From Agarophyton chilense (lineage: Eukaryota; Rhodophyta; Florideophyceae; Gracilariales; Gracilariaceae), in NCBI GenBank assembly GCA_030374765.1, contig JARGXX010000086.1, forward strand, positions 930,001 to 994,000: DNA of 64,000 nucleotides, read 5' to 3'. A program made the translations under genes and the position numbers. The notes under the pieces were generated by a model. It made no database searches. It saw nothing but the letters and a program-made list of their open reading frames with translations, and had not been told where the DNA came from. Below, in pieces: positions 1-64,000 of the stretch. How positions within the stretch are numbered: the stretch's first letter is position 1; every line of letters starts with the position of its first letter.

Positions 1-2
1 TG

Positions 3-269
3 ATTTGTGCGTTTTGTGGTTATGCCCTGGGCCGTAATCAACAGGAATGCAAAAAAGTCAGAGAAACGGCAGAATGGTGCTCGTTTGCAAAAGAAGCCCA
101 AGTATACGCAACGAATGCCAGTGCGTTTTTCTCACGCCCTGGAATTCTATTAATAGATGGAACAGAGCTCCTTGCATTTCTGCTTCACCTTACGGAGAAG
201 TTACGACCCGAGACTGGCTGTGCTTCTCTACTTCGCGAGGGGGATTGGATTGATGCTTCTGAACTTTAA
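3..269 (+). CDS. C-terminal piece of an unrecognised protein, open at the window edge
   Basis: The frame is open from the window edge for 88 codons and ends at TAA, with no internal stop. It begins with a CxxC pair (ICAFCG) and contains two more cysteines in the next 25 residues. Near the end is the block GILLIDGTELLAFLL. That block loosely recalls the end of Mrr-like restriction endonuclease domains, where a TT(S/N) strand is followed by an LIDGxxL helix. The resemblance is by eye only and the catalytic part would lie outside the window. It could equally be a transposon accessory protein. Confidence 0.35.
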   Translation: MCAFCGYALGRNQQECKKVRETAEWCSFAKEAQVYATNASAFFSRPGILLIDGTELLAFLLHLTEKLRPETGCASLLREGDWIDASEL

Positions 270-2504
270 TTGGAGAAAATCCGAGCTTTGTCGCCATTTT
301 TCTTAATGCTCGCTTCGTGTTTCATACGCTCGTTTTAAGCGCGTGTGAGATAGAGTGAAAAACTGTTCGCAATCATCAAGAACTTTATGTCACTCAACTT
401 CTGATTGTAGCTTTAGAATGATGGGTTCTGATGCGAGACAATACCTGAACGTCTTCACGATGTTTATATTCCTGAGAAAGCCTTGTTCTGCCTCGTTGTC
501 TGTAATATACACCATGTAAACTTCCATACGTTTGTATTACGAAATCCAATCATGTCTATACTTGGTAAATGGTTTGACTTGCGTAGCGAGACAGACTTCG
601 TATCGCGGTTGGGATTCAGCAGCTTCTGGACCTGGATGCAATTGCTTGAACGGTGAGCTGTTTGTACCTGTGTAACCAAGCCTTGCGAGTGGCAAGTTCT
701 TCCTGAAAAACAAAAGGGGGTACCAGAACAGCTGCTATCAATATCAAAACAGCGACAAACTACACAATACGCTAACAGGCGTGCTGGTAACCGAGACTCG
801 ACAGCACGCAAGCAGAGTAGCAGGTGGTTTAAAATCGTGGATAACTGGTTTATGCAGAGGAGTGTGCACATCAGAGTTGGATCACCGTTTTGAAGACATG
901 AATGCCGAGAGCTAATGACTCAATGCTACGACAGCCGAAGAACAGGAAAGTAATCTTAGGAGTGTATCAAGGTAGAAACTGAGCATATGGATAGCATTAC
1001 AATAGGAAGGTGGTTTAGGCATTGCGAGGTGTGGATCCGTTTTGCGTTAGGCTGCCTGTTCGGCCAACCGAACAAAGCCTTTTAAAATTGTGAGGGTATT
1101 TGGAGGGCAGATGGATTTAATTGTGTTACTATGAATGTAATTGGAGTGCATATGGCGCTGTTCCTGTTCTGCCTGGCTTGGTTGCTGGAACAGAAACATG
1201 TGTAGTGCAGTCGGAGCATCCTGGAAACCGCAACTTCGGTACGAGAACATACTTCGGCTTCCTCCATATTCACACTCTCCACTCGTCTTCCGATGGTCAT
1301 CCCCGCTCGCTTCCCTTTAGCAGCGACGATGTTTTCCCCGGGCGCAAACGCACGCACCGTCCCCCGCAGCCCGCGCCACAAAATGGGCGGTGCCATAATG
1401 CAGCCTAAGGACGATCCACTGTGCAACCTTTCTATTCGTTACGACCTGCCGTCTTGTTGTCTCGCTTCCTCGGTTCTACTTCCTTCTCTCTCCCTTACCT
1501 CACCCCCGATCTTGGGTTCTCGCGAGTCCGCGCCCTCTACTCGTCCGCGGTTTCGTTGCTTCACTCTGCGCCCCAACTTTTTTTGCATCCCATCCTACCA
1601 GCTGCATTTGTCCAGGCCTTTCCAAACAATCTCCCTTTCACTTCCAACTGCTGCGCCTGTCTTCCTAAGACTCCACGTGCTTGCGTCAACTTCCAATCTC
1701 AAGCGCTTGAGTTTCGCACTGCCAAACTACCTCCCCCAACTCCGCCAGTAATATTCTATTTTCCCTCAACGGTTTGCAACGCTCCATCGTCTCTCACGGA
1801 ATTTTTGACAGCTTGTTTCATCCTGTGACCCTGTGATTCAACCCCTTAAGCCCTTCTGCGCGCGCAGTCAAGCGCACGATCATCCTTTAGCCGCAGCAGC
1901 GTTCAAGCTGTAGTTTTCTTGTATAGCAAAGCGCTTTGGAGGGGAAACGCCCGTGCTTCAAACTGAGCAGTCGCAAGTCGTGGCAAACGCTCCTTAGCAC
2001 TCCACGCACTGGTATTTGTCTCGGAACCGCGTCGCCGCAGAGCGAACATGGTCTCTGTCGCCATGAATTCCACTCATCTTACCTTGGCTTCAGCAACAAA
2101 CCCAGAACATGCTATTTGTTCGGCGCCGTTGGCGACCTCTAATGAACAGCAAACAATAGAATGGACTCCAGCTCCAGAAAAACTCCAAGCAATCGCCAAC
2201 TTACTGGATATAGAGGAATGAAAGCATCTGTTTATTGGGGTGCTAAAAGAAACGAAGATACTCCATCGAGAACAAAAGGCCTTATTCCAGTCATTTGGGC
2301 AGGCATCGCCTTTCTCGTCAGATGTGAGATACAAAGCCAACGGAAGTGCGATCTGTAATGAATGAGACATTGCCTTATTGAAGTTCAACTATAACTGGTT
2401 TTTGGACGAGTTCGAACAAGGTCACGAATCAAATTTTGCAGCAGGGTGTAAATGCAGCATTACGTTCATGGCCAGAATTATGTATACATCCCAGGCTACC
2501 TTTC
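270..2504. other. 2.2 kb with no supported gene
   Basis: I see no reading frame here with convincing protein character. A minus-strand frame starting at 1391 (MAPPILWRGLRGTVRAF) looks like a short first exon with a basic, amphipathic start, but I cannot follow it into a second exon. The + strand from about 1420 to 1850 is C/T-rich and gives long low-complexity frames that I treat as shadows. Confidence 0.3.
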
Positions 2505-3426
2505 TCATCGTTCAACTCCACGATAAGAACTGTATCTATCCAGTATCACTCTGCCACCCTTTTCATCACTCTCAACAGATAAAAACGTGCCATGATTGGA
2601 GTTTTGCGCGTGTGGTTGAAAAATATGGAAGGACCATTTCACTTCGTAAACATCAGTGAAGGTGTGAATATGATACTCGCCATCACAGCGTTTTTCGATT
2701 TTTGATGGCCTTCTCTCAGCCACACTGAGAACCAAAAGGCTTAGAATCGGCATAAGAATCCTCCGAGTCCTTGGGTGGATACGAGGTAGATTGCCTGCCA
2801 TTATCTTTCGAGGCTTGTTTTCTCCTCTCTTCATATCGGCTTTGGGCGCTCTGATTAATGCGTTTTCTATGTCTTTGTCTATACCTTCGAGCTTCTGCCG
2901 CATTTTTGGCCCTCTTTTCAATCTTAAGATTAGAATCTTCACAAAATGACTTGCTTCTTACTCTTGGTATGATCAGCCGCGTTCTAGGGGTTTCCTCAGC
3001 TTCCATGACAGGATTAGAACCAGGTTCGCATACAATGTGCAAACTGTCAACAAATAATCTCTTTACAGGTTGTTCTTGGTTCACGGTATATCTGAAGCTC
3101 TGGACGTGTTTCGGAAGCACACCTTCAAGAAACCGATACTGTTGTGTGGCACCCGCGATTTCGTGCGACCCGGTTTCTTCGTTCAATTTCGAGTCACATG
3201 CAGTACAAAGAACACTCGCACCTGATCCCTCTTTCGAAGCATCAGGAGCGTACTTGTTTCGAACTGATTCTTCCGGCAATGTGCCCCATATGCTGTGAAT
3301 AGGGTGCTTACAAACCAGACAAAAATGACTTGGGCTGGACCCAATGAATCCATCTACCGTGCGACACCTTCCACGTTTATGTTCGATGCAGTAATAACGA
3401 TTTAATGAGGCTTCGGCGGCTCCCAT
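2505..3426 (-). CDS. Zinc-cluster/basic-region protein, copy A
   Basis: The function is unknown. The first 237 codons (3426-2716) hold a probable zinc site of paired cysteines: YYCIEH near the start, then CLVCKHPIHSIWGT around residues 36-49 and CTACDSKL around residue 75. A basic segment near residues 167-200 (RRYRQRHRKRINQSAQSR) resembles a DNA-binding basic region. After the stop at 2716 the neighbouring frame continues with YHIHTFTDVYEVKWSF, which matches YHFHTVTDIYQVRRRF in the paralogue at 28,368-29,303. The gene therefore continues to about 2505, either through a frameshift near 2,700 or through an intron. The paralogue supports real coding. Presence of two copies in a transposon-dense window suggests the gene is itself mobile. 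Confidence 0.6.
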
Positions 3427-3639
3427 ATCAATGCGTTAAAAATTATACGGACGACGAAGACGAAAATTTCTGAAACGAATTGGAGTACACACGCCTCAGA
3501 TCCTTTTGGTCGCTGACGGACAAGGAGTGGCAGTCTTCCCGAGGCTCAAGTAAGCATGACAGACACGGAGAAATATTTTTTTCCCGTCACTGAGATCAGC
3601 CAATAGTATCACTTAAGTCTCGTCACCGTAAAAGTGTGC

Positions 3640-4344
3640 TGAAATATTAGGACTATTTTGAATGAGGCAGACACTGCAAAACGACAACATTTTTTCCGGC
3701 AGACACTTGAATTGGAACAGCATTTTGCTGCCATTATTGCTACTTCCTCCGCCGCGCTCGCTTCCACTTTCAATCCTCTTGAAGCACGGCAAGAAGCTGC
3801 GTTGTGACCAGCATCGGCGCCAAAGTATCTCGAACGAAAGATACGTCGTGATCACCAGCGCAAACTGCACCATCACAAGCGATCCTTCCCACACGCCCAG
3901 CGTGCTTATGGGAATAATGGGCTAACCTTTCGTCACGAAGAATGCAGCAGCCGTCCTCATTGAAATCACAATCATCGCTCGCACCGCTCGCCCGTACGTC
4001 CAGTTTATCCTTGTGATGACTTCAGCTTCTGTTCCCAATTCTATCAGCGACTTCTTTCACGCGTCTGTGAAAACAAACAAGTCGTCTACTCCTATTTCCA
4101 GCAACAGGAAAATGGAAAGAATCTACAGCGTCGTAAAGTACTTTTGCTGGAACAGGAAGCGGAAAAGGACATACGCGACTGGGAACGAAAAGAGTATTTG
4201 ACCCAGCGCTGCGACGGCCAAGAACGCACTGCCCGTGTGGAACCAGATAACCAGAAACAAGAGAACAAGGGCCACAACACAAAACAACAAATCTTGCATC
4301 GCCGTGTCAGAGAACGCAGCTTTTCTCAGTTTTACACTGGTTAG
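3640..4344 (+). pseudogene. Decayed unrecognised ORF
   Basis: Patches of coding-like sequence in changing frames suggest a decayed protein rich in Lys, Arg, Gln and Glu. The clearest piece, 4144-4344, reads LEQEAEKDIRDWERKEYL and then a Gln/Lys-rich tail. Several stops interrupt the stretch. No domain is recognised. It may be an accessory protein of the adjacent Tnp2-type element, or unrelated debris. Confidence 0.25.
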
Positions 4345-4439
4345 TGTGACACGGTATACTTTTTTGGATAGCTGCTCGATGGTTTCTGTTTCGTGCAGAT
4401 TACACTGAACTTATTGCTCTTCTTGTTCTGCTTTTCTAT

Positions 4440-5300
4440 CTTCAATGGCAACGTAGCCTCGAAAACGACATCCGATGCGCAAAATGCAGCGCATGAGCGA
4501 GGTGACGTTGCCTCCAACCGAAGGGTCTTTTCCATTATAACAAAAACCTCGCCTGGAGATATCGCGCCTATTTAACCTCGGCACCACTGAGACAGGGCTA
4601 GTCGGTTTTGCTTTATCGGCGCCACTAATATCTGCGTCATAAATGATGATAACCCGAATTGCTTTAGGTCGAGTTGTGGACGCCGTCACCGTAACAGGCT
4701 CCACTGATCTGGACGTTCTGGTGCTTGCCATTGGGGGTGTCCACTGTCTCTGCCCTTGCATCAACAACACTTGTGGCCTCCATGGCTCTCGCTAGTTCAA
4801 GGATTTCGCGACTGCTCCGTATCTCACTCTGTCCTCAGATACTTCTACAAGAAACTGCCTTCTTCGACACGCGTCGATCAGGCGCACTAGTGACTCGCCT
4901 TTCTTTGGATGTACTACTCGTATCAAGAACATTAACAGAAAACTTGGCGAAAATGTTAAGAAATGGGGTGATTACGGCATCGTCATTGTCGTTCATTTTG
5001 TACTTATCGCCAAAGTTATCCATCGTCATCATTTGTTCAATCCCGCCAAGTGTGGGCTTCTCTTTTCTTTTTTTCCGTACTCCTATGGCCTTTCAAAGAA
5101 TTTTTTCTTGGCAGAAACGCTTTACGCAGGTTCAGTTCAGCTGTCTGCGCAGATGTACCTATTAGAAGTTTTATGGTTTGGGGGTCGATTGGTTGACTGG
5201 TTGTAAATCCTCTTGATCCGAAGACCATCAGAATGCTGATATTACTTCTTCTCTGGTGAAATACATGCTATGGAAAGCTTAGTAGCCGAGTATGGTGGAT
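4440..5300 (+). pseudogene. ABCB-type (TAP/ABCB10-like) ABC transporter fragment
   Basis: This is part of the N-terminal membrane domain of a half-size ABC exporter. Visible in order are a first segment ending LGRVVDAVT (near 4,670), then LRISLCPQILLQETAFFD (near 4,830), RSGALVTRLSLDV (near 4,890) and TENLAKMLRNGV (near 4,950). After a frame change come YAGSVQLSAQMYLL and LWFGGRLVD (5,125-5,200). The pattern 'QExxFFDxxRxGxLxxRLSxD' is characteristic of the family. At least two frameshifts occur (near 4,735 and 5,070), a TAA lies near 4,640, and the ATP-binding domain is absent. It is a broken piece of a host gene, either captured by an element or stranded between insertions. Organelle location cannot be judged. 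Confidence 0.75.
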
Positions 5301-5540
5301 ATGCACGTGGTTATCCAATTGATTAGGAAACACCTGATTGGCAACTATTTCTCTCTCGACTACTAGTGCTGTTAACCATCGTGATCAGGGTTCATGGCTC
5401 TCATTTTGTATGGAATGCACGACATCATCTCAAGTCTTTCCACTTTATGTACTATGAATTTATGCAAATACATTAAGTGGTGTATAGAGCTTGGAGGCAA
5501 TGAGGCCGCTACTTCGGTACTAATGTGAAAAACGGGAATT

Positions 5541-7079
5541 TTAGACTCTTGCTCTCGTTTTGTTCCCCAAAAACATTTCACGGTGGGCTGTCACAGCAAA
5601 TAAAGACCCTGGTAGAGCGTTTGGTTCGGACGCTTGAAATTGTATACAAGGAGCAGTTACTGTGGAACTTAATGCATCTTTGTCACTTATTGAGGCTCGT
5701 CGACGAGCTTCGAGGTTCATGCGATCTGGATTCTCATGGAGTACAGATACAGGGCGCAGCTGGGCCCTTGAATTCAGACGAGATACAGCAACTGGAGCTC
5801 GCACTTGTAGGCGAAGCAAGATGCTCTTGTTCGTCGACTTCACGTGGGAATTATGTGGTAGGATTCTTGAAGAATTTGAATGGAAACCTTTCCTGACAGC
5901 CTTTGAATGCGCTGAGTTATGATTACACAGAGCTGAATTGGTTTCGTGGCCATAGTTACGAAAAGATCTTACGCTTCTCCTGTTGAGCTCGGCTTTCGGG
6001 CCTATATCGGAAATCTTAGCTCTCGCTTGAAACGAAGATAAAGATCTTTGCGATGAAATTTCATTGTGTTCAACTTGTTTCGCATGGGTTGGGGAAGAAG
6101 TTTGGGCGGGTTTGAATACCAGCGATGAAGATGATATCGGCGAAATGACATTCTCATGTACACTCTTAGGACCTTTGATAGATATCTCAACTCCCGTTCG
6201 AGATGGAGTTCCAATTCTGGATGGAGTATCTGACCATGAAACCGTATTTGGACTAACGAGATTGGAATCGAGTCCGGGAGACTTTTGAGTGGGATTGAAC
6301 ACTGGGGATGAAGGTTGTAAGAAAATATTTTGATCTTCGTGTTCTCTCTCAAAGTTCTCATCCGGTTGATGTCTCCCAACAGTTACGATATTGGTTTCGT
6401 CTTCCCTTTCATTTGAAGCAGAGGAAAGGCTCCCAACGATATCGTTGCCAGGGATAGGGTAGTTATGGAGGGGGTTATTAGGCACAGAGTGGCTAGTATG
6501 AACGTTTTTGACTCTTCTTGTATGAGAATATCGCCCCTTGGACTTCATCTTCTGTTCGGCCAACCACCTGATGCACCAAAGATTGCTGCTCTGTCTGTAC
6601 ACGACAAAGTCCTTCGAAGCGGATGCACTTCGAATGACGGCTTCGCACTAGGAAACGTGGGTTCTCTTTGAAGCTGTTCTCCACGCCAACTTCCCACAAT
6701 CCACGCCAATCCTTAGTATCATGATCATTTCTAATGCATCTTTGGCATCTGCGTTCAGTTTCTTATCACTGACATTCTCTTGGAATTGGATATACTTCTC
6801 TTGTCCATCAGGTATCATGGCGTTTCGAAAGTCAATTGCTGCTCGCATAAGCGCCGTAACATTTGGTTCTCGAAGGGAATCTTTACCGCGAACTGGGCTG
6901 CAAATGGAAGGAAGTCTGGACGACGGCTTGAGGGCTTCCAGACGTCTGTTGATCTTTGCAACTTCATCCTTCCATGTGCGAACGATCTCCTCTTTGGTCT
7001 CTAAAAGAAAACGTTCTAATGGAGCTTGAGAACCTTGGGGAGCCCTGTGATATGATGCTGTGGCGGACCTCTGAAACAA
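5541..7079 (-). CDS. Divergent partner ORF of the Tnp2-type transposon, split in two frames
   Basis: Two minus-strand frames probably form one gene: 7079-6648 (143 codons, with a charged helical segment FLLETKEEIVRTWKDEVAKI) and 6602-5541 (353 codons, Ser/Asn/Pro-rich with little fold). A frameshift or small intron near 6,600-6,660 would join them. The start lies about 280 bp from the divergent transposase start at 7356, so the two could share a promoter. CACTA elements usually carry a second, poorly conserved regulatory/DNA-binding protein, and this is inferred to be it from position only. No recognised domain. Confidence 0.45.
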
Positions 7080-7355
7080 CCATAAGCGTCACTCGAATAT
7101 GAGTTGCGATTAAGAAGAGAGATCAGAGAAAACCCCTTTTCCAAAGGACCGTTACATTTCGATTCGATTGATTTATAATCAAATGCGATGATGAAAATAG
7201 CACGTGATCTTGGGAACGAAACAGACACAAAAGAGTTTTGTTTTCAAAGCTCTGGTGTTGTTCAAAACTGCAGAGATCGAGTGTGGCAGTTTGACTAACT
7301 TTTTCTTCAACATCTCTCTTTCATTATCTTTTCAAGCTCCTCTTCCATCTACGGA

Positions 7356-10300
7356 ATGTGCCCGAAGTATGTATGTCTTCCGGAGTATGCTTGTACTTGC
7401 TATCCCCGAGGAAAACCCGTTAGTACAACTACTATGCTAAGGCGTAAAAGATCAGCCAACATATCTCAAAGAAGGCAGGGAATTCAAGCTGATCTCCCCT
7501 GGGGTCCAATAGAGAGGCGCAGTTTGACAGTTTGCGAACAGTATGAACCTTTTGTTCAGCAATTCCTGGGGCAGCCATGTGAAACGAATTCGAGTATCAC
7601 TTCAAACGGAGAAGCCAACTCGGGTCAAAAGCGAACTATCAAGGAGTTAGGAGAGAACCATTTGACGCCAGATGACGGCGTCGTGTCATCTCTGTTGAAT
7701 TCAAACGAGTACGATACGCCAAACGTCACCAGCGCTACTTCTCATGACAAACCATCGAATGAGGACTCAAATCCAGCGCAAGTGAGAAACGCGATGGCCA
7801 TTGAGGCACCCGAAACGCTTCCAGGGGGTATCCATTTCCGTTTCAGGAACGAAGAAGAGGTTGCAGCTCAGATACAGCCATTTGAATACGAGTCAGACTG
7901 CTCTGTTCGCTCTGAAGTATGTCTAAACTCCATGCAAAGCTTCAATATAAGTGGCCAGCATTATGAGGCTCATTTTGCAGGTGAAAACTTCGAAGAGGAG
8001 AATTCGAGTCGCTCTTACACTGAGAAAAGCGTGGTGGGTTCCAAATTTTCGTCGTGGGCTTGTAGAAACAGACCGTGGATAGACTTGTTCTTCAAGCATG
8101 GTCTCACACAAACAGTTATGGGTGATATTCTTAATCTTATTCAGGCACCTTACACGTGCTGGAAAACATTCATCGCCCGCCTATGCATGGAGTCTGGAAT
8201 TGATGAAGGAATGAAATCTTTCCCATTATGCTCCGGACACATGTGCTTCTACAACGAGTCCATTACAAAGTGCTCCGTTTGCGGTACACTTCGATCAGCG
8301 CCTGAATTCAAACTGGTCCAACCCTGTCATGGATACCTCTTAAACAGAGACTACAGCGTATGTTATTGGATAAGGAACGATGGGAAAGTCTGTACGAATA
8401 CCTGGAAGTACTGCAAACCGTAGATGATGGGGAAATAATTCGAGACTTTTTCGACACAGATGCTTTCGCACGGATTGTAGATGCCTTGGGAGGAAGATAT
8501 GCAATGAAATATGATCTGTTTCTATCGGTATCGACTGATAGATTCCAAGCTTTTCGAAAACGAACATATGATGTATGGCCCATTGCAGCAATTATCTGCA
8601 ACTTGGACCCGAACAAACGATTCTTTGTTAAAAACGTCCTGCCCTTCACTTTCATCTCAGGCCCAAACGAGCCAGTAAACCTTCAGTCATTCGTTTCTCC
8701 TCTTGTAGAGGAAATCAGGTCGCTAAACATGGATGGAGTTGGGACGGAATTTTTGTTTCACGACGGACTATCTCGCATGATTCGAGTTCATATGATGTGG
8801 TTTACAGGAGATCTTCCAGCCGTAAAAAAAGTTGGAGGACTAAAGGGCCACAATGGCAAGCGACCATGTCGCTTTTGCAAAATAGAGGGTGTGTGGTCAG
8901 CTTCAAACCGACATTACTACTACCCCAGTGCGATACGACAATCTGATCGAACCAATGTACTCTTCAATCTTTTTAGGCTTCCCCTACGTTCTGTTAATGA
9001 GACCGTTCGTACGATTCGAAGGCTAGGAATGTTTGAAGGGCGACGGATGTCAGCTATGCAACTAGAATCTGGAATCAACGAGAACTCAGTCCTCTTTTCT
9101 CTTCCGAACATACTACCGTACAAGTCGTTCCCGATTGACATAATGCACTTGTTCTACAATATTGGAAAAGACGTAATTCGCTTGTGGCTTACCGCCGAGG
9201 AACCATACTCACTCAGCAAGGCCTCAATAAGACGTATTGATCAGGAGCTCAAATGTTTTGGAGCAGGCATTCCAAGTCAAATTGGAAGTCGTCCGAGACC
9301 TCTAAGTAATTTCTCACAGTGTAAATCGGCCGAGATTAAGTCGTTTATTTTGTCATACAGTCTCATTGTACTGGAAGGACATCTTCCTCACGAATATCTA
9401 TAGGGTTGGAGAATTTTCGTGCAGTTAGTTGACCTGTGCTGGCGTCCAGCGTTAAAAATAGGTGACGTTGATACAATGCAAAAGTGTTCAACTGGTTTCT
9501 ATCGGCACTTTGAACGACTCTATTTCAAACAAGATCCTGAGCGAATTCAATTTTGGAAATATACTCTTCATTTGCTCCCTCATTTTGCTGAGGGGGTCAT
9601 TGAAAGCGCCCCACCTGTAGGGTAATCTCAGTACTGAATGGAGCGATACATTGGGTGGGTGTTAGGTCGCATAAACGCAAGAAACCTTGCAGCGGCATCA
9701 CTACTGAACGATGCAAAATTTGTTGAAGCGTACAAGGCTTTCTTCCGGGTCTCTGTACAGGTCGAAGGCATGAACACCGTTCATTAAATACGAGATAGAG
9801 GAGGGTATGAAATCAGAGGTCATGCGCAGACCTACTGGGTGGGGAACAATACTGAAATGGACGATTTGCTTTCCTCGTGCATCAAGGGATACTTTATGCG
9901 CAAGTATCATGGTTTGGAATCTTCAGAAATCGTTGATGTTCTAGATACCGTCGATCACGTCAAGTTCAGGTCTCGATTACGTTTTGTTTCCGGAAGCACA
10001 GTCCAGGACGCAATGGCAAGGCTTCGTCCTGGGACTGTTGATAACTTCCAATGCCGTTCCCGTCAGAATTGGCATGTAGCATGTGAAACGGAAGACGAGG
10101 AAAACGTTCAAGTATACTATGGACGTGTGCAGATGCTTTTTGAGTTCGAAGTGGACATATCCGGTATTGAATTTTCTCGAAGATGGAGTCCCTGGCAGCA
10201 GACGTATGAGGTGGCTCTCTTAGAATTGGCGACAGGTCTTGAGGTGGGCGACCAGATGCAGGTTTTCAAGAGCTGCTCTTCCACAGATTCCTTTCGGTCA

Positions 10301-10513
10301 AAGACAGTGGAAGACTTGTGTATCATTTCACGGCTGATTAGTGTTGTTGATCACACAGTTCTTTCTCAACAATTTCCAAGCGGAGAGCGACGAAGATCCT
10401 ACTTCATAGACGACAATCTGAAATCAGATTGTCTTCTCCACAAAAAGAAGCCTTCGATTGACAACATAAATCGGGTGTTGTGTGGCATCCGGGGGCAGAG
10501 GTATTGTCATTAA
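7356..10513 (+). pseudogene. CACTA/EnSpm-type (Tnp2) transposase, broken
   Basis: This is a DDE-class transposase of the Tnp2 family, which cuts and pastes its element in the nucleus. Residues matching the family include the zinc-like block KCSVCGTLR (near 8,270), then VWPIAAIICNLDPNKRF (8,574), GHNGKRPCRFCKIEGVW (8,850), FPIDIMHLFYNIGKDVI (9,130), the MERYIGWVLGRINARN block (9,638) and a C-terminal module with VQVYYGRVQMLFEFEV (10,110). A frameshift falls between 8,350 and 8,423. From 8,360 to 10,513 a single frame is kept, but it is broken by TAG at 9,401, TAA at 9,623, TGA at 9,635 and TAA at 9,785. The TGA falls where the family commonly has an aromatic residue before MERY. The gene is inactive. 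Confidence 0.85.
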
Positions 10514-10525
10514 CAGTTTTTATGA

Positions 10526-10849
10526 TGGGGAAATAACGAAAATGGGATCACGGCTACTTCTGAGCACCTTTTAGAGCGTGCTCTGCGTGTTCGCGGACAT
10601 AGCAGTAGCACATCTCTAAACACCCGGTTCGAACGTTTTCAGTATGTCTTACTAAGGAGTGGGAGAATCCGGAGAGGTTTGGGTGCTGATTGTGTATCAT
10701 TCGTTTCATTAGTTTTACAAGAAATGGAACTGGGATGCCAGGGGCTACAAAGAGAAGAGTTGGACGACGTACTAAAGCATGGACTGTCAGCATTGAGTGT
10801 CTTTTTCTGCACGTCACTTGGAGTGCAGACGAATGTTTTTGTGTCATAA
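10526..10849 (+). other. Open coding-like remnant after the Tnp2 transposase
   Basis: A 107-codon frame with no ATG at its head reads as a plausible helical protein, for example VSFVSLVLQEMELGCQG. It follows the transposase end by 13 bp in another frame. It may be a downstream exon or a continuation of the element's coding region after a frameshift. No family is recognised. Confidence 0.25.
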
Positions 10850-11265
10850 ACGTCGCCATATCGATCTCTCTCCTTCTCCATTTCTATTCCCCATTATGTG
10901 GGTCATTCATTTCTAATACAGAATAACGAGTGCAAGAGGAGTGCGTTGAGCGACCGAATATGGCTAATAAATACACTGCATTTACAACGAATTATGCCCG
11001 TTCCAGCCATTAACAAGGGTGCAAGAAGTGGAGAGCACACGGATGACGCTTTAGAAACCCTTTGTTTCTGGTGGATTTATGGTGTTCATTTGCAAGGCAC
11101 GCTGATGTCAATATGAATGCACCTGGATGTTGGAACAGTCAAGATAGCCTCCAATTGCCATCCTACTTTGTAAAATGTTACAATTTAAATCGAGCTTTTT
11201 TTGAAGCTGTGCAAAACCTTAATGCGCACTCCAAGTGCATACACTTTTCTGAAAATTTTCTTTTA
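10850..11265. other. Non-coding junction between the Tnp2 element and GyB1
   Basis: No supported frame. The segment ends in a pyrimidine run and AG (near 11,262) just where similarity to the 50.2-kb copy of the gypsy element begins, so the outer boundary of GyB1 is placed at about 11,266. I could not find convincing terminal repeats for the Tnp2 element. Confidence 0.3.
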
Positions 11266-13307
11266 GGGAATGAAGACGACGGGGTTACTCCTGCACCGCC
11301 CTTGTGAGTCCTGTTGGTGTTCGTAACGCTTTCACGAGCCTTTAGGTCATGTCGAGGGCTGTCAGGCCTCTGCTAGTTAGTCAAAAAAAAGTAATGCTTG
11401 TTCTCTCCCAAATTCGATCCTGTATTCCTCAAAACTGCTTGCCGCCGGGTGCCGTGCGAACCTTAATAGCTTCCTCAAGTTTTCCTCAGAATTCGCCTGA
11501 GGACTGAATTTGTTCCCTGATACGAGAGCTACGACGGACTTTTGCGTCGAGAGGCGTTTTCAGAGGCGTTTTGGCATTATTTGGGCCGAAGAATGTCCCT
11601 ACTGAAGGCTGCGCTGCGTTCTGTCGATTTTGCGCCAGGAGCGGGCGATAAAATTAGCCGGAATGGTTTGAAGCTCTTGCCAAGTGTCATCCTCAGATGT
11701 CTAGCCGAACCAACGGACGCGATAGGGCATAGTTCCGTCTTCTCCATGACCGGCGGAGATGATGCGCTCAGTCACGTGTTCCAGTTGGTGTTCATTCTCC
11801 GAAAGAAGAGTCTGGTACAGAGAAGCGAATCCATCGGAGTTGATTGGAGGAGATGGGCCATTGTCCTTGGAATTGACCATCGGGTCCATGGGGCTAGTCG
11901 GGTCTGTGGAAATGTCCATAGGAGGGGGTGGGGACTTGAGCGTGGATTTGAGGTCGTAGCGTTTTCGATGGGCCAAGGGGCTGAAGCTTTGGGGATTCAG
12001 GAGGACTGGGGGCTCGTGTCACGCGATCAATAGATACGTTGTCCTGTAGGCCGTCAATTATTAACGTAATGGTATATTGATTAGACTTGAGAACTATATA
12101 TGGTCCCGTAGATTGAGGCAAGGGCTTCCGCTTAGTGTCCCCGAGGTCATCGATGTCTTTCGGCGGCCGGTCCAGTTATACCCAGTCTCCTTTCCGAAAG
12201 GTAGGTGTGTTCCAGACTGCTTTGTCGAAATGGACCTTATAGCCCTGTTGGGCTTTGTTCAGTGCAGCTCTGACCGATTGATTAATGCTGTCGATACGTC
12301 GGCGCGACGAGCGCTTTGCCTGAGTAGGAGTCATTCCTTCGTTTGTGTCATGGGGTATAATGGACTACTGAATGTCAATATCGATCGGCGGTAGCGATCT
12401 CGTTAGCGCTAAATCAAGAGGTGTTGTCCCCTTGGAAGCGTGTACTTGAATGTTGTCGGCATAAACCAGGGGCTCAACGTAGTCGTCCCAGTCCAATTGG
12501 TGCTCCGATACGTAGTGTGCCAATCGGTCCAGAAGGGTGCGGTTGAAGCATTCGGCTTTGCCATTGGTTTGCAGGTGGTACTCCGTGGTAGTCACATGTT
12601 TGATACCTAAGGGAGCATAAACGTGTGAGAAGAATTTGGATACAAACTGGCTGCCATTATTTGTAAGTAGTTAGAGTGGCATGCCATGCGGTTATACCCA
12701 GTGAGGCAAGAAGGCCGTAGCGACATCCGTGGCTCTTGTCTTACCTATGGGTAGGGCTCGGGTAGGTTTGGTAAACCTATCGGTTAGTAGCAAGACAAAC
12801 CGTTTCCCATGGGACGACTTAGGCAAAGGTCCAAGTATATCCATTGCGACAAATTCCATCGGGACTGCGGCGGGGTAGAGTATCAATTTGGTCTAATGGT
12901 TGGCGCGAGACCCTCGGATTTGTGTGCACTAAGTGCAGTCCCTTGCGGTTAACCATAGGTCTTGCGCCATTACTGGCCAGTAGAAGAACTTCCTTAGGGT
13001 CTGGTACATTTGTTGGTCTTCTGGATGACCAGCTAAGCCAGGGAGATGGGAGAGGTATAAGAATCGCGTCCTCAGTGATCTTTGTACTACCCGTTGGAGT
13101 GCACCATCTAGTGGTGAGCGGCGACACAGTAGTCCAAATTGGTCATAGTCGAGCAGGCATCCAAGGGTTCCTACCAATTGGGCCATTTCCTTGCATTACT
13201 CTTCTTCGATCTGCGACCGTCAAAACTGCTCTATAGTTATAGGGAGAAGCTCTTTTTCCTCTGGGGCTATCGCGTTAACCTGGGGTGGTGTCAAATTGGG
13301 TTCGTCC
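11266..13307 (-). mobile_element. GyB1: 3' half of a chromodomain Ty3/gypsy retrotransposon
   Basis: Read on the minus strand, the pieces appear in pol order. They are a ribonuclease H-integrase linker (13,307-13,190), the integrase zinc-binding region with AGHPEDQQMYQTLRKFFYW (near 13,010), a catalytic block VAMDILGPLP and LLLTDRFTKPTRALPIGK (12,850-12,740), YHLQTNGKAECFNRTLLDR carrying the final catalytic Glu (12,580-12,530), an SH3-like tail with GPYIVLKSNQYTITLIIDG (near 12,100) and a chromodomain (11,790-11,620). Frameshifts and stops are frequent. The element is interrupted at 13,308 by the end of transposon P1, so its reverse transcriptase half is missing. The second copy, GyB2, lies at 50.2-55.1 kb. 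Confidence 0.8.
11620..11790 (-). pseudogene. Chromodomain at the GyB1 integrase end
   Basis: The minus strand gives EHVTERIISAGHGEDGT, then YRVRWFG, a TAG stop, and DDTWQELQTIPANFI. This is the chromodomain pattern of an aromatic-rich strand, a (V)RW-G turn and a DTWE/Q-L helix. Chromodomains steer chromovirus integration to particular histone marks. GyB2 has the same TAG at the same codon (near 50,650), so either this stop predates both copies or the two copies share a recent parent. Confidence 0.65.
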
Positions 13308-14526
13308 GTGTTCTCGGAAGTGGAAATTTACTTCCAAAAATCTAGTATTTTAATGCTAGGAAGTCAGTTGTTAATCAGCAAATGTGCTGGTATGAAAGTG
13401 CTCGAATATCTAGAGAACTAGCAAACGTCTAGAATGGGGTGAAGACGTTCGTAGACCAGGTTCTCTATTCTAGAACCAGAGAACTAACAGAAATGGATGT
13501 CGATTTCGAGGTGTATTTTACCACACTACTACTAGCAAACAAGAAATCTTAATGGAAGTGATTGTCTAAAATAAACCGATTTCCTAATCTGAAAAGGGTC
13601 GCTACAGCACCCTCCGGAACAGCTCTTAAGGACCATCCTAAACATGGCTAACGCATTTCCACCACATACGATCCACCCCAAATTACTACATACCATCCTT
13701 AAAGCACATGTCAAATTACGACTCAAAAATTAAACGCACCCAAGAATCGAAACAAGCCCACCTAGAAATGCAACGAAAAACAGAACAGCAAAACGCAGTC
13801 ACTCACAGTCTGCATTCAAGCATCGCAGGGAGCAAACGAACTTCTTCAACCCATCCATGTTTCCATCTTTCACAAGTTACCTAACGTACTTCACACACAC
13901 ACATAAGCTTCAGTCAGATCATTGGATCACTTCATCATCACCATCACTGCAGATAAAACTTACCACTTCCTGAACCCACTTCCGGAAGAAAGTGAATAAC
14001 AACTCGATTGCTCATAAATCACTCAGCACTGCACATACGTTCAACAGTTAGAAAACGAAGAGAACAAGAGAAAATGTTCGTTACGTACTTCACCTTTCAC
14101 TGCCGGTCTCTACACTCGCGACGACGTGAAGATCCACAGCGCCAATCGCTCACATTGTGCCAATGGCGCAACCCGCACAGCCGAGCAGTATCGAAGACAT
14201 GAGGCACCCATGAGCCACGCACACCGCCCAACCCCTCTAAACACCCTCGGCGCCGGTTTCGGTTCTTCCTAGTTTATTCGCCAAAAATAAAAAACTAGCT
14301 CAAAAATTTCACACAAGTTCTCCCGCAGTGCATTTGGCAGGCTTTGCAGGTTTTCACGCACACTTTCCGCCTCCCATTCACTGTTGCGAGGAGGAGAATA
14401 TATCTTTTAATGAAACTTTCCCACGTAAAGTTTCATTCAAAACTGTACTCCGCTCTTCACAATTTCACACCCTCTCCACTTCCCCATTTCACAGCCCTCC
14501 CACCTCCATTCCATCTCTTTCACTTC
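13308..14526 (+). other. P1 terminal inverted repeat and leader
   Basis: This stretch holds the terminus and subterminal repeats, including several CTAG-centred words such as CTAGTATT, ACTAGC and CTAGAA. A pair, CTAGTTTATTCG (14,269) and AAAAAACTAG (14,287), can fold back on itself. An ACAC repeat sits near 13,893. The same sequence recurs inverted at 56,050-57,170 in P3, which shows it belongs to the element. No protein is seen. Confidence 0.6.
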
Positions 14527-17500
14527 ATGCCGTCCTGCTGCTATCCTGGTTCCTTTTATCGCGCAAACTCTCACCATTACATCTCTCATCATAAAAAACG
14601 CTGTCGACACGGCAAAAACTCTAACACCTACGTCTCTGAAATCCCTCAGAGCGGTTACACACTCTCTCCACGCACCAAAAAACCACGCATAAAAACCTCC
14701 CAGACCGCATTCGTCCGTGTCTCAAACCGCTTCTCCAATAACGTCCGACTCCAAGACAACGACCCTTATCAGTCAACCGAACCGTTCTCAAAACACGTTC
14801 CGGAGATGCAGCTGATATTCTTAACACTGCTTCCCCCTCCGCATCCCTCCCGAAACCCATCACCTCGTCCATCATGAACCACACCCGTCATCAGATGGTC
14901 ATTTCCATCTCCTCCATCGCCACCAATCTCAAAAAGCGAACCGCAGACGAACTCATCCATATTCTCAAGCACCTTTCCTTCTCACATTCAGACTTCCAGC
15001 AGTCTATCACCTCTGCGTCCCAATGCTTACAGCTCCACTCCAAACTATTCGAACACACTGTAGGTTCCATCGGGTTCAAAACATCCATAATCTCAGACAA
15101 ACTCAACAAATCCTCCGCAACTTTGTATCTCAAAGATTTCATACAAGTCCTACGCCAGCAACTCCAACTCGCTTCCCAAAGCAACTCCTTCTTCCATACA
15201 GTCAGGCAATCTTCCACATCCGGCATCCTCGCCTTCGCCCATCCCATGGCTTCCAAACTCGGCTCACACGTCGTCCCCGCAATGAAAGAACACATCCTCT
15301 ACTTCCAAGACCCAAACGCTATCTGTCACGAACCCAACACCACCGGCATCAACTACTTCGTCGGATTCGTATAACTCTAATCATACAAGTCCTCCACCAC
15401 TCTCAACAACTCCTCCGTCACCTCCTACCCTTTGCACATCACCCTCCTCAACTTCTCATACTCCTTTCGCCGCCACTGCATCTCTGGCAACTACACCCTC
15501 GTCGGTTACAACCCCCCTTCATTCAACAACACTTTCTCCCCTTCAGACGACGAGTCCATTGACATCAAGCCCTCCTCCTACTCCATGGTCCGCACAAAGC
15601 GTATGAAACTCGTCCAGAACTCCTTCAATACGATCCTCAACCCTCTCTGGTTTGCCGGTCTAAAATGTTTTGCCGTCAGCGACGCTCACGGCGTCCTCCC
15701 TCAATGCCATACAGTCATTGAAAATTAAAGCGCAGACAAACCGGAAGCAAAAGACATCCTCGACATTCTCCATGGCACAAAACCAATAAGTCCTTGCCAC
15801 AGATGCCTCGTCCACCGCTCAGACCACAACCTCTGCACTCTCACTCTCATTCCCCGAACTGTCCCCCACATCACTCAAACAAGATCTCGGCACAAACAAC
15901 TGCTCCAAAACTCCGAGGAAGCCCATCTCTACCGCAAACCACGCCTCGCCAGAACGCTAAGAAACCAAGCCACAGCACTCCTCCTTTTCACTTCCCTCTC
16001 CTCCCACACCTCCTTACTCGAGTCATACCCACTTCTCAATGTCTCCCCACTCCTCACTCCTTACTCGATCTTATCCTTCGAACCACTCCACAACTTCCAC
16101 CTCGGCATCTCAAAGCTCATCAAACTCGCCACCATCGAAAGACTCAAGTCTGAAGATAAATTCTCTAACGTCGGTCTCTCACCCTCCACCAGATCATTCC
16201 AAACCATCCGCACCTCTCTTCTGAACCACGACAACACCATTCTCGAGGACATCGAACTGCACTTCCCCGCTCCGGGTCTTCATATCGATTTCTGAACTCC
16301 CGAAAAGGGTAACTCACTCAACGGATTCTTCACACCCAACTGTATCAAAGGAATGCTAGGAGCAAAGGACTACAGAGTACTGGATATGGTCTTCCCCTTT
16401 ATCGGCGCCTTCTTTGAACGATGATGTGATGAAGTTGAAAAAGCACTCATCATCTCCATCTTCAAGGCCTATACCAACCTTGTCAACATCGTGCTCCACT
16501 ACCAGATCTCCCCAGAATGGACACGGACCCGCATTCGCTCCTTGTAGATTCTCATCAAAAACTTTAAGTCAAACGCCCTCTCCATGCTCGGCCCCTTCCA
16601 GGCGTCAAACCTTCGAACACCGAAGTTCCAGCTCCTCGATCACATTATCCCAGACATCAGAAGATACGGAGTCCTCTACTTTGGAGACGCAGGAGTCTAT
16701 GAACATGCACATCTCCTCTCCAAAAACCCTACCGCCTCACCTCCCGCAGATGACTAACAGCTCACAGAGAAACGATCGACGCCATCCAACAGTCAGAGAA
16801 CGTCTGCAACTCCATTTCCATCTCAACCTCAAACTTTTCTCCTTCTCCTCCACCTCGACCGCGGTGTATGGTTCGCGATGGTATCACTATTTTCCTCCAC
16901 GACGTCATCACCGCCGACAAGTACCTTCGCTATCATCCTCATTCCGCAATCTCCTCCCTCTCACACATCTTCCTTCCTTCCACCCTATCCTTCATCAACC
17001 AAATCTCTCGAGACGCCCTCTCTGCTTTCCATAACCTATGCCTCCACAACCTCAGCCTCTCCTCATTTTCTTCTCATCTTCACAATCTCAAGTTAAAATT
17101 CGTCAACTTAGCTTTCATTCGCGGCGGTTTCAAACCTTCCTTACGTGATTACGACTCCCACTTCAATTGCATACGTTCATCAGAGCCAAGCACCCCTCTT
17201 CTCCAGCGCATCTTCGCGACCCCTTCTTTCCGTCCATTGAAGTCTCCCAAATTCTCTTACATCTTGGAATCCGGTACTCTCCCAAAACACTGCACCTTCC
17301 ACATCAGTTCGATCTGCAAACTTCTAGCCCTTATCAGGTTCGCCTTAAAAAAAAGGACTCAAAGGATGAAGAGTATGCCTTGGTACGCTTCTTCGAGATC
17401 ACCAGGCCAGTCGATATCTTCGACCGCACCCTCAACTGCGTCTCCCTTCGTTGGGCCACAGATGATGAACTCAACCACAACCTCTCCTCCAATCACACCA

Positions 17501-17703
17501 TCCCCTCTTACAACGGCTCGCCGTGGTTCGGTCCCATCCACTTTTCCTCCATTAAAGGTTCAATTCACGTCGTTCACCAAAATTATCCCGCCAAGTCCTT
17601 CTTCCCTTCCCTTCATTGGCAATTCCACCGCTTCTACGTTAACAGATTCTGCAGAGACCCCCGTGCTCGTGCATACGCATCCACGCAAAGCGAACACGTT
17701 TGA
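14527..17703 (+). pseudogene. P-family transposase (P1 copy), broken
   Basis: Homologous along its length to the intact 1,087-aa transposase of P2. The start MPSCCYPGSFYR corresponds to the P2 start with its C2H2 finger, but here the second zinc cysteine is Ser (P3 keeps Cys). Downstream matches are KRTADELIHILKHLSFS (14,936), FIQVLRQQLQLAS (15,140), LHITLLNFSYSF (15,435) and, near the end, RFCRDPRARAY (17,645). The frame changes many times and there are many stops. The end at 17,703 lies about 140 bp from the convergent partner gene. Confidence 0.8.
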
Positions 17704-17839
17704 ACTTCACATCCATAACACTAAGCATCTTCTGAAAAGCATTAAACACAATTTCTGCCCAGTCTCATTCACTCACTCTCCAAAACTTCTCCTACCCCCT
17801 TTTCTCCTTCTTGTAGCATCGCATGATTTTCTCCTCCAT

Positions 17840-18893
17840 GAACAGGACTTGCCACAACCCTTGGATCGCTCCGTAGTGGCTCAACCTTCATGCAATTCGG
17901 CCTGCAACTCCCTACCTAACAGCCCGCCACGCATGTAAGGTGGTCCGTGAACTCGCTCATGAACACTTCTTCACGAACTGCCAAATGCACCATTTGTCTG
18001 GAAAATATCGATAGGGCCACAGTGCCGACCCGCTCCGAATTGCCAAACACATGCCTCGCTTCTTCCCTACTCACCCCCCTGGGCTCCAGTTCCTCCCCTT
18101 ATATCTCCTTCACGTTCCCCCTCGCCGTCTCTAAAATTCCTTCTACAGCCAGCAGAAGGTATTTTGAAAACAAATTCGTGAACAGTATCTGCCGTCTCCG
18201 ACCTCTTCCACCATCACAATACATCCCCCGCCCCACAGACGAACTCCGCGCATCCAGGCGCCTCACCTGCACAACACTCCCATCGACACACATATACCCT
18301 TCCCCCGCTTCCTGCGACCGTTGCTGCACGTCGTACCAAAGTAACTCCCTCTAAACTTGCGAACTCACTCCGTTCCGGAAGAACATGTCATCAGGCTCAT
18401 CTTCATACTTCTCCAGCAACACACAAAACCCATAGAAACACACCCCTTCTACTTTCCTCATCCTCCATATCGACCACCCTTTACTCCCACCAATATCCTT
18501 CGGTAGTAGCTTCTGCAGCGCCTCCTGCACCTGAAACACGTACTTTCTCTGCACTTCGTTGTCCTCTCCTTGTTTACGACGCCTATCTATCAAATTATGT
18601 CCCAGTTCTAAAAAAAGCTTCTGCCTCACATTCCGCTTTCGTACACCAACAGCATCGCTCAAAGCCTGCTTCGCCCTCTTCCGTAAAATCGCATCCTTTA
18701 TCAACTTCTTCCCACACTCCTCCTCTTTCCCCAAAGACCGTAATGATGCGCACATCGGCCTCCGCAACTGCTTACTCACCACATCGTACAACCAAGCCTC
18801 ACTTCCTCCCGTCATCTTTCGTTCTGCCTCCATCCGACATCGTTGAACAATCTCTTTCCCATCCATAACCATCACGCTTTTCTCCTTCTCTTC
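17840..18893 (-). pseudogene. P-family partner protein (P1 copy), 5' end cut off by GyA
   Basis: Matches the second half of the P2 partner protein. ALSDAVGVRKRNVRQKLF (near 18,640) corresponds to TLSDVVGVRKRAARDKLF. The block around VDGSVVQVRRLDA (near 18,290) corresponds to VDGTVMHLARLDAW. The tail with VHLAVREEVFM (near 17,970) corresponds to IYLAIREEFFM. Frameshifts and stops lie near 18,350, 18,100 and 17,920. The LTR of GyA starts at 18,894 and removes everything upstream. Conservation between two P copies in the same convergent position supports this as the family's second real gene. Confidence 0.75.
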
Positions 18894-19560
18894 TGTAGTA
18901 TTCTACTATGTCGGGGAATCAGATAGGTTGGTTTTTCGCGAAGTCGCGGTTGGAACTCATAAGGGAGTGATATCATCAACATTGTGATATGAAACGGCAT
19001 CCAGCATAGGATGTCTAGAGGCAGACTGTCTTAGTGGGACACGTTGTATCACGAGTGGAGTGGCTTGCAACGGCGCATGTAGTGGCGATCCACGTGGCTG
19101 GTTTTACTACCCTTTGTAGTTAGACGTCCATTAGGGACCATACCCATACAGTGGTTCGGCTAAGTGGCTGACCATTGGGTATTATTTATATATTTATTTG
19201 GGCACTCACCCTGGTACACAGTATATAGTGTTCCAGAGGTGAGCGGCGACTCCAAGTAAAGGAGACAACATGGGCATCATGACTATTCTGTTCCTCGCTT
19301 AAGATTCCTTAACTGGAGACCTGGACGAGCTATAATAGATAGTCAGCCCCCAACCACTTCACGAGCCGTTTCGTACCTACGTTCCATCAACGTTTTACAC
19401 TTGCACTGTTCACCCTCGCTGGCGAGTAGTGGCCTTACACCCCACTTCCAGCTCGCTGGTATTGTAGCTCTACCACTCCTTTTCCTTCGCCGCAAGCGAC
19501 CTATCGGCAGTCCGAACGCTGTCGCAGGTGTCTGCTCTCTCCGTTAGAGCGGATACTACA
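18894..19560 (+). repeat. GyA 5' long terminal repeat (667 bp)
   Basis: Starts TGTAGTATTCTAC and ends GCGGATACTACA, giving TG...CA ends with a short inverted repeat (TGTAGTAT / ATACTACA). It aligns along its whole length with the solo LTR at 60,911-61,575, which fixes both boundaries. An AT-rich TATA-like stretch at 19,183-19,199 is a likely promoter. Confidence 0.9.
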
Positions 19561-19562
19561 AG

Positions 19563-19578
19563 TGGTCTCCCGACTTAG
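19563..19578 (+). promoter_or_regulatory. GyA tRNA primer binding site
   Basis: TGGTCTCCCGACTTAG begins two bases after the LTR. A TGG immediately after a 5' LTR is the complement of a tRNA CCA end, which primes minus-strand synthesis in this class. The tRNA species is not identified. Confidence 0.6.
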
Positions 19579-19691
19579 AACCACTGTGGTCAGCTGCACT
19601 GAACAATTCGTTCGTAGAATGTGGAATCGATATCGATACTTGGAAGAAGTGGAATCACTACAGTTATTGTTTATCGAAACACCTCTGGCAA

Positions 19692-21929
19692 TTGCGGAAT
19701 TCATCGTGGTTGAACACGTGGTCGAGAAGTCGAAGACACCATTTGGTTTGCACCTGGACTCAGGTTTGGTCTATGATGCCGAAGACCCGAAGCCAGTCGA
19801 GTACTGGTCGCCCCAGTCCTGCGGGACCACCCCCGAAACCGAGGCTCGCCTCATCTGTTGAAGCCGGAGAGCGGCTGTATCGTCAAGCGATGTCGCCCTC
19901 ACGCTCGGTGAATAATGAACGAGATCTCTCGGATGTACCGGCCCCTGTGGCAGCGGCAGTCACGCCCACCATAGAAGTTGTAGTTGACCCTGAGGTCGTA
20001 GGACCTCAAGAAGAGGATGATTTGCGCAGGGAAGTGCGTCGTCTCAAGTCTGAGTCAAGCGCTTCGCGTGTGCGCATGGTTGCGTTGGAATCGCAGATCG
20101 CTGCTCTTATCGCTGATGTCGAACAATTACGCAGTGCGCATCAAGCACACGTTCGTCAAGACGATGGGAAGCAGGTCTCTGCATCAGTGAAAACACTACG
20201 TGAGGATTTGAAACATCTACTGGAGAGGTACGGGAATACGCCCGATGCGCTACCCGGCTTAACCGTGGATGTAGAGGAAGTCCTCACTCTAGTTAACCCT
20301 CGTTTAGAACGCCTGGAGGCGGCAGTTCATGCACAGACTGCTGCTTAACCAGTCGTACTGGAAGAGGAAGGAGCTTTTTTGAAGGAAGCTCGTTCGAAAA
20401 AGTCGAAGTCACGACGTAAGAAGCGGAAGTCCGCACGTGATTCGAGTGATGAATCGTCAAGTACGGAGCGTTTCAGTTCCGGTACTGATGATTCTGATGA
20501 TTCAGATACGTCAGATGACGACGACAGTGATGATGGTCATCGAAGGGCCCGATCTCGGAAGAAGAACACGTCTTCGTGGTTAATGAGAAAAAAAGGCTCA
20601 CCTTACAGAGGATTGAAAGTGCTCCCGTGCACGAATCCGCTTTATCGGAAAGTCCTGAATTACAGGTACTACCGTCTGAAGGTGAAGAGCAAGAAGCGCT
20701 CAGGACGCGAAACCGCGAAGGTGAAGGATCACATCAAACGATTGAAGATCGGCCTTAATGATTTAACATTGGATGGGAAAACCCCTATTCTCGTTATCGA
20801 GTTTCTCACTCGATTCGTTGCCGAAGCAGACACTCTAGAGATGAGTGGACAACAGGCATTTGTGTCTTTACCACACTTCCTGAAGGGTTTTGCTTTGGAG
20901 CAATATCGTTCCGTATGCGGATCATTTACAGCTGATGAAGGCGGCGTTACCTCATGGCCAGAGGCGGTGCAGTATTTGCTGCGCAGTTACGCGACTTCAA
21001 ACGCGATACGTCAGGCGATCCTGGACCTAAGGGATGTGACCCAAAAGCCTGAGGAGGGTGAAGCGGAGTACAGCTCAAGGCTTAATAAAGCTTCAGTCCG
21101 CTGTGGAAACGTCCACTCGACGGAGGACAAGATTACCTTGTACATCGATGGGCTGGACCGGAGCATCAAGTCTTTTGTAGCTCGATATCGAGGGAAGCAT
21201 GGAAGAGTCTCCTTTTTGGAGTTAGTTCAGTTTGCGAAAGCTGAAGGAGACGCGGCCAGAGCGCGTGGTCGCCCCGGTCGTTCAGTGGCTTTTGGGACCT
21301 CAATGGGTAAGGAGAAGATCTCCGCCAGAGTTAATCAGCGCAGCAAACTGCTACATCTGGAATCTCCAGTTGACTCACGAGATTCGTCGTTGGCACCCAA
21401 AGGGAGTGACTCGAATGAGGAGGCGGTCCATTTAATGAAATATAAGTACTCTTTAGTACCTACAGTGGATCTCCCAAACTCGGAGTCTCAGAAAGAGGAA
21501 GCCCAAATGGCTATGGAGGGCCGTCGCCCTATGTACCGTCCCTACACACCGCCACCACAAGGAGGTTTTAAGAACGGGGAACCCGGATGGGTGGATACTC
21601 GTACGGCATACCGTTCACAACCTATGTTGACCAACCGTCGTGACGGTTTGATATGTTATTCATGTTATGGAAAACACCATTTGAGTGCAGAATGCACGCT
21701 TCCTGCAAAGGATCTGAGCCGTATCATGACAAATTACGAAGCACTCTCAGAAGAGGAAAGGAACCGCGTACCGGCGGGCATGTATTGGAAAGCCAAAAGT
21801 TGGTTTTCTCAGACACCAATGCGCCGGACGGACAAGCCTGTTGCTCAGAATGCTGAAGGGTTACAACCCGGAACCCCTGTAGGAAGAGGCGCCTTTGAAG
21901 CGAATAAGCCGGTGCAACCGGAAAACTAA
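19692..21929 (+). pseudogene. GyA gag
   Basis: One frame runs from 19,692 to 21,929, broken only by a TAA at 20,346. The upstream part contains a coiled-coil-like region (DLRREVRRLKSESSAS, then MVALESQIAALIADVEQL). Past the stop comes a Ser/Asp/Lys-rich stretch, then a capsid-like region (WPEAVQYLLRSYATS, ITLYIDGLDRSI), and near 21,653 the zinc knuckle CYSCYGKHHLSAEC (C-x2-C-x4-H-x4-C), which binds RNA during packaging. Only the first stop breaks an otherwise complete gag, so it decayed recently. Confidence 0.8.
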
Positions 21930-21970
21930 ATGAGGGAGCCCCTAGGGGGTCGGGACTAGTCGATCCCGTA

Positions 21971-24900
21971 GTGCTGACCAGGGAGAGCTCGCCTCCCTGC
22001 TCCCGCGCTTGGAAGCCCAAGATTCTCTTGAGGCCTCCCAAATTTCCGCCGTACGGAATCAATCCACCGGACGGAAATCGAGTACAGTTTGACTGTGAGT
22101 TACATCGTCCTTGGAGACGTCTTACTTGTCCGTCAAAACGAGAAAGTTACCTTATGGTATTGTCTAAATGAAACTATAAAGTCTATGCCGACATCGGCTC
22201 GGACAGGAATCTGTTATCTCGTCGATTGACAATCCTGGACACAGGTGCTGGTCCGAACTTTATACGGGAATCGGAGCTCGCTCCTGCTGACTTAGAACGT
22301 ATTCGATACGGTCCTTTACCGGACATCCAGGATGCCAACAAAAATGCTGTGAAGACACTGGGAACAGTTCGACTCGTGGTGCGTTTGGGACGCTTTGTAG
22401 TCCTAGTCGACTTCATCGTCTGTAAGACGTTAGCTGCACCAGTGGTACTGGGATGTGATTATTGCGACAAGTTTGTCGAAGCCATTTGCCTGCGAAGAAA
22501 ACTAGTGGAACTAGATGATGGATCAATGGTACCAATTGTTCGCAAGCCAATGCGTCGTTGCTCTGAAGCACCTCCACTTCCACCATCTATGGAATACGGT
22601 AAATCCCGAGGACGTGTCTCGCCGAGGATTCGAGTAGCGAAGAATGCCATGCTGAAGGCGCAAACCCAAACTTGGGTTCAAGTATGAACAGAACGACACG
22701 GACTCGTGGTAATTCAACCGAATACTCGGATGTACGAGTCCCGTGGATTGCTAGTCGCTCACGTCATTGTTCAGGTTGATCCTGGTAGCCCTTTTTGGAT
22801 ACTAGTGAGTAACTTCACCCATAAAGATTAGCAGATATGCCTCATCCCACAGTGGTGGTCCCTACTCATATTTCAACTGCAGAAGTATTGGGATAGACCC
22901 ATGTCGGTGACACAGACGAAGAACTGCAAACTCCGTCTGGAAATCAATTGCAAACGGCAAAGGATCCAGAAAGCCTAGTAGATGAGCTAGACTTAGCACA
23001 TGTGTCGGAACACTACAGAACCAAGATCAGGTCTATTCTGAAGAAGTATACATCCATGTGGAGTGGAAAACTAGGAGAGATCTCCGCTACGGAACACCAC
23101 ATTGATTTTGTCCCAGGGTCACGACCCATCCCCCAACCACCCTACAGAGCGGGACCGCGAACTCGCCAAATCGAGGAGGAGAATGTCAGCAAAATTCTGG
23201 AAGAAGGAGTAATCGAAGCAGCTCAATCTTCTTGAGCCTCACCAGTGGTGCTGGTCCCAAAACCTGATGGTTCTTTACGATTCTGTACCGATTATCGAAA
23301 ACTGAACGCAGTTACAGTTCGAAAAACATACCCGTTGCCTCGAATGGACGAATGTATTGACGGCTTAGGAGAAGCGAACGTGTTCACCACGTTGGACGCC
23401 AAATCTGGCTATTGGCAGGTGCCTGTAGCGGAAGAAGACCAAGATAAATCCGCATTTGCGTGTCACGCCGGTCTCTACCGTTTCAAAAGGATGCCCTTTG
23501 GATTAACGAATGCACCGGCTACTTTCCAGCGTACTCTGGACATCTTGCTCTCAAGATACAAGTGGAAGACTTTTTTAGTCTATTTGGACGATGTGATCAT
23601 CTTTTCTCAGGATGTGGAAAGTCATTTACGGCATGTCGAGGAGAATTTCAAAGCACCACAGAGCGCAGGTATCACCTTGAAGTTCAAGAAATGCGAATGG
23701 TTCGCTGGCACCGCCCGGTACTTAGGACATGTGATCAAGCCGCGACAGCTTGCCATTCAAGAGGCACAAACAGCGGCTCTCCGCGAAGTACAACCTCCGT
23801 CGACACAGGAGCAATTGCGTTCTTTCCTCGGCTTGTGCCACGTCTACCGACGATTCGTGCGACGATACTCGCATATAGCGGCACCGCTCAACGCAAAGCT
23901 GCGTAAAGGACAACCAGTACAGATGGAACAATTCAGACAAGCTGAAGCGGAAGCGTTCGACACGCTGAAGAAGAAGATTATTAAAGCCCCAGTCTTGGCC
24001 CTGCCCATCTCCAACCTGCCATACTCAGTGGATACCGACTCTAGCGATTACCAAGTAGGGTGTGTTCTTTTCCAAACACACCCTGATGGTGAACGCAAAC
24101 CCATTGGTTACTGGTCAAGATCGCTGAACGCAGCTGAGAAGAAGTATTCAGTTCCAGAAAAGGAATGCCTGGCAGTCGTTTGGGTTCAAACCACATTGCA
24201 ACCGTATCTCCAAGGAGAACGTTTTACCGTCAACACGGATCATTCGTCTCTACGATGGTTACTGTCCATTATAGACCCGTCTGGTCGTCTCACACGATGG
24301 CGCTTACGCCTTTCTGAATTCGATTTCGAAGTGAATTATAAGAAGGGATTGGCCAATGCCCAAGCTGACGCGCTATCGCGACTCAAAACACTGGGCAAAA
24401 CCCAAGGCGTAATAGATGAAGAGATACTTTGCTTCTACATGGAGACCCATTCACCATCTTTTGAAGAAGAGGAACAAGAGACCCTTGAGGATTATTCGGA
24501 TGCAGACCCGTTCCTTGCATTAGCAGACACTGACACTAACCCTTCAGTTCAACTCGAGCGAATCTCGTGCACTGAGCTCCTCAATGAGCAACACGCCGAT
24601 ACGTTTTGTGCGTCGATACGCTCTCGTCTTAACGGGGGGAAGGAGCTCCCCTTTTCACTCGATTTACGAGGAATACTGTTAAGACATGTCGAAAAGCATG
24701 ATCAAATCGTGATTCCACACGTCTTGAGGAGTCGAGTACTCCATTTGGCACACTACAGCAGGCTTTCTGGTCATCCAGGAGGAACGAAGTTGTTCATGAC
24801 TCTAAGAAGAGATTTTACTGGCCTACTTTGGCAATGGACTGCCATGCTACATTGAGGTTGTGTACAACATATGCGAAGAATCGCGTGAAGCTTTACAGGA

Positions 24901-26036
24901 AGCAGAAACCGATGAGGTTATTCCGGGCGGAAGCGCCTTTACAATACGTCAGTATCGACATCCTTGGGGAATTGATTCGCTCAAGGCGAAATTATCGCTA
25001 CCTATTGGTAATTACCGACCGCTTCTCGAAGCCAGTGCGAACTGTGCCGCTGAAGCGGATAACCGCAGCCGTAATCGCACAGGCGTTCATCAAACACTGG
25101 GTATTTATATACGGACCACCAGAAGTTCTGTTATCAGATAATGGGAAGCAATTCGTTGCGAAGTTCTTTTGGAATGTTTGCCGCATTATGGGCATTTGAA
25201 ACGTGTTTACCTCGACCTATCATCCGCAATGCAACGGTCAGGTGGAGCGTTTCAACCGCACGCTGATCGCAGCATTAGGACACTACATCGCGGACCACCC
25301 GAAAGAATGGGACATGTTTACAGATAATCTGTGCTATGCGTACAATACGCAAGTGCATACCTCTACAAAGACGGCACCGTTCGACCTCGTGCTCTCACGT
25401 AACCCTCGGGCTTTACCGGTTGCGCTCGACGACGAGACAGAATTGGATGCGCCGACCCCAGCTAAGTACCATCTGAAATGGAGGAATGACCTGAAGGCCA
25501 GAGCGGAAGAAGCCGCTAAGGAGTTATCAAAGACGCAAGCTCGCTATAAGCGAAACTATGACTCCAGAAGGCGAAGAGGAAATCCGGCAATCCGAGTAGG
25601 AGGTCACGTCTTCGTGCGAGTCGAAAGACCTGACAAACAGGAAGAATCTCGTCATAAGTTGTTGCCGATAGCGGCTGGACCCTTCAAAGCGGTGGACCTT
25701 GATGAAGACACAGTGGTCATCGAGACAGGTGAAGACGTTGAACGTGTTTCGCTCGATCGCGTTGAAGTCGCGCCTAACCCGCAAGTGGAAGTCCAGGTAT
25801 CTGGTAGAACTAAGGAGGCAAGTGCGACGGAACGTCAAGGCAAAAGCTCAAGTGACTCTGGGGAGAGTGAACCGCCACCAATGGCTCAAGCGGAGGAGAA
25901 AGCTCCTGATCTCCCACCGCCGGCGGTTGCGTACGCCAATCACGGACAGCTTCCGAAGTATCGGGATATGCCCCGTGGGACGCGCACACCGGCACACAGA
26001 AGTTCCAAAATCGTGTCTGCATATTCTTATCGCTGA
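21971..26036 (+). pseudogene. GyA pol (protease, reverse transcriptase, RNase H, integrase)
   Basis: Protease motif LDTGAGPNFI at 22,232. Reverse transcriptase from about 23,050, with YPLPRMDECIDGLGEA, TTLDAKSGYWQV and FLVYLDDVIIF (YLDD intact). RNase H with VDTDSSDYQVGCVLF and TDHSSLRWL. Integrase with SIDILGEL, LLSDNGKQF and NGQVERFNRTL supplying the D-D-E triad. Nonsense codons sit at 22,169, 22,685, 23,233 (TGA where relatives have Trp) and 25,197 (TGA where relatives have Arg). A one-base loss in a T run near 24,812 shifts frame before the integrase, and another shift lies between 22,690 and 22,948. No chromodomain is present before the truncation. Confidence 0.85.
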
Positions 26037-27245
26037 GTTCATCATATTCGCTATCGCGGATACCATGCGGAGTATCCGTTAAAACGAGTTGTACCTTCCC
26101 TTCGGGAGATTCATTTGACCACACCACAGTTTAATGGGCTTCACTGATATCTTCAGTGTCCACGCAGTGCATGGAGAACCCCTGCCCTATGTCATCACCA
26201 AAGACCTGGAAAGCTTCCTCAGTTGCTGTATCAATAGTCACGTGTGGGGGGCGGAGGAGAATATTCCCGGATTCGCAATCCACAGTACCTTCGGCAACTA
26301 TCATTTCGCTGTCACTTTCGCTGTCGTAAACCACGAAAGAAGTCACTTTGGCTGGCTCTCCGACCTCCTTACCCACGGAGATGACATACATTTTTATCCT
26401 TTGCAACGGACTTGACGGTTGTCGTCAATTCCGAGGAGAGGGCCTGGAAACGGGCTGGAATAGCGTTTCCAACAGCCTCAACGGTGTCCAGTAGACTTCA
26501 TGGTGATTTGGGTTTCATTTCGTAATGAAAGTTGTGTAGAACCTCATTTCCCTGGTCTGCTGAGAATTTGCGGCCGAGCTCCCGCATCCTGGCGTCCACG
26601 GAATCTGGGAAGGCCACAGCCCATGAAAAGACTTCATCGGAAGTAGTGGTTTGTTTGGTATCCGTCCCCAGAGTGTAAGAAAAGGTCTTTAGGCTGTACC
26701 CGTCGGAGCAAGATGCGATGGTGGAGAGCGTAAGAGTTTCCATGTCGAAGACAAGATATGGAAGAAGAAGCTGATCGAAGTCATGGAACCCAAGAGAGAT
26801 ACACACCATCTGAACGCCGTACGCCCAACTCTGAGCGCGAGTACGGTTGGACATGTCATACTCATTCAGGATCTAAAGGGCCTTCGCTCTGGATCCCTTA
26901 CCCTTACTCTTCTTATTCGCCGAGATATACCTTTCCAGAACTATTTTCTTCACCCTCGCCACATACACTAACTGCTGGAAGCGGGTGGTATCAAGAGATT
27001 GGAAGGAACTTCGTTTGGCACAGCGGACTTCATCGAACTCTCGTTTGAACAATTCTTTCTCGAAGACGCGAATGACGAAACGGTTTCCAGGCCCTCTTAC
27101 GGGAGTGATGCTCCACTTGAAGAAGTCGTATACCTTCTTATCATTGGAATTATCGCAAAGGCCTATGACGGGCGTGTATCGATACACCTGACGGTATTAC
27201 TCTGCGTCCAACCTGCCCCCAACTCTTCCGCGGAGTAGTTCATAG
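26015..27245 (-). pseudogene. Decayed relative of the P2 methyltransferase-SET gene
   Basis: Read on the minus strand this matches roughly residues 88-525 of the protein encoded at 38,968-42,078. Pairs include KKVYDFFKWSITPVRG against RRVRDFWNAYEAVEFKG (near 27,140), DGYSLKTFSYTLG against DGFSHKDMAQRLLPG (near 26,700), and KVQLVLTDTPHGIR against KVQLVLTDPPYNIR (near 26,090). The catalytic DPPY motif is changed to DTPH. The N-terminus is cut at about 27,245. The C-terminal half, including the second methyltransferase motif and the SET domain, is cut at the GyA junction. Several frame changes occur. Divergence is large, so this is not a recent duplicate of P2. Confidence 0.75.
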
Positions 27246-27860
27246 AGGAACACTCCGTGCTCCCAAGATCATCAAGTCAAGGCAGTACAAGTTAGCTTCC
27301 ATCTCGAGTTTCGCGAAAAAATATTCGACTGAAACAGTAGAATGGCACAGGAAAAGATCATCAAGACAGCAAAATGCTTGCGAGGAGTTTTGTATTGTTG
27401 CTGAGTTTGTCCAAGACGAAGATGAAGAAGATGGACATAGTTCTGGATCCAGTGATACTACAAAGAGCAAAGCAGAGTCGACCAAAGACATGTATTATGG
27501 TGATGTGACAAAGATTCTCGAAATCCATCTCGAAATGGAAAGAGAAGAAACAGTACAGCAATTAAGATCTGGTTTTGTCGATGTAACGTGGCAGTAAGGT
27601 TTCGTATATGAAGAAGAACTGGAACTTCTATTTTTCAAAGACCAAAAGCATACGTTTTTCAGAACTGAAGTAGCACGTTGTACCCAGCATGTCATGGGAT
27701 AATTTGAAATTTGAAAGAGACAATACTTTCTGGATTCAGAGCGAAAAAGAAGAGTTATCAAGCATAGCATCAATGTTGAAGGTAGAGGCAAGAATTAATG
27801 AACGTCCGAGAGCTTCTCTTGGCAATGAAATCCAATGTGTCATATACCGATAGTAATTAC
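27246..27860 (+). pseudogene. Coding remnant, possibly the C-terminus of another Tnp2-type transposase
   Basis: A frame without stop runs from about 27,246 to 27,597 and contains MYYGDVTKILEIHLEME, similar in spacing to VYYGRVQMLFEFEVD in the C-terminal module of the transposase at 7.4-10.5 kb. Acidic and Ser-rich stretches precede it. Further coding-like pieces in other frames follow to about 27,860. The assignment rests on one short motif. Confidence 0.3.
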
Positions 27861-28367
27861 AACAGAATACCGTGAGAGACGTTCTTAGTAAAACCGTTAG
27901 TTATCACAGAAACCAAGAACATGGTGTTCCCAAATTGTGATCGTCGACCAGAGATAATAAGGATAAGAAAGAACTCAGGAAACAGTTCTCTCATCAACTC
28001 GGTATTGTCACAGATGTGATGAATGACGTACACAAACTCAAAGATCCTGTTTTGATATTAGAAGACTGTTAGTACGGCTATCCACGTTGCAAATCCTAGT
28101 CCATTTAATGCCCTAGAGATGTATTATGCCAGGGATGATTGGCTGATATATGCAGAAAGGTTTTTTGAAAGATGGAAATTAATTGGATGAGTGAGGTTAC
28201 GTGAAAGAAGGAAATCCATTGGTTGAATGACGTTAAGTCAAAGCAGTCTCAAATTGTGGACATCCGACTGGTAGCTTTTCAGATGGGACGGCCACAGTCG
28301 CAAGATCTTCATCCGCGCATGGTTGAACTCCGTTGAGATTTCCTACTAGTTCTGAGATCATCCAGAC
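27861..28367. other. Non-coding stretch between element remnants
   Basis: AT-richer than its surroundings, with stops in all frames. No repeat boundary or regulatory motif was recognised. Confidence 0.3.
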
Positions 28368-29303
28368 ATGCCGAAGCAGTTTTTATGCATTGAAAATGAA
28401 CGAAAGAAATATCGGGTGAAGTACGGATTGATCGGCTCTGACACAAATCATTACCGTCTCATATGCAAGGAGCCAATTCATGTCATTTGTGGCACATCAC
28501 CGGTGACATCGATGATGGAAAAGTACGATTCAGACGAGCCCTTAGAAGGCTGCGTCGTTTGCAGTGTATGTAAACTTCCAGGCGGCGCAATTGGCAGAGC
28601 GAAAGGTGTGTGCAGTGCCACTGAGGAAAAGAAAACCCGAGACAAAACAGATTATTAGAACTCAATTTGAGTCGTTGGAGAACTAATTACATCCGATGTG
28701 AAAGCATTGGTATATGTTGAAACTCGAGACTCTCCGGAAAGGAGAGTTTTCAATGAGCACTTGCACTCCTTGTGCGATGCCGGGAATCCTCGTGCCGAAA
28801 GCCGTGAATTTGATCGTGCTCCCCTAATTCTCTCAAGAACTCCGCACAAGGTATACTGCACCGAAACTCAGCTTGTGATTGATAAGCGTCGAAACATTGG
28901 GGAGAAGGTCCGCAAATACCGTGCCAGATACAGAGGAAGGGATAACCGCAACGCACGACGTCGATAACAGGAGGAGAGAGATCAACACGATAGTGAGTCT
29001 GCTAGCAACGCCATCTCAGAAAATAGAAGTACGGGACAAAACCAAACACTACGGGTATTTATTACACCAGCTGGAAACAGACGTGGCACTGCTGACGCTC
29101 TTCATCTGCAAGGTTTGTATCACTTTCACACGGTTACCGACATCTATCAAGTCCGGCGAAGGTTTCCCAAATACACTGCATCAAAGCTTTTTGAACACGA
29201 AGAGAAGAAAATCGTTGAGTTGCAGGCCGACGTGGAAGAGAGACGTCAACTAGTGTTGGTAACCGAAGAAATCAAAGCGACGGAGGCCGGAAACATGTCG
29301 TAA
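28368..29303 (+). pseudogene. Zinc-cluster/basic-region protein, copy B (three nonsense codons)
   Basis: A single frame of 312 codons runs from ATG to TAA, interrupted by TAG at 28,656, TGA at 28,668 and TAA at 28,965. It aligns with the gene at 2.5-3.4 kb throughout: LICKEPIHVICGTSP with LVCKHPIHSIWGTLP, CSVCKLPG with CTACDSKL, the basic RKYRARYRGRDNRNARRR with RRYRQRHRKRINQS, and YHFHTVTDIYQVRRRF with YHIHTFTDVYEVKWSF. The reading frame is intact apart from the point stops, all of which can arise from CAG, CGA or CAA by one C-to-T change. The function is unknown. The cysteine pairs suggest metal binding and the basic stretch nucleic-acid binding. Confidence 0.65.
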
Positions 29304-29840
29304 AATTGTCAATGACACTGATGATTCTCCTGAAGAAGATCCATTATGCAAGAATATTGCAACAGTTGTTTCTCTTGGATTGCATGGTGTTTGTTTGAAA
29401 GCTTTGGTTTGTTTCCATACCACCATTACCACCCGAACCAATAACAGAAGCAGCAGCGACCACATCAAGCGCAGTTTTATGCGTGAGTGCCTTGGCATCA
29501 TCTTCCCACCATCGCTTTCCCATCTTCAGTGTCGTTCAGATTCGAAATCGCCGGGTGTAGTTGTAAAATCAATGCTAACGTCCCGTTGCATACTTTCAAC
29601 TTACCATACCCGCGCGCACCACAACCGACATCATTCCTAACTTCTGCGACCCAGCCAAGTATGTCGGCGCCCGTTCCAACCACAGCCTCTTTTACAGCAC
29701 TACTCTGCTGGGCAACGTTTTCGCCGTATGCGTCTGGGTCGCAGTTTATATAATCGATGCCTCTGTGTCACCGTTTCTATACTCGCCCTCGCAATCTGGG
29801 ATGTTCCAGGACAGGGAGCTGGTAGCGCTTTCTCTCGCTT
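29304..29840. other. No recognised gene
   Basis: Short frames on both strands without family resemblance. This stretch may be ordinary host sequence upstream of the next fragment. Confidence 0.25.
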
Positions 29841-30149
29841 TTGAGGGCATTCACTCAATTCCGAGCGCATGTGGCTTCTTCTCGATTCTTTTCCATGCTG
29901 TCGTCGTCTTCAGCAGCGCTTTCTGTCCACTCCCGATTCCCTTCTTTTTCTAGAGCCTTTAGTCTTTCATCCTTCGTTTCTCCCTCCTTCGCGCATTTGG
30001 AATTGCAATCGGAACGAAATCCTGCTGGCATCGTTGTGTGCGAGGAGGGAACCATTTCTTATACCCATCTCAGCGTCGCAGCAATAATTGCTGGTGATTC
30101 CGTTGTACATACAAACAGTGTCCTAAACAGCGCTCGATCTTCACTGTAA
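29841..30149 (+). pseudogene. Possible N-terminus of an AMP-forming acyl-CoA synthetase
   Basis: The frame begins MRAFTQFRAHVASSRFFSML, continues through a Ser/Arg/Phe-rich stretch that looks like an organelle-targeting presequence, and reaches IVVCEEGTISYTHLSVAA. The last resembles the 'xxxCxDGTxSYxxL' opening of AMP-binding enzymes. The frame ends at 30,149, 53 bp before the left end of P2. Either P2 inserted near a host gene remnant or this is coincidence. Confidence 0.3.
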
Positions 30150-30202
30150 CGCAATGACTGGTAGGTCAGCGTTCTGGTCTCGACCGAAGGTAGCCTACGT
30201 CT

Positions 30203-30220
30203 GTGTTCTCGGAATGCTAG
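30203..30220 (+). repeat. P2 left terminal inverted repeat
   Basis: Perfect 18-bp inverted match to 48,901-48,918. The subterminal region just inside contains GCTAGTTTTG (30,238), a word family also found inside the right end. Confidence 0.85.
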
Positions 30221-30451
30221 ATAAGTGTGCTAGATAGCTAGTTTTGTAAATAAAAAGCCAAAAAATCTAAGAATTTTGCAGATTGCGCTAGATCGGCACC
30301 TGAAAAAAAAAGTTTTGGAAAAAAGAACTCCATGCATCTTAGTGTTTTGACCACTTAATGCAGTTTAATCTGCATTTGCAGTTTACTGGTCACTTTTGAC
30401 CGCTCTAGGTGGAGATCCATACCAAGGCAGTCGTCAGTACCTTCTACCTCA

Positions 30452-30952
30452 TTACTGGCCCTTTTGCTTACTATGCTCCAGCGTTCCACCGAGAGGGTAT
30501 TTGAGGTTGAAGAAGTCCACCACCGCATTCTCAACCTCGTCCACCTCCCCACTGCTCAAGTTCCTCACACCCGGCAGCCCCACCAAACACACATTCCCAC
30601 CCTTCTTCTCCACATCCTTACCAACCCTCCTGTTCTTCAGCCGACTCTCTCCAACTCCTCCCCCTTTCCATTCCTCTCTCCCCTTCTTCATCCCAGCCGG
30701 CTCCCCGCGTCTCCCTGGCGTCACCGGGGACCCTTTCGCTCTCCCCCTCTCCTCTCTCACCTCCTTCAACACCTTCCGCGAACCCCAAATCTCCCCCACC
30801 CCTTCCATGTGCACTTCCAACACTTTCACACGCCTCTTCAGTTCCTCATTCGCCCTCCACAGCTTCCCCATCTCCAGCCCCATGGGGATCCGCTCGACAT
30901 CGCCAACGCCCGCGAAAGCTATCGACAAGAGCCACCGCAAGCGCAAGCGCAC
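30452..30952 (-). CDS. Coiled-coil protein of unknown function
   Basis: A 166-codon frame, or 143 codons if it starts at the MGLEMGKLW methionine (30,883). A heptad-like segment LWRANEELKRRVKVLEVHM is followed by a basic Gly/Lys-rich linker and a small folded-looking end (NVCLVGLPGV, then VENAVVDFFNLKYPL). A coiled coil followed by an 'xxxGLPxx...FF' module recalls LINE ORF1-type proteins, but this is only a shape resemblance. The opposite strand also has a long frame that looks low-complexity, so I prefer this strand. Divergent from the reductase-like gene. Confidence 0.4.
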   Translation of the reverse strand: MRLRLRWLLSIAFAGVGDVERIPMGLEMGKLWRANEELKRRVKVLEVHMEGVGEIWGSRKVLKEVREERGRAKGSPVTPGRRGEPAGMKKGREEWKGGGVGESRLKNRRVGKDVEKKGGNVCLVGLPGVRNLSSGEVDEVENAVVDFFNLKYPLGGTLEHSKQKGQ

Positions 30953-31494
30953 TCACCTTAGTGCGGCCAGTAGTACCCGCAGCCTCCCACACAGCACCCC
31001 CCCTCGAAAATCTTCTCCCCCACCTCCGGCCTTTTATCTCCTTTTTTTGACCCGCTTTTCGCGCGCGCTCGCCCAATTTCAGTACCCTCGTACACCCCTG
31101 CATCTACGCTCCGGATGCCCTTCACCCCACTCATTGCTCACTCACACACTCCCATCCATATTCCTACACCTTCTATCATGTTCAGCGCTCCCTCACTACT
31201 CCCAATTTCATAGCCTTCTCATTTATAAAAAATCACACTCATTCGTAACACAAACCGCCGATTACTCATAAGCCCTCTTTCCCGTTATGACTTCCATAAC
31301 AACACACACTCCTACACTTTTAACACAATAAACACCATTCAATATCATAAATCTAACCTCCTTCCCAAAAACCCCTAACACCCATTCCTCCACAACCATA
31401 CTCCTTCTCTATTTAATCACATCTCCACACTCGCCACCCCCACCACTTCTTCAATTCCAAGCACACCGCACTCCAAACACCTTTCGCAATCACC

Positions 31495-32319
31495 ATGACC
31501 AACTCTCTCACTGCCATCCCTTGCACCTCCGACCCAGCCGTTATTGTCGGCAGAGGCCGAATCGGCACTTTGCTTCGCAACAACGGCACCCCACAAGATG
31601 CTTGTCTCTCAACTCAAGAATTCATCTCCGCGCAATACATCCCCGACGGCCCCATTTTCTTCTGCGGCAGAAATCATTCACTCGAAGACGTCATTCAATT
31701 CTGCCCTTCCTCCCGCAGAGAGGATCTGGTCTTCCTTCAGAACGGAAACATTCTCCCTCTTCTTTCAACCTATCGGCTCCAAAACTGCACCAAAGCCGTT
31801 CTCTTCCTCGCCGTCCCCTCCCTTAACGCACCCCCCGAGGACGGTGTCACCCTCCTCAGTCCCCATGGTCTCACAACTGCCACCGGTAAATGGGCTCCCG
31901 CACTCGCCAATCGCCTCAGTACCGCAGGCCTCACTTGTCATGTCGTCGACCAGCCCTCCTTCTCTAAAGCGTACTACGAAAAACTCGTATGGATATCAGC
32001 TTTTAATCTCGTCGGCTCCTCTTATGGCTTTATCACAATGCACGAAGTTGCAGTACAACACCGCACAGTCGTTTCAACCATAATGAAAGAGCTCCTCTCC
32101 ATCGTCACATCCAAAACAGGAATCGCCTACAATACAACAGAAACACTCCAAAAACTTCTGGCCCACGGAAAAACACTTACACAGTTCCCCACCTCGTTCT
32201 CAGACGTTGAGTTCCGGAACGTCTACTTCTACAACGTTTCTAACGCCCAAAAAACCATTGGAAACCGTGACCCCGCTCCTTACCATACGAACTTCTTGAA
32301 CGTCCTCCTCAATGGGTAG
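31495..32319 (+). CDS. Ketopantoate reductase (ApbA/PanE)-like oxidoreductase
   Basis: A 274-aa protein with an N-terminal Rossmann nucleotide-binding loop G-R-G-R-I-G at residues 19-24 (VIVGRGRIGTLL) and a helical C-terminal domain. The latter has the KLVWISAFNLVGSSYG block (near residue 161), where the ketopantoate reductase family has its catalytic Lys and substrate Asn. A start with good context (CACCATGA) follows an AT-rich TATA-like TTATAAAAAA at 31,221. Family members reduce 2-oxo acids with NADPH, classically in pantothenate synthesis. Whether this one does is unknown. It is a single intact ORF carried inside a DNA transposon, which is unusual. The sense strand is strongly C-rich, in line with its side of the element. 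Confidence 0.65.
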   Translation: MTNSLTAIPCTSDPAVIVGRGRIGTLLRNNGTPQDACLSTQEFISAQYIPDGPIFFCGRNHSLEDVIQFCPSSRREDLVFLQNGNILPLLSTYRLQNCTKAVLFLAVPSLNAPPEDGVTLLSPHGLTTATGKWAPALANRLSTAGLTCHVVDQPSFSKAYYEKLVWISAFNLVGSSYGFITMHEVAVQHRTVVSTIMKELLSIVTSKTGIAYNTTETLQKLLAHGKTLTQFPTSFSDVEFRNVYFYNVSNAQKTIGNRDPAPYHTNFLNVLLNG

Positions 32320-32734
32320 TACTTCATTCATATACCCCTTCCATTAAAAACAAGTCCTCCTTTCTAAAGCATATGTCCATCTCCTTCGCTGCCTCGGTAA
32401 AGACTGCTATCCGCACGACACCACGTCAGAATATATGAAACGATATTAAGAATTGCTTCGTACATCACAAATCATCACTACAACCACTCTTCATAAATCT
32501 TCCAACTTTGCAATTAAGTCTGTACCCAATACCCGCTCCTACAGCCTATCAAAGGTTTTCATTCATAACAATTATTCATACTCCGCGACAGAGATACGGC
32601 AACAACCTAACAACTACTTTGATCACTACATATATATATCCACCGATGACCACCCTACTTCATTGCGCTCAACATACTGTATCCAGTCCCTCACAAATAC
32701 CTTTCTACACAACACTCTCCTCTCCTTCTCAAGC

Positions 32735-33079
32735 ATGCAGCGCTACGAAGCACGTCTTTCCCTACCCCCTGGTTCTTCTGTCCAATGCTCAGCAGCTGTG
32801 GATATTCTTCCACAACGAACGGTTATCAACATCGACGAAGTCCTTCAAATCAAACTTCCAACCACCCAGAATGTGGTCGAAGTCAGAGGGTTCCAGAATC
32901 ATATCACCAACGAGTTAATGGACGAGATTCGTGACATTTGTAAGACCACCAGGAGGCTCCTCACTCGCAACTCCCTACAGCAGCAAGATACTCTGAAACA
33001 ACTGTTCAAAGAGCGGTATCATATCGTTACCTATGTGCAGTGTACAAGGAAGACTAGCAAACCGGAACGCCTTGACTAG
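32735..33079 (+). CDS. Small protein of unknown function, 114 aa
   Basis: The same frame is open from 32,453, but the likely start is MQRYEARLSLPPGSS at 32,735, about 95 bp after a TATATATATATC-like stretch (32,628-32,641). The C-terminal half is helical and charged (ELMDEIRDICKTTRRLL, then QQQDTLKQLFKERYHI). No domain is recognised. It lies between the reductase-like gene and the membrane protein on the same strand, so it probably belongs to the cargo set. Confidence 0.4.
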   Translation: MQRYEARLSLPPGSSVQCSAAVDILPQRTVINIDEVLQIKLPTTQNVVEVRGFQNHITNELMDEIRDICKTTRRLLTRNSLQQQDTLKQLFKERYHIVTYVQCTRKTSKPERLD

Positions 33080-33173
33080 GATGTTCAGTTAGCAAACATT
33101 CTTCACATCGACCTTAACGTTCACAATCACACTAACTACACTCTTCGGAGTTATAGACCCAGCTCTGCAATAT

Positions 33174-33920
33174 ATGCTTCCATTCAGATTCAACTCTCTC
33201 CTTCGGTTCATTCTCATAACGCTATTGAGGTGTACTATCCAAAGCCTGCTACACATTCTCATAATCGAAGGAGGCGTACAATGTATAAACGCGTTATACG
33301 GATCTCTACAAACTACGCCGTTCAATCCAAACCAGCGATATACCTGGAAGAAACGAGCCTTTCTAGAATTCGGGGCTCTACTCCTTACTCTACTCATCCC
33401 CCTCAACGCCATACTTTTCCTCGTTCACCGCTTCATTCCAGTCAGCGGTACCCTTTCATCAGACGTGAAAACAAATTGTATCGCCTTCTCCACAGGAGGG
33501 GCCGCAGTTGGCGCTTGGGCATATCTTCTCCAGCTTGTTTCTATATCCTTCTTTCCAGAGTCCTATCTTAACACAAAGTTCACAATGACCCCGGAACCAC
33601 GGAGAACCTCTTTTATGAACCTCGTGCTTGGCGCGCTCTCCCACTCTTTTCAACAGGCTTTATTCATATCCAGTCTGGCTGTAACCTTCCGACTACTCGG
33701 CATGAGGCTGTCGGCATGCACTTTCGCTGCACTCTCTTCAACTGCCTTCTCCATCTCTCGCATTGAGGGCCCTGGTGTTCCTATACTGCTTGGTAACACA
33801 GTGGATGTCGTAATCTTGATATCTTCGACAGTTGTCATTCACTATGAGAAATTGAAAGCAGGTGCTACTCTCACGCGTTTCAATCCAGTTGTTCAGGAGT
33901 TTCTACTTAAAGACAACTGA
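33174..33920 (+). CDS. Multi-pass membrane protein, 248 aa
   Basis: Several hydrophobic stretches are visible: FILITLLRCTIQSLLHILII near the N-terminus, FGALLLTLLIPLNAILFLV, GGAAVGAWAYLLQLVSISFF, then ALFISSLAVTF and VDVVILISSTVVI. This gives about five membrane spans joined by short loops. The tail after VVIHYEKLK is polar. I do not recognise the family; it could be a transporter-like or intramembrane enzyme scaffold. It is convergent with the large gene ending at 34,002, with 80 bp between stop codons. Confidence 0.5.
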   Translation: MLPFRFNSLLRFILITLLRCTIQSLLHILIIEGGVQCINALYGSLQTTPFNPNQRYTWKKRAFLEFGALLLTLLIPLNAILFLVHRFIPVSGTLSSDVKTNCIAFSTGGAAVGAWAYLLQLVSISFFPESYLNTKFTMTPEPRRTSFMNLVLGALSHSFQQALFISSLAVTFRLLGMRLSACTFAALSSTAFSISRIEGPGVPILLGNTVDVVILISSTVVIHYEKLKAGATLTRFNPVVQEFLLKDN

Positions 33921-34001
33921 TCACTATTACAAGAAAAGGGGACTACTCCACATATTACCTCAAATTGTACTCTTTATTGTTCAATAGGTAACAGATACTA
34001 T

Positions 34002-37000
34002 CTAGTCGTCGTCGTCATCCATTATCATACCGCCGTCTTCATAGTCTCCATCTGTGTTAGCCGAGTTGAGACCCATCCCAGGTTCATCATCCTCTTCTTC
34101 ATACTCCTCTTCCCCACTTTCAACAACTTCCATTTTATAATCTTCATCCAACTCCTCATCCTCATCTACCTGGACGTCTTCATCATCACCCTTGTTGGAA
34201 TCATCCTCTTCGAACTTAGGCCGAAATGCTGGTTGCCTATGCACTGCGTCCGGTAGCTTGTACCCATCCGGTACCAAGTACATGTGATACCTCATGCAAA
34301 CTTCCTTAACCAATGCATCCTCGTATCCAGCTCCAGCATGAAACACATCTCCTCTTTCAATAAAAATGGAGTACGGCGGAATCCTGAACTTCCTCACTAC
34401 CATCGTCCGAGACAGCCGCTTCAAGCTCCTGTCGTCGGGCACGTACATGTTATGTGACCTCTCACAAACCCAAAGCATAAACGAACTCGCTCCCGACGCC
34501 ATCATGAAGAACCCTGGAACCTCTCCGACGTTCTTCTCGGCATCGGTCAGTCCTCGAAAGTCCGTATGTAACACCTGCCTTGGACAGCCCTCCGCCGTAC
34601 ACAGCACTCGCCCCCCTGTTTCAGGGGCATACATCCTCTTCTTCCCCGATCGGTTGTTGCACAACCGAAGAGCGGCCGCAATCTGTCCAAACCTCGCATC
34701 CAACAATGCCCTTTTCCTCACCATTAAAACGTTGTTCTCGTCCCCCTCCACAGAATCCACAATCCCCACCTTCGTCGTAATGTACCGCCCAACTCCCTTC
34801 ATTCTATCTCCAGCGTCTCTCTCCTCACCAGCGTTGATTATAGGGTCCCATTTCTTTCTATTCCCTTCAATCGTCAAGTCCGGCTGGTTCAAGAAATCCG
34901 TCTGGAAGAACTCTAGCAAAGTCCCAGTCACATCCCCATCGAAGTTTACCCCCCTCTTCTTCGCCTCATCCGCCATCCCCTCGTCCGTGGCAAACTCTTC
35001 CAGCACACAAAATCCTTTCTCCATCAGCTCACTTCTCTTAGTCGCGAAGTACTCGCGGGCCAAGTCATCCCTCTCCATTGCTGCCATCCATATCGCCTGC
35101 TCTTCATTCACAGGGTGGTCCTTCGTCGGTAGAATCACCCCAAGAACCGGTTCTTTCGTGGAACCCAGTTCCTTGTGCCTGTTATGAGCAGCACGCCAAT
35201 AAACCGCATGGTGCACACTTTTCAAGTCTTCTACCCTCAAGCACTCCGCCCTGTGCTTGTTCCGTAGGTAAATCATCTGCATCCAGAGGTGCTGATGCTT
35301 CACTCCATTTTCACCCGCCGGCCACTCGCTCGGAAGTGCATTCACCAAGTACACCCACGACATACCCGACCCCCCCGCATACGGTCCCGCCCTCTTCAGC
35401 CCCTTCGGAACACCCTCCGGATTATTGTCTTCGAAGCCACGCATTTGCACACCTTCCTCCTCTTCGTCCCCTACAAATGCACCCTGCCCCCCGTCATCAT
35501 CCAGTTCATCCTCACTCGATGAGAAAACATTGAGTACATGTTCCTTCAAGAAGCGCTTCAGCTCTTTCCTGCTCATCTTCTTGAACACATCCACCACGTC
35601 AGCCGGTATTTGAGCCGCAGATGTGCCCACCGTCTTTCTCCTCTTCCTCTTCCGCTTTAAAGGCTGTTCATACTCGCGTTCATCATCACTAATGACCACA
35701 GCCTTTCTCTTCCCCTTTCTCTGTCTAGGTTCCATCACCCTCTCACCCGCAGCATCCAGCCCGCGCTCAGTACCTTTTCTAGTTCGTGTGATGCGTCTGG
35801 GAACCACGGTTTCCTGGTGGGGTACAGACTCCCCAGCACTAGACGAAGGAACATTCACAGAAGGTGGCACCTCCACCACATCCTTCTCCGCACTTGGGGA
35901 CGCCAGACTCACTTTCAGACCGCCTTCAATCCGCCTTTGTGCGATTTTCATCCTCTTCGACACCAACCCCGGCCACAACCGCTTCGGACCACTGAGCTCC
36001 ATCTTCGCCGTTTGCATGCAAAGGTACTCCCTTAAAGACACCTCGTTCTTTCCCATCACAATTGTGCTGTCTAGAACCTTCCCCGCCGTCAGACCCTTCT
36101 CCTTTCCCGCCCTTTCGCATAGTTGGAACATTCCTATGGCGCATTGGAAGAACTGCTTTCGCGTCTCCTGGAAACGTCCCATATTCCCCGTAGAACCCAT
36201 CCTCACCCTCACATGTAGCTGCAAACAACGGATTGCGAAACGGAATATTTCGTCTTCGAGTCCTAACAACAAGTCACTCGACACATGCGCAAGCGTTAGC
36301 ACTGGACCCTCCTTGCATACGTTCTCAAAGAACTCCAGGAGACCTTCGCTCCTGACGAATTTCAACCCAAGAGTCGCATAGCGATTCAAGTGGCGCAAGC
36401 TGTAGATTCCTATAGCTTCGCTCGTCTTCAGCGCCCCAGCTATCCGTGTCGGAGTAAGGTCAGCCAACTTGGTTCTCTTATCGTCAATCAAGTTGCAAAT
36501 GAAGGACACTGTCGAATGAACCTTGTCGGCGAAACTCATCTTCAACACATTTGAACTCATTTCATTGAGTACATTACCAAGACCGAGCACTTCGTTCAGC
36601 GATAAAGGCTTCCGGTCCTTGCGTCTCCAAAGAACGACATCAAGAGACCGCACAATTTCCAACCACTTTCTCCCTTCAGAGGGATCATTCTTCAGATCTC
36701 GCAGAACCAAGACGCGGTGATGACCGTCAATGAGTATGACAGGCACCACTACCCTCCCATTGTGAACAATTTCACTGAAATCTAATTCCATTCCCCCGAC
36801 GATGGCAACAGCAATCGACCCTGCCGACGCAAGCCAGCCAAACGTTTTGCACTTTGCCATCGTCGCCGCCTTGTGTTCCGCATTCACACTTCTGACAGTC
36901 TTCTCGGGGATTTTTATGTCATCTATGTCCACAATCAAGCGGCACTGGTCATAGTCTGAAACAGAGATCTTTTTTTCCACGAGAGTCCTATCCACTTCCT

Positions 37001-37688
37001 GCGAAGGAACGGCATCGCCGTCACCGAACAACTCCAACTCGGGACCGGTGTGCGAATCCCCGCGTACATTCACCGCTGACCCCACCTCCACAACATCTTC
37101 ATCAGAATCATCCACTATCGTCACCCTCTTTTTCGGCTTGACGGGTTGCTTCATGGCCGGCGGCACTGTTGTTGGCTGTGCCCTCTTCCCCCTCAAAGGC
37201 GTAGCAGACTCCTTCGAGGGGGTCGCGCTTTTGGGAGTCTCCGGCCGAGGAGGCCCTGGAGTCAGCACAGAGGAGACGCGTGTCATCATCGAGGTATCCC
37301 ATGCGTATATACCTGCCGACACCATATCCTTCAGCAACTCCGGCGGCTCCTCTGCTCCCTTGAAGGAGTACGGATACTTGGAGTTGATCCCCTCCTTAAT
37401 TTCAGTCCTCCAGATGGCCACCAAGTCCTCTCCCGGCTTCGCAGACTCGCGCAACGAATGGCCATGCATCGCTCTGCAAAGCGCCTTCCCGGCCGCTCCA
37501 CTGCCCCCAACACCTCTCAACTCCGCAGTGCCAACCATAGTACCCTTCTTCTTCCCTGTCCCATCCGCCAGGAACAACGCCACCCTATCCCCACCAGCCA
37601 GATTGTTTCCCGATGTAGCTTTTCGCGGAGTGGCGCGTGGAGTACCCCGCGGAGTACCCCTCGCTTTCGCTTTGCCTCGAGTCATCAT
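34002..37688 (-). CDS. ParB-like domain fused to a probable 2OG-Fe(II) dioxygenase, 1,228 aa
   Basis: In order: a basic Thr/Pro/Arg-rich start; a ParB/Srx-like domain at about residues 250-355, with LIVDIDDIKI opening it and VVVPVILIDGHHRVLVLRDL around 313-332 (the DGHHR nucleotide-binding turn is at 321-325); a helical region with a ParB-type LSLNEVLGLGNVLNEM; a long linker with nuclear-localisation-like KRKRKRRK; and a C-terminal domain with HTD at 1041-1043, GDVFHAG with His 1117, and RYHMYL with Arg 1133. HxD...H...R is the iron and 2-oxoglutarate site of the dioxygenase superfamily that includes the JBP/TET DNA-base oxidases and AlkB. The last 70 residues are highly acidic. Single intact exon. 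Divergent from the methyltransferase-SET gene across the palindrome array. The likely role is to bind and oxidise nucleic acid or chromatin; substrate unknown. Confidence 0.65.
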   Translation of the reverse strand: MMTRGKAKARGTPRGTPRATPRKATSGNNLAGGDRVALFLADGTGKKKGTMVGTAELRGVGGSGAAGKALCRAMHGHSLRESAKPGEDLVAIWRTEIKEGINSKYPYSFKGAEEPPELLKDMVSAGIYAWDTSMMTRVSSVLTPGPPRPETPKSATPSKESATPLRGKRAQPTTVPPAMKQPVKPKKRVTIVDDSDEDVVEVGSAVNVRGDSHTGPELELFGDGDAVPSQEVDRTLVEKKISVSDYDQCRLIVDIDDIKIPEKTVRSVNAEHKAATMAKCKTFGWLASAGSIAVAIVGGMELDFSEIVHNGRVVVPVILIDGHHRVLVLRDLKNDPSEGRKWLEIVRSLDVVLWRRKDRKPLSLNEVLGLGNVLNEMSSNVLKMSFADKVHSTVSFICNLIDDKRTKLADLTPTRIAGALKTSEAIGIYSLRHLNRYATLGLKFVRSEGLLEFFENVCKEGPVLTLAHVSSDLLLGLEDEIFRFAIRCLQLHVRVRMGSTGNMGRFQETRKQFFQCAIGMFQLCERAGKEKGLTAGKVLDSTIVMGKNEVSLREYLCMQTAKMELSGPKRLWPGLVSKRMKIAQRRIEGGLKVSLASPSAEKDVVEVPPSVNVPSSSAGESVPHQETVVPRRITRTRKGTERGLDAAGERVMEPRQRKGKRKAVVISDDEREYEQPLKRKRKRRKTVGTSAAQIPADVVDVFKKMSRKELKRFLKEHVLNVFSSSEDELDDDGGQGAFVGDEEEEGVQMRGFEDNNPEGVPKGLKRAGPYAGGSGMSWVYLVNALPSEWPAGENGVKHQHLWMQMIYLRNKHRAECLRVEDLKSVHHAVYWRAAHNRHKELGSTKEPVLGVILPTKDHPVNEEQAIWMAAMERDDLAREYFATKRSELMEKGFCVLEEFATDEGMADEAKKRGVNFDGDVTGTLLEFFQTDFLNQPDLTIEGNRKKWDPIINAGEERDAGDRMKGVGRYITTKVGIVDSVEGDENNVLMVRKRALLDARFGQIAAALRLCNNRSGKKRMYAPETGGRVLCTAEGCPRQVLHTDFRGLTDAEKNVGEVPGFFMMASGASSFMLWVCERSHNMYVPDDRSLKRLSRTMVVRKFRIPPYSIFIERGDVFHAGAGYEDALVKEVCMRYHMYLVPDGYKLPDAVHRQPAFRPKFEEDDSNKGDDEDVQVDEDEELDEDYKMEVVESGEEEYEEEDDEPGMGLNSANTDGDYEDGGMIMDDDDD

Positions 37689-37978
37689 TTGAATCGGATC
37701 GTAGTCGGTCGAGGTTGCAAATGGTCGCAGAGCGCTTTGAGCCTTTTATGGTATACAGACTAAGACGTATTAGATCGAGCTCCTTTGGTGGCGACTATCC
37801 GGAACACTCCCGAGAGCAGTTCGTTGCAATCAGCCTGAACTACGTCCGCTTAGTTTCAACCTGAGCTACGTCCGCTTAGTTTCAAACTCAAGAAACTCCT
37901 TGTCTCTTTCCATCGCAAACACGCCTATTGGCTTGGTAGGCGATACAAGAAAATAAAATTAAAAAATTAAAAATATCC

Positions 37979-38795
37979 TGACGGCCGACAGAGGTGCGCT
38001 CCGACTTCATCGGGACCCCCGATGAAGTCCCCGCGCACCTCTGTCGGCCGACATAATACATATAATTTTGTAATTTTTGGAACGCTCAGGTGTACACGGT
38101 GCACTCTGTCGGCCGACAGAGGTGCGCTTCGACTTCATCGGGGGTCCCGGTGAAGTCCCTGCGAACCTCTGTCGGCCGACATAATACATATAATTTAGTA
38201 ATTTTTGGAACGCTCAGGTGTACACGGTGCACTCTGTTGGCCAACAGAGGTGCGCTCCGACTTCATTGGGGGTCCCGATGAAGTCCCCGCGCACCTCTGT
38301 CGGCCGACAGTTGACCAACATCTCAGAAACGCATCATGCGTGATGTTATGGCGTATTTGTCGGCCGACAGGGGTGCCCTGCGACTTCATCGGTCCACCGA
38401 TGAAGACGCAGCACACCCCTGTTGAGCGACAATGGACCAACATGTTGTAGGGACACCATTCGGGCCATTTGTGGGCCGCTAGGGGTGTGCTGCGACTTCA
38501 TCGGTGGACCGATGAAGTCGCAGGGCACCCCTGTCGGCCGACAAATACGCCATAACATCACGCATGATGCGTTTCTGAGATGTTGGTCGACTGTCGGCCG
38601 ACAGAGGTGCGCTCCGACTTCATCGGGGGTCCCGATGAAGTCCCCGCGCACCTCTGTCGGCCGACAGAGTGCACCGTGTACACCTGAGCGTTCCAAAAAT
38701 TACAAAATTATATGTATTATGTCGGCCGACAGAGGTGCGCGGGGACTTCATCGGGACCCCCGATGAAGTCGGAGCGCACCTCTGACGGCCGACAG
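37979..38795. repeat. Nested palindrome array: seven palindromes inside one large palindrome
   Basis: Seven units of about 72-76 bp (37,979; 38,107; 38,235; 38,359; 38,470; 38,592; 38,720) are each an inverted repeat. Their ends are the 10-bp palindrome GTCGGCCGAC and their centres ACTTCATCGG...CCGATGAAGT. Spacers are also mirrored: the TAATACATATAATTTTGTAA spacer after unit 1 is repeated after unit 2 and appears reversed before unit 7. The CGCATCATGCGTGATG spacer before unit 4 is reversed after unit 5. The dyad centre is near 38,450, between units 4 and 5, and the left arm has one extra unit and spacer. It fills the promoter gap between two divergent genes. Candidate roles are a replication origin, a partition or nucleation site for the ParB-like protein, or a shared operator. 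Confidence 0.9.
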
Positions 38796-38967
38796 AATGC
38801 AACCAGGATAGCTGCGAAGTCGTTCCGCAACAACCGTTCTTCCGTGCGCGCTCCTCAACCGTACTCACAATCTTTCCGTACCCACCCGCACCCACCCGCA
38901 CCCGCTGCTCTCTTTCACTCAGGCTCTCGTGACGACCGCCCGTGAGGTTGTTTGAACATGTACATAA
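38796..38967 (+). promoter_or_regulatory. Leader of the methyltransferase-SET gene
   Basis: This gap contains a short CCCACCCGCACC tandem near 38,883 and runs to the ATG at 38,968. Together with 37,689-37,978 on the other side it is the only non-palindromic DNA between the two divergent genes, so both promoters must lie here or within the array. Confidence 0.35.
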
Positions 38968-41900
38968 ATGGCTCCAGAACCCACGAGAACTTCTTCATCG
39001 CCTGCGGCAGACACCTTCGAAATGGGTAAACTGTTTGGTACGGGGGATGAAGTTATCAGGGCGTGTCTGGATTTGCGTGATCGTTACGCATCAACGAGGC
39101 GGGAGGAAGATGAGCCGCGAAAAGTGGGGCACACTGCATTCATCGATTTCGCAATTGCCAATCGCCACATCCTACCGGAGACCGCGAAGTTTTTTTATAC
39201 TCTCCTAGGTCCCGACCACACCAATTACACAGAAGATGAGCTCCGAGTTGTAGGAATGAGGGGCTCGAACTGTCAGAATTATTTCTCGGCGAGGTTGCTG
39301 GATATAAGGGATGGGGACCCAGATAGGCGCGTGAGGGACTTTTGGAACGCGTACGAGGCGGTGGAGTTCAAGGGCATCCCGAAGAATGTCACTTTGACAG
39401 AGTTCTTCAAAGGTCTGGATACAACCCGAAAGAAGGCGAGCAAAAGCCGGGCTCCATTCGCGACCGACTTCCCGACAATGTTCCAGAGGTTGCTGTTCCT
39501 CATTTGTATTCAGTCGGTCTCTATGGAGAAGAGAAGAGTCTCCCGTAAGCGAAGAAAGCGGGACAGAACCTACGATACGCCATTTTCGAAGGTGGCGATT
39601 TATGACAAACCAGTAGCTCAGCGTGTGGGCTTTGGTGTGCAGCTCGTCAATAACGCGTGGGACAGCTTCGCCCAGTATTTGGGATTCCCTGGCGTGGAAT
39701 TCATGGTTTTGCCCTTTATCCATCTACGATATTCTGATATGCAGTTCCAGGCAATCGGAAACAGAAGGGATGGGTTCTCTCACAAGGACATGGCCCAACG
39801 ACTCCTTCCTGGTAGAAACCGTACTTTATTGGAGGAGGATGTCGTCCCATGGGCGTGGAACCTGCCGGAGTACGTTGACACTCCACTTCGTATGTTGGCC
39901 AAAGAGTTTCTCGCTGACCTGCACAAAGTGGTGGTGAATGAGCAGCTTTACTCTATATCAGCTCCGGAAAGATGGGACGTTCTAAAACCGTTTACATACA
40001 CTTTGCCTAGAGTGTTTGCGGAGAGATTCGACTGCTTCTCGAACTCTCTTATCTCTACCATCTCGGAATACATATCGCCACTAAAGCTGCGAGGGAGTGT
40101 GGAGGTGGAAGTGGTGGCTGCGACAAAGGCGGAACCTACTATGGTTATGGAAGAAGACGAGATAGAAGTTGTACCCCCTGAGAAAGATTCGGAGGCTCCG
40201 GCGGTGGAGGGTGGAGAGGGAGTGGAGGGTGGGACCGGGAATGAGGAAGAGAACATGGGTGTTGGTCAGCATTCTTCCACAGCTGGACCAAGGTCGGTCG
40301 AATCTGAGTCGGTGGATATTCTGCCGCCTCACGACCTTACCTCTCTGGATGATATAATGTCTCTCCAAAAGTGCGAGTCGGAGATGGATAAGCACTGTCG
40401 AATGTACAATTGTACTTTCGAGAACCTGGTGGAGATTGACGAGACATTGCGCAGCAATGGGGTCTCTCCGATAGGGAAAGTGCAGTTGGTTCTCACGGAC
40501 CCGCCGTATAATATACGTGCGAAGAAGAACAGGAAAAACAGCTGGTACGACGTTCTTAACCGGCAAGACATGGTGAAGACGGCGAAGCTCATCTCTAAAC
40601 TTCTGCGTCCGGGAGGGCATTTCGTTATATTCTGCGCGATTGAGCAGGTGAACGAATGGAAAGAAGTGTTGGGTCGAATTGGTGCAAAGGATGAGAATGG
40701 ACAGAAGAGCAGGTCGTTTGTCGTGGACAAGGTCCAGCTGCACTTCATTCGCTCTCAAGGCAATCCGATGCGTAATCCCGGACGTAGTTCGTGCTCCCTG
40801 TTTCCCGGAACAGAGTACGCCATTCATGGAGTTCGCAGCGGGTTGTCCTACGCCGAACAACATGGCATGGTGAACTATGAGAACTTCAGCTATGTACCAT
40901 CGCGATATCCGGGTTACCATAGCGTGATTGACCAAGTGCCTCCCATGTCGAATGGTGAAACACTTCTATGGAGAAGGAAGAATGCCAAAGGAGCAGTTAC
41001 GTATCAGAAAGTGCGGGCGGAACAGAAGTCACGCGCTTTGCTGAAGGAGCTCATCAGCAGGTTTTCTCAGCCGGGAGACATAGTGGTGGACCTCTTCGCC
41101 GGAACATTTTCAACGGCCATGGCATGCATGGAACTGGAAAAGCACCGTCAGTTTCTAGGGTGTGAGCCAGATCCGCAGTGCTTTGCTCATGCGAAGCACG
41201 CCGCTACAGTGAAATTTGCGTCATGCATGCGGAACAACGAGACGGACATTCATATAACGCAAGATGTTCGGAACGCTGTGACTCGAGTGACATGCTTGTT
41301 TCCGGACGTCGTCATAAAGCGTTCGAAGTCCTGGAAAACACCTACCGGATTTCCCGAGCATCAGATGTTTCCACCCCATATCGTGGATTTTCTCTCCTCC
41401 ATGTGGCAGGATAAGAATATATCGGAGATTGGGCGACGGCAGGCGCTGTATGAGTGGCCAAGAAGTTTTCAAGGAAAGATGTCACTGTTGGATTGGAATG
41501 CTATTCTGGCAGTGGAGGCGACAGTATGTGGTTGTCGGATTGCAAATGCTGGAGTTGGTGTGTACACAACACGCCGGGTGATACAAGGTGAGACTGTTTG
41601 TTACTTTTACGGGACTTTGGTGTACCATAATCTTTCAAAGCGGAAGGAAGTTCATAAGGCATACGGAGGGGGGCTATTGAAAGCGACTGCTGATCGTTTT
41701 CGGCAGTACGCGATGGAGATAAGCGTCCGAGGGGAAGTGTTTCACAAGCTACCAGGAAGAATTAGTGGGGTGTCTCTTATTCCGGTGTGGATTGTCCCTG
41801 CTCCATTTTGCTTGGGGGGAACAATTAACGACCCCAAGTATGTGGAAGGGGATAGGGACAGGGATGCGGTTGAAGACGGGTTAATGAGACGCCGAACTGC

Positions 41901-42078
41901 AAATGTTCGGGTCATCAGAACTCCGGGGACGGGGCGGACCCCATTTCAGTTGAGAGACTATAGATTGCTTTCTGTGCAAGCAATTCGAGATATAGAAATA
42001 GGAGAGGAGCTGTTCGCGGATTATGGGACAGAGTATATCTGGAGTATGAATAACACGCCAGTCATAGTAATCGATTAA
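38968..42078 (+). CDS. DNA N6-adenine-type methyltransferase fused to a SET domain, 1,036 aa
   Basis: A novel N-terminal domain (to about residue 370) contains a basic RKRRKR cluster near residue 196 and is followed by an acidic linker. The methyltransferase has the catalytic motif DPPY at 511-514 preceding the S-adenosylmethionine motif DLFAGTFSTA at 708. This circularly permuted order is typical of N6-adenine/N4-cytosine enzymes of the bacterial N6_N4_Mtase family. A SET domain follows, with GVGVYTTRRVIQGE (from 862), the GGTIND pocket segment and GEELFADYG (1012-1020), as in histone lysine methyltransferases. One protein could thus mark both DNA and histones. Single intact exon. A degenerate relative lies at 26.0-27.2 kb next to P1, so the gene belongs to the P family and is not a chance capture. 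Confidence 0.85.
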   Translation: MAPEPTRTSSSPAADTFEMGKLFGTGDEVIRACLDLRDRYASTRREEDEPRKVGHTAFIDFAIANRHILPETAKFFYTLLGPDHTNYTEDELRVVGMRGSNCQNYFSARLLDIRDGDPDRRVRDFWNAYEAVEFKGIPKNVTLTEFFKGLDTTRKKASKSRAPFATDFPTMFQRLLFLICIQSVSMEKRRVSRKRRKRDRTYDTPFSKVAIYDKPVAQRVGFGVQLVNNAWDSFAQYLGFPGVEFMVLPFIHLRYSDMQFQAIGNRRDGFSHKDMAQRLLPGRNRTLLEEDVVPWAWNLPEYVDTPLRMLAKEFLADLHKVVVNEQLYSISAPERWDVLKPFTYTLPRVFAERFDCFSNSLISTISEYISPLKLRGSVEVEVVAATKAEPTMVMEEDEIEVVPPEKDSEAPAVEGGEGVEGGTGNEEENMGVGQHSSTAGPRSVESESVDILPPHDLTSLDDIMSLQKCESEMDKHCRMYNCTFENLVEIDETLRSNGVSPIGKVQLVLTDPPYNIRAKKNRKNSWYDVLNRQDMVKTAKLISKLLRPGGHFVIFCAIEQVNEWKEVLGRIGAKDENGQKSRSFVVDKVQLHFIRSQGNPMRNPGRSSCSLFPGTEYAIHGVRSGLSYAEQHGMVNYENFSYVPSRYPGYHSVIDQVPPMSNGETLLWRRKNAKGAVTYQKVRAEQKSRALLKELISRFSQPGDIVVDLFAGTFSTAMACMELEKHRQFLGCEPDPQCFAHAKHAATVKFASCMRNNETDIHITQDVRNAVTRVTCLFPDVVIKRSKSWKTPTGFPEHQMFPPHIVDFLSSMWQDKNISEIGRRQALYEWPRSFQGKMSLLDWNAILAVEATVCGCRIANAGVGVYTTRRVIQGETVCYFYGTLVYHNLSKRKEVHKAYGGGLLKATADRFRQYAMEISVRGEVFHKLPGRISGVSLIPVWIVPAPFCLGGTINDPKYVEGDRDRDAVEDGLMRRRTANVRVIRTPGTGRTPFQLRDYRLLSVQAIRDIEIGEELFADYGTEYIWSMNNTPVIVID

Positions 42079-42402
42079 AAGTGCATCGCTTTTGTTACTT
42101 TACTTCATTGTAGTGTACCAGATATTGTGGGCTTTTACTATGTTTGTCGCTACATATAACGTCAAAGCGTGACGTAGTACATATGCTAAAGGAAAGTCAT
42201 GTACACCGAAGGAGAATACTTTCCCAATATCTGGTGCGTTCGAGCGCATATTTAAAATATCTGAAAAGTTTGGGGGTTTTCTGAGAACACGAAAAGGGTG
42301 GAGGTATATTTTTGGAAGCAGAATGTTTCGAAGCTTCTCTCCCATCCATCGCATTGCAACGCGTGGAAGACCATACCACGATCGCTCTCTCTCTCTTCAA
42401 CC
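42079..42402 (+). promoter_or_regulatory. Intergenic leader before the partner gene
   Basis: 324 bp, AT-richer than its flanks, with a CTCTCTCTCTCTTC run just before the ATG at 42,403. No further motif is recognised. Confidence 0.3.
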
Positions 42403-45056
42403 ATGGCTCCGAAGCGCAAATCGAGAAGCGAGAACACTAGCGGGCGCGGTACAAAATCACGGCGGCATGGAGGGGATGCGGAGGGCGGAAGGGACAAGGG
42501 GCGTAGGCTCCAGGGCGCGAGTGGAGAGAAGGGAGGCGTGCGCCTGAGAGGTAGATCAAGGCAAGATGGTGGGGAAGGAGAGGCGAGTGGGGGCAAAGGA
42601 AAGGCTGTTCGCGCAAAGGAGACGGTGACGGAGGAGAGTGCGGAGCAAATCACGTCGCGTACGGAGCAAATCACGTCGCCTACGGGAGAGATGGTGCGGA
42701 GCGGCGATGGAAAACGGGATGGCGTGCGAAGCAACCGCACGCGTGTACCTAGAAGTGGATTGCGGGGGAGGGCGAGCAGAGCTCCAGGGAGGACAAGGAG
42801 AGGGGATGCATCCGAGCGGACTCTAAGTGCTGTACTCACGTCTTCAGCTGATGTGGAGCCGGTAAATCCATGCTCTGCACCTGAAGGAGGTGAAGAGATT
42901 CCGAATGAGAGGACGAAGGGGCGTAAGGAGGGAGAGAGAATGATCGGAGAACGTGGATCCCGCCTCAGAGGCGTTGAAGAAGCAGGGGCATCGTTTACGG
43001 GTATGAGGGAAGAGGACGGTGATGATGAGATACAGAAAGGGAGAATAGAGAGTAGCCGTGGTGGGGAGGGTAGAATAGGTGGACCCAGTAGTGGTCTAAT
43101 CGCGGGCGCAAGAGTCGTTCGAGAGAGAACAGAAGGAGAGAGTGTTGGAGTTACCGCGGGGGAACAGGCGGAAAGATGGGAGGGGGCGAACTTGGATTAC
43201 GTGGAAGAAAGGAGAGAGCGTGCAAGGGAAAGAATGGGGAGTGTTCGAGTTACAGGAAGAAGAGCGATAGACGAAAGGGAAAGCAGAGAAGTGCATGTGA
43301 GTGAGGGGGGGAGAAGGGGGTTTGCTGGAGGGAGAACACGTGGTTCAGGGGAGGAAGGCGATGGAAGAGCAGCAGTTCTTTCTCATCAGGGAGAAGATGT
43401 CGAGCGTTTGCCACCGAGGAGAGGGGGGGTTTGGGAGTTTAAGGGTTTGAGGTGAACGCAAGGCGAAGGACGCCGGAAGGTATGCAAGTAAGGAGAAACA
43501 TTGTATTCACAAGGAATAATGATAACGGGGAGAATGCGAATTTAAATGTCGTGGAGAACGCCGTCCGTATAGTGGAAGATGAAGCAAATGATGATGACAT
43601 AGGTTTGTTGCCGCGGTCGATGCTAATTGAGAAGATGAATGTGTTGAAGGGACAAATGGGACGTATGAAGGAAGACAGCTACAGTGTGATGGTGAGTTTG
43701 AAAATGACCCAAACGGAGCTGGATCGGGCGAGGGAGGAAATGAAGCAGCAGAATGTGCTGATTGAGAGTTTGAGGGAGGCGTTGAAAAGTAGAATCGCTG
43801 GGGAAGGGAGGGGGGAGGGAGGCGTGACGCGGCGACGAAAGTATGACATTGGAGTGCAGGAATGCTTTTATGGATTTGCACGTCGTGTGTATGATAGGAT
43901 TCTTCATTATGCAAAACTGGAGGCATCGGAACTTTGCTTCGACACCGAGAATGTGGGTCGAAGCTGGAAGAATAGAAGTGAGGCGGTTGGGGAGAGTAGG
44001 GAGGAAAGTATGTTTGTGGTGGGAGAGAAGGAAATGGTTCCGAGATGTCCAATTGAGGTTGCATATGAGATGAGACCGTATACGCCGTCGACAGAGGGCG
44101 GGAGCCATTTGTTGTTGAAGCACGTGGTAGAGACTGAGTTAATGGGAGAGAAATGGGAGTCGATAAGGGAAGCGGGGAGGAGAGAGGAGTGCGTGGAAAA
44201 TGTAAGTGCGGATAGATGCTTGAGACAGAGGATGAAGCAGACATTGAGCGATGTGGTTGGGGTGCGGAAGCGAGCAGCGCGTGATAAGCTGTTTTCCATG
44301 CTTGGATATGATTTGATCGCGAAACGAGCTAAGGTGACTGAAGGGACGGAGCTTTGGGCGGAGTTGAAGAAGCAGATTGAGGAGGCGCAGGAGAAGTTGA
44401 TGGGGTCGGGGGAGGATGGGAGAGGTAAGCTGTGTGCGTGGAGAACGAGTGCGATTGAAGATATTACTTATTCTGGATCGAAGGTGTCTGAGAACTTGGA
44501 GGACTTTGGTGAGGCAGATATGTATTTTCGAAATCAGGTGTCGTTGAAAGTGTTGGAGGAGTTTATGGGCTACGCGGTAGAGAGTCACAGAAATGGAGAA
44601 AGGCAGTATGTGGATGGGACGGTGATGCATCTTGCGCGACTTGATGCATGGATTGGATGTGTGGTGACCACGATGGATAGAGACGTTGGGCGGGGAGGCC
44701 AAAGGCAACTTTTGTTCTCGACGCTGTTTGGGAGGTTTCTGCCACTGGCTGTTGAGGACATATTGAGGGTTGCCTGGAACATGGTGAAGGATGAGTATGC
44801 TGAGGAGTTTGAGAATGATGGATTCTGTGGAGGGAATCGTAGAGATGTGAGTGGGAATAAGGAGAGAATCGCGACGGTTGGGCTATGGATACCGTCGAGA
44901 GAGAAAATCTATCTGGCGATAAGGGAGGAGTTTTTCATGGAGAATCTCACGAGAAGACTTGGAGCGGTGTTAGATTGCTATATAGCGTCATGTGGACCAG
45001 AAGAACCACGGTTCAAGCGCTTAGCGTTGGGGAGTAGGCAAGGAGTGGGAGAGTGA
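42403..45056 (+). CDS. P-family partner protein, two exons inferred (about 832 aa)
   Basis: The start is MAPKRKSRSEN in an ACCATGG context. A first frame runs to 43,455 and a second, overlapping, frame runs from 43,443 to 45,056. They join in phase if an intron lies at 43,297-43,451 (GTGAGT...TTTGAG): 298 codons precede it and 534 follow. The N-terminal half is Arg/Gly/Glu-rich and disordered. A coiled-coil-like segment follows (QTELDRAREEMKQQNVLIESL), then a conserved folded half with TLSDVVGVRKRAARDKLFSM and IYLAIREEFFMENLT. The conserved half is found again in P1 in the same place, convergent with the transposase (87 bp between stops here). The role is probably in transposition or DNA binding. 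No known domain. The acceptor lacks a pyrimidine tract, so the exact splice is uncertain. Confidence 0.6.
43297..43451 (+). other. Predicted intron in the partner gene
   Basis: The donor GTGAGT and the acceptor AG at 43,450-43,451 connect the two overlapping frames exactly in phase 0. Without splicing, the two halves would be separate overlapping proteins with only a GTG or a later ATG to start the second. Confidence 0.45.
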
Positions 45057-45143
45057 TAAGGTACGGGGGGATAAGGGGGTAAGGAGGTGGAGCAAGATGG
45101 GGGTCGGCTATGGAAGAAAAGCAGCGGTGACTATTTTATTGGA

Positions 45144-48100
45144 TCATGTGCCTTGGGAGGTATTATTATGGGTGCCACCCAGTGGTGGTGTTGTGCCACC
45201 AGTGGTGGTGTTGGAGAAGTAGGGCTTGGCAGTTGGGTCTCGGTAGAATCTGTTGAGGTAAAATCGATGGAAGCGCCAGTGCAATCGAGGGGTGAAGGGG
45301 GGTGCGGGGTAGTTTTGGCGAAGTACATGAACGGGGCCGAGAATGGAAGAGGATGGTACGAGGCCGAACCAGGGGGAGACGTTGTCGGAGTTGGAAGTGT
45401 TTGAGATAGGAAGGGGGTGGGCGGTGTGGTTTTGTTCGTCGTCTGTTGCCCATCGGAGGCAGATGCAATTGAGAGAGACATCGACTTGATCCTGGGGTGG
45501 AACGAGTTCGAGGAACTGAACGAAGGCGAACTCGTTATGAGTGGAAGGGGAAGAAGGGGTGGTGAAGCGAAGAAGAGAGTGGAGCTTGCAGACCCAGGCG
45601 GTGGGAGTGGGGTTGGAAAAGCTGGAACCGGCAACGAGGATGTGGGAGAACTTTGGGGTTTTAGAGGGACCGAAGGAGGGAGCAGCGAAGATACGTTGAA
45701 TGAGTGGGAGAGGGGGATCTTTGACGGCGAGCTCGTTTCGATCGGCGATGTAGTCGTCTAGGGTTGGGGTGAAGCCGCCGACGACGTATGCGGAATTGAC
45801 GAATGTGAGACGGGTTTGGCGGAGAGTGGGGGAGTTCTGGTTGAGAGCTAGTGTTTCGAGTGTGAGTGTGACGAAGGAGGGGAGTGCGAGGGTTCCAATC
45901 TGTGAGATGATGGCGATAGTGTCTGGGGAGAAGAGGTCCTGAAGGGAAGAGATTGTTGAGTGGGGGGTTGCTCGAAGGAATTTGTGAGCGGTGATGAGAT
46001 CGGAAAAGGAGGTGTGCTTGCCATTACGGACGAAACCTGGTTTGCGGGCTTGGAAGGGAGGAGGAGGGGCATGGGAGGATGAGGTGACGGAAGGATCAGC
46101 GGAGAGAGAAATCCAATTGCTGACGGCATCGGAGCGTTCGATGGCACGAATGGTTTCGTTGTGCGCGGTGGGTCTGCGCTTGGGGGTTCGGGAGTAATGT
46201 GCTTTGAAGAGGGTATGGGCTTGTTTGAAGATGCCTGCATCGTTGAAGTGGAGACCCCCAAAGCGTCGAATGTCGTCTACGATGTAATCGAGGAGGTGGA
46301 ATTTGAGGGTGCCCAGGTTGGAGGTATGGTATGGACCGAGAACATCGACAGCTCTGTGCTTGAAGGAATGGATTTGGGAGGCGAGTTTGGCAAGACGAGA
46401 AGTGGTCCATTCGGGGACGGAGTTGTAGCACATGGAGGTGAGGAGGAGGTCTGTGTACTTGGAGAAGACAGTTGTGATGGGAGCGGAATTGGCTTCGTCA
46501 CAGCAGCGGTCGAAAAAGGCGCCGATGAAGGGGAAGACCATGTCGAGGGCGCGGTAGTCTTTTGCTTCTAGCATGCCGCGGACGCCGTCAGTTGTGAAGA
46601 AGCCGTTGAGGGACCGCCCGCTTTCGGAAGTAGAGAAGTCGATGTGGAGGCCGGTAGCTGGGGAATGATTTCCGATGGCGGTGAGGATGAAGTGGGACTG
46701 CTTGAGGATGAAGGTGCGGACGGAGTGGAAGGAACGGCGGGAGTTTGTGGAGCTGATGGTGGTGAAGAGGTGTTCTGATCTGAGACGTTCGATGGCGGCG
46801 AGCTTGATGAGTTTGGAAACGCCGAGGTGGAAGTTGTGGAGTGGTTCGAAGGGGAAGATGTTGTATGGGGTGAGGAGGGGGGTGATGTTGAAAAGGGGGT
46901 AAGACTCGAAGAGGGAGGGGTATTTTGCGAGGGAGAGGGAGTGGAGTGCTTGGAGAGCTTGTTCCTTGAAGTTGCGCGAGACTCTTGGCTTGCGGGCGAG
47001 GAGAGCTACTTCGGAGTCCTTGAGGAGAGAGAAGTGTTTGTTGCGGGCTTCAAGGGTGAGGGGAAGAGATCGAGGGGGATGGGCGTGAGAGTGTTGGTGG
47101 AGTTGTGAGCGAGGGACAGAGCATCTGTGGCAGGGGTGCTGGGGGCGGGTGCCGTGGGAGATGGCGAGAATATCCTTTGCCTCGGGAATGTCTGCGCAGT
47201 AGCTGGCGATGATGGGGTGGCATTGACGAAGAACGCCGTCTGCTTCGCGGAAGGGGAAACCGGGGAGGGCGGAAGAGAAGAGAGGTTGAAGGAGGGAGGA
47301 GATGGTCTGCTGTATGAGTTCCATTTTTGTTTGGCGGGGGATGGAGGAGGAATGAGTGATGATATCTGCATCTGGAGAAGGAGTGATTGGGATGAAGGAG
47401 GTGGGAAGATAGCCGAGGAGTGTGAGATTGTCGGAGATGCATTTGGGGTGAAAGGAGTCGGAGAAGTTGAGAAGGGTGATGTGGAGGGGGTACGAGGTGA
47501 TGGAAGAAGATTTGAAAGAGGTAGAGGACTTGTCGGAGTAGATTTGGACGAGGCCGATGAAGAAGTCGATACCGATGGAGTGAGGGAGATGCCAGACGAT
47601 GTTATCTTTTGTGGACTGCATGATGGCGGTCTTGAGTGCGGGGACGACTTTTGAGCCAAGGGTGGCTGCCATGGGGTGTGCGAAGGCGGGGGAGCCGGAG
47701 GCGGATGTTTGGGAGATGGGGTGAAAAAAGATGTTCTTGAAGTGTGCGAGGGCGAGCTGTTGTTTGAGGACATGGATTGCGTTTTTCTGGAAGAGGGTTG
47801 CGGAGAAGCGTTTGTGGGGATCGAAGATGGTGGAGGGGGCGAAACCAATGGACCTGATTCTCTGGTGGAAGAGGTCTGCCTGGAGCTCAAAGCATTGCTT
47901 TGCGGAGGAGACTGAGTTCCGGAATGTTGATTCGGAGAAGTGGGGATCATTAAGGAGAGTGATGAGTTCGTCAGCCTTTCGTTGTCCAAGCTTGGAGGCG
48001 ATGGAGGAGATGTAGAGGACCATTTTCTCCAGGTGGGGGTTGTCGAGGGGGGGAGTGGAAGGAGGGAGGGGGGAGAGAGCGAGAGAGGAGGGGGAACCGA

Positions 48101-48407
48101 GAGGGGCAGTGGCGACGTAGATGGCGTCCTGGGTGTGGAGGGAGAGAGAGAGCTGGTCTTCGAGACAGGAGTCATGGTGTGCGAGAGGGACGTTATCGGA
48201 AGGGCGATGTGAGGGAGGAGGATGAGGGGGGAGTTGTGAGGTGGACTTGTGGCGTTTTGTGCGGGGGGGGAAGTTGGGTTCATTTCCGCCAGGGGAGAGG
48301 AAGCGCTTGTTGACGGAGAGGCGATGAGGGCACCTTCTCTGGTGCCGCTGGAGGGCGGGGATTTCTCGGGCGAAGAAGGAGCAACCGTTGAAGCAGCAAA
48401 AAGGCAT
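45144..48407 (-). CDS. P-family transposase, intact, 1,087 aa (Plavaka/KDZ/CACTA-like)
   Basis: The start at 48,407 (MPFCCFNGCSFFARE) places a C2H2 finger at the very N-terminus (C-x4-C-x12-H-x5-H). An upstream in-frame methionine at 48,530 would add 41 residues before the finger and is less likely. Family-type blocks are LAISHGTRPQHPCHRCSVPR, FPFEPLHNFHLGVSKLIKL and LGTLKFHLLDYIVDDIRRFG. Together they resemble the large Plavaka/CACTA and KDZ DDE transposases of fungi and other eukaryotes. I do not assign the catalytic triad. The protein would cut the 18-bp termini and move the element. Convergent with the partner gene. The sense strand is C-rich although the opposite-strand partner gene is G-rich, so the bias follows the DNA strand, not the gene. 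Confidence 0.8.
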   Translation of the reverse strand: MPFCCFNGCSFFAREIPALQRHQRRCPHRLSVNKRFLSPGGNEPNFPPRTKRHKSTSQLPPHPPPSHRPSDNVPLAHHDSCLEDQLSLSLHTQDAIYVATAPLGSPSSLALSPLPPSTPPLDNPHLEKMVLYISSIASKLGQRKADELITLLNDPHFSESTFRNSVSSAKQCFELQADLFHQRIRSIGFAPSTIFDPHKRFSATLFQKNAIHVLKQQLALAHFKNIFFHPISQTSASGSPAFAHPMAATLGSKVVPALKTAIMQSTKDNIVWHLPHSIGIDFFIGLVQIYSDKSSTSFKSSSITSYPLHITLLNFSDSFHPKCISDNLTLLGYLPTSFIPITPSPDADIITHSSSIPRQTKMELIQQTISSLLQPLFSSALPGFPFREADGVLRQCHPIIASYCADIPEAKDILAISHGTRPQHPCHRCSVPRSQLHQHSHAHPPRSLPLTLEARNKHFSLLKDSEVALLARKPRVSRNFKEQALQALHSLSLAKYPSLFESYPLFNITPLLTPYNIFPFEPLHNFHLGVSKLIKLAAIERLRSEHLFTTISSTNSRRSFHSVRTFILKQSHFILTAIGNHSPATGLHIDFSTSESGRSLNGFFTTDGVRGMLEAKDYRALDMVFPFIGAFFDRCCDEANSAPITTVFSKYTDLLLTSMCYNSVPEWTTSRLAKLASQIHSFKHRAVDVLGPYHTSNLGTLKFHLLDYIVDDIRRFGGLHFNDAGIFKQAHTLFKAHYSRTPKRRPTAHNETIRAIERSDAVSNWISLSADPSVTSSSHAPPPPFQARKPGFVRNGKHTSFSDLITAHKFLRATPHSTISSLQDLFSPDTIAIISQIGTLALPSFVTLTLETLALNQNSPTLRQTRLTFVNSAYVVGGFTPTLDDYIADRNELAVKDPPLPLIQRIFAAPSFGPSKTPKFSHILVAGSSFSNPTPTAWVCKLHSLLRFTTPSSPSTHNEFAFVQFLELVPPQDQVDVSLNCICLRWATDDEQNHTAHPLPISNTSNSDNVSPWFGLVPSSSILGPVHVLRQNYPAPPFTPRLHWRFHRFYLNRFYRDPTAKPYFSNTTTGGTTPPLGGTHNNTSQGT

Positions 48408-48900
48408 GGTGCGTGGAGGAGAGGTGGTGGGAAAGAAGTTGGTAGGGGAGCGTAGACGGAGAGAGAGTATGGCGCACGCAGGGCACGTGACAGGGGAGGG
48501 CGGTGGAGAATAATATAGAATGCAAGGCACGTGAGGTCTGCCAGGTCGGGCTGCGATTCTATTGCGATTGATATGGATGGTACTAAATGTTCAATTTATA
48601 TTTTGAGGTCCATTTTGGGACCGGTTGTTTGTACTAATCTGTCAATCTAGAGCGCACAAAGATTGAATCTGCTCCTGCACCACTTCTCTACTTTTACCTT
48701 TAAAGTGCGGCGACAGAAAGATTCACGCTAGTTTTACCTCCATCAAAACTAGAAAAACTGCAGATATGTGCTAGTTTTCCTTCCCATACAAACTAGCACT
48801 AATGAACGAATGAAAATATTTTCGGAAATTAACACCTCCAAATTTGGATAAAATCTCGGGTTTTTCGGTCATTTCAATTCGTGCTTTTTTGACCACTGAA
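48408..48900. other. P2 right leader and subterminal repeats
   Basis: No protein is seen. It contains the paired words CTAGTTTTACC...CAAAACTAG (48,731-48,755) and GCTAGTTTTCC...CAAACTAGC (48,773-48,803). CTAG words of this kind recur inside the other P termini. Confidence 0.5.
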
Positions 48901-48918
48901 CTAGCATTCCGAGAACAC
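48901..48918 (-). repeat. P2 right terminal inverted repeat
   Basis: Perfect 18-bp inverted match to the left end. Inside it, 48,731-48,805 holds two folded CTAGTTTT...AAAACTAG pairs that may be transposase binding sites. Confidence 0.85.
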
Positions 48919-49400
48919 TGACGTACTAGAGCAGGTCCTAAGGTTCGAATCCTTGACGGCGGCATTCCCAGAGTACTTGGTGCAATGGGCTCGCGTTTAC
49001 TGCGTAGTCCTACAAGTCGGAGCTACGGAAACGATGGATTTTAGACCATTGGTGGAACTAATCAACCAAAAAGAGATATTTAGTATCCTAACGGTGCCTA
49101 CCCTACTCTAAGAGAGAAACGTCACTCGAGCCAAGTAAATAGCAATGGCGAGGCGCTGGGATCTCCCTGGAACTGTAATGCTAATCTATTAAACTAATTA
49201 AAATAAAAAAATTATCTAAATGAGTCCAGGTGAGGTCGGCCAATCCACGTAGCGTCTGTAAGATACATCATGCCCCGGCAGCTTACAGGACTCAACCGTT
49301 ATATATACTCGTTCACATATGTCCCTCCATGGGATTCGACCTTCAGGGCGAAGTCCAGATTGCCTCAGGATTGACCAAGAGGACCTGAGCGCCTAGTCGC
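48919..49400. other. Flank right of P2, no gene recognised
   Basis: Neutral base composition. A box-B-like GGTTCGAATCC lies at 48,943, but no tRNA fold is found around it. AT-rich stretches lie near 49,190 and a TATATATA-like run near 49,302. Confidence 0.3.
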
Positions 49401-50241
49401 TCCCAGTACGATTGGGCGCGGCGGGACGTCGCGCAATCATCACCTGCGGCGGTATGAGGCAACGTGAGCTGACCATTTGCGCCAGGGTGGCAATTAATTT
49501 GCCTAAGGACCGAAACTCACGCGCGCCGTGGACACTGGCTATAGGTACATCGCCAGCGTATTCCTCCTGGCGCGGTAGCGCGAGGTTCGCTTGGCTTATT
49601 CTCCTCTGACGATTATTGAGGCCATTCTTAGTCTCTTCTCTTCTTTCGGCGACCCTCCGCGCTTTGTTCAGCTCCTCTGGGCGCTGCTCCTCAGGCTGAA
49701 CTCTCATATGAGCCGCCCGTCGCCCAAGTGGACATCTTTCCTGGCGTGGTTACTGTCGAAGCCGAAAGTCGTATAGGTGATGCGCTGGCTCAAAAGTCCA
49801 CTGGAGGCGTCGGCATCGCTCCGTCCTCTCCTTTGCCGCACCTTCCCGGTTCGGTCACGGCTACGGCTTCTTATCTCCGTCATGTCTGCCGTACCGTTGG
49901 TATTACGGCCTCGGTGGAAATTAGGACAGTTCTTTGAAAAGTCTGCTCCTGGGCACGTCGCTCGGCGCGTTACGCCGCGGTTGTCCAACAGGATCAGGAT
50001 CTGGTGACCGCCATGGTCAATATACTGCAACAGAATTCCAAAGTGATGTCCAAGAGGGTTACTGCCGATAGGCTTCCGATGGTGACAATAGTTACTCATG
50101 TGAATCTCCGCCGAAGAAGCGTGCTCAGTTGGCTGGGGCCGGTTCTAGTGGTACAGTAGGCTCATCGGGTGACCCTAATCCCGGTTTCGCTCCTGCAGGT
50201 TCCAATGAGGACGAGAGAGTTACTCCTGCGACGCCTCAGTG
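49401..50241 (+). pseudogene. Possible gag-like remnant on the plus strand
   Basis: Broken frames include DQDLVTAMVNILQQNSKVM (near 50,000), a coiled-coil-like piece, and end with NEDERVTPATPQ and TGA at 50,241. GyB1 has NEDDGVTPAPPL and TGA at the equivalent place (ending 11,307), so this short end is a repeated, coding-like unit convergent with the gypsy pol. I cannot say whether it is gag of another element or part of GyB. Confidence 0.3.
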
Positions 50242-50569
50242 AGTCTTGTTGGTGTTCGGAGCGCTTTCGTGAGCCTTAACGTCATGGCGAGGGCTGTTAG
50301 GCCTTTGTAAGTTAGTCAAATAAAGAAATGCTTGTGCTTTTTCAACGTCGTTTCTGCATCTCAAACGTGCGTGCCCCGGAACGTCGTTAAACCTTGAGAG
50401 CGTCTCAGATCGTCCTCAGGTGTCGCCTGAGGACAGGCTTTTCCCCCTGATGCAGGCGCTCCGGCGAACCGTGATGTTCTGGCGAACCGTCGTGTCGAAA
50501 AGCGTTTGGGGATACGTTTTGGTATTTTTCGGGCCAATGGTTTCCCCCTCCCGAAGCCTGCGCTCCGTG

Positions 50570-51275
50570 CTGCCGATTCTGCGCCAGTAGCGGGCGATAT
50601 AATTAGCCGGAATGGTTTGAGGCTCTTGACAAGTGTCTTTCTCAGGTGTCTAGCCGAAGCAACGGACGCGATAGCGTATAGTTCCATGTTCTCGCTGACC
50701 GGCGGAGATGATGCACTCAATCACATATTCCGGGTGGTGTTAATTCACCGAAAGAAGAGTTTGGTCCAGATGGGAGAATCCATCGGAATCGGTTGGAAGA
50801 GATTGGTCATCGTCATGGGCATCGACCATCGGGTCCATGGGGCTAGTCGGGTTCGTGGAAACTGCCTTAGGGAGTGTGGGGACTTAAGCGTCGACCTGAG
50901 GTCGTCGTGTTTTCGTTGAGCCAGGGGACTGGGAGTTCGGTGATTCGGGAAAGCTGGGAGCTCGTGTCACCCGATCAATCGATAAGGTGTCCTCTAGGCC
51001 GTCAATTAGTAACGTAATGGTGTATTGATTGGCTTTAAGGACTTTGTATGTTCCGGTAGAGCAGGGTAAGAGCTTCCGCGTAGTGTCCTCGAGTTCCTCA
51101 CTGTCCTTCGGTGGCCGGTTCAGGTAAACAAGTTCATCTTTCCCAAAGGTCCGTGTGTTCCAAACGGCTTCGTCGAAATTGACCTTATAGCGCCGTTGGG
51201 CTCTGGTTAGTAAAGCTCTGGAGGACTGGAGAATGCGGTCGGTGCGTCGGTGCGAGTAGCGCTTAGAGCATAGGT
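50570..51275 (-). pseudogene. GyB2 integrase C-terminus and chromodomain
   Basis: AQRRYKVNFDEAVWNT and TGTYKVLKANQYTITLLIDG match GyB1. A weaker chromodomain follows (50,730-50,580), with the same in-frame TAG as GyB1 near 50,650. The Trp of the DTW helix is changed to Cys, so this domain is further decayed. Confidence 0.65.
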
Positions 51276-52310
51276 CGCCCCCTCCCCACAAATGCAGAAA
51301 TGCATGATGTGGTGTCTGTCCAAACTCTTTGACCCGCACGAATGGAGAGGGAAGAGCACACAATAATCATTGAGCGGCATAGAGTGAGGTGGACACATTA
51401 GATTATGGCTAAGTTACTGCGAAACGCTGTGTGACAAAAGCTTCGTTCTTCCATACTACAGTAAGCAACCCCGACGATGACACGCCGCAGGGATAGTTTT
51501 ATACGAATCATTCCAAGTTCAGAGGTTGCGCTAATTGTGTTCAGGAGTTTTGTCGCGGACTCTGTGACGTGTTTCGCTTAGAATGTGAAACACGCTAAAT
51601 CTTGTGTTCAGTGACCCAGATGTTCCGTGTCTAGAAACCACGCTCGGAATCCAAACATTCACGAATTCAAAAGATGGGCGCGAGGTTGAGTGCCCCTCGA
51701 AGGAGCAGTAGTAAAGTAAACGTTCGTGGAAACCTGCTGGTTCGCAGTCACCTGGGAAGAGGTTGTGCCGGAGATTGAAATAATAGCAGTTTTTGCTTTG
51801 CCATCTTGAGGAGAGTTGTGAGGCGAGACTATGGAGGTGTAGGATGGGAATGGTGTTTGGGAGAACAGTGGTGGCGGGAGGGGTTGAGGTGTGACGTGCG
51901 TGGGTGGGTGGTGCAGGTTGAGGATCCGGAGGGTAGGGGGGACTGTTTTTGGAGCTGGGAGTAGGAGGGCTGATGCGGAGGAGGAGAAGGAAAAGGAGGG
52001 TTTGTAGCGGGGATTGCGTGGAGTGGAGAGGAGGATGAGGGGTGCAAGGGGAGGGTGGACGACACCAGATCGTACTGTGGATGGTAATTCTGGGAGATGT
52101 CATTGTGATATGGGTTGTTTTTAGGGTGTTTGAGCCAGACTTTTGTCATCCACATCTAGCGTTTAGCATCCAAACATAGGTGGTAAACTAGCAGGGGCTT
52201 TTTCATTCGTTTCCCAATCATAATGTGCAGGTTTTTGATAAAAAAGCCAAAGCCAAAACTAGCTGGCACTCTAAAAAATTAAAAGAAATTGCCTCTGCAT
52301 CCGCGATCCG
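51276..52310. other. Foreign 1-kb segment replacing the GyB2 integrase core
   Basis: Similarity to GyB1 stops at about 51,275 and RNase H sequence resumes at 52,311. The segment has no convincing protein. Its right side (52,190-52,275) carries AAACTAGC and AAAACTAGCTGG words and a GATAAAAAAGCC motif like the left subterminal region of P2 (30,235-30,265). It may be a short non-autonomous relative of P, but no matching ends were found. Confidence 0.4.
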
Positions 52311-53237
52311 TCATTTTGCGCAGGTTTTTTGCCGAGTATCTTGTGGCATACAAAACTTGCTACTAATAATAGCTTTCCGATAACAAAGACGTGGTAATAT
52401 CTCCCAGTCCAAGAAGTAGAATTCATTCTTCTTTACCTCAGGATCATCCACTTTGACCTTACCCATAAGGTAATCAGTTTCCGTGTAACTCTGAGGTCCA
52501 TCATCTGTGAAAGGAATAGGAAGGAGGTTGTCCAATGGCATGTCATTAGTTCTGTCGGGAATGATTCGCGACAGGGCATCTGCCGCCTGGGGCTTTATGC
52601 CTGGCCTATAGGTTATATCGTAGTCATACTCGGACAGTTTAAGGCGCCAACGAGCGAGGCGACTTGATGTATGGGTCATGTTGTGTAACCAGCAGAGCGA
52701 ATAATGGTTTGTCCTAGTTGTAAACTTAGTTCCCGCGATGTATGAACGGAGTCTCAATACAGACCATACGATGGCCAGACCTTCCTTTTCGGTAGTACTG
52801 TAGTTTCGCTCCACGCTGGTGAGCGTTCTGCTCCAGTATCCAATAGGTCGATAGTCCTTCGGCGACTCCTGTTCCTGTAGCAATGCACAACCATCTTGGA
52901 CATCAGAGACGTCTGTGTTCAGGACAAAGAGCCTATTGGGTTTTGGTAAAGCCAGTATAGGTGGGTTCAGCAGTTGGTCCTTTAGGGTCTGAAGTGCCTC
53001 GTATTGGTCGTTAGTAAGGGCTTCAAACTCCGAAGGTGTTCCATTTTTCAGCATTGCGTTGAGAGGCTCCGAAATTTGAGCAAACCTTTGGACGAAACGT
53101 CGGTAAACATTGCACAAGCCCACGAAGGATCGTAGTCTCGTGTGGGTTGCGGAAGGCTTAGCCTGGCGGATCGCATTCGTGGTCCGTGTGGCTACGTTTA
53201 ATTTTCCTGGGAGGACGAAGTGATCGAGATAGTCCAC
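52311..53237 (-). pseudogene. GyB2 RNase H region
   Basis: 308-codon open frame with TRLRSFVGLCNVYRRFVQRF, NTDVSDVQDGCALLQ, PIGYWSRTLTSVERNYSTTE and LARWRLKLSEYDYDITYRPG, the usual gypsy RNase H blocks. The segment is open but detached from an active polymerase. Confidence 0.8.
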
Positions 53238-53255
53238 CGAGGCAAGGAAGAAGGC

Positions 53256-54173
53256 TTATATGCGGTGTTTCAGTGTTACGACAGCGTCCTGTACGACTGT
53301 TAGCACCGTCTTCACATGGCGAAGGTGTTCCTTCACGGTACGTAAGAATATTATTACGTCATTCAAATAGACCAGGGCGAATTTCCATTTGACTCTGGAC
53401 AGTATGATGTCTATTACCCGTTGGAACGTTGCTAACCCATTCTTTAAAGAAAAGGGCATACGAGTAAGGCTGAACGGACCTTCATGGGTGGTGAAGGTTG
53501 TCAGCACTCTCGCATTTTCGGCCGAAGGGATTTGCCAATATTCGGAGTTAGCGCCCAGTGTGTTAAATACGGCAGCTTCACCTAAGGAATCTAGGCAGTC
53601 ATCCATACGGAGTATCGGGTATGAGTCCCTCTTGGTTATTGCTCTCAGCTTCCTGTAGTCGAGACAGAACCTGACGGAGCCATCCTTCTTAGCTACGAGG
53701 ACAAGGGTACTTGCCCATTCGGATTGGTTAGGAGGGGCCGGGTTTTTGACGTGAGCTTTGCCCATTTTGTCAATCTGGTCGGCGACAATTTCCTTACCTT
53801 TCACGCCTGTACGGTATGGGTGCTGGAACTGTGGTCTAGCATCATCCTGAAGGTCAATGCGGTATGTAGTGGCTCTCATTTTTCCCAATCTACCTGACCA
53901 CATGGTATGGTAGTCCCTGAGGAGATAGAGTACCTGGAGCCTATAGGATTCGAATTCTGCGCAGATAGCGACTGTCCCCTTCCAAAAGTCGACGTCCTCG
54001 TCGGGAATTGGCGTAGAGAGGATATCTAATTGGACTTCCATGATGGCCACGGGCGTAGGTAAAGTGATGCCAATCACTGTGCCTTTAGGCAACCATACGA
54101 ATTTATCTCTGAAGTTGCTGATTGTGACCAAAAGGGACCTGTTGGGGTGGATGTCCATTACCCAATCGGCCAA
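53256..54173 (-). pseudogene. GyB2 reverse transcriptase
   Basis: 305-codon frame with RKLRAITKRDSYPILRMDD and FALVYLNDVIIF. The catalytic YLDD is YLND. The preceding TLDA-type motif is TLGA, losing another catalytic Asp. Both changes abolish activity, although the frame is open. Confidence 0.85.
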
Positions 54174-54777
54174 TCAGGTAAGGTGCTTCAGAACCGTTTT
54201 CGGGTGGTTCTGAATCGTTAAGAGACCTGAGGACTGGGAATGGGCCGATACAGTGATTTGGGTCATTTGGGGTATCGTTATGGCCTTTGAAAAGCGACCC
54301 TTATTGGACTTCGTGTTTTCGGAGATAAGCGCTCGTTTGTGGTTAGCTTCTGGCCCTGGGGCGGAACTAGTTATGGAGATGGAAGGTGCGCGGTAGAATG
54401 TGACTTTCCATATGCCTGGATAAATGGCCTTAATGTATTGATCGATAAAGGAGGTCCTTAAGATTTCCTTAGCGCCCAAGATAGTACATACAAGGATCCA
54501 AGTTCGGACTTTGAATTGTCCTAATTGTAAGTAAAGTGGTACTATTCCTTTAATGTACATTGGTCTATGTGATGCATCGGTAATTCTGGGCGCCTTATTT
54601 CCTGAAAAAATCTTGCCAACCAAATGGGAGTAGCTTAGAATGGACCAAGTTGGGACCAGCGGCCGTGTCCAATACGGCTGGGGTCACTCCAGAGATGTTG
54701 GAAAAAAGTACCACGGTTACTCGAACTTTGTAATTCTTTTTCCTGAGTATACAGACAGGGTCGTTACAGTGTTCCAA
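54174..54777 (-). pseudogene. GyB2 protease region
   Basis: VLDTAAGPNLVHSKLLP (54,700-54,650) carries the D-T-A/G active-site pattern of retroviral-type aspartic proteases, with the downstream part in another frame. Confidence 0.65.
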
Positions 54778-55119
54778 TTCTGGTTCATCCTGAGTGGTGT
54801 ATTACGGGTGGTGTGCATTGGAAGATGAGGAGCTACTTGGCTCATGACCGTCAAATTGGTTGAGACAGGGGCTTAAGGAGGAAGGATTTGCCTCGCATCG
54901 ACCCTCTAAGAGTTTTCCGATGGGATTTACGTATCTTCCTGAGGATAAGAATCCTCTTCGGGGTCGTCCATAGGGTTTACAATGGCGTGGAACTGTGGGG
55001 CTTTGACCAGAGTATTCGGAGGCGTGGCATCGCGTCAGCTTCCAGGATTCCCTGTGGCTCCTTGCTGTGCCCTGTTAAACATTCCTTCGGATTGCCGTAC
55101 CCGGTAATTACCATCCCTT

Positions 55120-55947
55120 AAGGCTGGGTGGTTTTTGCGGGTTTGTGCCAGATGACGTCTGGGTCTGAGGAGTGGAGGATGTGTTCTTTCACTGCGAGGA
55201 AGACGTTTGACCCAAGTTCGGAAGCCATGGGATGGGCGAAGGCGGGGATGCCGGATGTGGAAGATTGCCTGACTGTATGGAAGAAGGAGTTGTTTTGGGA
55301 AGCGAGTTGGAGTTGCTGGCGTAGGACTTGTATGAAATCTTTGAGATACAAAGTTGCGGAGGATTTGTTGAGTTTGTCTGAGATTATGGATGTTTTGAAC
55401 CCGATGGAACCTACAGTGTGCTCGAATAGTTTGGAGTGGAGCTGTAAGCATTGGGACTCCGAGGAGATAGACTGCTGGAAGTCTGAAAGTGAGAAGGAAA
55501 GGTCCTTGAGAATGGGGATGAGTTCGTCCGCGGTTCGTTTTCCGAGTTTGGTGGCGATGGAGAAGATGTAAATGACCATCTGATGAAGGGTGTGGTTCAT
55601 GGAGGAGGAAGAGATGAGTTTCGGGACGGATGCGCAGGGGGAAGCGGTGTTGAGCATATCAGCTGCATCTCCGGAACGTGTTTCGAGAGCATTTTGGTTG
55701 AGTGATAAGGGTCATCGTCTAGGAGTGGGACGTTATTAGAGAGTCAGTTTGAGACGAAGAAGAATGCGGTTCGGGATGTTTTTATGCGTGGTTTTTCGGT
55801 GCGTGGAGAGAGTGTGGAACCGCTCTGGGAGATTTGGGAGAAGTAGGTGTTAGAGTTTTTGCCGTGTCGACAGCGTTTTTGATGATGAGAGAGGTAGTAG
55901 TGAGGTTTTGTGCGATAGAAACAACCAGGATAGCAGCAGGACGGCCT
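55120..55947 (-). pseudogene. P-family transposase N-terminal fragment (P3)
   Basis: Begins at the codon matching the P1/P2 start, which here is AGG instead of ATG, then SCCYPGCFYRTK with all zinc-finger cysteines present. A later piece includes KRTADELIPILKDLSFS and FIQVLRQQLQLASQNN. It is cut off after about a quarter of the protein. Closely similar to P1 and more distant from P2. Confidence 0.8.
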
Positions 55948-57171
55948 GAAGAGAGAGAGATGGGATGGAGATGGGAGGGCTGTGAAATTGTGAAGAGGAG
56001 AGTACAGTTTTGAATGAAACTTTACGTGGGAAAGTTTCATTAAAAGCTATAATCTCCTCCTCGCAACAGTGCATGGGAGGCGGAAAGTCTGCGTGAAAAC
56101 TTGCACATCGTGCCAAATGCACTGCGGGAAGACTTTTGTGAAATATTTGAGCTAGTTTTTTATTTTTGGCGAATAAACTAGAAGGAATCGGAACCGGCGG
56201 CGAGGGTGTTTAGAGGGGTTGGGAGGTGTGCGTGGCTCATGGGTGTCTCATGCCTTCGATACTGCTCGGCTGTGCGGCTTGCGCCTTTGGCACAATGTGA
56301 GTGATTGGAGCTGCGGATCTTCACGCCGTCGCGAGCGTAGAGACCGGCAGTGAAAGGCGAAGTACTTAACGATCATTTTCTCTTGTTCTCTTCGTTTTCT
56401 AACTGTTGAACGTATGTGAAGTGCTGAGTGGTTCATGAGGAATCGATTTGGTACTCACTTTCTTCTGGAAGTGGGTTCAGGAAGTGGTAAGTTTTATCTG
56501 CAGTGATGGTGATGAAGAAGTGATCCAATGATCTGACTGAAGCTTTTTGGCGTGTGTGTTTGTGTGTGTGTGTGAAGTACGTTAGGTAACGTGTAAAAGA
56601 TGGAAACATGGAAGGTTCGAAGAGGTTCGTTTGCTCCCTGCAATGTTTGAATGGCAGACTGTGACTGACTGCGTTTTGCTGTTCTTTTTTTCGTTGCATT
56701 TCTAGGTGGGCTTGATTCAATTCTTGGGTGCGTTTAATTTTTGAGTCGTAATTTTTCATGTGCTTTTAGGATGGTACGTAGTAATTTGGGATGGATCCTA
56801 TGTGGTGTGAATGATATTAGACATGTTTAGGATGGTCCTTAAGAGCTGTTCCGGAGGGTGGTGTAGCGACCCTTTTTAGCCTAGGAAATCGGCTTATTCT
56901 AGACAATCACTTCCAATAATCTTTCTTGTTGTCTATTGTTCTAGTATTAGTGTGGTAAAATACACCTCGAAATTGACATCCATATCTGCTAGTTCTCTGG
57001 TTCTGGAAGGGAGAACCTGGACTACGGAATTCGTCACCTCATCCTAGACGTTTTCTAGTTTGCTAGTTTTTATAGATTTTTCATACCAGCACATTTGTAG
57101 ATTAAAAACTGACTTCCTAGAATTAAAATATTAGAATTTTTGTAAGTAAATCTCCATTTCCGAAAACATAG
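55120..57171 (-). mobile_element. P3: truncated P-family copy
   Basis: The outer end near 57,170 reads, inverted, GTTTTCGGAAATGG, a mutated form of the P1 terminus. The leader is closely similar to that of P1 in inverse orientation. The transposase piece ends at about 55,120 against GyB2. The outer end lies inside the chromodomain of GyC, so P3 inserted there. Confidence 0.75.
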
Positions 57172-58609
57172 ACGAGAATATTCAAAGTGACCCAGTCCGC
57201 GTCCTTGTCAGAGAATCTGTGCCATATTAGAAGTAACTCAATATTCGCTTTTCGGCGTTTGATATCTAGAAAACGGTCGATGACGATCAGTTCATTTTGT
57301 CGATAGGCAATATAGTCCCTCAATTCTTCAATGGCTTTGAAACTATTGTTGCGAAAGAATTTCATCCTGCGACCGTGTACCTTTTCCTTGTGACTGTCAA
57401 GTAAAGACTTGATATCGAAGGTATACTCCGATCGACATCCTTGTACACGATATGGTCCAACCCACTCAAGTGATGTTTTGTTGGTCCACTCACGCTGCGG
57501 TACATCTCGATAATTGAAACCACCCTCGGTTCCGTTGATCGGACGAGCCGGACACTTGTCTTCCGGTTATGACTTGCACCTGCCTGTTGGGGCTTCTTGG
57601 GGGAGCGTTGGGCTACATCCTTGTGCATTCCGTCCAAGGCAAATTGCAGATGTCTCATGCGGTCTATTTGAGTCTTTGGAGTGTCGTTGAGTTTAAGAAC
57701 CTCCACTTGCCCACCAACGTTGCGAGTAATAGCATAATAGGCAAGGCCTGTTTATGGCCAGTAAACACCGTTAAGAGACAACGGTTACCGAGTCGGTCTA
57801 GTACCGAATTGTTCAAAACAGATTGTACAACTGGCAAGGTACTGGGTCAACAGCTTTATGGCGAGTAGTAATCAGAAAGAAGAGCACAAGATACGCGTAC
57901 GAGTTCTCGGCAGACTAGTTCAACAGTTTTATTTGACCCGGGGCTATAGGCCGACGTGAAATGATGAGATGACTTGGTCTTTTCTTTCATAACACGAACG
58001 ACCTCGTTTTTGAAGTGAAACCAGCGGTCAGATACCCACTGGTTAGATACAGCAAACGTTGCAAACCATTTTATCAGAATAGTTGCTGCAACTTTCACAG
58101 TGGTCTCGGTCGTCGAAGTGAGCCAACCTGATCGCTGTGATCAACTTTTGACTACCAGAACATACAAAAAGCTATCCTCACCATGTGAAGTATAGCAAAA
58201 GCCGAAGAAAATCAATTCATTAAGTTGGTTTGAGTAGAGACCGCCACCTTATGGACGTGGAATAATATCTCCAGACGCAGTGCACAAGCAGTGGAGGCCT
58301 GTCTTCACGAAGTGTTTTACGTTTCCTTCCATGTTCTTCCAGGCAGATATCACATTAGACCTCCGATGTCTTCCGGGACCAGTTTGGGCGGCAATAATAC
58401 TTCGCAACTTGGAGAACTCGTCGTCTGAAAGGACTCCATATAACATCTCTATCGGTCTTATAACCGTCTCGTGTTTTCTTGGGGATTTTGGGAGGCTTTT
58501 CCTTCGACTGTGCATGTACTTTCTTCATGTCTTCGAGGTCTATCCAATGCAGTTTCGCATTCACTCCAGGATCGATTGTTGCGGCCATCAAGGACTTAGC
58601 ACATAGCAC
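57172..58609 (-). pseudogene. GyC integrase and chromodomain
   Basis: The integrase core piece at 58,098-57,856 has WVSDRWFHFKNEV, HHFTSAYSPGSNKTVELVCR (the D and E of the triad) and RVSCALLSDYY. Upstream pieces with RRSNVISAWKNMEGNVKHF (near 58,340) are in other frames. Near 57,290-57,180 comes a chromodomain-like IELLLIWHRFSDKDADWVTLNILV, cut by P3. Frameshifts are numerous. Confidence 0.7.
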
Positions 58610-58939
58610 CTTTGCGACACCAACGGTTTGCTTTGGGTTAACAGCCCAACGAGTCCGCAGTTCTGCCCAAACGTTGCGCTCATCTGAAAGGTGTTAGATG
58701 ACGTATCGAAAAACACTGAGTTTGATCAGCCAGGACAATAGCTTACTGGCAGTATGCCTATATATCCCAGGGTTTTTACCATATGGATGGTAAACGTAGA
58801 CGAGATTCGAGTGATCAGCAAAGATGTCGACTTCATGAACAAAAACCAAATAATCCAAACGGTACATGGATTCTACGATGTAATGGCCTTCATTTTTAGG
58901 GACAGACCAGTAGGCTGTCCAGCCGGAGAAAGCGCCGGA

Positions 58940-59667
58940 TCAAAAACATAGTGGTTCGTGATGCTGCTCCTTGATTATCTTTTGTATGTCTTTAAGCGGT
59001 ACCTGACTAAGTATTGCTGCCCAATGAGTTTCCGACGCATCAATGAATAAGCAAATGTAGTGGCCGGATTTAGGATGTACAAGCTTGAAGAAGACAGCTA
59101 ATGGTTTTTTGATGTCGGGGAAAGCCGCATCATGAATTGCACCCCATGAAGAGCGGATGGTGAGAGTGCGTAGAGCGTTCTTCATCCGCTTGAATTTATT
59201 TGTGTAGAACTGTTCAAGAAGTTCATGAAGCGGAGGAATGCGTTCGCCGTAGGCAGGGATCGAATTGGGCATCGATTTTGTGGCGCACACAAATTGCTGT
59301 AGCTTCCTTGCCATGGTTGGAGCTCTTATTGAAACCAATGAGTCGAGTTGTCTTAGATGATACTGCACTCCGTTGGCAGAGTGACGCGGTCACATAACTT
59401 AGCTTCGTGTGAGAAGAGAATTAATTCACGGGCATCTATTTTCGGACCGATTTCGCTGCAGACGATTAGGAAATATTCAATCTGGGCCATCGGTTCAAGT
59501 TCGCCCTTAGTGTAGAATAAGAAATCATCTTTCCACTGCAGCATCTTTTCGACGCGTCCGTCGAATTTGTGAGATAAGTCTGCGTAGAAATGGTTCCCAG
59601 AGTCGCTACCGCCTTGAAGTAGTCTTTCTGAGAAAACCACGCAAAGGGGAGTCTGAATTGACATCAT
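58940..59667 (-). pseudogene. GyC reverse transcriptase end and RNase H
   Basis: LLQGGSDSGNHFYADLSHKF and MLQWKDDFLFY (the catalytic DD pair kept) mark the polymerase palm. YICLFIDASETHWAAILSQ marks RNase H. The two lie in different frames. The first part of the polymerase (59,670-60,117) is too decayed to read. Confidence 0.7.
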
Positions 59668-60117
59668 ATCCTGTGATTATGGTGAAAGTGAGACCTGCCA
59701 CTCCCCGTGCGCAAGGCCAATGCTTGCAAAGCAAGTGCTGCCAGCGGTGTCCTAGAATTTATATCCCAGATGTGACATTGCTAACTGTGTAGATACATGC
59801 CTTGTATTGGGCCCGCGTAGATATTCTGTTAGGCGCAGTTTGGTAGATCCTGTCTTTGGGACACCTAGAACCGGAGGTGCCGAGCGTGCTGAATGATTCT
59901 TGTAGATGGCACCTACTGCTTCCAGATCCCGGGCGGTTTATACGATAAAGTCTTTTTGCAGAGATGCATATCGAATATGATGAGAGCGATATTGCTTCGC
60001 ATTATCGACTGGCGTGATGGTGAAGGCCGGAAAGTCGTCCGGTGGATCATGGCCAAGCTTAATCCGAAACAAATCTCTGTATTTCTCTAGCAAAGTGCTT
60101 AGTTTCATACTGCCTCT

Positions 60118-60478
60118 CTATGAGATACCGTTGTACTTTGCCTCTGTGATAGTCCCGGCGAGAGAGTCATCAATAGATTCTTTGGAGTCATTTCCGATTC
60201 CGGCAGCCAGTGACTCGGGAAGCTGTATGTGATCGTCGTCAGCTACCATGTAGCCCAAGGCTTCGTAATTTGCAGCAGTAAGCTTGGAGTGATGTTGTGA
60301 GTCCAGCTTGTTCATATGCTTGTCGTGAATGGATTCCCGAACACGGACAAGGTGGTCTCTGAGGTTGAACCCGATTGCATTCAGAATAGGGCGCCCAAGG
60401 AGAATCTCTTCCAGGTCTTGATTCACCACGTAGAATTCTATACCTCCAACACGAACGGGTAAATTCGAACCAGGTCAA
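60118..60478 (-). pseudogene. GyC protease, distal part
   Basis: VRVGGIEFYVVNQDLEEILL followed by GRPILNAIGFN is the flap-to-C-terminus part of a retroviral-type protease. Its active-site half lies beyond the MITE at about 61,785. Confidence 0.65.
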
Positions 60479-60500
60479 TAAATGGTAGCAGTGAGTACTA

Positions 60501-61673
60501 GTGTCTATACGACCGATGGCCTCATTGGAGGTCTATTGGCCTCATATGAGGCCATTTTTTATTTCTTTGTAATTAAGCAATAAATGAAATCTACAAGCTC
60601 TTCATAACTGGAACATGTTGCCGAACACTCTTCGTTTGATGGCATCAACATTTGAAGTATGCATTACTAGATGATTGAAAGAGATATTTCCTTTCGACAT
60701 GTTTTTTTTGGATAGTTTGAGGCCAAAAATATTTGGTTGTTGTTTTATTTGCGAGTACTTAAGTTTGCTACACCAAACTTATATCGTTTTAAAGAAGAGT
60801 ATCAAAGCTCTGTTTGAATAGATTCCCGAGGCTTTTCCTCAACGATAAAGATGTATGGTTTTTATTTTTGTTTTCTTCCTTTCTGCTCTGAATTTGAGAA
60901 TTCATATCTTTGTAGTATTCTACTACTTCGGCGTTCTGACGGTTTCTTTGTCTCAAAGTCGCGTTTGGAACTCATTGCTGAGTGGCCTGGTCAGTGCTAG
61001 GATAAGAAGCGACACAACGCGTAGGATGCCAGGAGGAAGGGTACATTGTTGGAACACGTGGTATCACGAGTGGAGTGGCTTGCAACGGCGCATGTAGTGG
61101 CGATCCACATGGCTGGTTTTACTACCCTTTTTAGCTAGACGTCCATTAGGGACCATACCCATACAGTGGTTTGACTAAGTGGCTGACCATTGGGTATTAT
61201 TTATATATGTATTTGGGCACTCACCCTGGTACACAGTATATAGTGTACCAGAGGTGAGCGCCGACTCCAAGTAAAGGAGACAACATGGGCATCATGACTA
61301 TTCTGTTCCTCGCTTAGGATTCCTTAACCGGAGACCCGGACGAGGTATAATAGATAGTCAGCCCCCAACCACTTCACGAGCCGTCTCGTACCTACGTTCC
61401 ATCAACTTTTTACAGTTGCACTGTTCACCCTCGCTGGCGAGTAGTGGCCTTACACCCCACTTACAGCTCGCTGGTGTTGTAGCTCTACCACCCCTTTTCC
61501 TTTGCCGCAAGCGACCGATCGGCAGTCCGAACGCTGTCGCAAATGTCTGCTCTCTCCGTTAGAGCGGATACTACAATCTTGAATGAATTTCAGTTACTTT
61601 TTAAGAGAAAGTTTGGCCTTATATGAGGCCAAGCTGGCCTCAGGTGAGGCGAATCCTCCGGGCGTGTAGACAC
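60501..61673. mobile_element. MITE-like element with palindromic ends, containing a solo LTR
   Basis: Ends GTGTCTATACG (60,501-60,511) and CGTGTAGACAC (61,663-61,673) are inverted and flanked by TA on both sides. Just inside each end are two adjacent palindromes of the GGCCTCANNTGAGGCC type (18-bp perfect TGGCCTCATATGAGGCCA at 60,537-60,554, one-mismatch version at 61,614-61,631). Without the LTR the element is about 500 bp and has no gene. It splits the GyC protease. Confidence 0.65.
60911..61575 (+). repeat. Solo LTR of the GyA family
   Basis: Matches 18,894-19,560 end to end (TGTAGTATTCTAC...GGATACTACA). It is flanked by the perfect 5-bp target duplication ATCTT (60,906-60,910 and 61,576-61,580). 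It is the product of recombination between the two LTRs of a former full element. Confidence 0.95.
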
Positions 61674-61759
61674 TAGAGATCGACATGTAGAAAAGATGGT
61701 TCCATTTTCGGTTTTTGTCCGACACACATTTCTTGTCCTAATTGAAACTGGAAGTTACC

Positions 61760-62794
61760 ATTGCGCTGAAATCTGAGCCGGAGTCTCCGAATACTGCTAC
61801 AAATATAGCGTCTTATAGAGCGAGTCGGAAACGCCCCTCATTTTAATTTGGTTTCAGAACACCTGAGGACTGCTGAACTTTCAAAATTTTAGCACTTTTT
61901 GCCTTCTTGCTGATCTGAATCTTCTGGAAAAGTTCTTTCTTCTGTTCAGTTTGTGTTGTAGGGCAGTCTTTCAAACGTTGGATGCAGTCACAGTTATCCT
62001 TCAGACAGGGTTCGGTGCGTTCGGCAGTTTTGTACTTTCTTGCAGAATGTAAGAGTTTTCTTTTGTCAGATGACGAGGAGCGCGCTGACTTAGTACTTGA
62101 ACAATCATCCTGATTGCATTCATGGTCACGAAGTTGACGGATCTGGCGAGGATTTTGTCGCACATGAGCTGTTTCGATGAGAGATATCTCGAGAGCAACA
62201 CTGGAGACCTCGTCTTTGAATAGTTGGATACTCGAAAGTGGTTCTTTCTTCCATCCCATGCGTAGGCTTTGGATTCGATCCTGCAAAACATCGGGCTGAA
62301 ATTTTCGAATGAGGCGGTCGATGAGTTTCTTGGCCATATCGGTGTCATGGAGGACTTCTGAAGCGATGTTCTTGTCCATCGCAGTAGTTATGTTAATAAA
62401 AAGAATTTGCCACACCACCTGCGGGGCCTGCGTGGTTGGGAACAAGAGCAACGAATCTCAAAGATGTGTCCATACGCTAGGCGAGGTCCTTCGGCGCAGA
62501 ACTTGATGCAGCATCGAACCATGCCTGGACATTCTTGACCGTGGCTTTTATGACATTTTTGATTCCAGGGATCTCAACCTGTATACAAAAGGCATGTAAT
62601 GTTGCTGCCTCAATGAAAATTTTAATGGATGTAGATGAAATCTTAATCTCTTCGTTCCTGTCTTTGTTAACACCTTCAACCTTGGAGCAGTACAAAATGA
62701 AGGCTGTCCCAAAATTGATCAAAGACAGCTGATCGACAGACTTTAGAGACGGGGGCTGAATAACTGAAACCACACCATAGTTCGAGGATCCCAT
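61760..62794 (-). pseudogene. GyC gag and start of protease
   Basis: The first frame (62,794-62,477) has LLxALCIxxxI-type capsid sequence (AATLHAFCIQVEIPGIKNV, then VQAWFDAASS). The second (62,451-61,843) has AMDKNIASEVLHDTDMAKKL and LRMGWKKEPLSSIQLFKDEV, then a Cys-rich knuckle-like CLKDNCDCIQRLKDCP. Further on, GDSGSDFSAMV carries the protease active-site Asp (61,785). A frameshift separates the two gag parts. Confidence 0.7.
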
Positions 62795-63089
62795 TTCTTC
62801 TGAGTTACTGACTCCTGCGCGCAGATCAAACTACTCTGACTTACTGAGAACAAAGCGCTTTTTGGACGGGGGCTAAGCCACGCACTGCAGAGTGCAGGAA
62901 AAGAATAGAAGAACGTCAGATAAAGGTCGTACTGATTCGTAGACTCGATAGCAAACATTAGAATATAAAGCATACCTTAGGAGCAGGTTCATTGCGATGT
63001 CCCTTGAGGTCGCTTTCAGCGTGGCCTCTGAAAGCATTTATTAACTGTGTCCGAAGAGGTACTAACGATAGTTGAACCAATAGAAATGA
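62795..63089. other. Upstream of GyC gag, no gene
   Basis: Would be the GyC leader and LTR, but no repeat partner is present in the window to define it. Confidence 0.3.
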
Positions 63090-63790
63090 TTAACGAGAGG
63101 CAATAGAGAAAACTGCTGATGCGTACGATCGCATTCAAAACAGAAAAGCAGAAACAAAGTTTCATGACCAGTATCGAGAACATAACGCATATTCATGCAT
63201 TTGCGCCATATGCGCTTGAGAATAAGGAGCTGGGATTACGCCAGGGCTTCAAGACTTAGAATACATCGATCATCATGATGTGCGATGGCGTAGACTCGGT
63301 CGATACAACAAAACAAGATTCTTTGAAAAGCAGAAATAGAGAAAGGTCATTTTCTCCGATGAAAGATATTCAAGTTAGACGCCCCAGACAGGTTTGCGGT
63401 TTACTAGAATGAACTTGAAAAAAAGGAAAGAATCATATTAAGCTGTCAAAAAAGAGTTGGTAGAGACATGGTCCGAGTGGTTTTTTACGAGTTTGGTACA
63501 AGCACACTATAAATACTAAGTGGTAACCAAAACGCAAAAAATACTCTTTGATGTTTATGAATTATGTACTTCATGCAGAATAACATTTCACAATAAATAG
63601 ATGTTTCAACATGATAAAGCGGCAACTCTTACATCAAAAGTTTGTAGAAATGGTTTGAAGATAAGGAGATCGCGATAATGAATTGATGTTTTCTGATTCC
63701 AGATATAAAATCATTTGCAAACGTTTGGGGAATAATTTCCAGACGTGTTAATAAAAACAGAAGCAGATAGAAACTCTTGAAATGCTTAAA
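63090..63790 (+). pseudogene. Tc1/mariner-type transposase remnant
   Basis: In changing frames: KVIFSDERYSS near 63,340 (first catalytic Asp of the DDE/D domain), MFQHDKAATLTSK near 63,602 (second Asp), then PDIKSFANVWGIISRRVNKN near 63,702, matching the SPDLNPIENVW-type end of the domain. The upstream helical part (KTADAYDRIQNRKAETKFHD, 63,108) fits the linker before the domain. Many stops, and no inverted repeats were identified. Confidence 0.65.
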
Positions 63791-64000
63791 CTTTGTGTAA
63801 TACAAAACTGGCCGAGATTACTCGTCAAAAGTCATACACACTAGCAAAAAGAGCTCGCAAACGCTGCGCAGAAAGGTTGGAGACTGGAGGCAGCAAGATG
63901 GATTACTACAGTTTGCGAATTTGAAACGCAACACGCAATGTGTCGACGTCGAAGCTGCAACGCTTTCTCGAATCCCAGAATGAAGCAAATGAAGCCAAAG
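63791..64000. other. Right window edge, nothing recognised
   Basis: No supported frame or repeat in the last 210 bp. Confidence 0.3.

Follow-up and report, generated by a model that had tools for sequence, protein, structure and literature searches.

In the 64,000-nucleotide stretch of the Agarophyton chilense genome analysed here (the window), a DNA transposon of approximately 18.7 kb was found, with its ends at 30198 and 48923 set by comparison with other copies. The element occurs in dozens of copies and, almost certainly, its termini and cargo are one mobile unit of Plavaka type, because the termini are met elsewhere together with this cargo and paralogous empty sites exist. Its most unusual cargo is a pair of divergent genes, P1 encoding a ParB-like/oxygenase-like protein and P2 encoding a methyltransferase-SET (MTase-SET) protein. 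The anatomy of the element is solid, and from it we infer that the element may set marks on its own DNA deciding its silencing.

The original prediction, made on the sequence of the window, described perfect terminal inverted repeats of 18 bp. These repeats are present, at 30203-30220 and at 48901-48918, and have no further match in the window at up to 3 mismatches (0.04 expected), but the true termini lie 5 bp further out and form a 23-bp repeat with one mismatch, 5'-CGTC[T/A]GTGTTCTCGGAATGCTAG. The element duplicates 2 bp of target, and the flanking dinucleotides, compared by eye, agree in 14 of the 16 insertions whose left and right ends could both be read. In the first set they agree in 9 of 11 (c2 and c1 are mismatched; a twelfth copy, c71a, was left out, its right end being absent from the stretch fetched), and in the second set in 5 of 5, with two more insertions left out as one end was absent from the stretch fetched. 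Positions of the features are collected in Table 1.

Table 1. Features of the element in the window (. = no strand)
Positions	Strand	Feature	Basis or remark
30196..30197	.	left target site duplication (TA)	same dinucleotide at 48924-48925
30198..30220	+	left terminal inverted repeat, 23 bp	inter-copy identity starts here
30452..30952	-	coiled-coil-like ORF (by eye)	3' part common to longer ORF in two copies
31495..32319	+	ketopantoate-reductase-like protein	GxGxxG-type N-terminus; ApbA_C E 0.083, below cut-off
33174..33920	+	membrane protein, 3 predicted hydrophobic spans	hydropathy
34002..37688	-	P1, ParB-like + C-terminal 2OG-Fe(II) oxygenase-like domain, 1228 aa	profile match and motifs
37955..38814	.	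seven ~77-bp palindromes carrying CTGTCGGCCGACAG	in the interval from which P1 and P2 diverge
38968..42078	+	P2, MTase-SET, 1036 aa	Pfam N6_N4_Mtase and SET
42403..45056	+	partner gene, two overlapping frames	frames 42403-43455 and 43443-45056
45144..48407	-	P3, Plavaka transposase, 1087 aa	PF18759 match, open frame
48901..48923	-	right terminal inverted repeat, 23 bp	terminus comparison across copies
48924..48925	.	right target site duplication (TA)	pairs with TA at 30196-30197

A genome search with the 18-bp ends and a hunt for empty sites had been proposed together with the original prediction. The left end was matched at 40 places (the best 40 of 108 candidates) and the right end at 40 (the best 40 of 130), and the termini recur genome-wide together with the same cargo; the case named in advance as contrary to a single element, i.e., termini elsewhere never enclosing the cargo, is thus not what the other copies present. 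For 4 of 10 insertions the flanks with one copy of the duplication match uninterrupted elsewhere, in 59 such matches, and these are paralogous empty sites. MTase-SET genes were found at 44 genomic places (the best 44 of 232 candidates), and a listed terminus lies within 14 kb of 28 of these 44, against 0.0035 expected per locus and list, in agreement with the single large mobile element predicted. ParB-oxygenase genes occupy 37 places (the best 37 of 337 candidates), and 25 of them adjoin an MTase-SET gene in divergent orientation across a gap of 476-1744 bp. The transposase has 40 genomic copies (the best 40 of 685 candidates). All these counts of termini, P1, P2 and transposase refer to the best-scoring candidates, and distant paralogues may be missed. 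Gene order is kept and spacing is near-equal in independent copies, each having its own target duplication, and the distance of the cargo from the ends is almost constant.

Eleven other copies were fetched whole or nearly so. Two of them are of full length, and seven are shorter derivatives, most of them without P1 or P2, which retain the ends and transposase sequence. P1 and P2 are both fully covered in only 3 of the 11 (c79, c93 and c88), and none of these three has both genes intact, a stop or frameshift breaking at least one. Many copies of the element move or moved without the P1-P2 pair. The window copy and copies on contigs C10 and C117 have P1, P2 and the transposase open throughout (96-100% protein identity), and the presence of such near-identical open copies at separate places suggests that the element was active recently. 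Pooled pairwise dN/dS among copies is 0.5-1.3, i.e., near neutral, as expected because most copies are dead (the best single alignment per copy was used, and rows covering <90% of the gene were dropped). At CpG, C>T changes occur at 0.9 (P1), 1.1 (transposase) and 1.4 (P2) times the rate seen in the next highest context. RIP or strong CpG decay of the copies was rejected on these rates, which are not RIP-like, and evidence for a host 5mC attack on the element is therefore weak.

The intact transposase that had been predicted is an open frame, and it matches the Plavaka profile PF18759 with E 5.7e-20 and 72.2 bits (cut-off 26.3), the sole Pfam match of P3 at E<=1. A C2H2-like finger was recognised by eye at its N-terminus, CxxC starts at 487 and HxxxH at 741 (numbering of the 1148-codon frame), and other H(3-4)H matches are also present. 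By its profile match the transposase is of Plavaka type, a relative of CACTA/EnSpm. Membership in the KDZ group was rejected because Plavaka alone matches the transposase at this threshold; a closer precedent than the fungal KDZ elements invoked earlier is published, in the TET-bearing Plavaka elements described below. The predicted partner gene is also present, as two overlapping frames which are probably one spliced protein; 41 frame-keeping GT-AG introns fit, and there is no Pfam match above cut-off.

P2 bears out the predicted DNA methyltransferase-SET protein, both domains being above the Pfam cut-offs: E 3.3e-18 for N6_N4_Mtase and E 8.3e-5 for SET (23.4 bits, cut-off 22.4). It consists of an unassigned N-terminal region, an amino-methyltransferase (505-742, DPPY) and a SET domain (862-1020). 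The DPPY motif IV at 511-514 precedes motif I, FAGT at 710-713 (FxGxx), and by this motif order P2 is a beta-class DNA amino-methyltransferase. A canonical SET domain carries NH; P2 has ND at this position and GEELFADY of the GEEL..DY pattern. The SET part of the P2 profile matches KMT2C, EZH2 and KMT5A chains, and the methyltransferase part matches PHROG 67, phage methyltransferases, with E 2.3e-26. A first protein search with P2 gave zero matches, probably because its query words came from residues 1-500. There are 112 P2 relatives, among them a named sequence each from Chondrus crispus and Pyropia; 63 have a SET-like C-terminal motif. Of 60 relatives aligned, all 60 keep the motif IV Asp and 53 keep the SET Tyr. 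To judge by these sequences, the P2 family looks broad. At least 63 loci were obtained in viral-contig scan A4, each matching only around the methyltransferase part, and zero matches in scan A3. Among 74 loci listed from prokaryote genomes, 73 likewise match only around this part; the remaining long match is on a 3.5-kb contig in a cyanobacterial bin, which is taken, from its protein alone, for a eukaryote's. Literature searches found no paper on the P2 family, which does not disprove the existence of one.

P1 had been described as a ParB-like/dioxygenase protein. Its ParB-like domain (residues ~270-440, DGHHR at 340; numbering of the 1247-codon frame) is supported indirectly: in an hhalign profile comparison it matches the N-terminal regions of 12 P2 relatives with probability 95 and P 3.9e-8. 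Two of these 12 match ParB PHROG 1033 at 6e-5 and 5e-4, and two more weakly (0.014 and 0.093); P1, P0006 and P0008 themselves match ParB in none of Pfam, NCBIfam and PHROGs. In other proteins the domain matching the ParB-like part of P1 sits upstream of the methyltransferase in a single chain, and for this reason P1 and P2 are considered to belong together. The C-terminus of P1 is a candidate 2OG-Fe(II)-oxygenase-like domain by its conserved motif pattern, HTD (1060-1062), RGDVFHAG (1131) and RYHMY (1152). The iron-ligand-like pattern HxD...H...R is kept in P1 and two other full-length relatives (n=3), and the HxD site reads HTD in P1 and HTD, HSD or HLD in relatives. By its motifs this part is oxygenase-like, and a TET/JBP assignment was not recovered in Pfam, NCBIfam, PHROGs or PDB sequences. 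With P1 or 3 relatives as query, Tet_JBP (PF12851) did not come up in Pfam at E<=1, a search which very distant members would escape; a PF12851 search had no match in the alga's own genome and none in control genomes either, and so carries no information; and P1 matched no solved TET structure among PDB sequences, giving one chance match to obscurin. A PE-type TET assignment was rejected, as P1 has HxD where the PE-type has HxE.

A relative of the P1 oxygenase part (51%) and a relative of P2 (47%) are both listed with 4 contigs, the longest of 20,528 bp, and thus appear to sit on one foreign 20.5-kb metagenome contig, the seeming carrier of P0006 and P0010. Catalytic motifs of P1 and P2 are kept in relatives at 41-54% identity. 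The function of both proteins seems to have been kept over long times, because distant relatives are apparently linked and these motifs are conserved, and the cargo is very probably functional.

For the array between P1 and P2 the half-palindrome is 34, against at most 12 across 20 base shuffles, and the number of palindromes varies between copies. Among the array matches listed (of 506), condensed by hand to 40 loci, 35 of 40 lie within 15 kb of another listed element part. The array is a possible, if doubtful, candidate for a ParB binding site. Unexpectedly, the GC skew at four-fold sites changes sign close to the array and for the most part rises outward regardless of gene orientation. Its explanation as a transcription effect was rejected because the sign is independent of gene orientation, and a cassette-specific skew was rejected as well, as four other Plavaka transposases of the same genome share the coding-strand skew. 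The mutation spectrum of the transposase region in resident copies is symmetric once normalised, except for A>C vs T>G (z -2.4).

TET-bearing Plavaka elements have already been published: PlavakaB of Agaricus bisporus and Gymnopus confluens. According to the accessible text of Kojima 2025 (PMC12730594), PlavakaB resembles the element considered here in its Plavaka transposase, oxygenase cargo and target duplication (2 bp here, 2 or 3 bp in PlavakaB), and the termini are close but not identical (CGTC[T/A]..TGACG here, CATCA..TGATG there). In contrast to the HxE of the published PE-type oxygenase, HxD without a Tet_JBP match is found here, together with the ParB-like fusion to the oxygenase-like domain and the MTase-SET gene; the words ParB and adenine have 0 occurrences in the main text, as accessible. 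The same text cites SET-gene-bearing HarbingerS and MuDR elements, which share SET cargo; it mentions, in the passage on them, no DNA methyltransferase fused to the SET domain. Kyakuja/Dileera/Zisupton (KDZ) elements with TET/JBP are fungal DNA transposons likewise carrying oxygenase cargo, but their transposase is different. The bacterial ParB-methylase Bce_0392 and PHROG 67 are similar in the beta-class DNA amino-methyltransferase, alongside which Bce_0392 has a ParB domain; here the ParB-like domain belongs to a separate protein with the oxygenase-like domain, and in the available part of PMC5512222 these systems are not eukaryotic transposons and SET is not mentioned. In bdelloid rotifers, N4CMT, described as a histone-read-DNA-write enzyme (PMC8885841), is also a horizontally acquired N6_N4_Mtase with a chromatin domain in a eukaryote, but it is a host gene with a chromodomain (reader) and SPPY/4mC, whereas P2 is a transposon gene with SET (writer) and DPPY. 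Mobile elements with their own DNA methyltransferase are also known from the available part of PMC5890265, where C5-methyltransferases are carried by retrotransposons, in contrast to the amino-methyltransferase in a DNA transposon here. Literature searches found no report of a ParB-oxygenase and MTase-SET cassette.

In our opinion, the best explanation of the whole, about which belief and doubt are balanced, is a Plavaka-type element carrying a self-marking, anti-silencing P1-P2 module; for the pair itself having such a role, as read from its domains, doubt slightly prevails. The ParB-like part of P1 would bind the palindrome array and surrounding element DNA and bring in the oxygenase, which would strip host methyl marks. 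P2, a putative DNA-writer and histone-writer in one chain, would place N6-methyladenine and a histone methyl mark, and these marks would keep the element promoters open so that transposase is made. The reading has precedent because transposon-borne TET/JBP (Kojima 2025, PMC12730594, accessible text) and bdelloid N4CMT (PMC8885841) are known. Counted against anti-silencing were the breakage of at least one of P1 and P2 in c79, c93 and c88, the many copies that move or moved without the pair, near-neutral dN/dS, the ND of SET and the absence of strong CpG or RIP-like decay, as well as an oxygenase-like part without an assignable family and the fact that ParB-like domains can be nickases or NTPases without a role in spreading (PMC5512222, available part). 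A phage-like, self-addressed epigenetic operon is unlikely: in it the ParB-like protein would load at the parS-like array and spread with the oxygenase erasing host marks, one polypeptide would write DNA and histone marks, the element would, from a nucleation site inside it, define the chromatin domain in which it lies, and the skew flip would have been left by a stage, replicating or single-stranded, that begins at the array. Transposons with single epigenetic enzymes are known, and here a matched set is met: a DNA-writer joined to a histone-writer-type domain, a ParB-like-oxygenase neighbour, a candidate binding array between them and several near-identical open copies. This makes a natural system for studying whether mobile elements are able to impose a chromatin state on themselves and whether adenine methylation acquired from phage-type enzymes is in use in eukaryotes.

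The divergent neighbourhood of the methyltransferase and oxygenase genes in 25 of 37 P1 copies (the best 37 of 337 candidates) would also suit base hypermodification, to which we ascribe a low probability. P2 would methylate the element DNA and the P1 oxygenase would oxidise the methyl to a new base shielding it from host nucleases or silencing, with the ParB-like part recruiting both enzymes and SET adding a chromatin mark, as in phage systems. The relation to phage methyltransferases of PHROG 67 noted above, the ParB-methylase known from bacteria (PMC5512222, available part) and the discussion of hypermodification for TET-bearing transposons in the accessible text of Kojima 2025 (PMC12730594) are in its favour, but the ORFs scanned show no recognisable glycosyltransferase or further modifying enzyme of another kind. 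The seven palindromes and the skew flip could also suggest an episome, in which the ParB-like protein and a parS-like or origin-like array would help an excised or replicating form to persist and the modifying enzymes would serve that stage. We consider this very unlikely; no ParA, polymerase, primase or helicase was recognised in the ORFs scanned, the skew is shared by the other Plavaka transposases, and the array may be merely an operator. Passive cargo, i.e., host or foreign genes captured by chance and of no use to the transposon, is distinctly unlikely: near-neutral dN/dS and the 7 of 11 shorter copies fit it, but the P1-P2 linkage, inferred from a shared contig, the catalytic motifs kept in distant relatives and the several nearly identical copies with P1 and P2 open speak against it. 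That unrelated elements came to be nested here by chance, or that a virus or plasmid was captured, is exceedingly improbable. The surrounding region is rich in Ty3/gypsy and CACTA-like remnants, but independent copies, each with a target duplication of its own, have the same order and near-equal spacing, which refutes this reading, and Pfam recognised no viral structural or replication gene in the ORFs scanned.

As for the smaller genes, the predicted reductase-like enzyme is an open frame whose label is weak; it has 58 genomic rows, 32 of which span at least 272 of 273 residues at >=93%, and 8 more rows at 37-45% are repeat-borne relatives. The coiled-coil-like ORF has no Pfam match, and in copies c99 and c1 its frame extends to 310-315 aa through sequence missing from the window. 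The predicted membrane protein was confirmed as an open frame and is open in 4 of 5 other fetched copies covering it fully.

The 18.7-kb element carries a transposase of the Plavaka class (Pfam), and its termini recur in the genome of A. chilense (79.8 Mb in 135 contigs searched), with at least 40 scored matches for the left end (40 scored of 108 candidates) and at least 40 for the right end (40 scored of 130), so that the copy numbers from both searches are lower bounds. The 18-bp perfect inverted repeats of the original prediction are exact and have no second occurrence within the window; the boundaries drawn with them had to be corrected, because the junctions put the true ends at 30198 and 48923. 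Reading of the junctions across copies gave a terminal repeat of 23 bp with one mismatch and a duplication of 2 bp. The flanking dinucleotides agree in 14 of 16 insertions overall; both ends are visible in five of seven additional insertions with a methyltransferase–SET gene 99–100% identical, and the dinucleotides match in all five. When the flanks of 10 insertions were joined with one copy of the duplication, uninterrupted matches were found for four, at 59 listed places with 90–99% identity (19 each for the copies c79, c93 and c99 and 2 for c10). These are paralogous empty sites, located in other copies of the repeat jumped into, and they bear out the element boundaries. The joined flanks of the remaining six insertions, including the window copy, had no match among those listed.

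The predicted methyltransferase–SET protein (P2) was borne out, since it contains an amino-methyltransferase with DPPY and a SET domain (Pfam), and the profile of its family reached the PDB chains DpnA, CcrM and KMT2C. Among 8000 scored candidates, 112 relatives of P2 were found, with Chondrus crispus and Pyropia each given as the organism of one. A SET-like motif lies within the last 160 residues of 63 of the 112, and a DGxH[RM] motif precedes the methyltransferase in 12, of which some gave matches to ParB profiles. Of 60 aligned relatives, all have the motif IV Asp and 53 the SET tyrosine. These proteins (P0009–P0120) form a large, little-described family of metagenomes and red algae. A 3.5-kb methyltransferase–SET contig within a MAG of the cyanobacterium Moorena (L125) resembles eukaryotic contamination.

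In a scan of six proteins with ParB PHROG 1033, the P2 relatives P0078 and P0116 matched at <0.001 and P0068 and P0071 weakly, and the relatives P0006 and P0008 of the second large protein, P1, gave no match; Pfam SET is present in P0068, P0071 and P0078 and absent from P0116. The ParB-like label proposed for P1 stands as a putative one, with indirect support, because its residues 255–664 match a profile of the N-termini of the 12 P2 relatives with the DGxH[RM] motif (probability 95, P 3.9e-8); a contrast comparison of the P1 profile with the P2-family profile A4 produced no match. The C-terminal motifs HTD, RGDVFHAG and RYHMY are common to P1 and its relatives at 41% and 23% overall identity, and their arrangement is the pattern of 2OG-Fe(II) oxygenases. 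This part of P1 had no match among the domain models and structures searched. P0006 (51% identical in the oxygenase part) and the P2 relative P0010 (47%) are each listed with four contigs, the longest of 20,528 bases, and the matching listings strongly suggest that both genes lie on one shared contig.

Genes of the methyltransferase–SET type gave 45 matches at at least 44 loci, all with at least 96% identity and no distant paralogue among the matches listed (44 of 232 candidates scored); 12 of the 44 listed loci are full-length and stop-free. A listed end lies within 14 kb, on the correct side and strand, at 28 of the 44 loci, the chance expectation being 0.0035 per locus and list, and the other 16 have no end within 14 kb among the ends listed. 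Of the 13 loci with a listed right end, 9 have it 6846–6853 bp away. ParB–oxygenase genes occupy at least 37 listed loci; a divergent methyltransferase–SET gene is listed for 25 of them, at 476–1744 bp, and a left end for 17, at 3797–3803 bp in 11 cases. The transposase was scored at at least 40 loci, and P1, P2 and the transposase are all open in the window copy and in the copies on contigs C10 and C117. The reductase-like gene gave 58 matches, 32 of them nearly full length at ≥93%. A second repeat family (L199, L200 and L201; 98–99.6% mutual identity) bears a ketopantoate-reductase-like gene, its proteins being 37–45% (about 40%) identical to the reductase of the element.

Eleven other copies, picked from the lists of end matches, were fetched. 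Two are full length, c79 (about 97.5%) and c93 (94.5–96%), and seven others, 6.7 to 15.8 kb long, are shortened derivatives; c3a retains its two ends around an interior of mostly Ty3/gypsy sequence, and c71a has the left end followed by such sequence. The left end occurs in two versions, and in c99 and c1 a longer coiled-coil-like ORF replaces the reductase and membrane genes. P1 and P2 are both fully covered only in c79, c93 and c88, and the strict association of cargo and element is weakened because at least one of the two is broken in each. Pooled dN/dS of the copies against the window copy is near-neutral (0.5–1.3), which is what dead copies yield and no argument for function, and passive cargo is one of the rival explanations.

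In our opinion, P1 would bind the array between the divergent P1 and P2 genes, its putative oxygenase would remove host marks, P2 would mark DNA as well as histones, and both the promoter pair and the transposase would be kept open. A functional link among ParB-like, methyltransferase and SET parts is supported by fusions in other proteins; base hypermodification by such enzymes and an episomal role of the element are the other rivals. The array consists of seven palindromes of about 77 bp bearing CTGTCGGCCGACAG, and this motif occurs 5 to 28 times in the window and fetched copies where the region exists and 0 times in five copies without a match. At least 40 array loci were condensed from the match list, and 35 of the 40 have some other listed element part within 15 kb; the five isolated ones are perhaps due to incomplete listing of element parts. 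In c3a, repeats of about 794 bp resembling the LTRs of a Ty3/gypsy element interrupt the array (L021, 1079–1872 and 2981 onward), and the polyprotein of that element ends, by eye, in a chromodomain-like stretch.

TET-bearing Plavaka elements have already been published, together with PlavakaB termini and a PE-type TET carrying HxE (Kojima 2025, PMC12730594); the words ParB and adenine are absent from the main text of that paper. No report of the present enzyme combination was found among the open-access titles and abstract beginnings listed, which falls short of proof of novelty.

Features of the element and its surroundings, with GC skew at four-fold sites read on the window strand
Feature	Coordinates	Strand	GC skew
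Reductase-like gene (left arm)	31495-32319	+	-0.81
Membrane gene (left arm)	33174-33920	+	-0.33
P1 (left arm)	34002-37688	-	-0.50
Palindrome array	37955-38814		
P2 (right arm)	38968-42078	+	+0.38
Partner frames (right arm)	42403-43455, 43443-45056	+	+0.46, +0.76
Transposase (right arm)	45144-48407	-	+0.95
Inverted 471-nt match (70%), upstream stretch vs transposase	15993-16463, 46464-46934		
2-kb inverted repeat flanking the element on both sides (84-93%)	13336-15335, 55139-57140		
tnp2-type (Transposase_21) and Ty3/gypsy-type remnants around the insertion	8306-9403, 20349-26036, 52311-54173		

The upstream stretch matching the transposase is probably a related Plavaka remnant. The sign of the GC skew is independent of gene orientation and flips near the array, the skew mostly rising outward across the element; this trend is broken by the membrane gene, and some short noncoding stretches are off the sign of their arm. 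Coding-strand skew ranges from -0.38 to +0.30 in eight other ORFs of the genome and is -0.47 and -0.35 in a ninth and tenth, from a Plavaka-like stretch at 16.4–17.9 kb. The coding strand is similarly skewed (-0.59 to -0.83) in four further Plavaka transposases of this genome (49–54% identical), and therefore the skew may be a Plavaka trait or a codon preference of the transposase. After normalisation, the mutations that the fetched copies carry in the transposase region are symmetric in 5 of 6 pairs.
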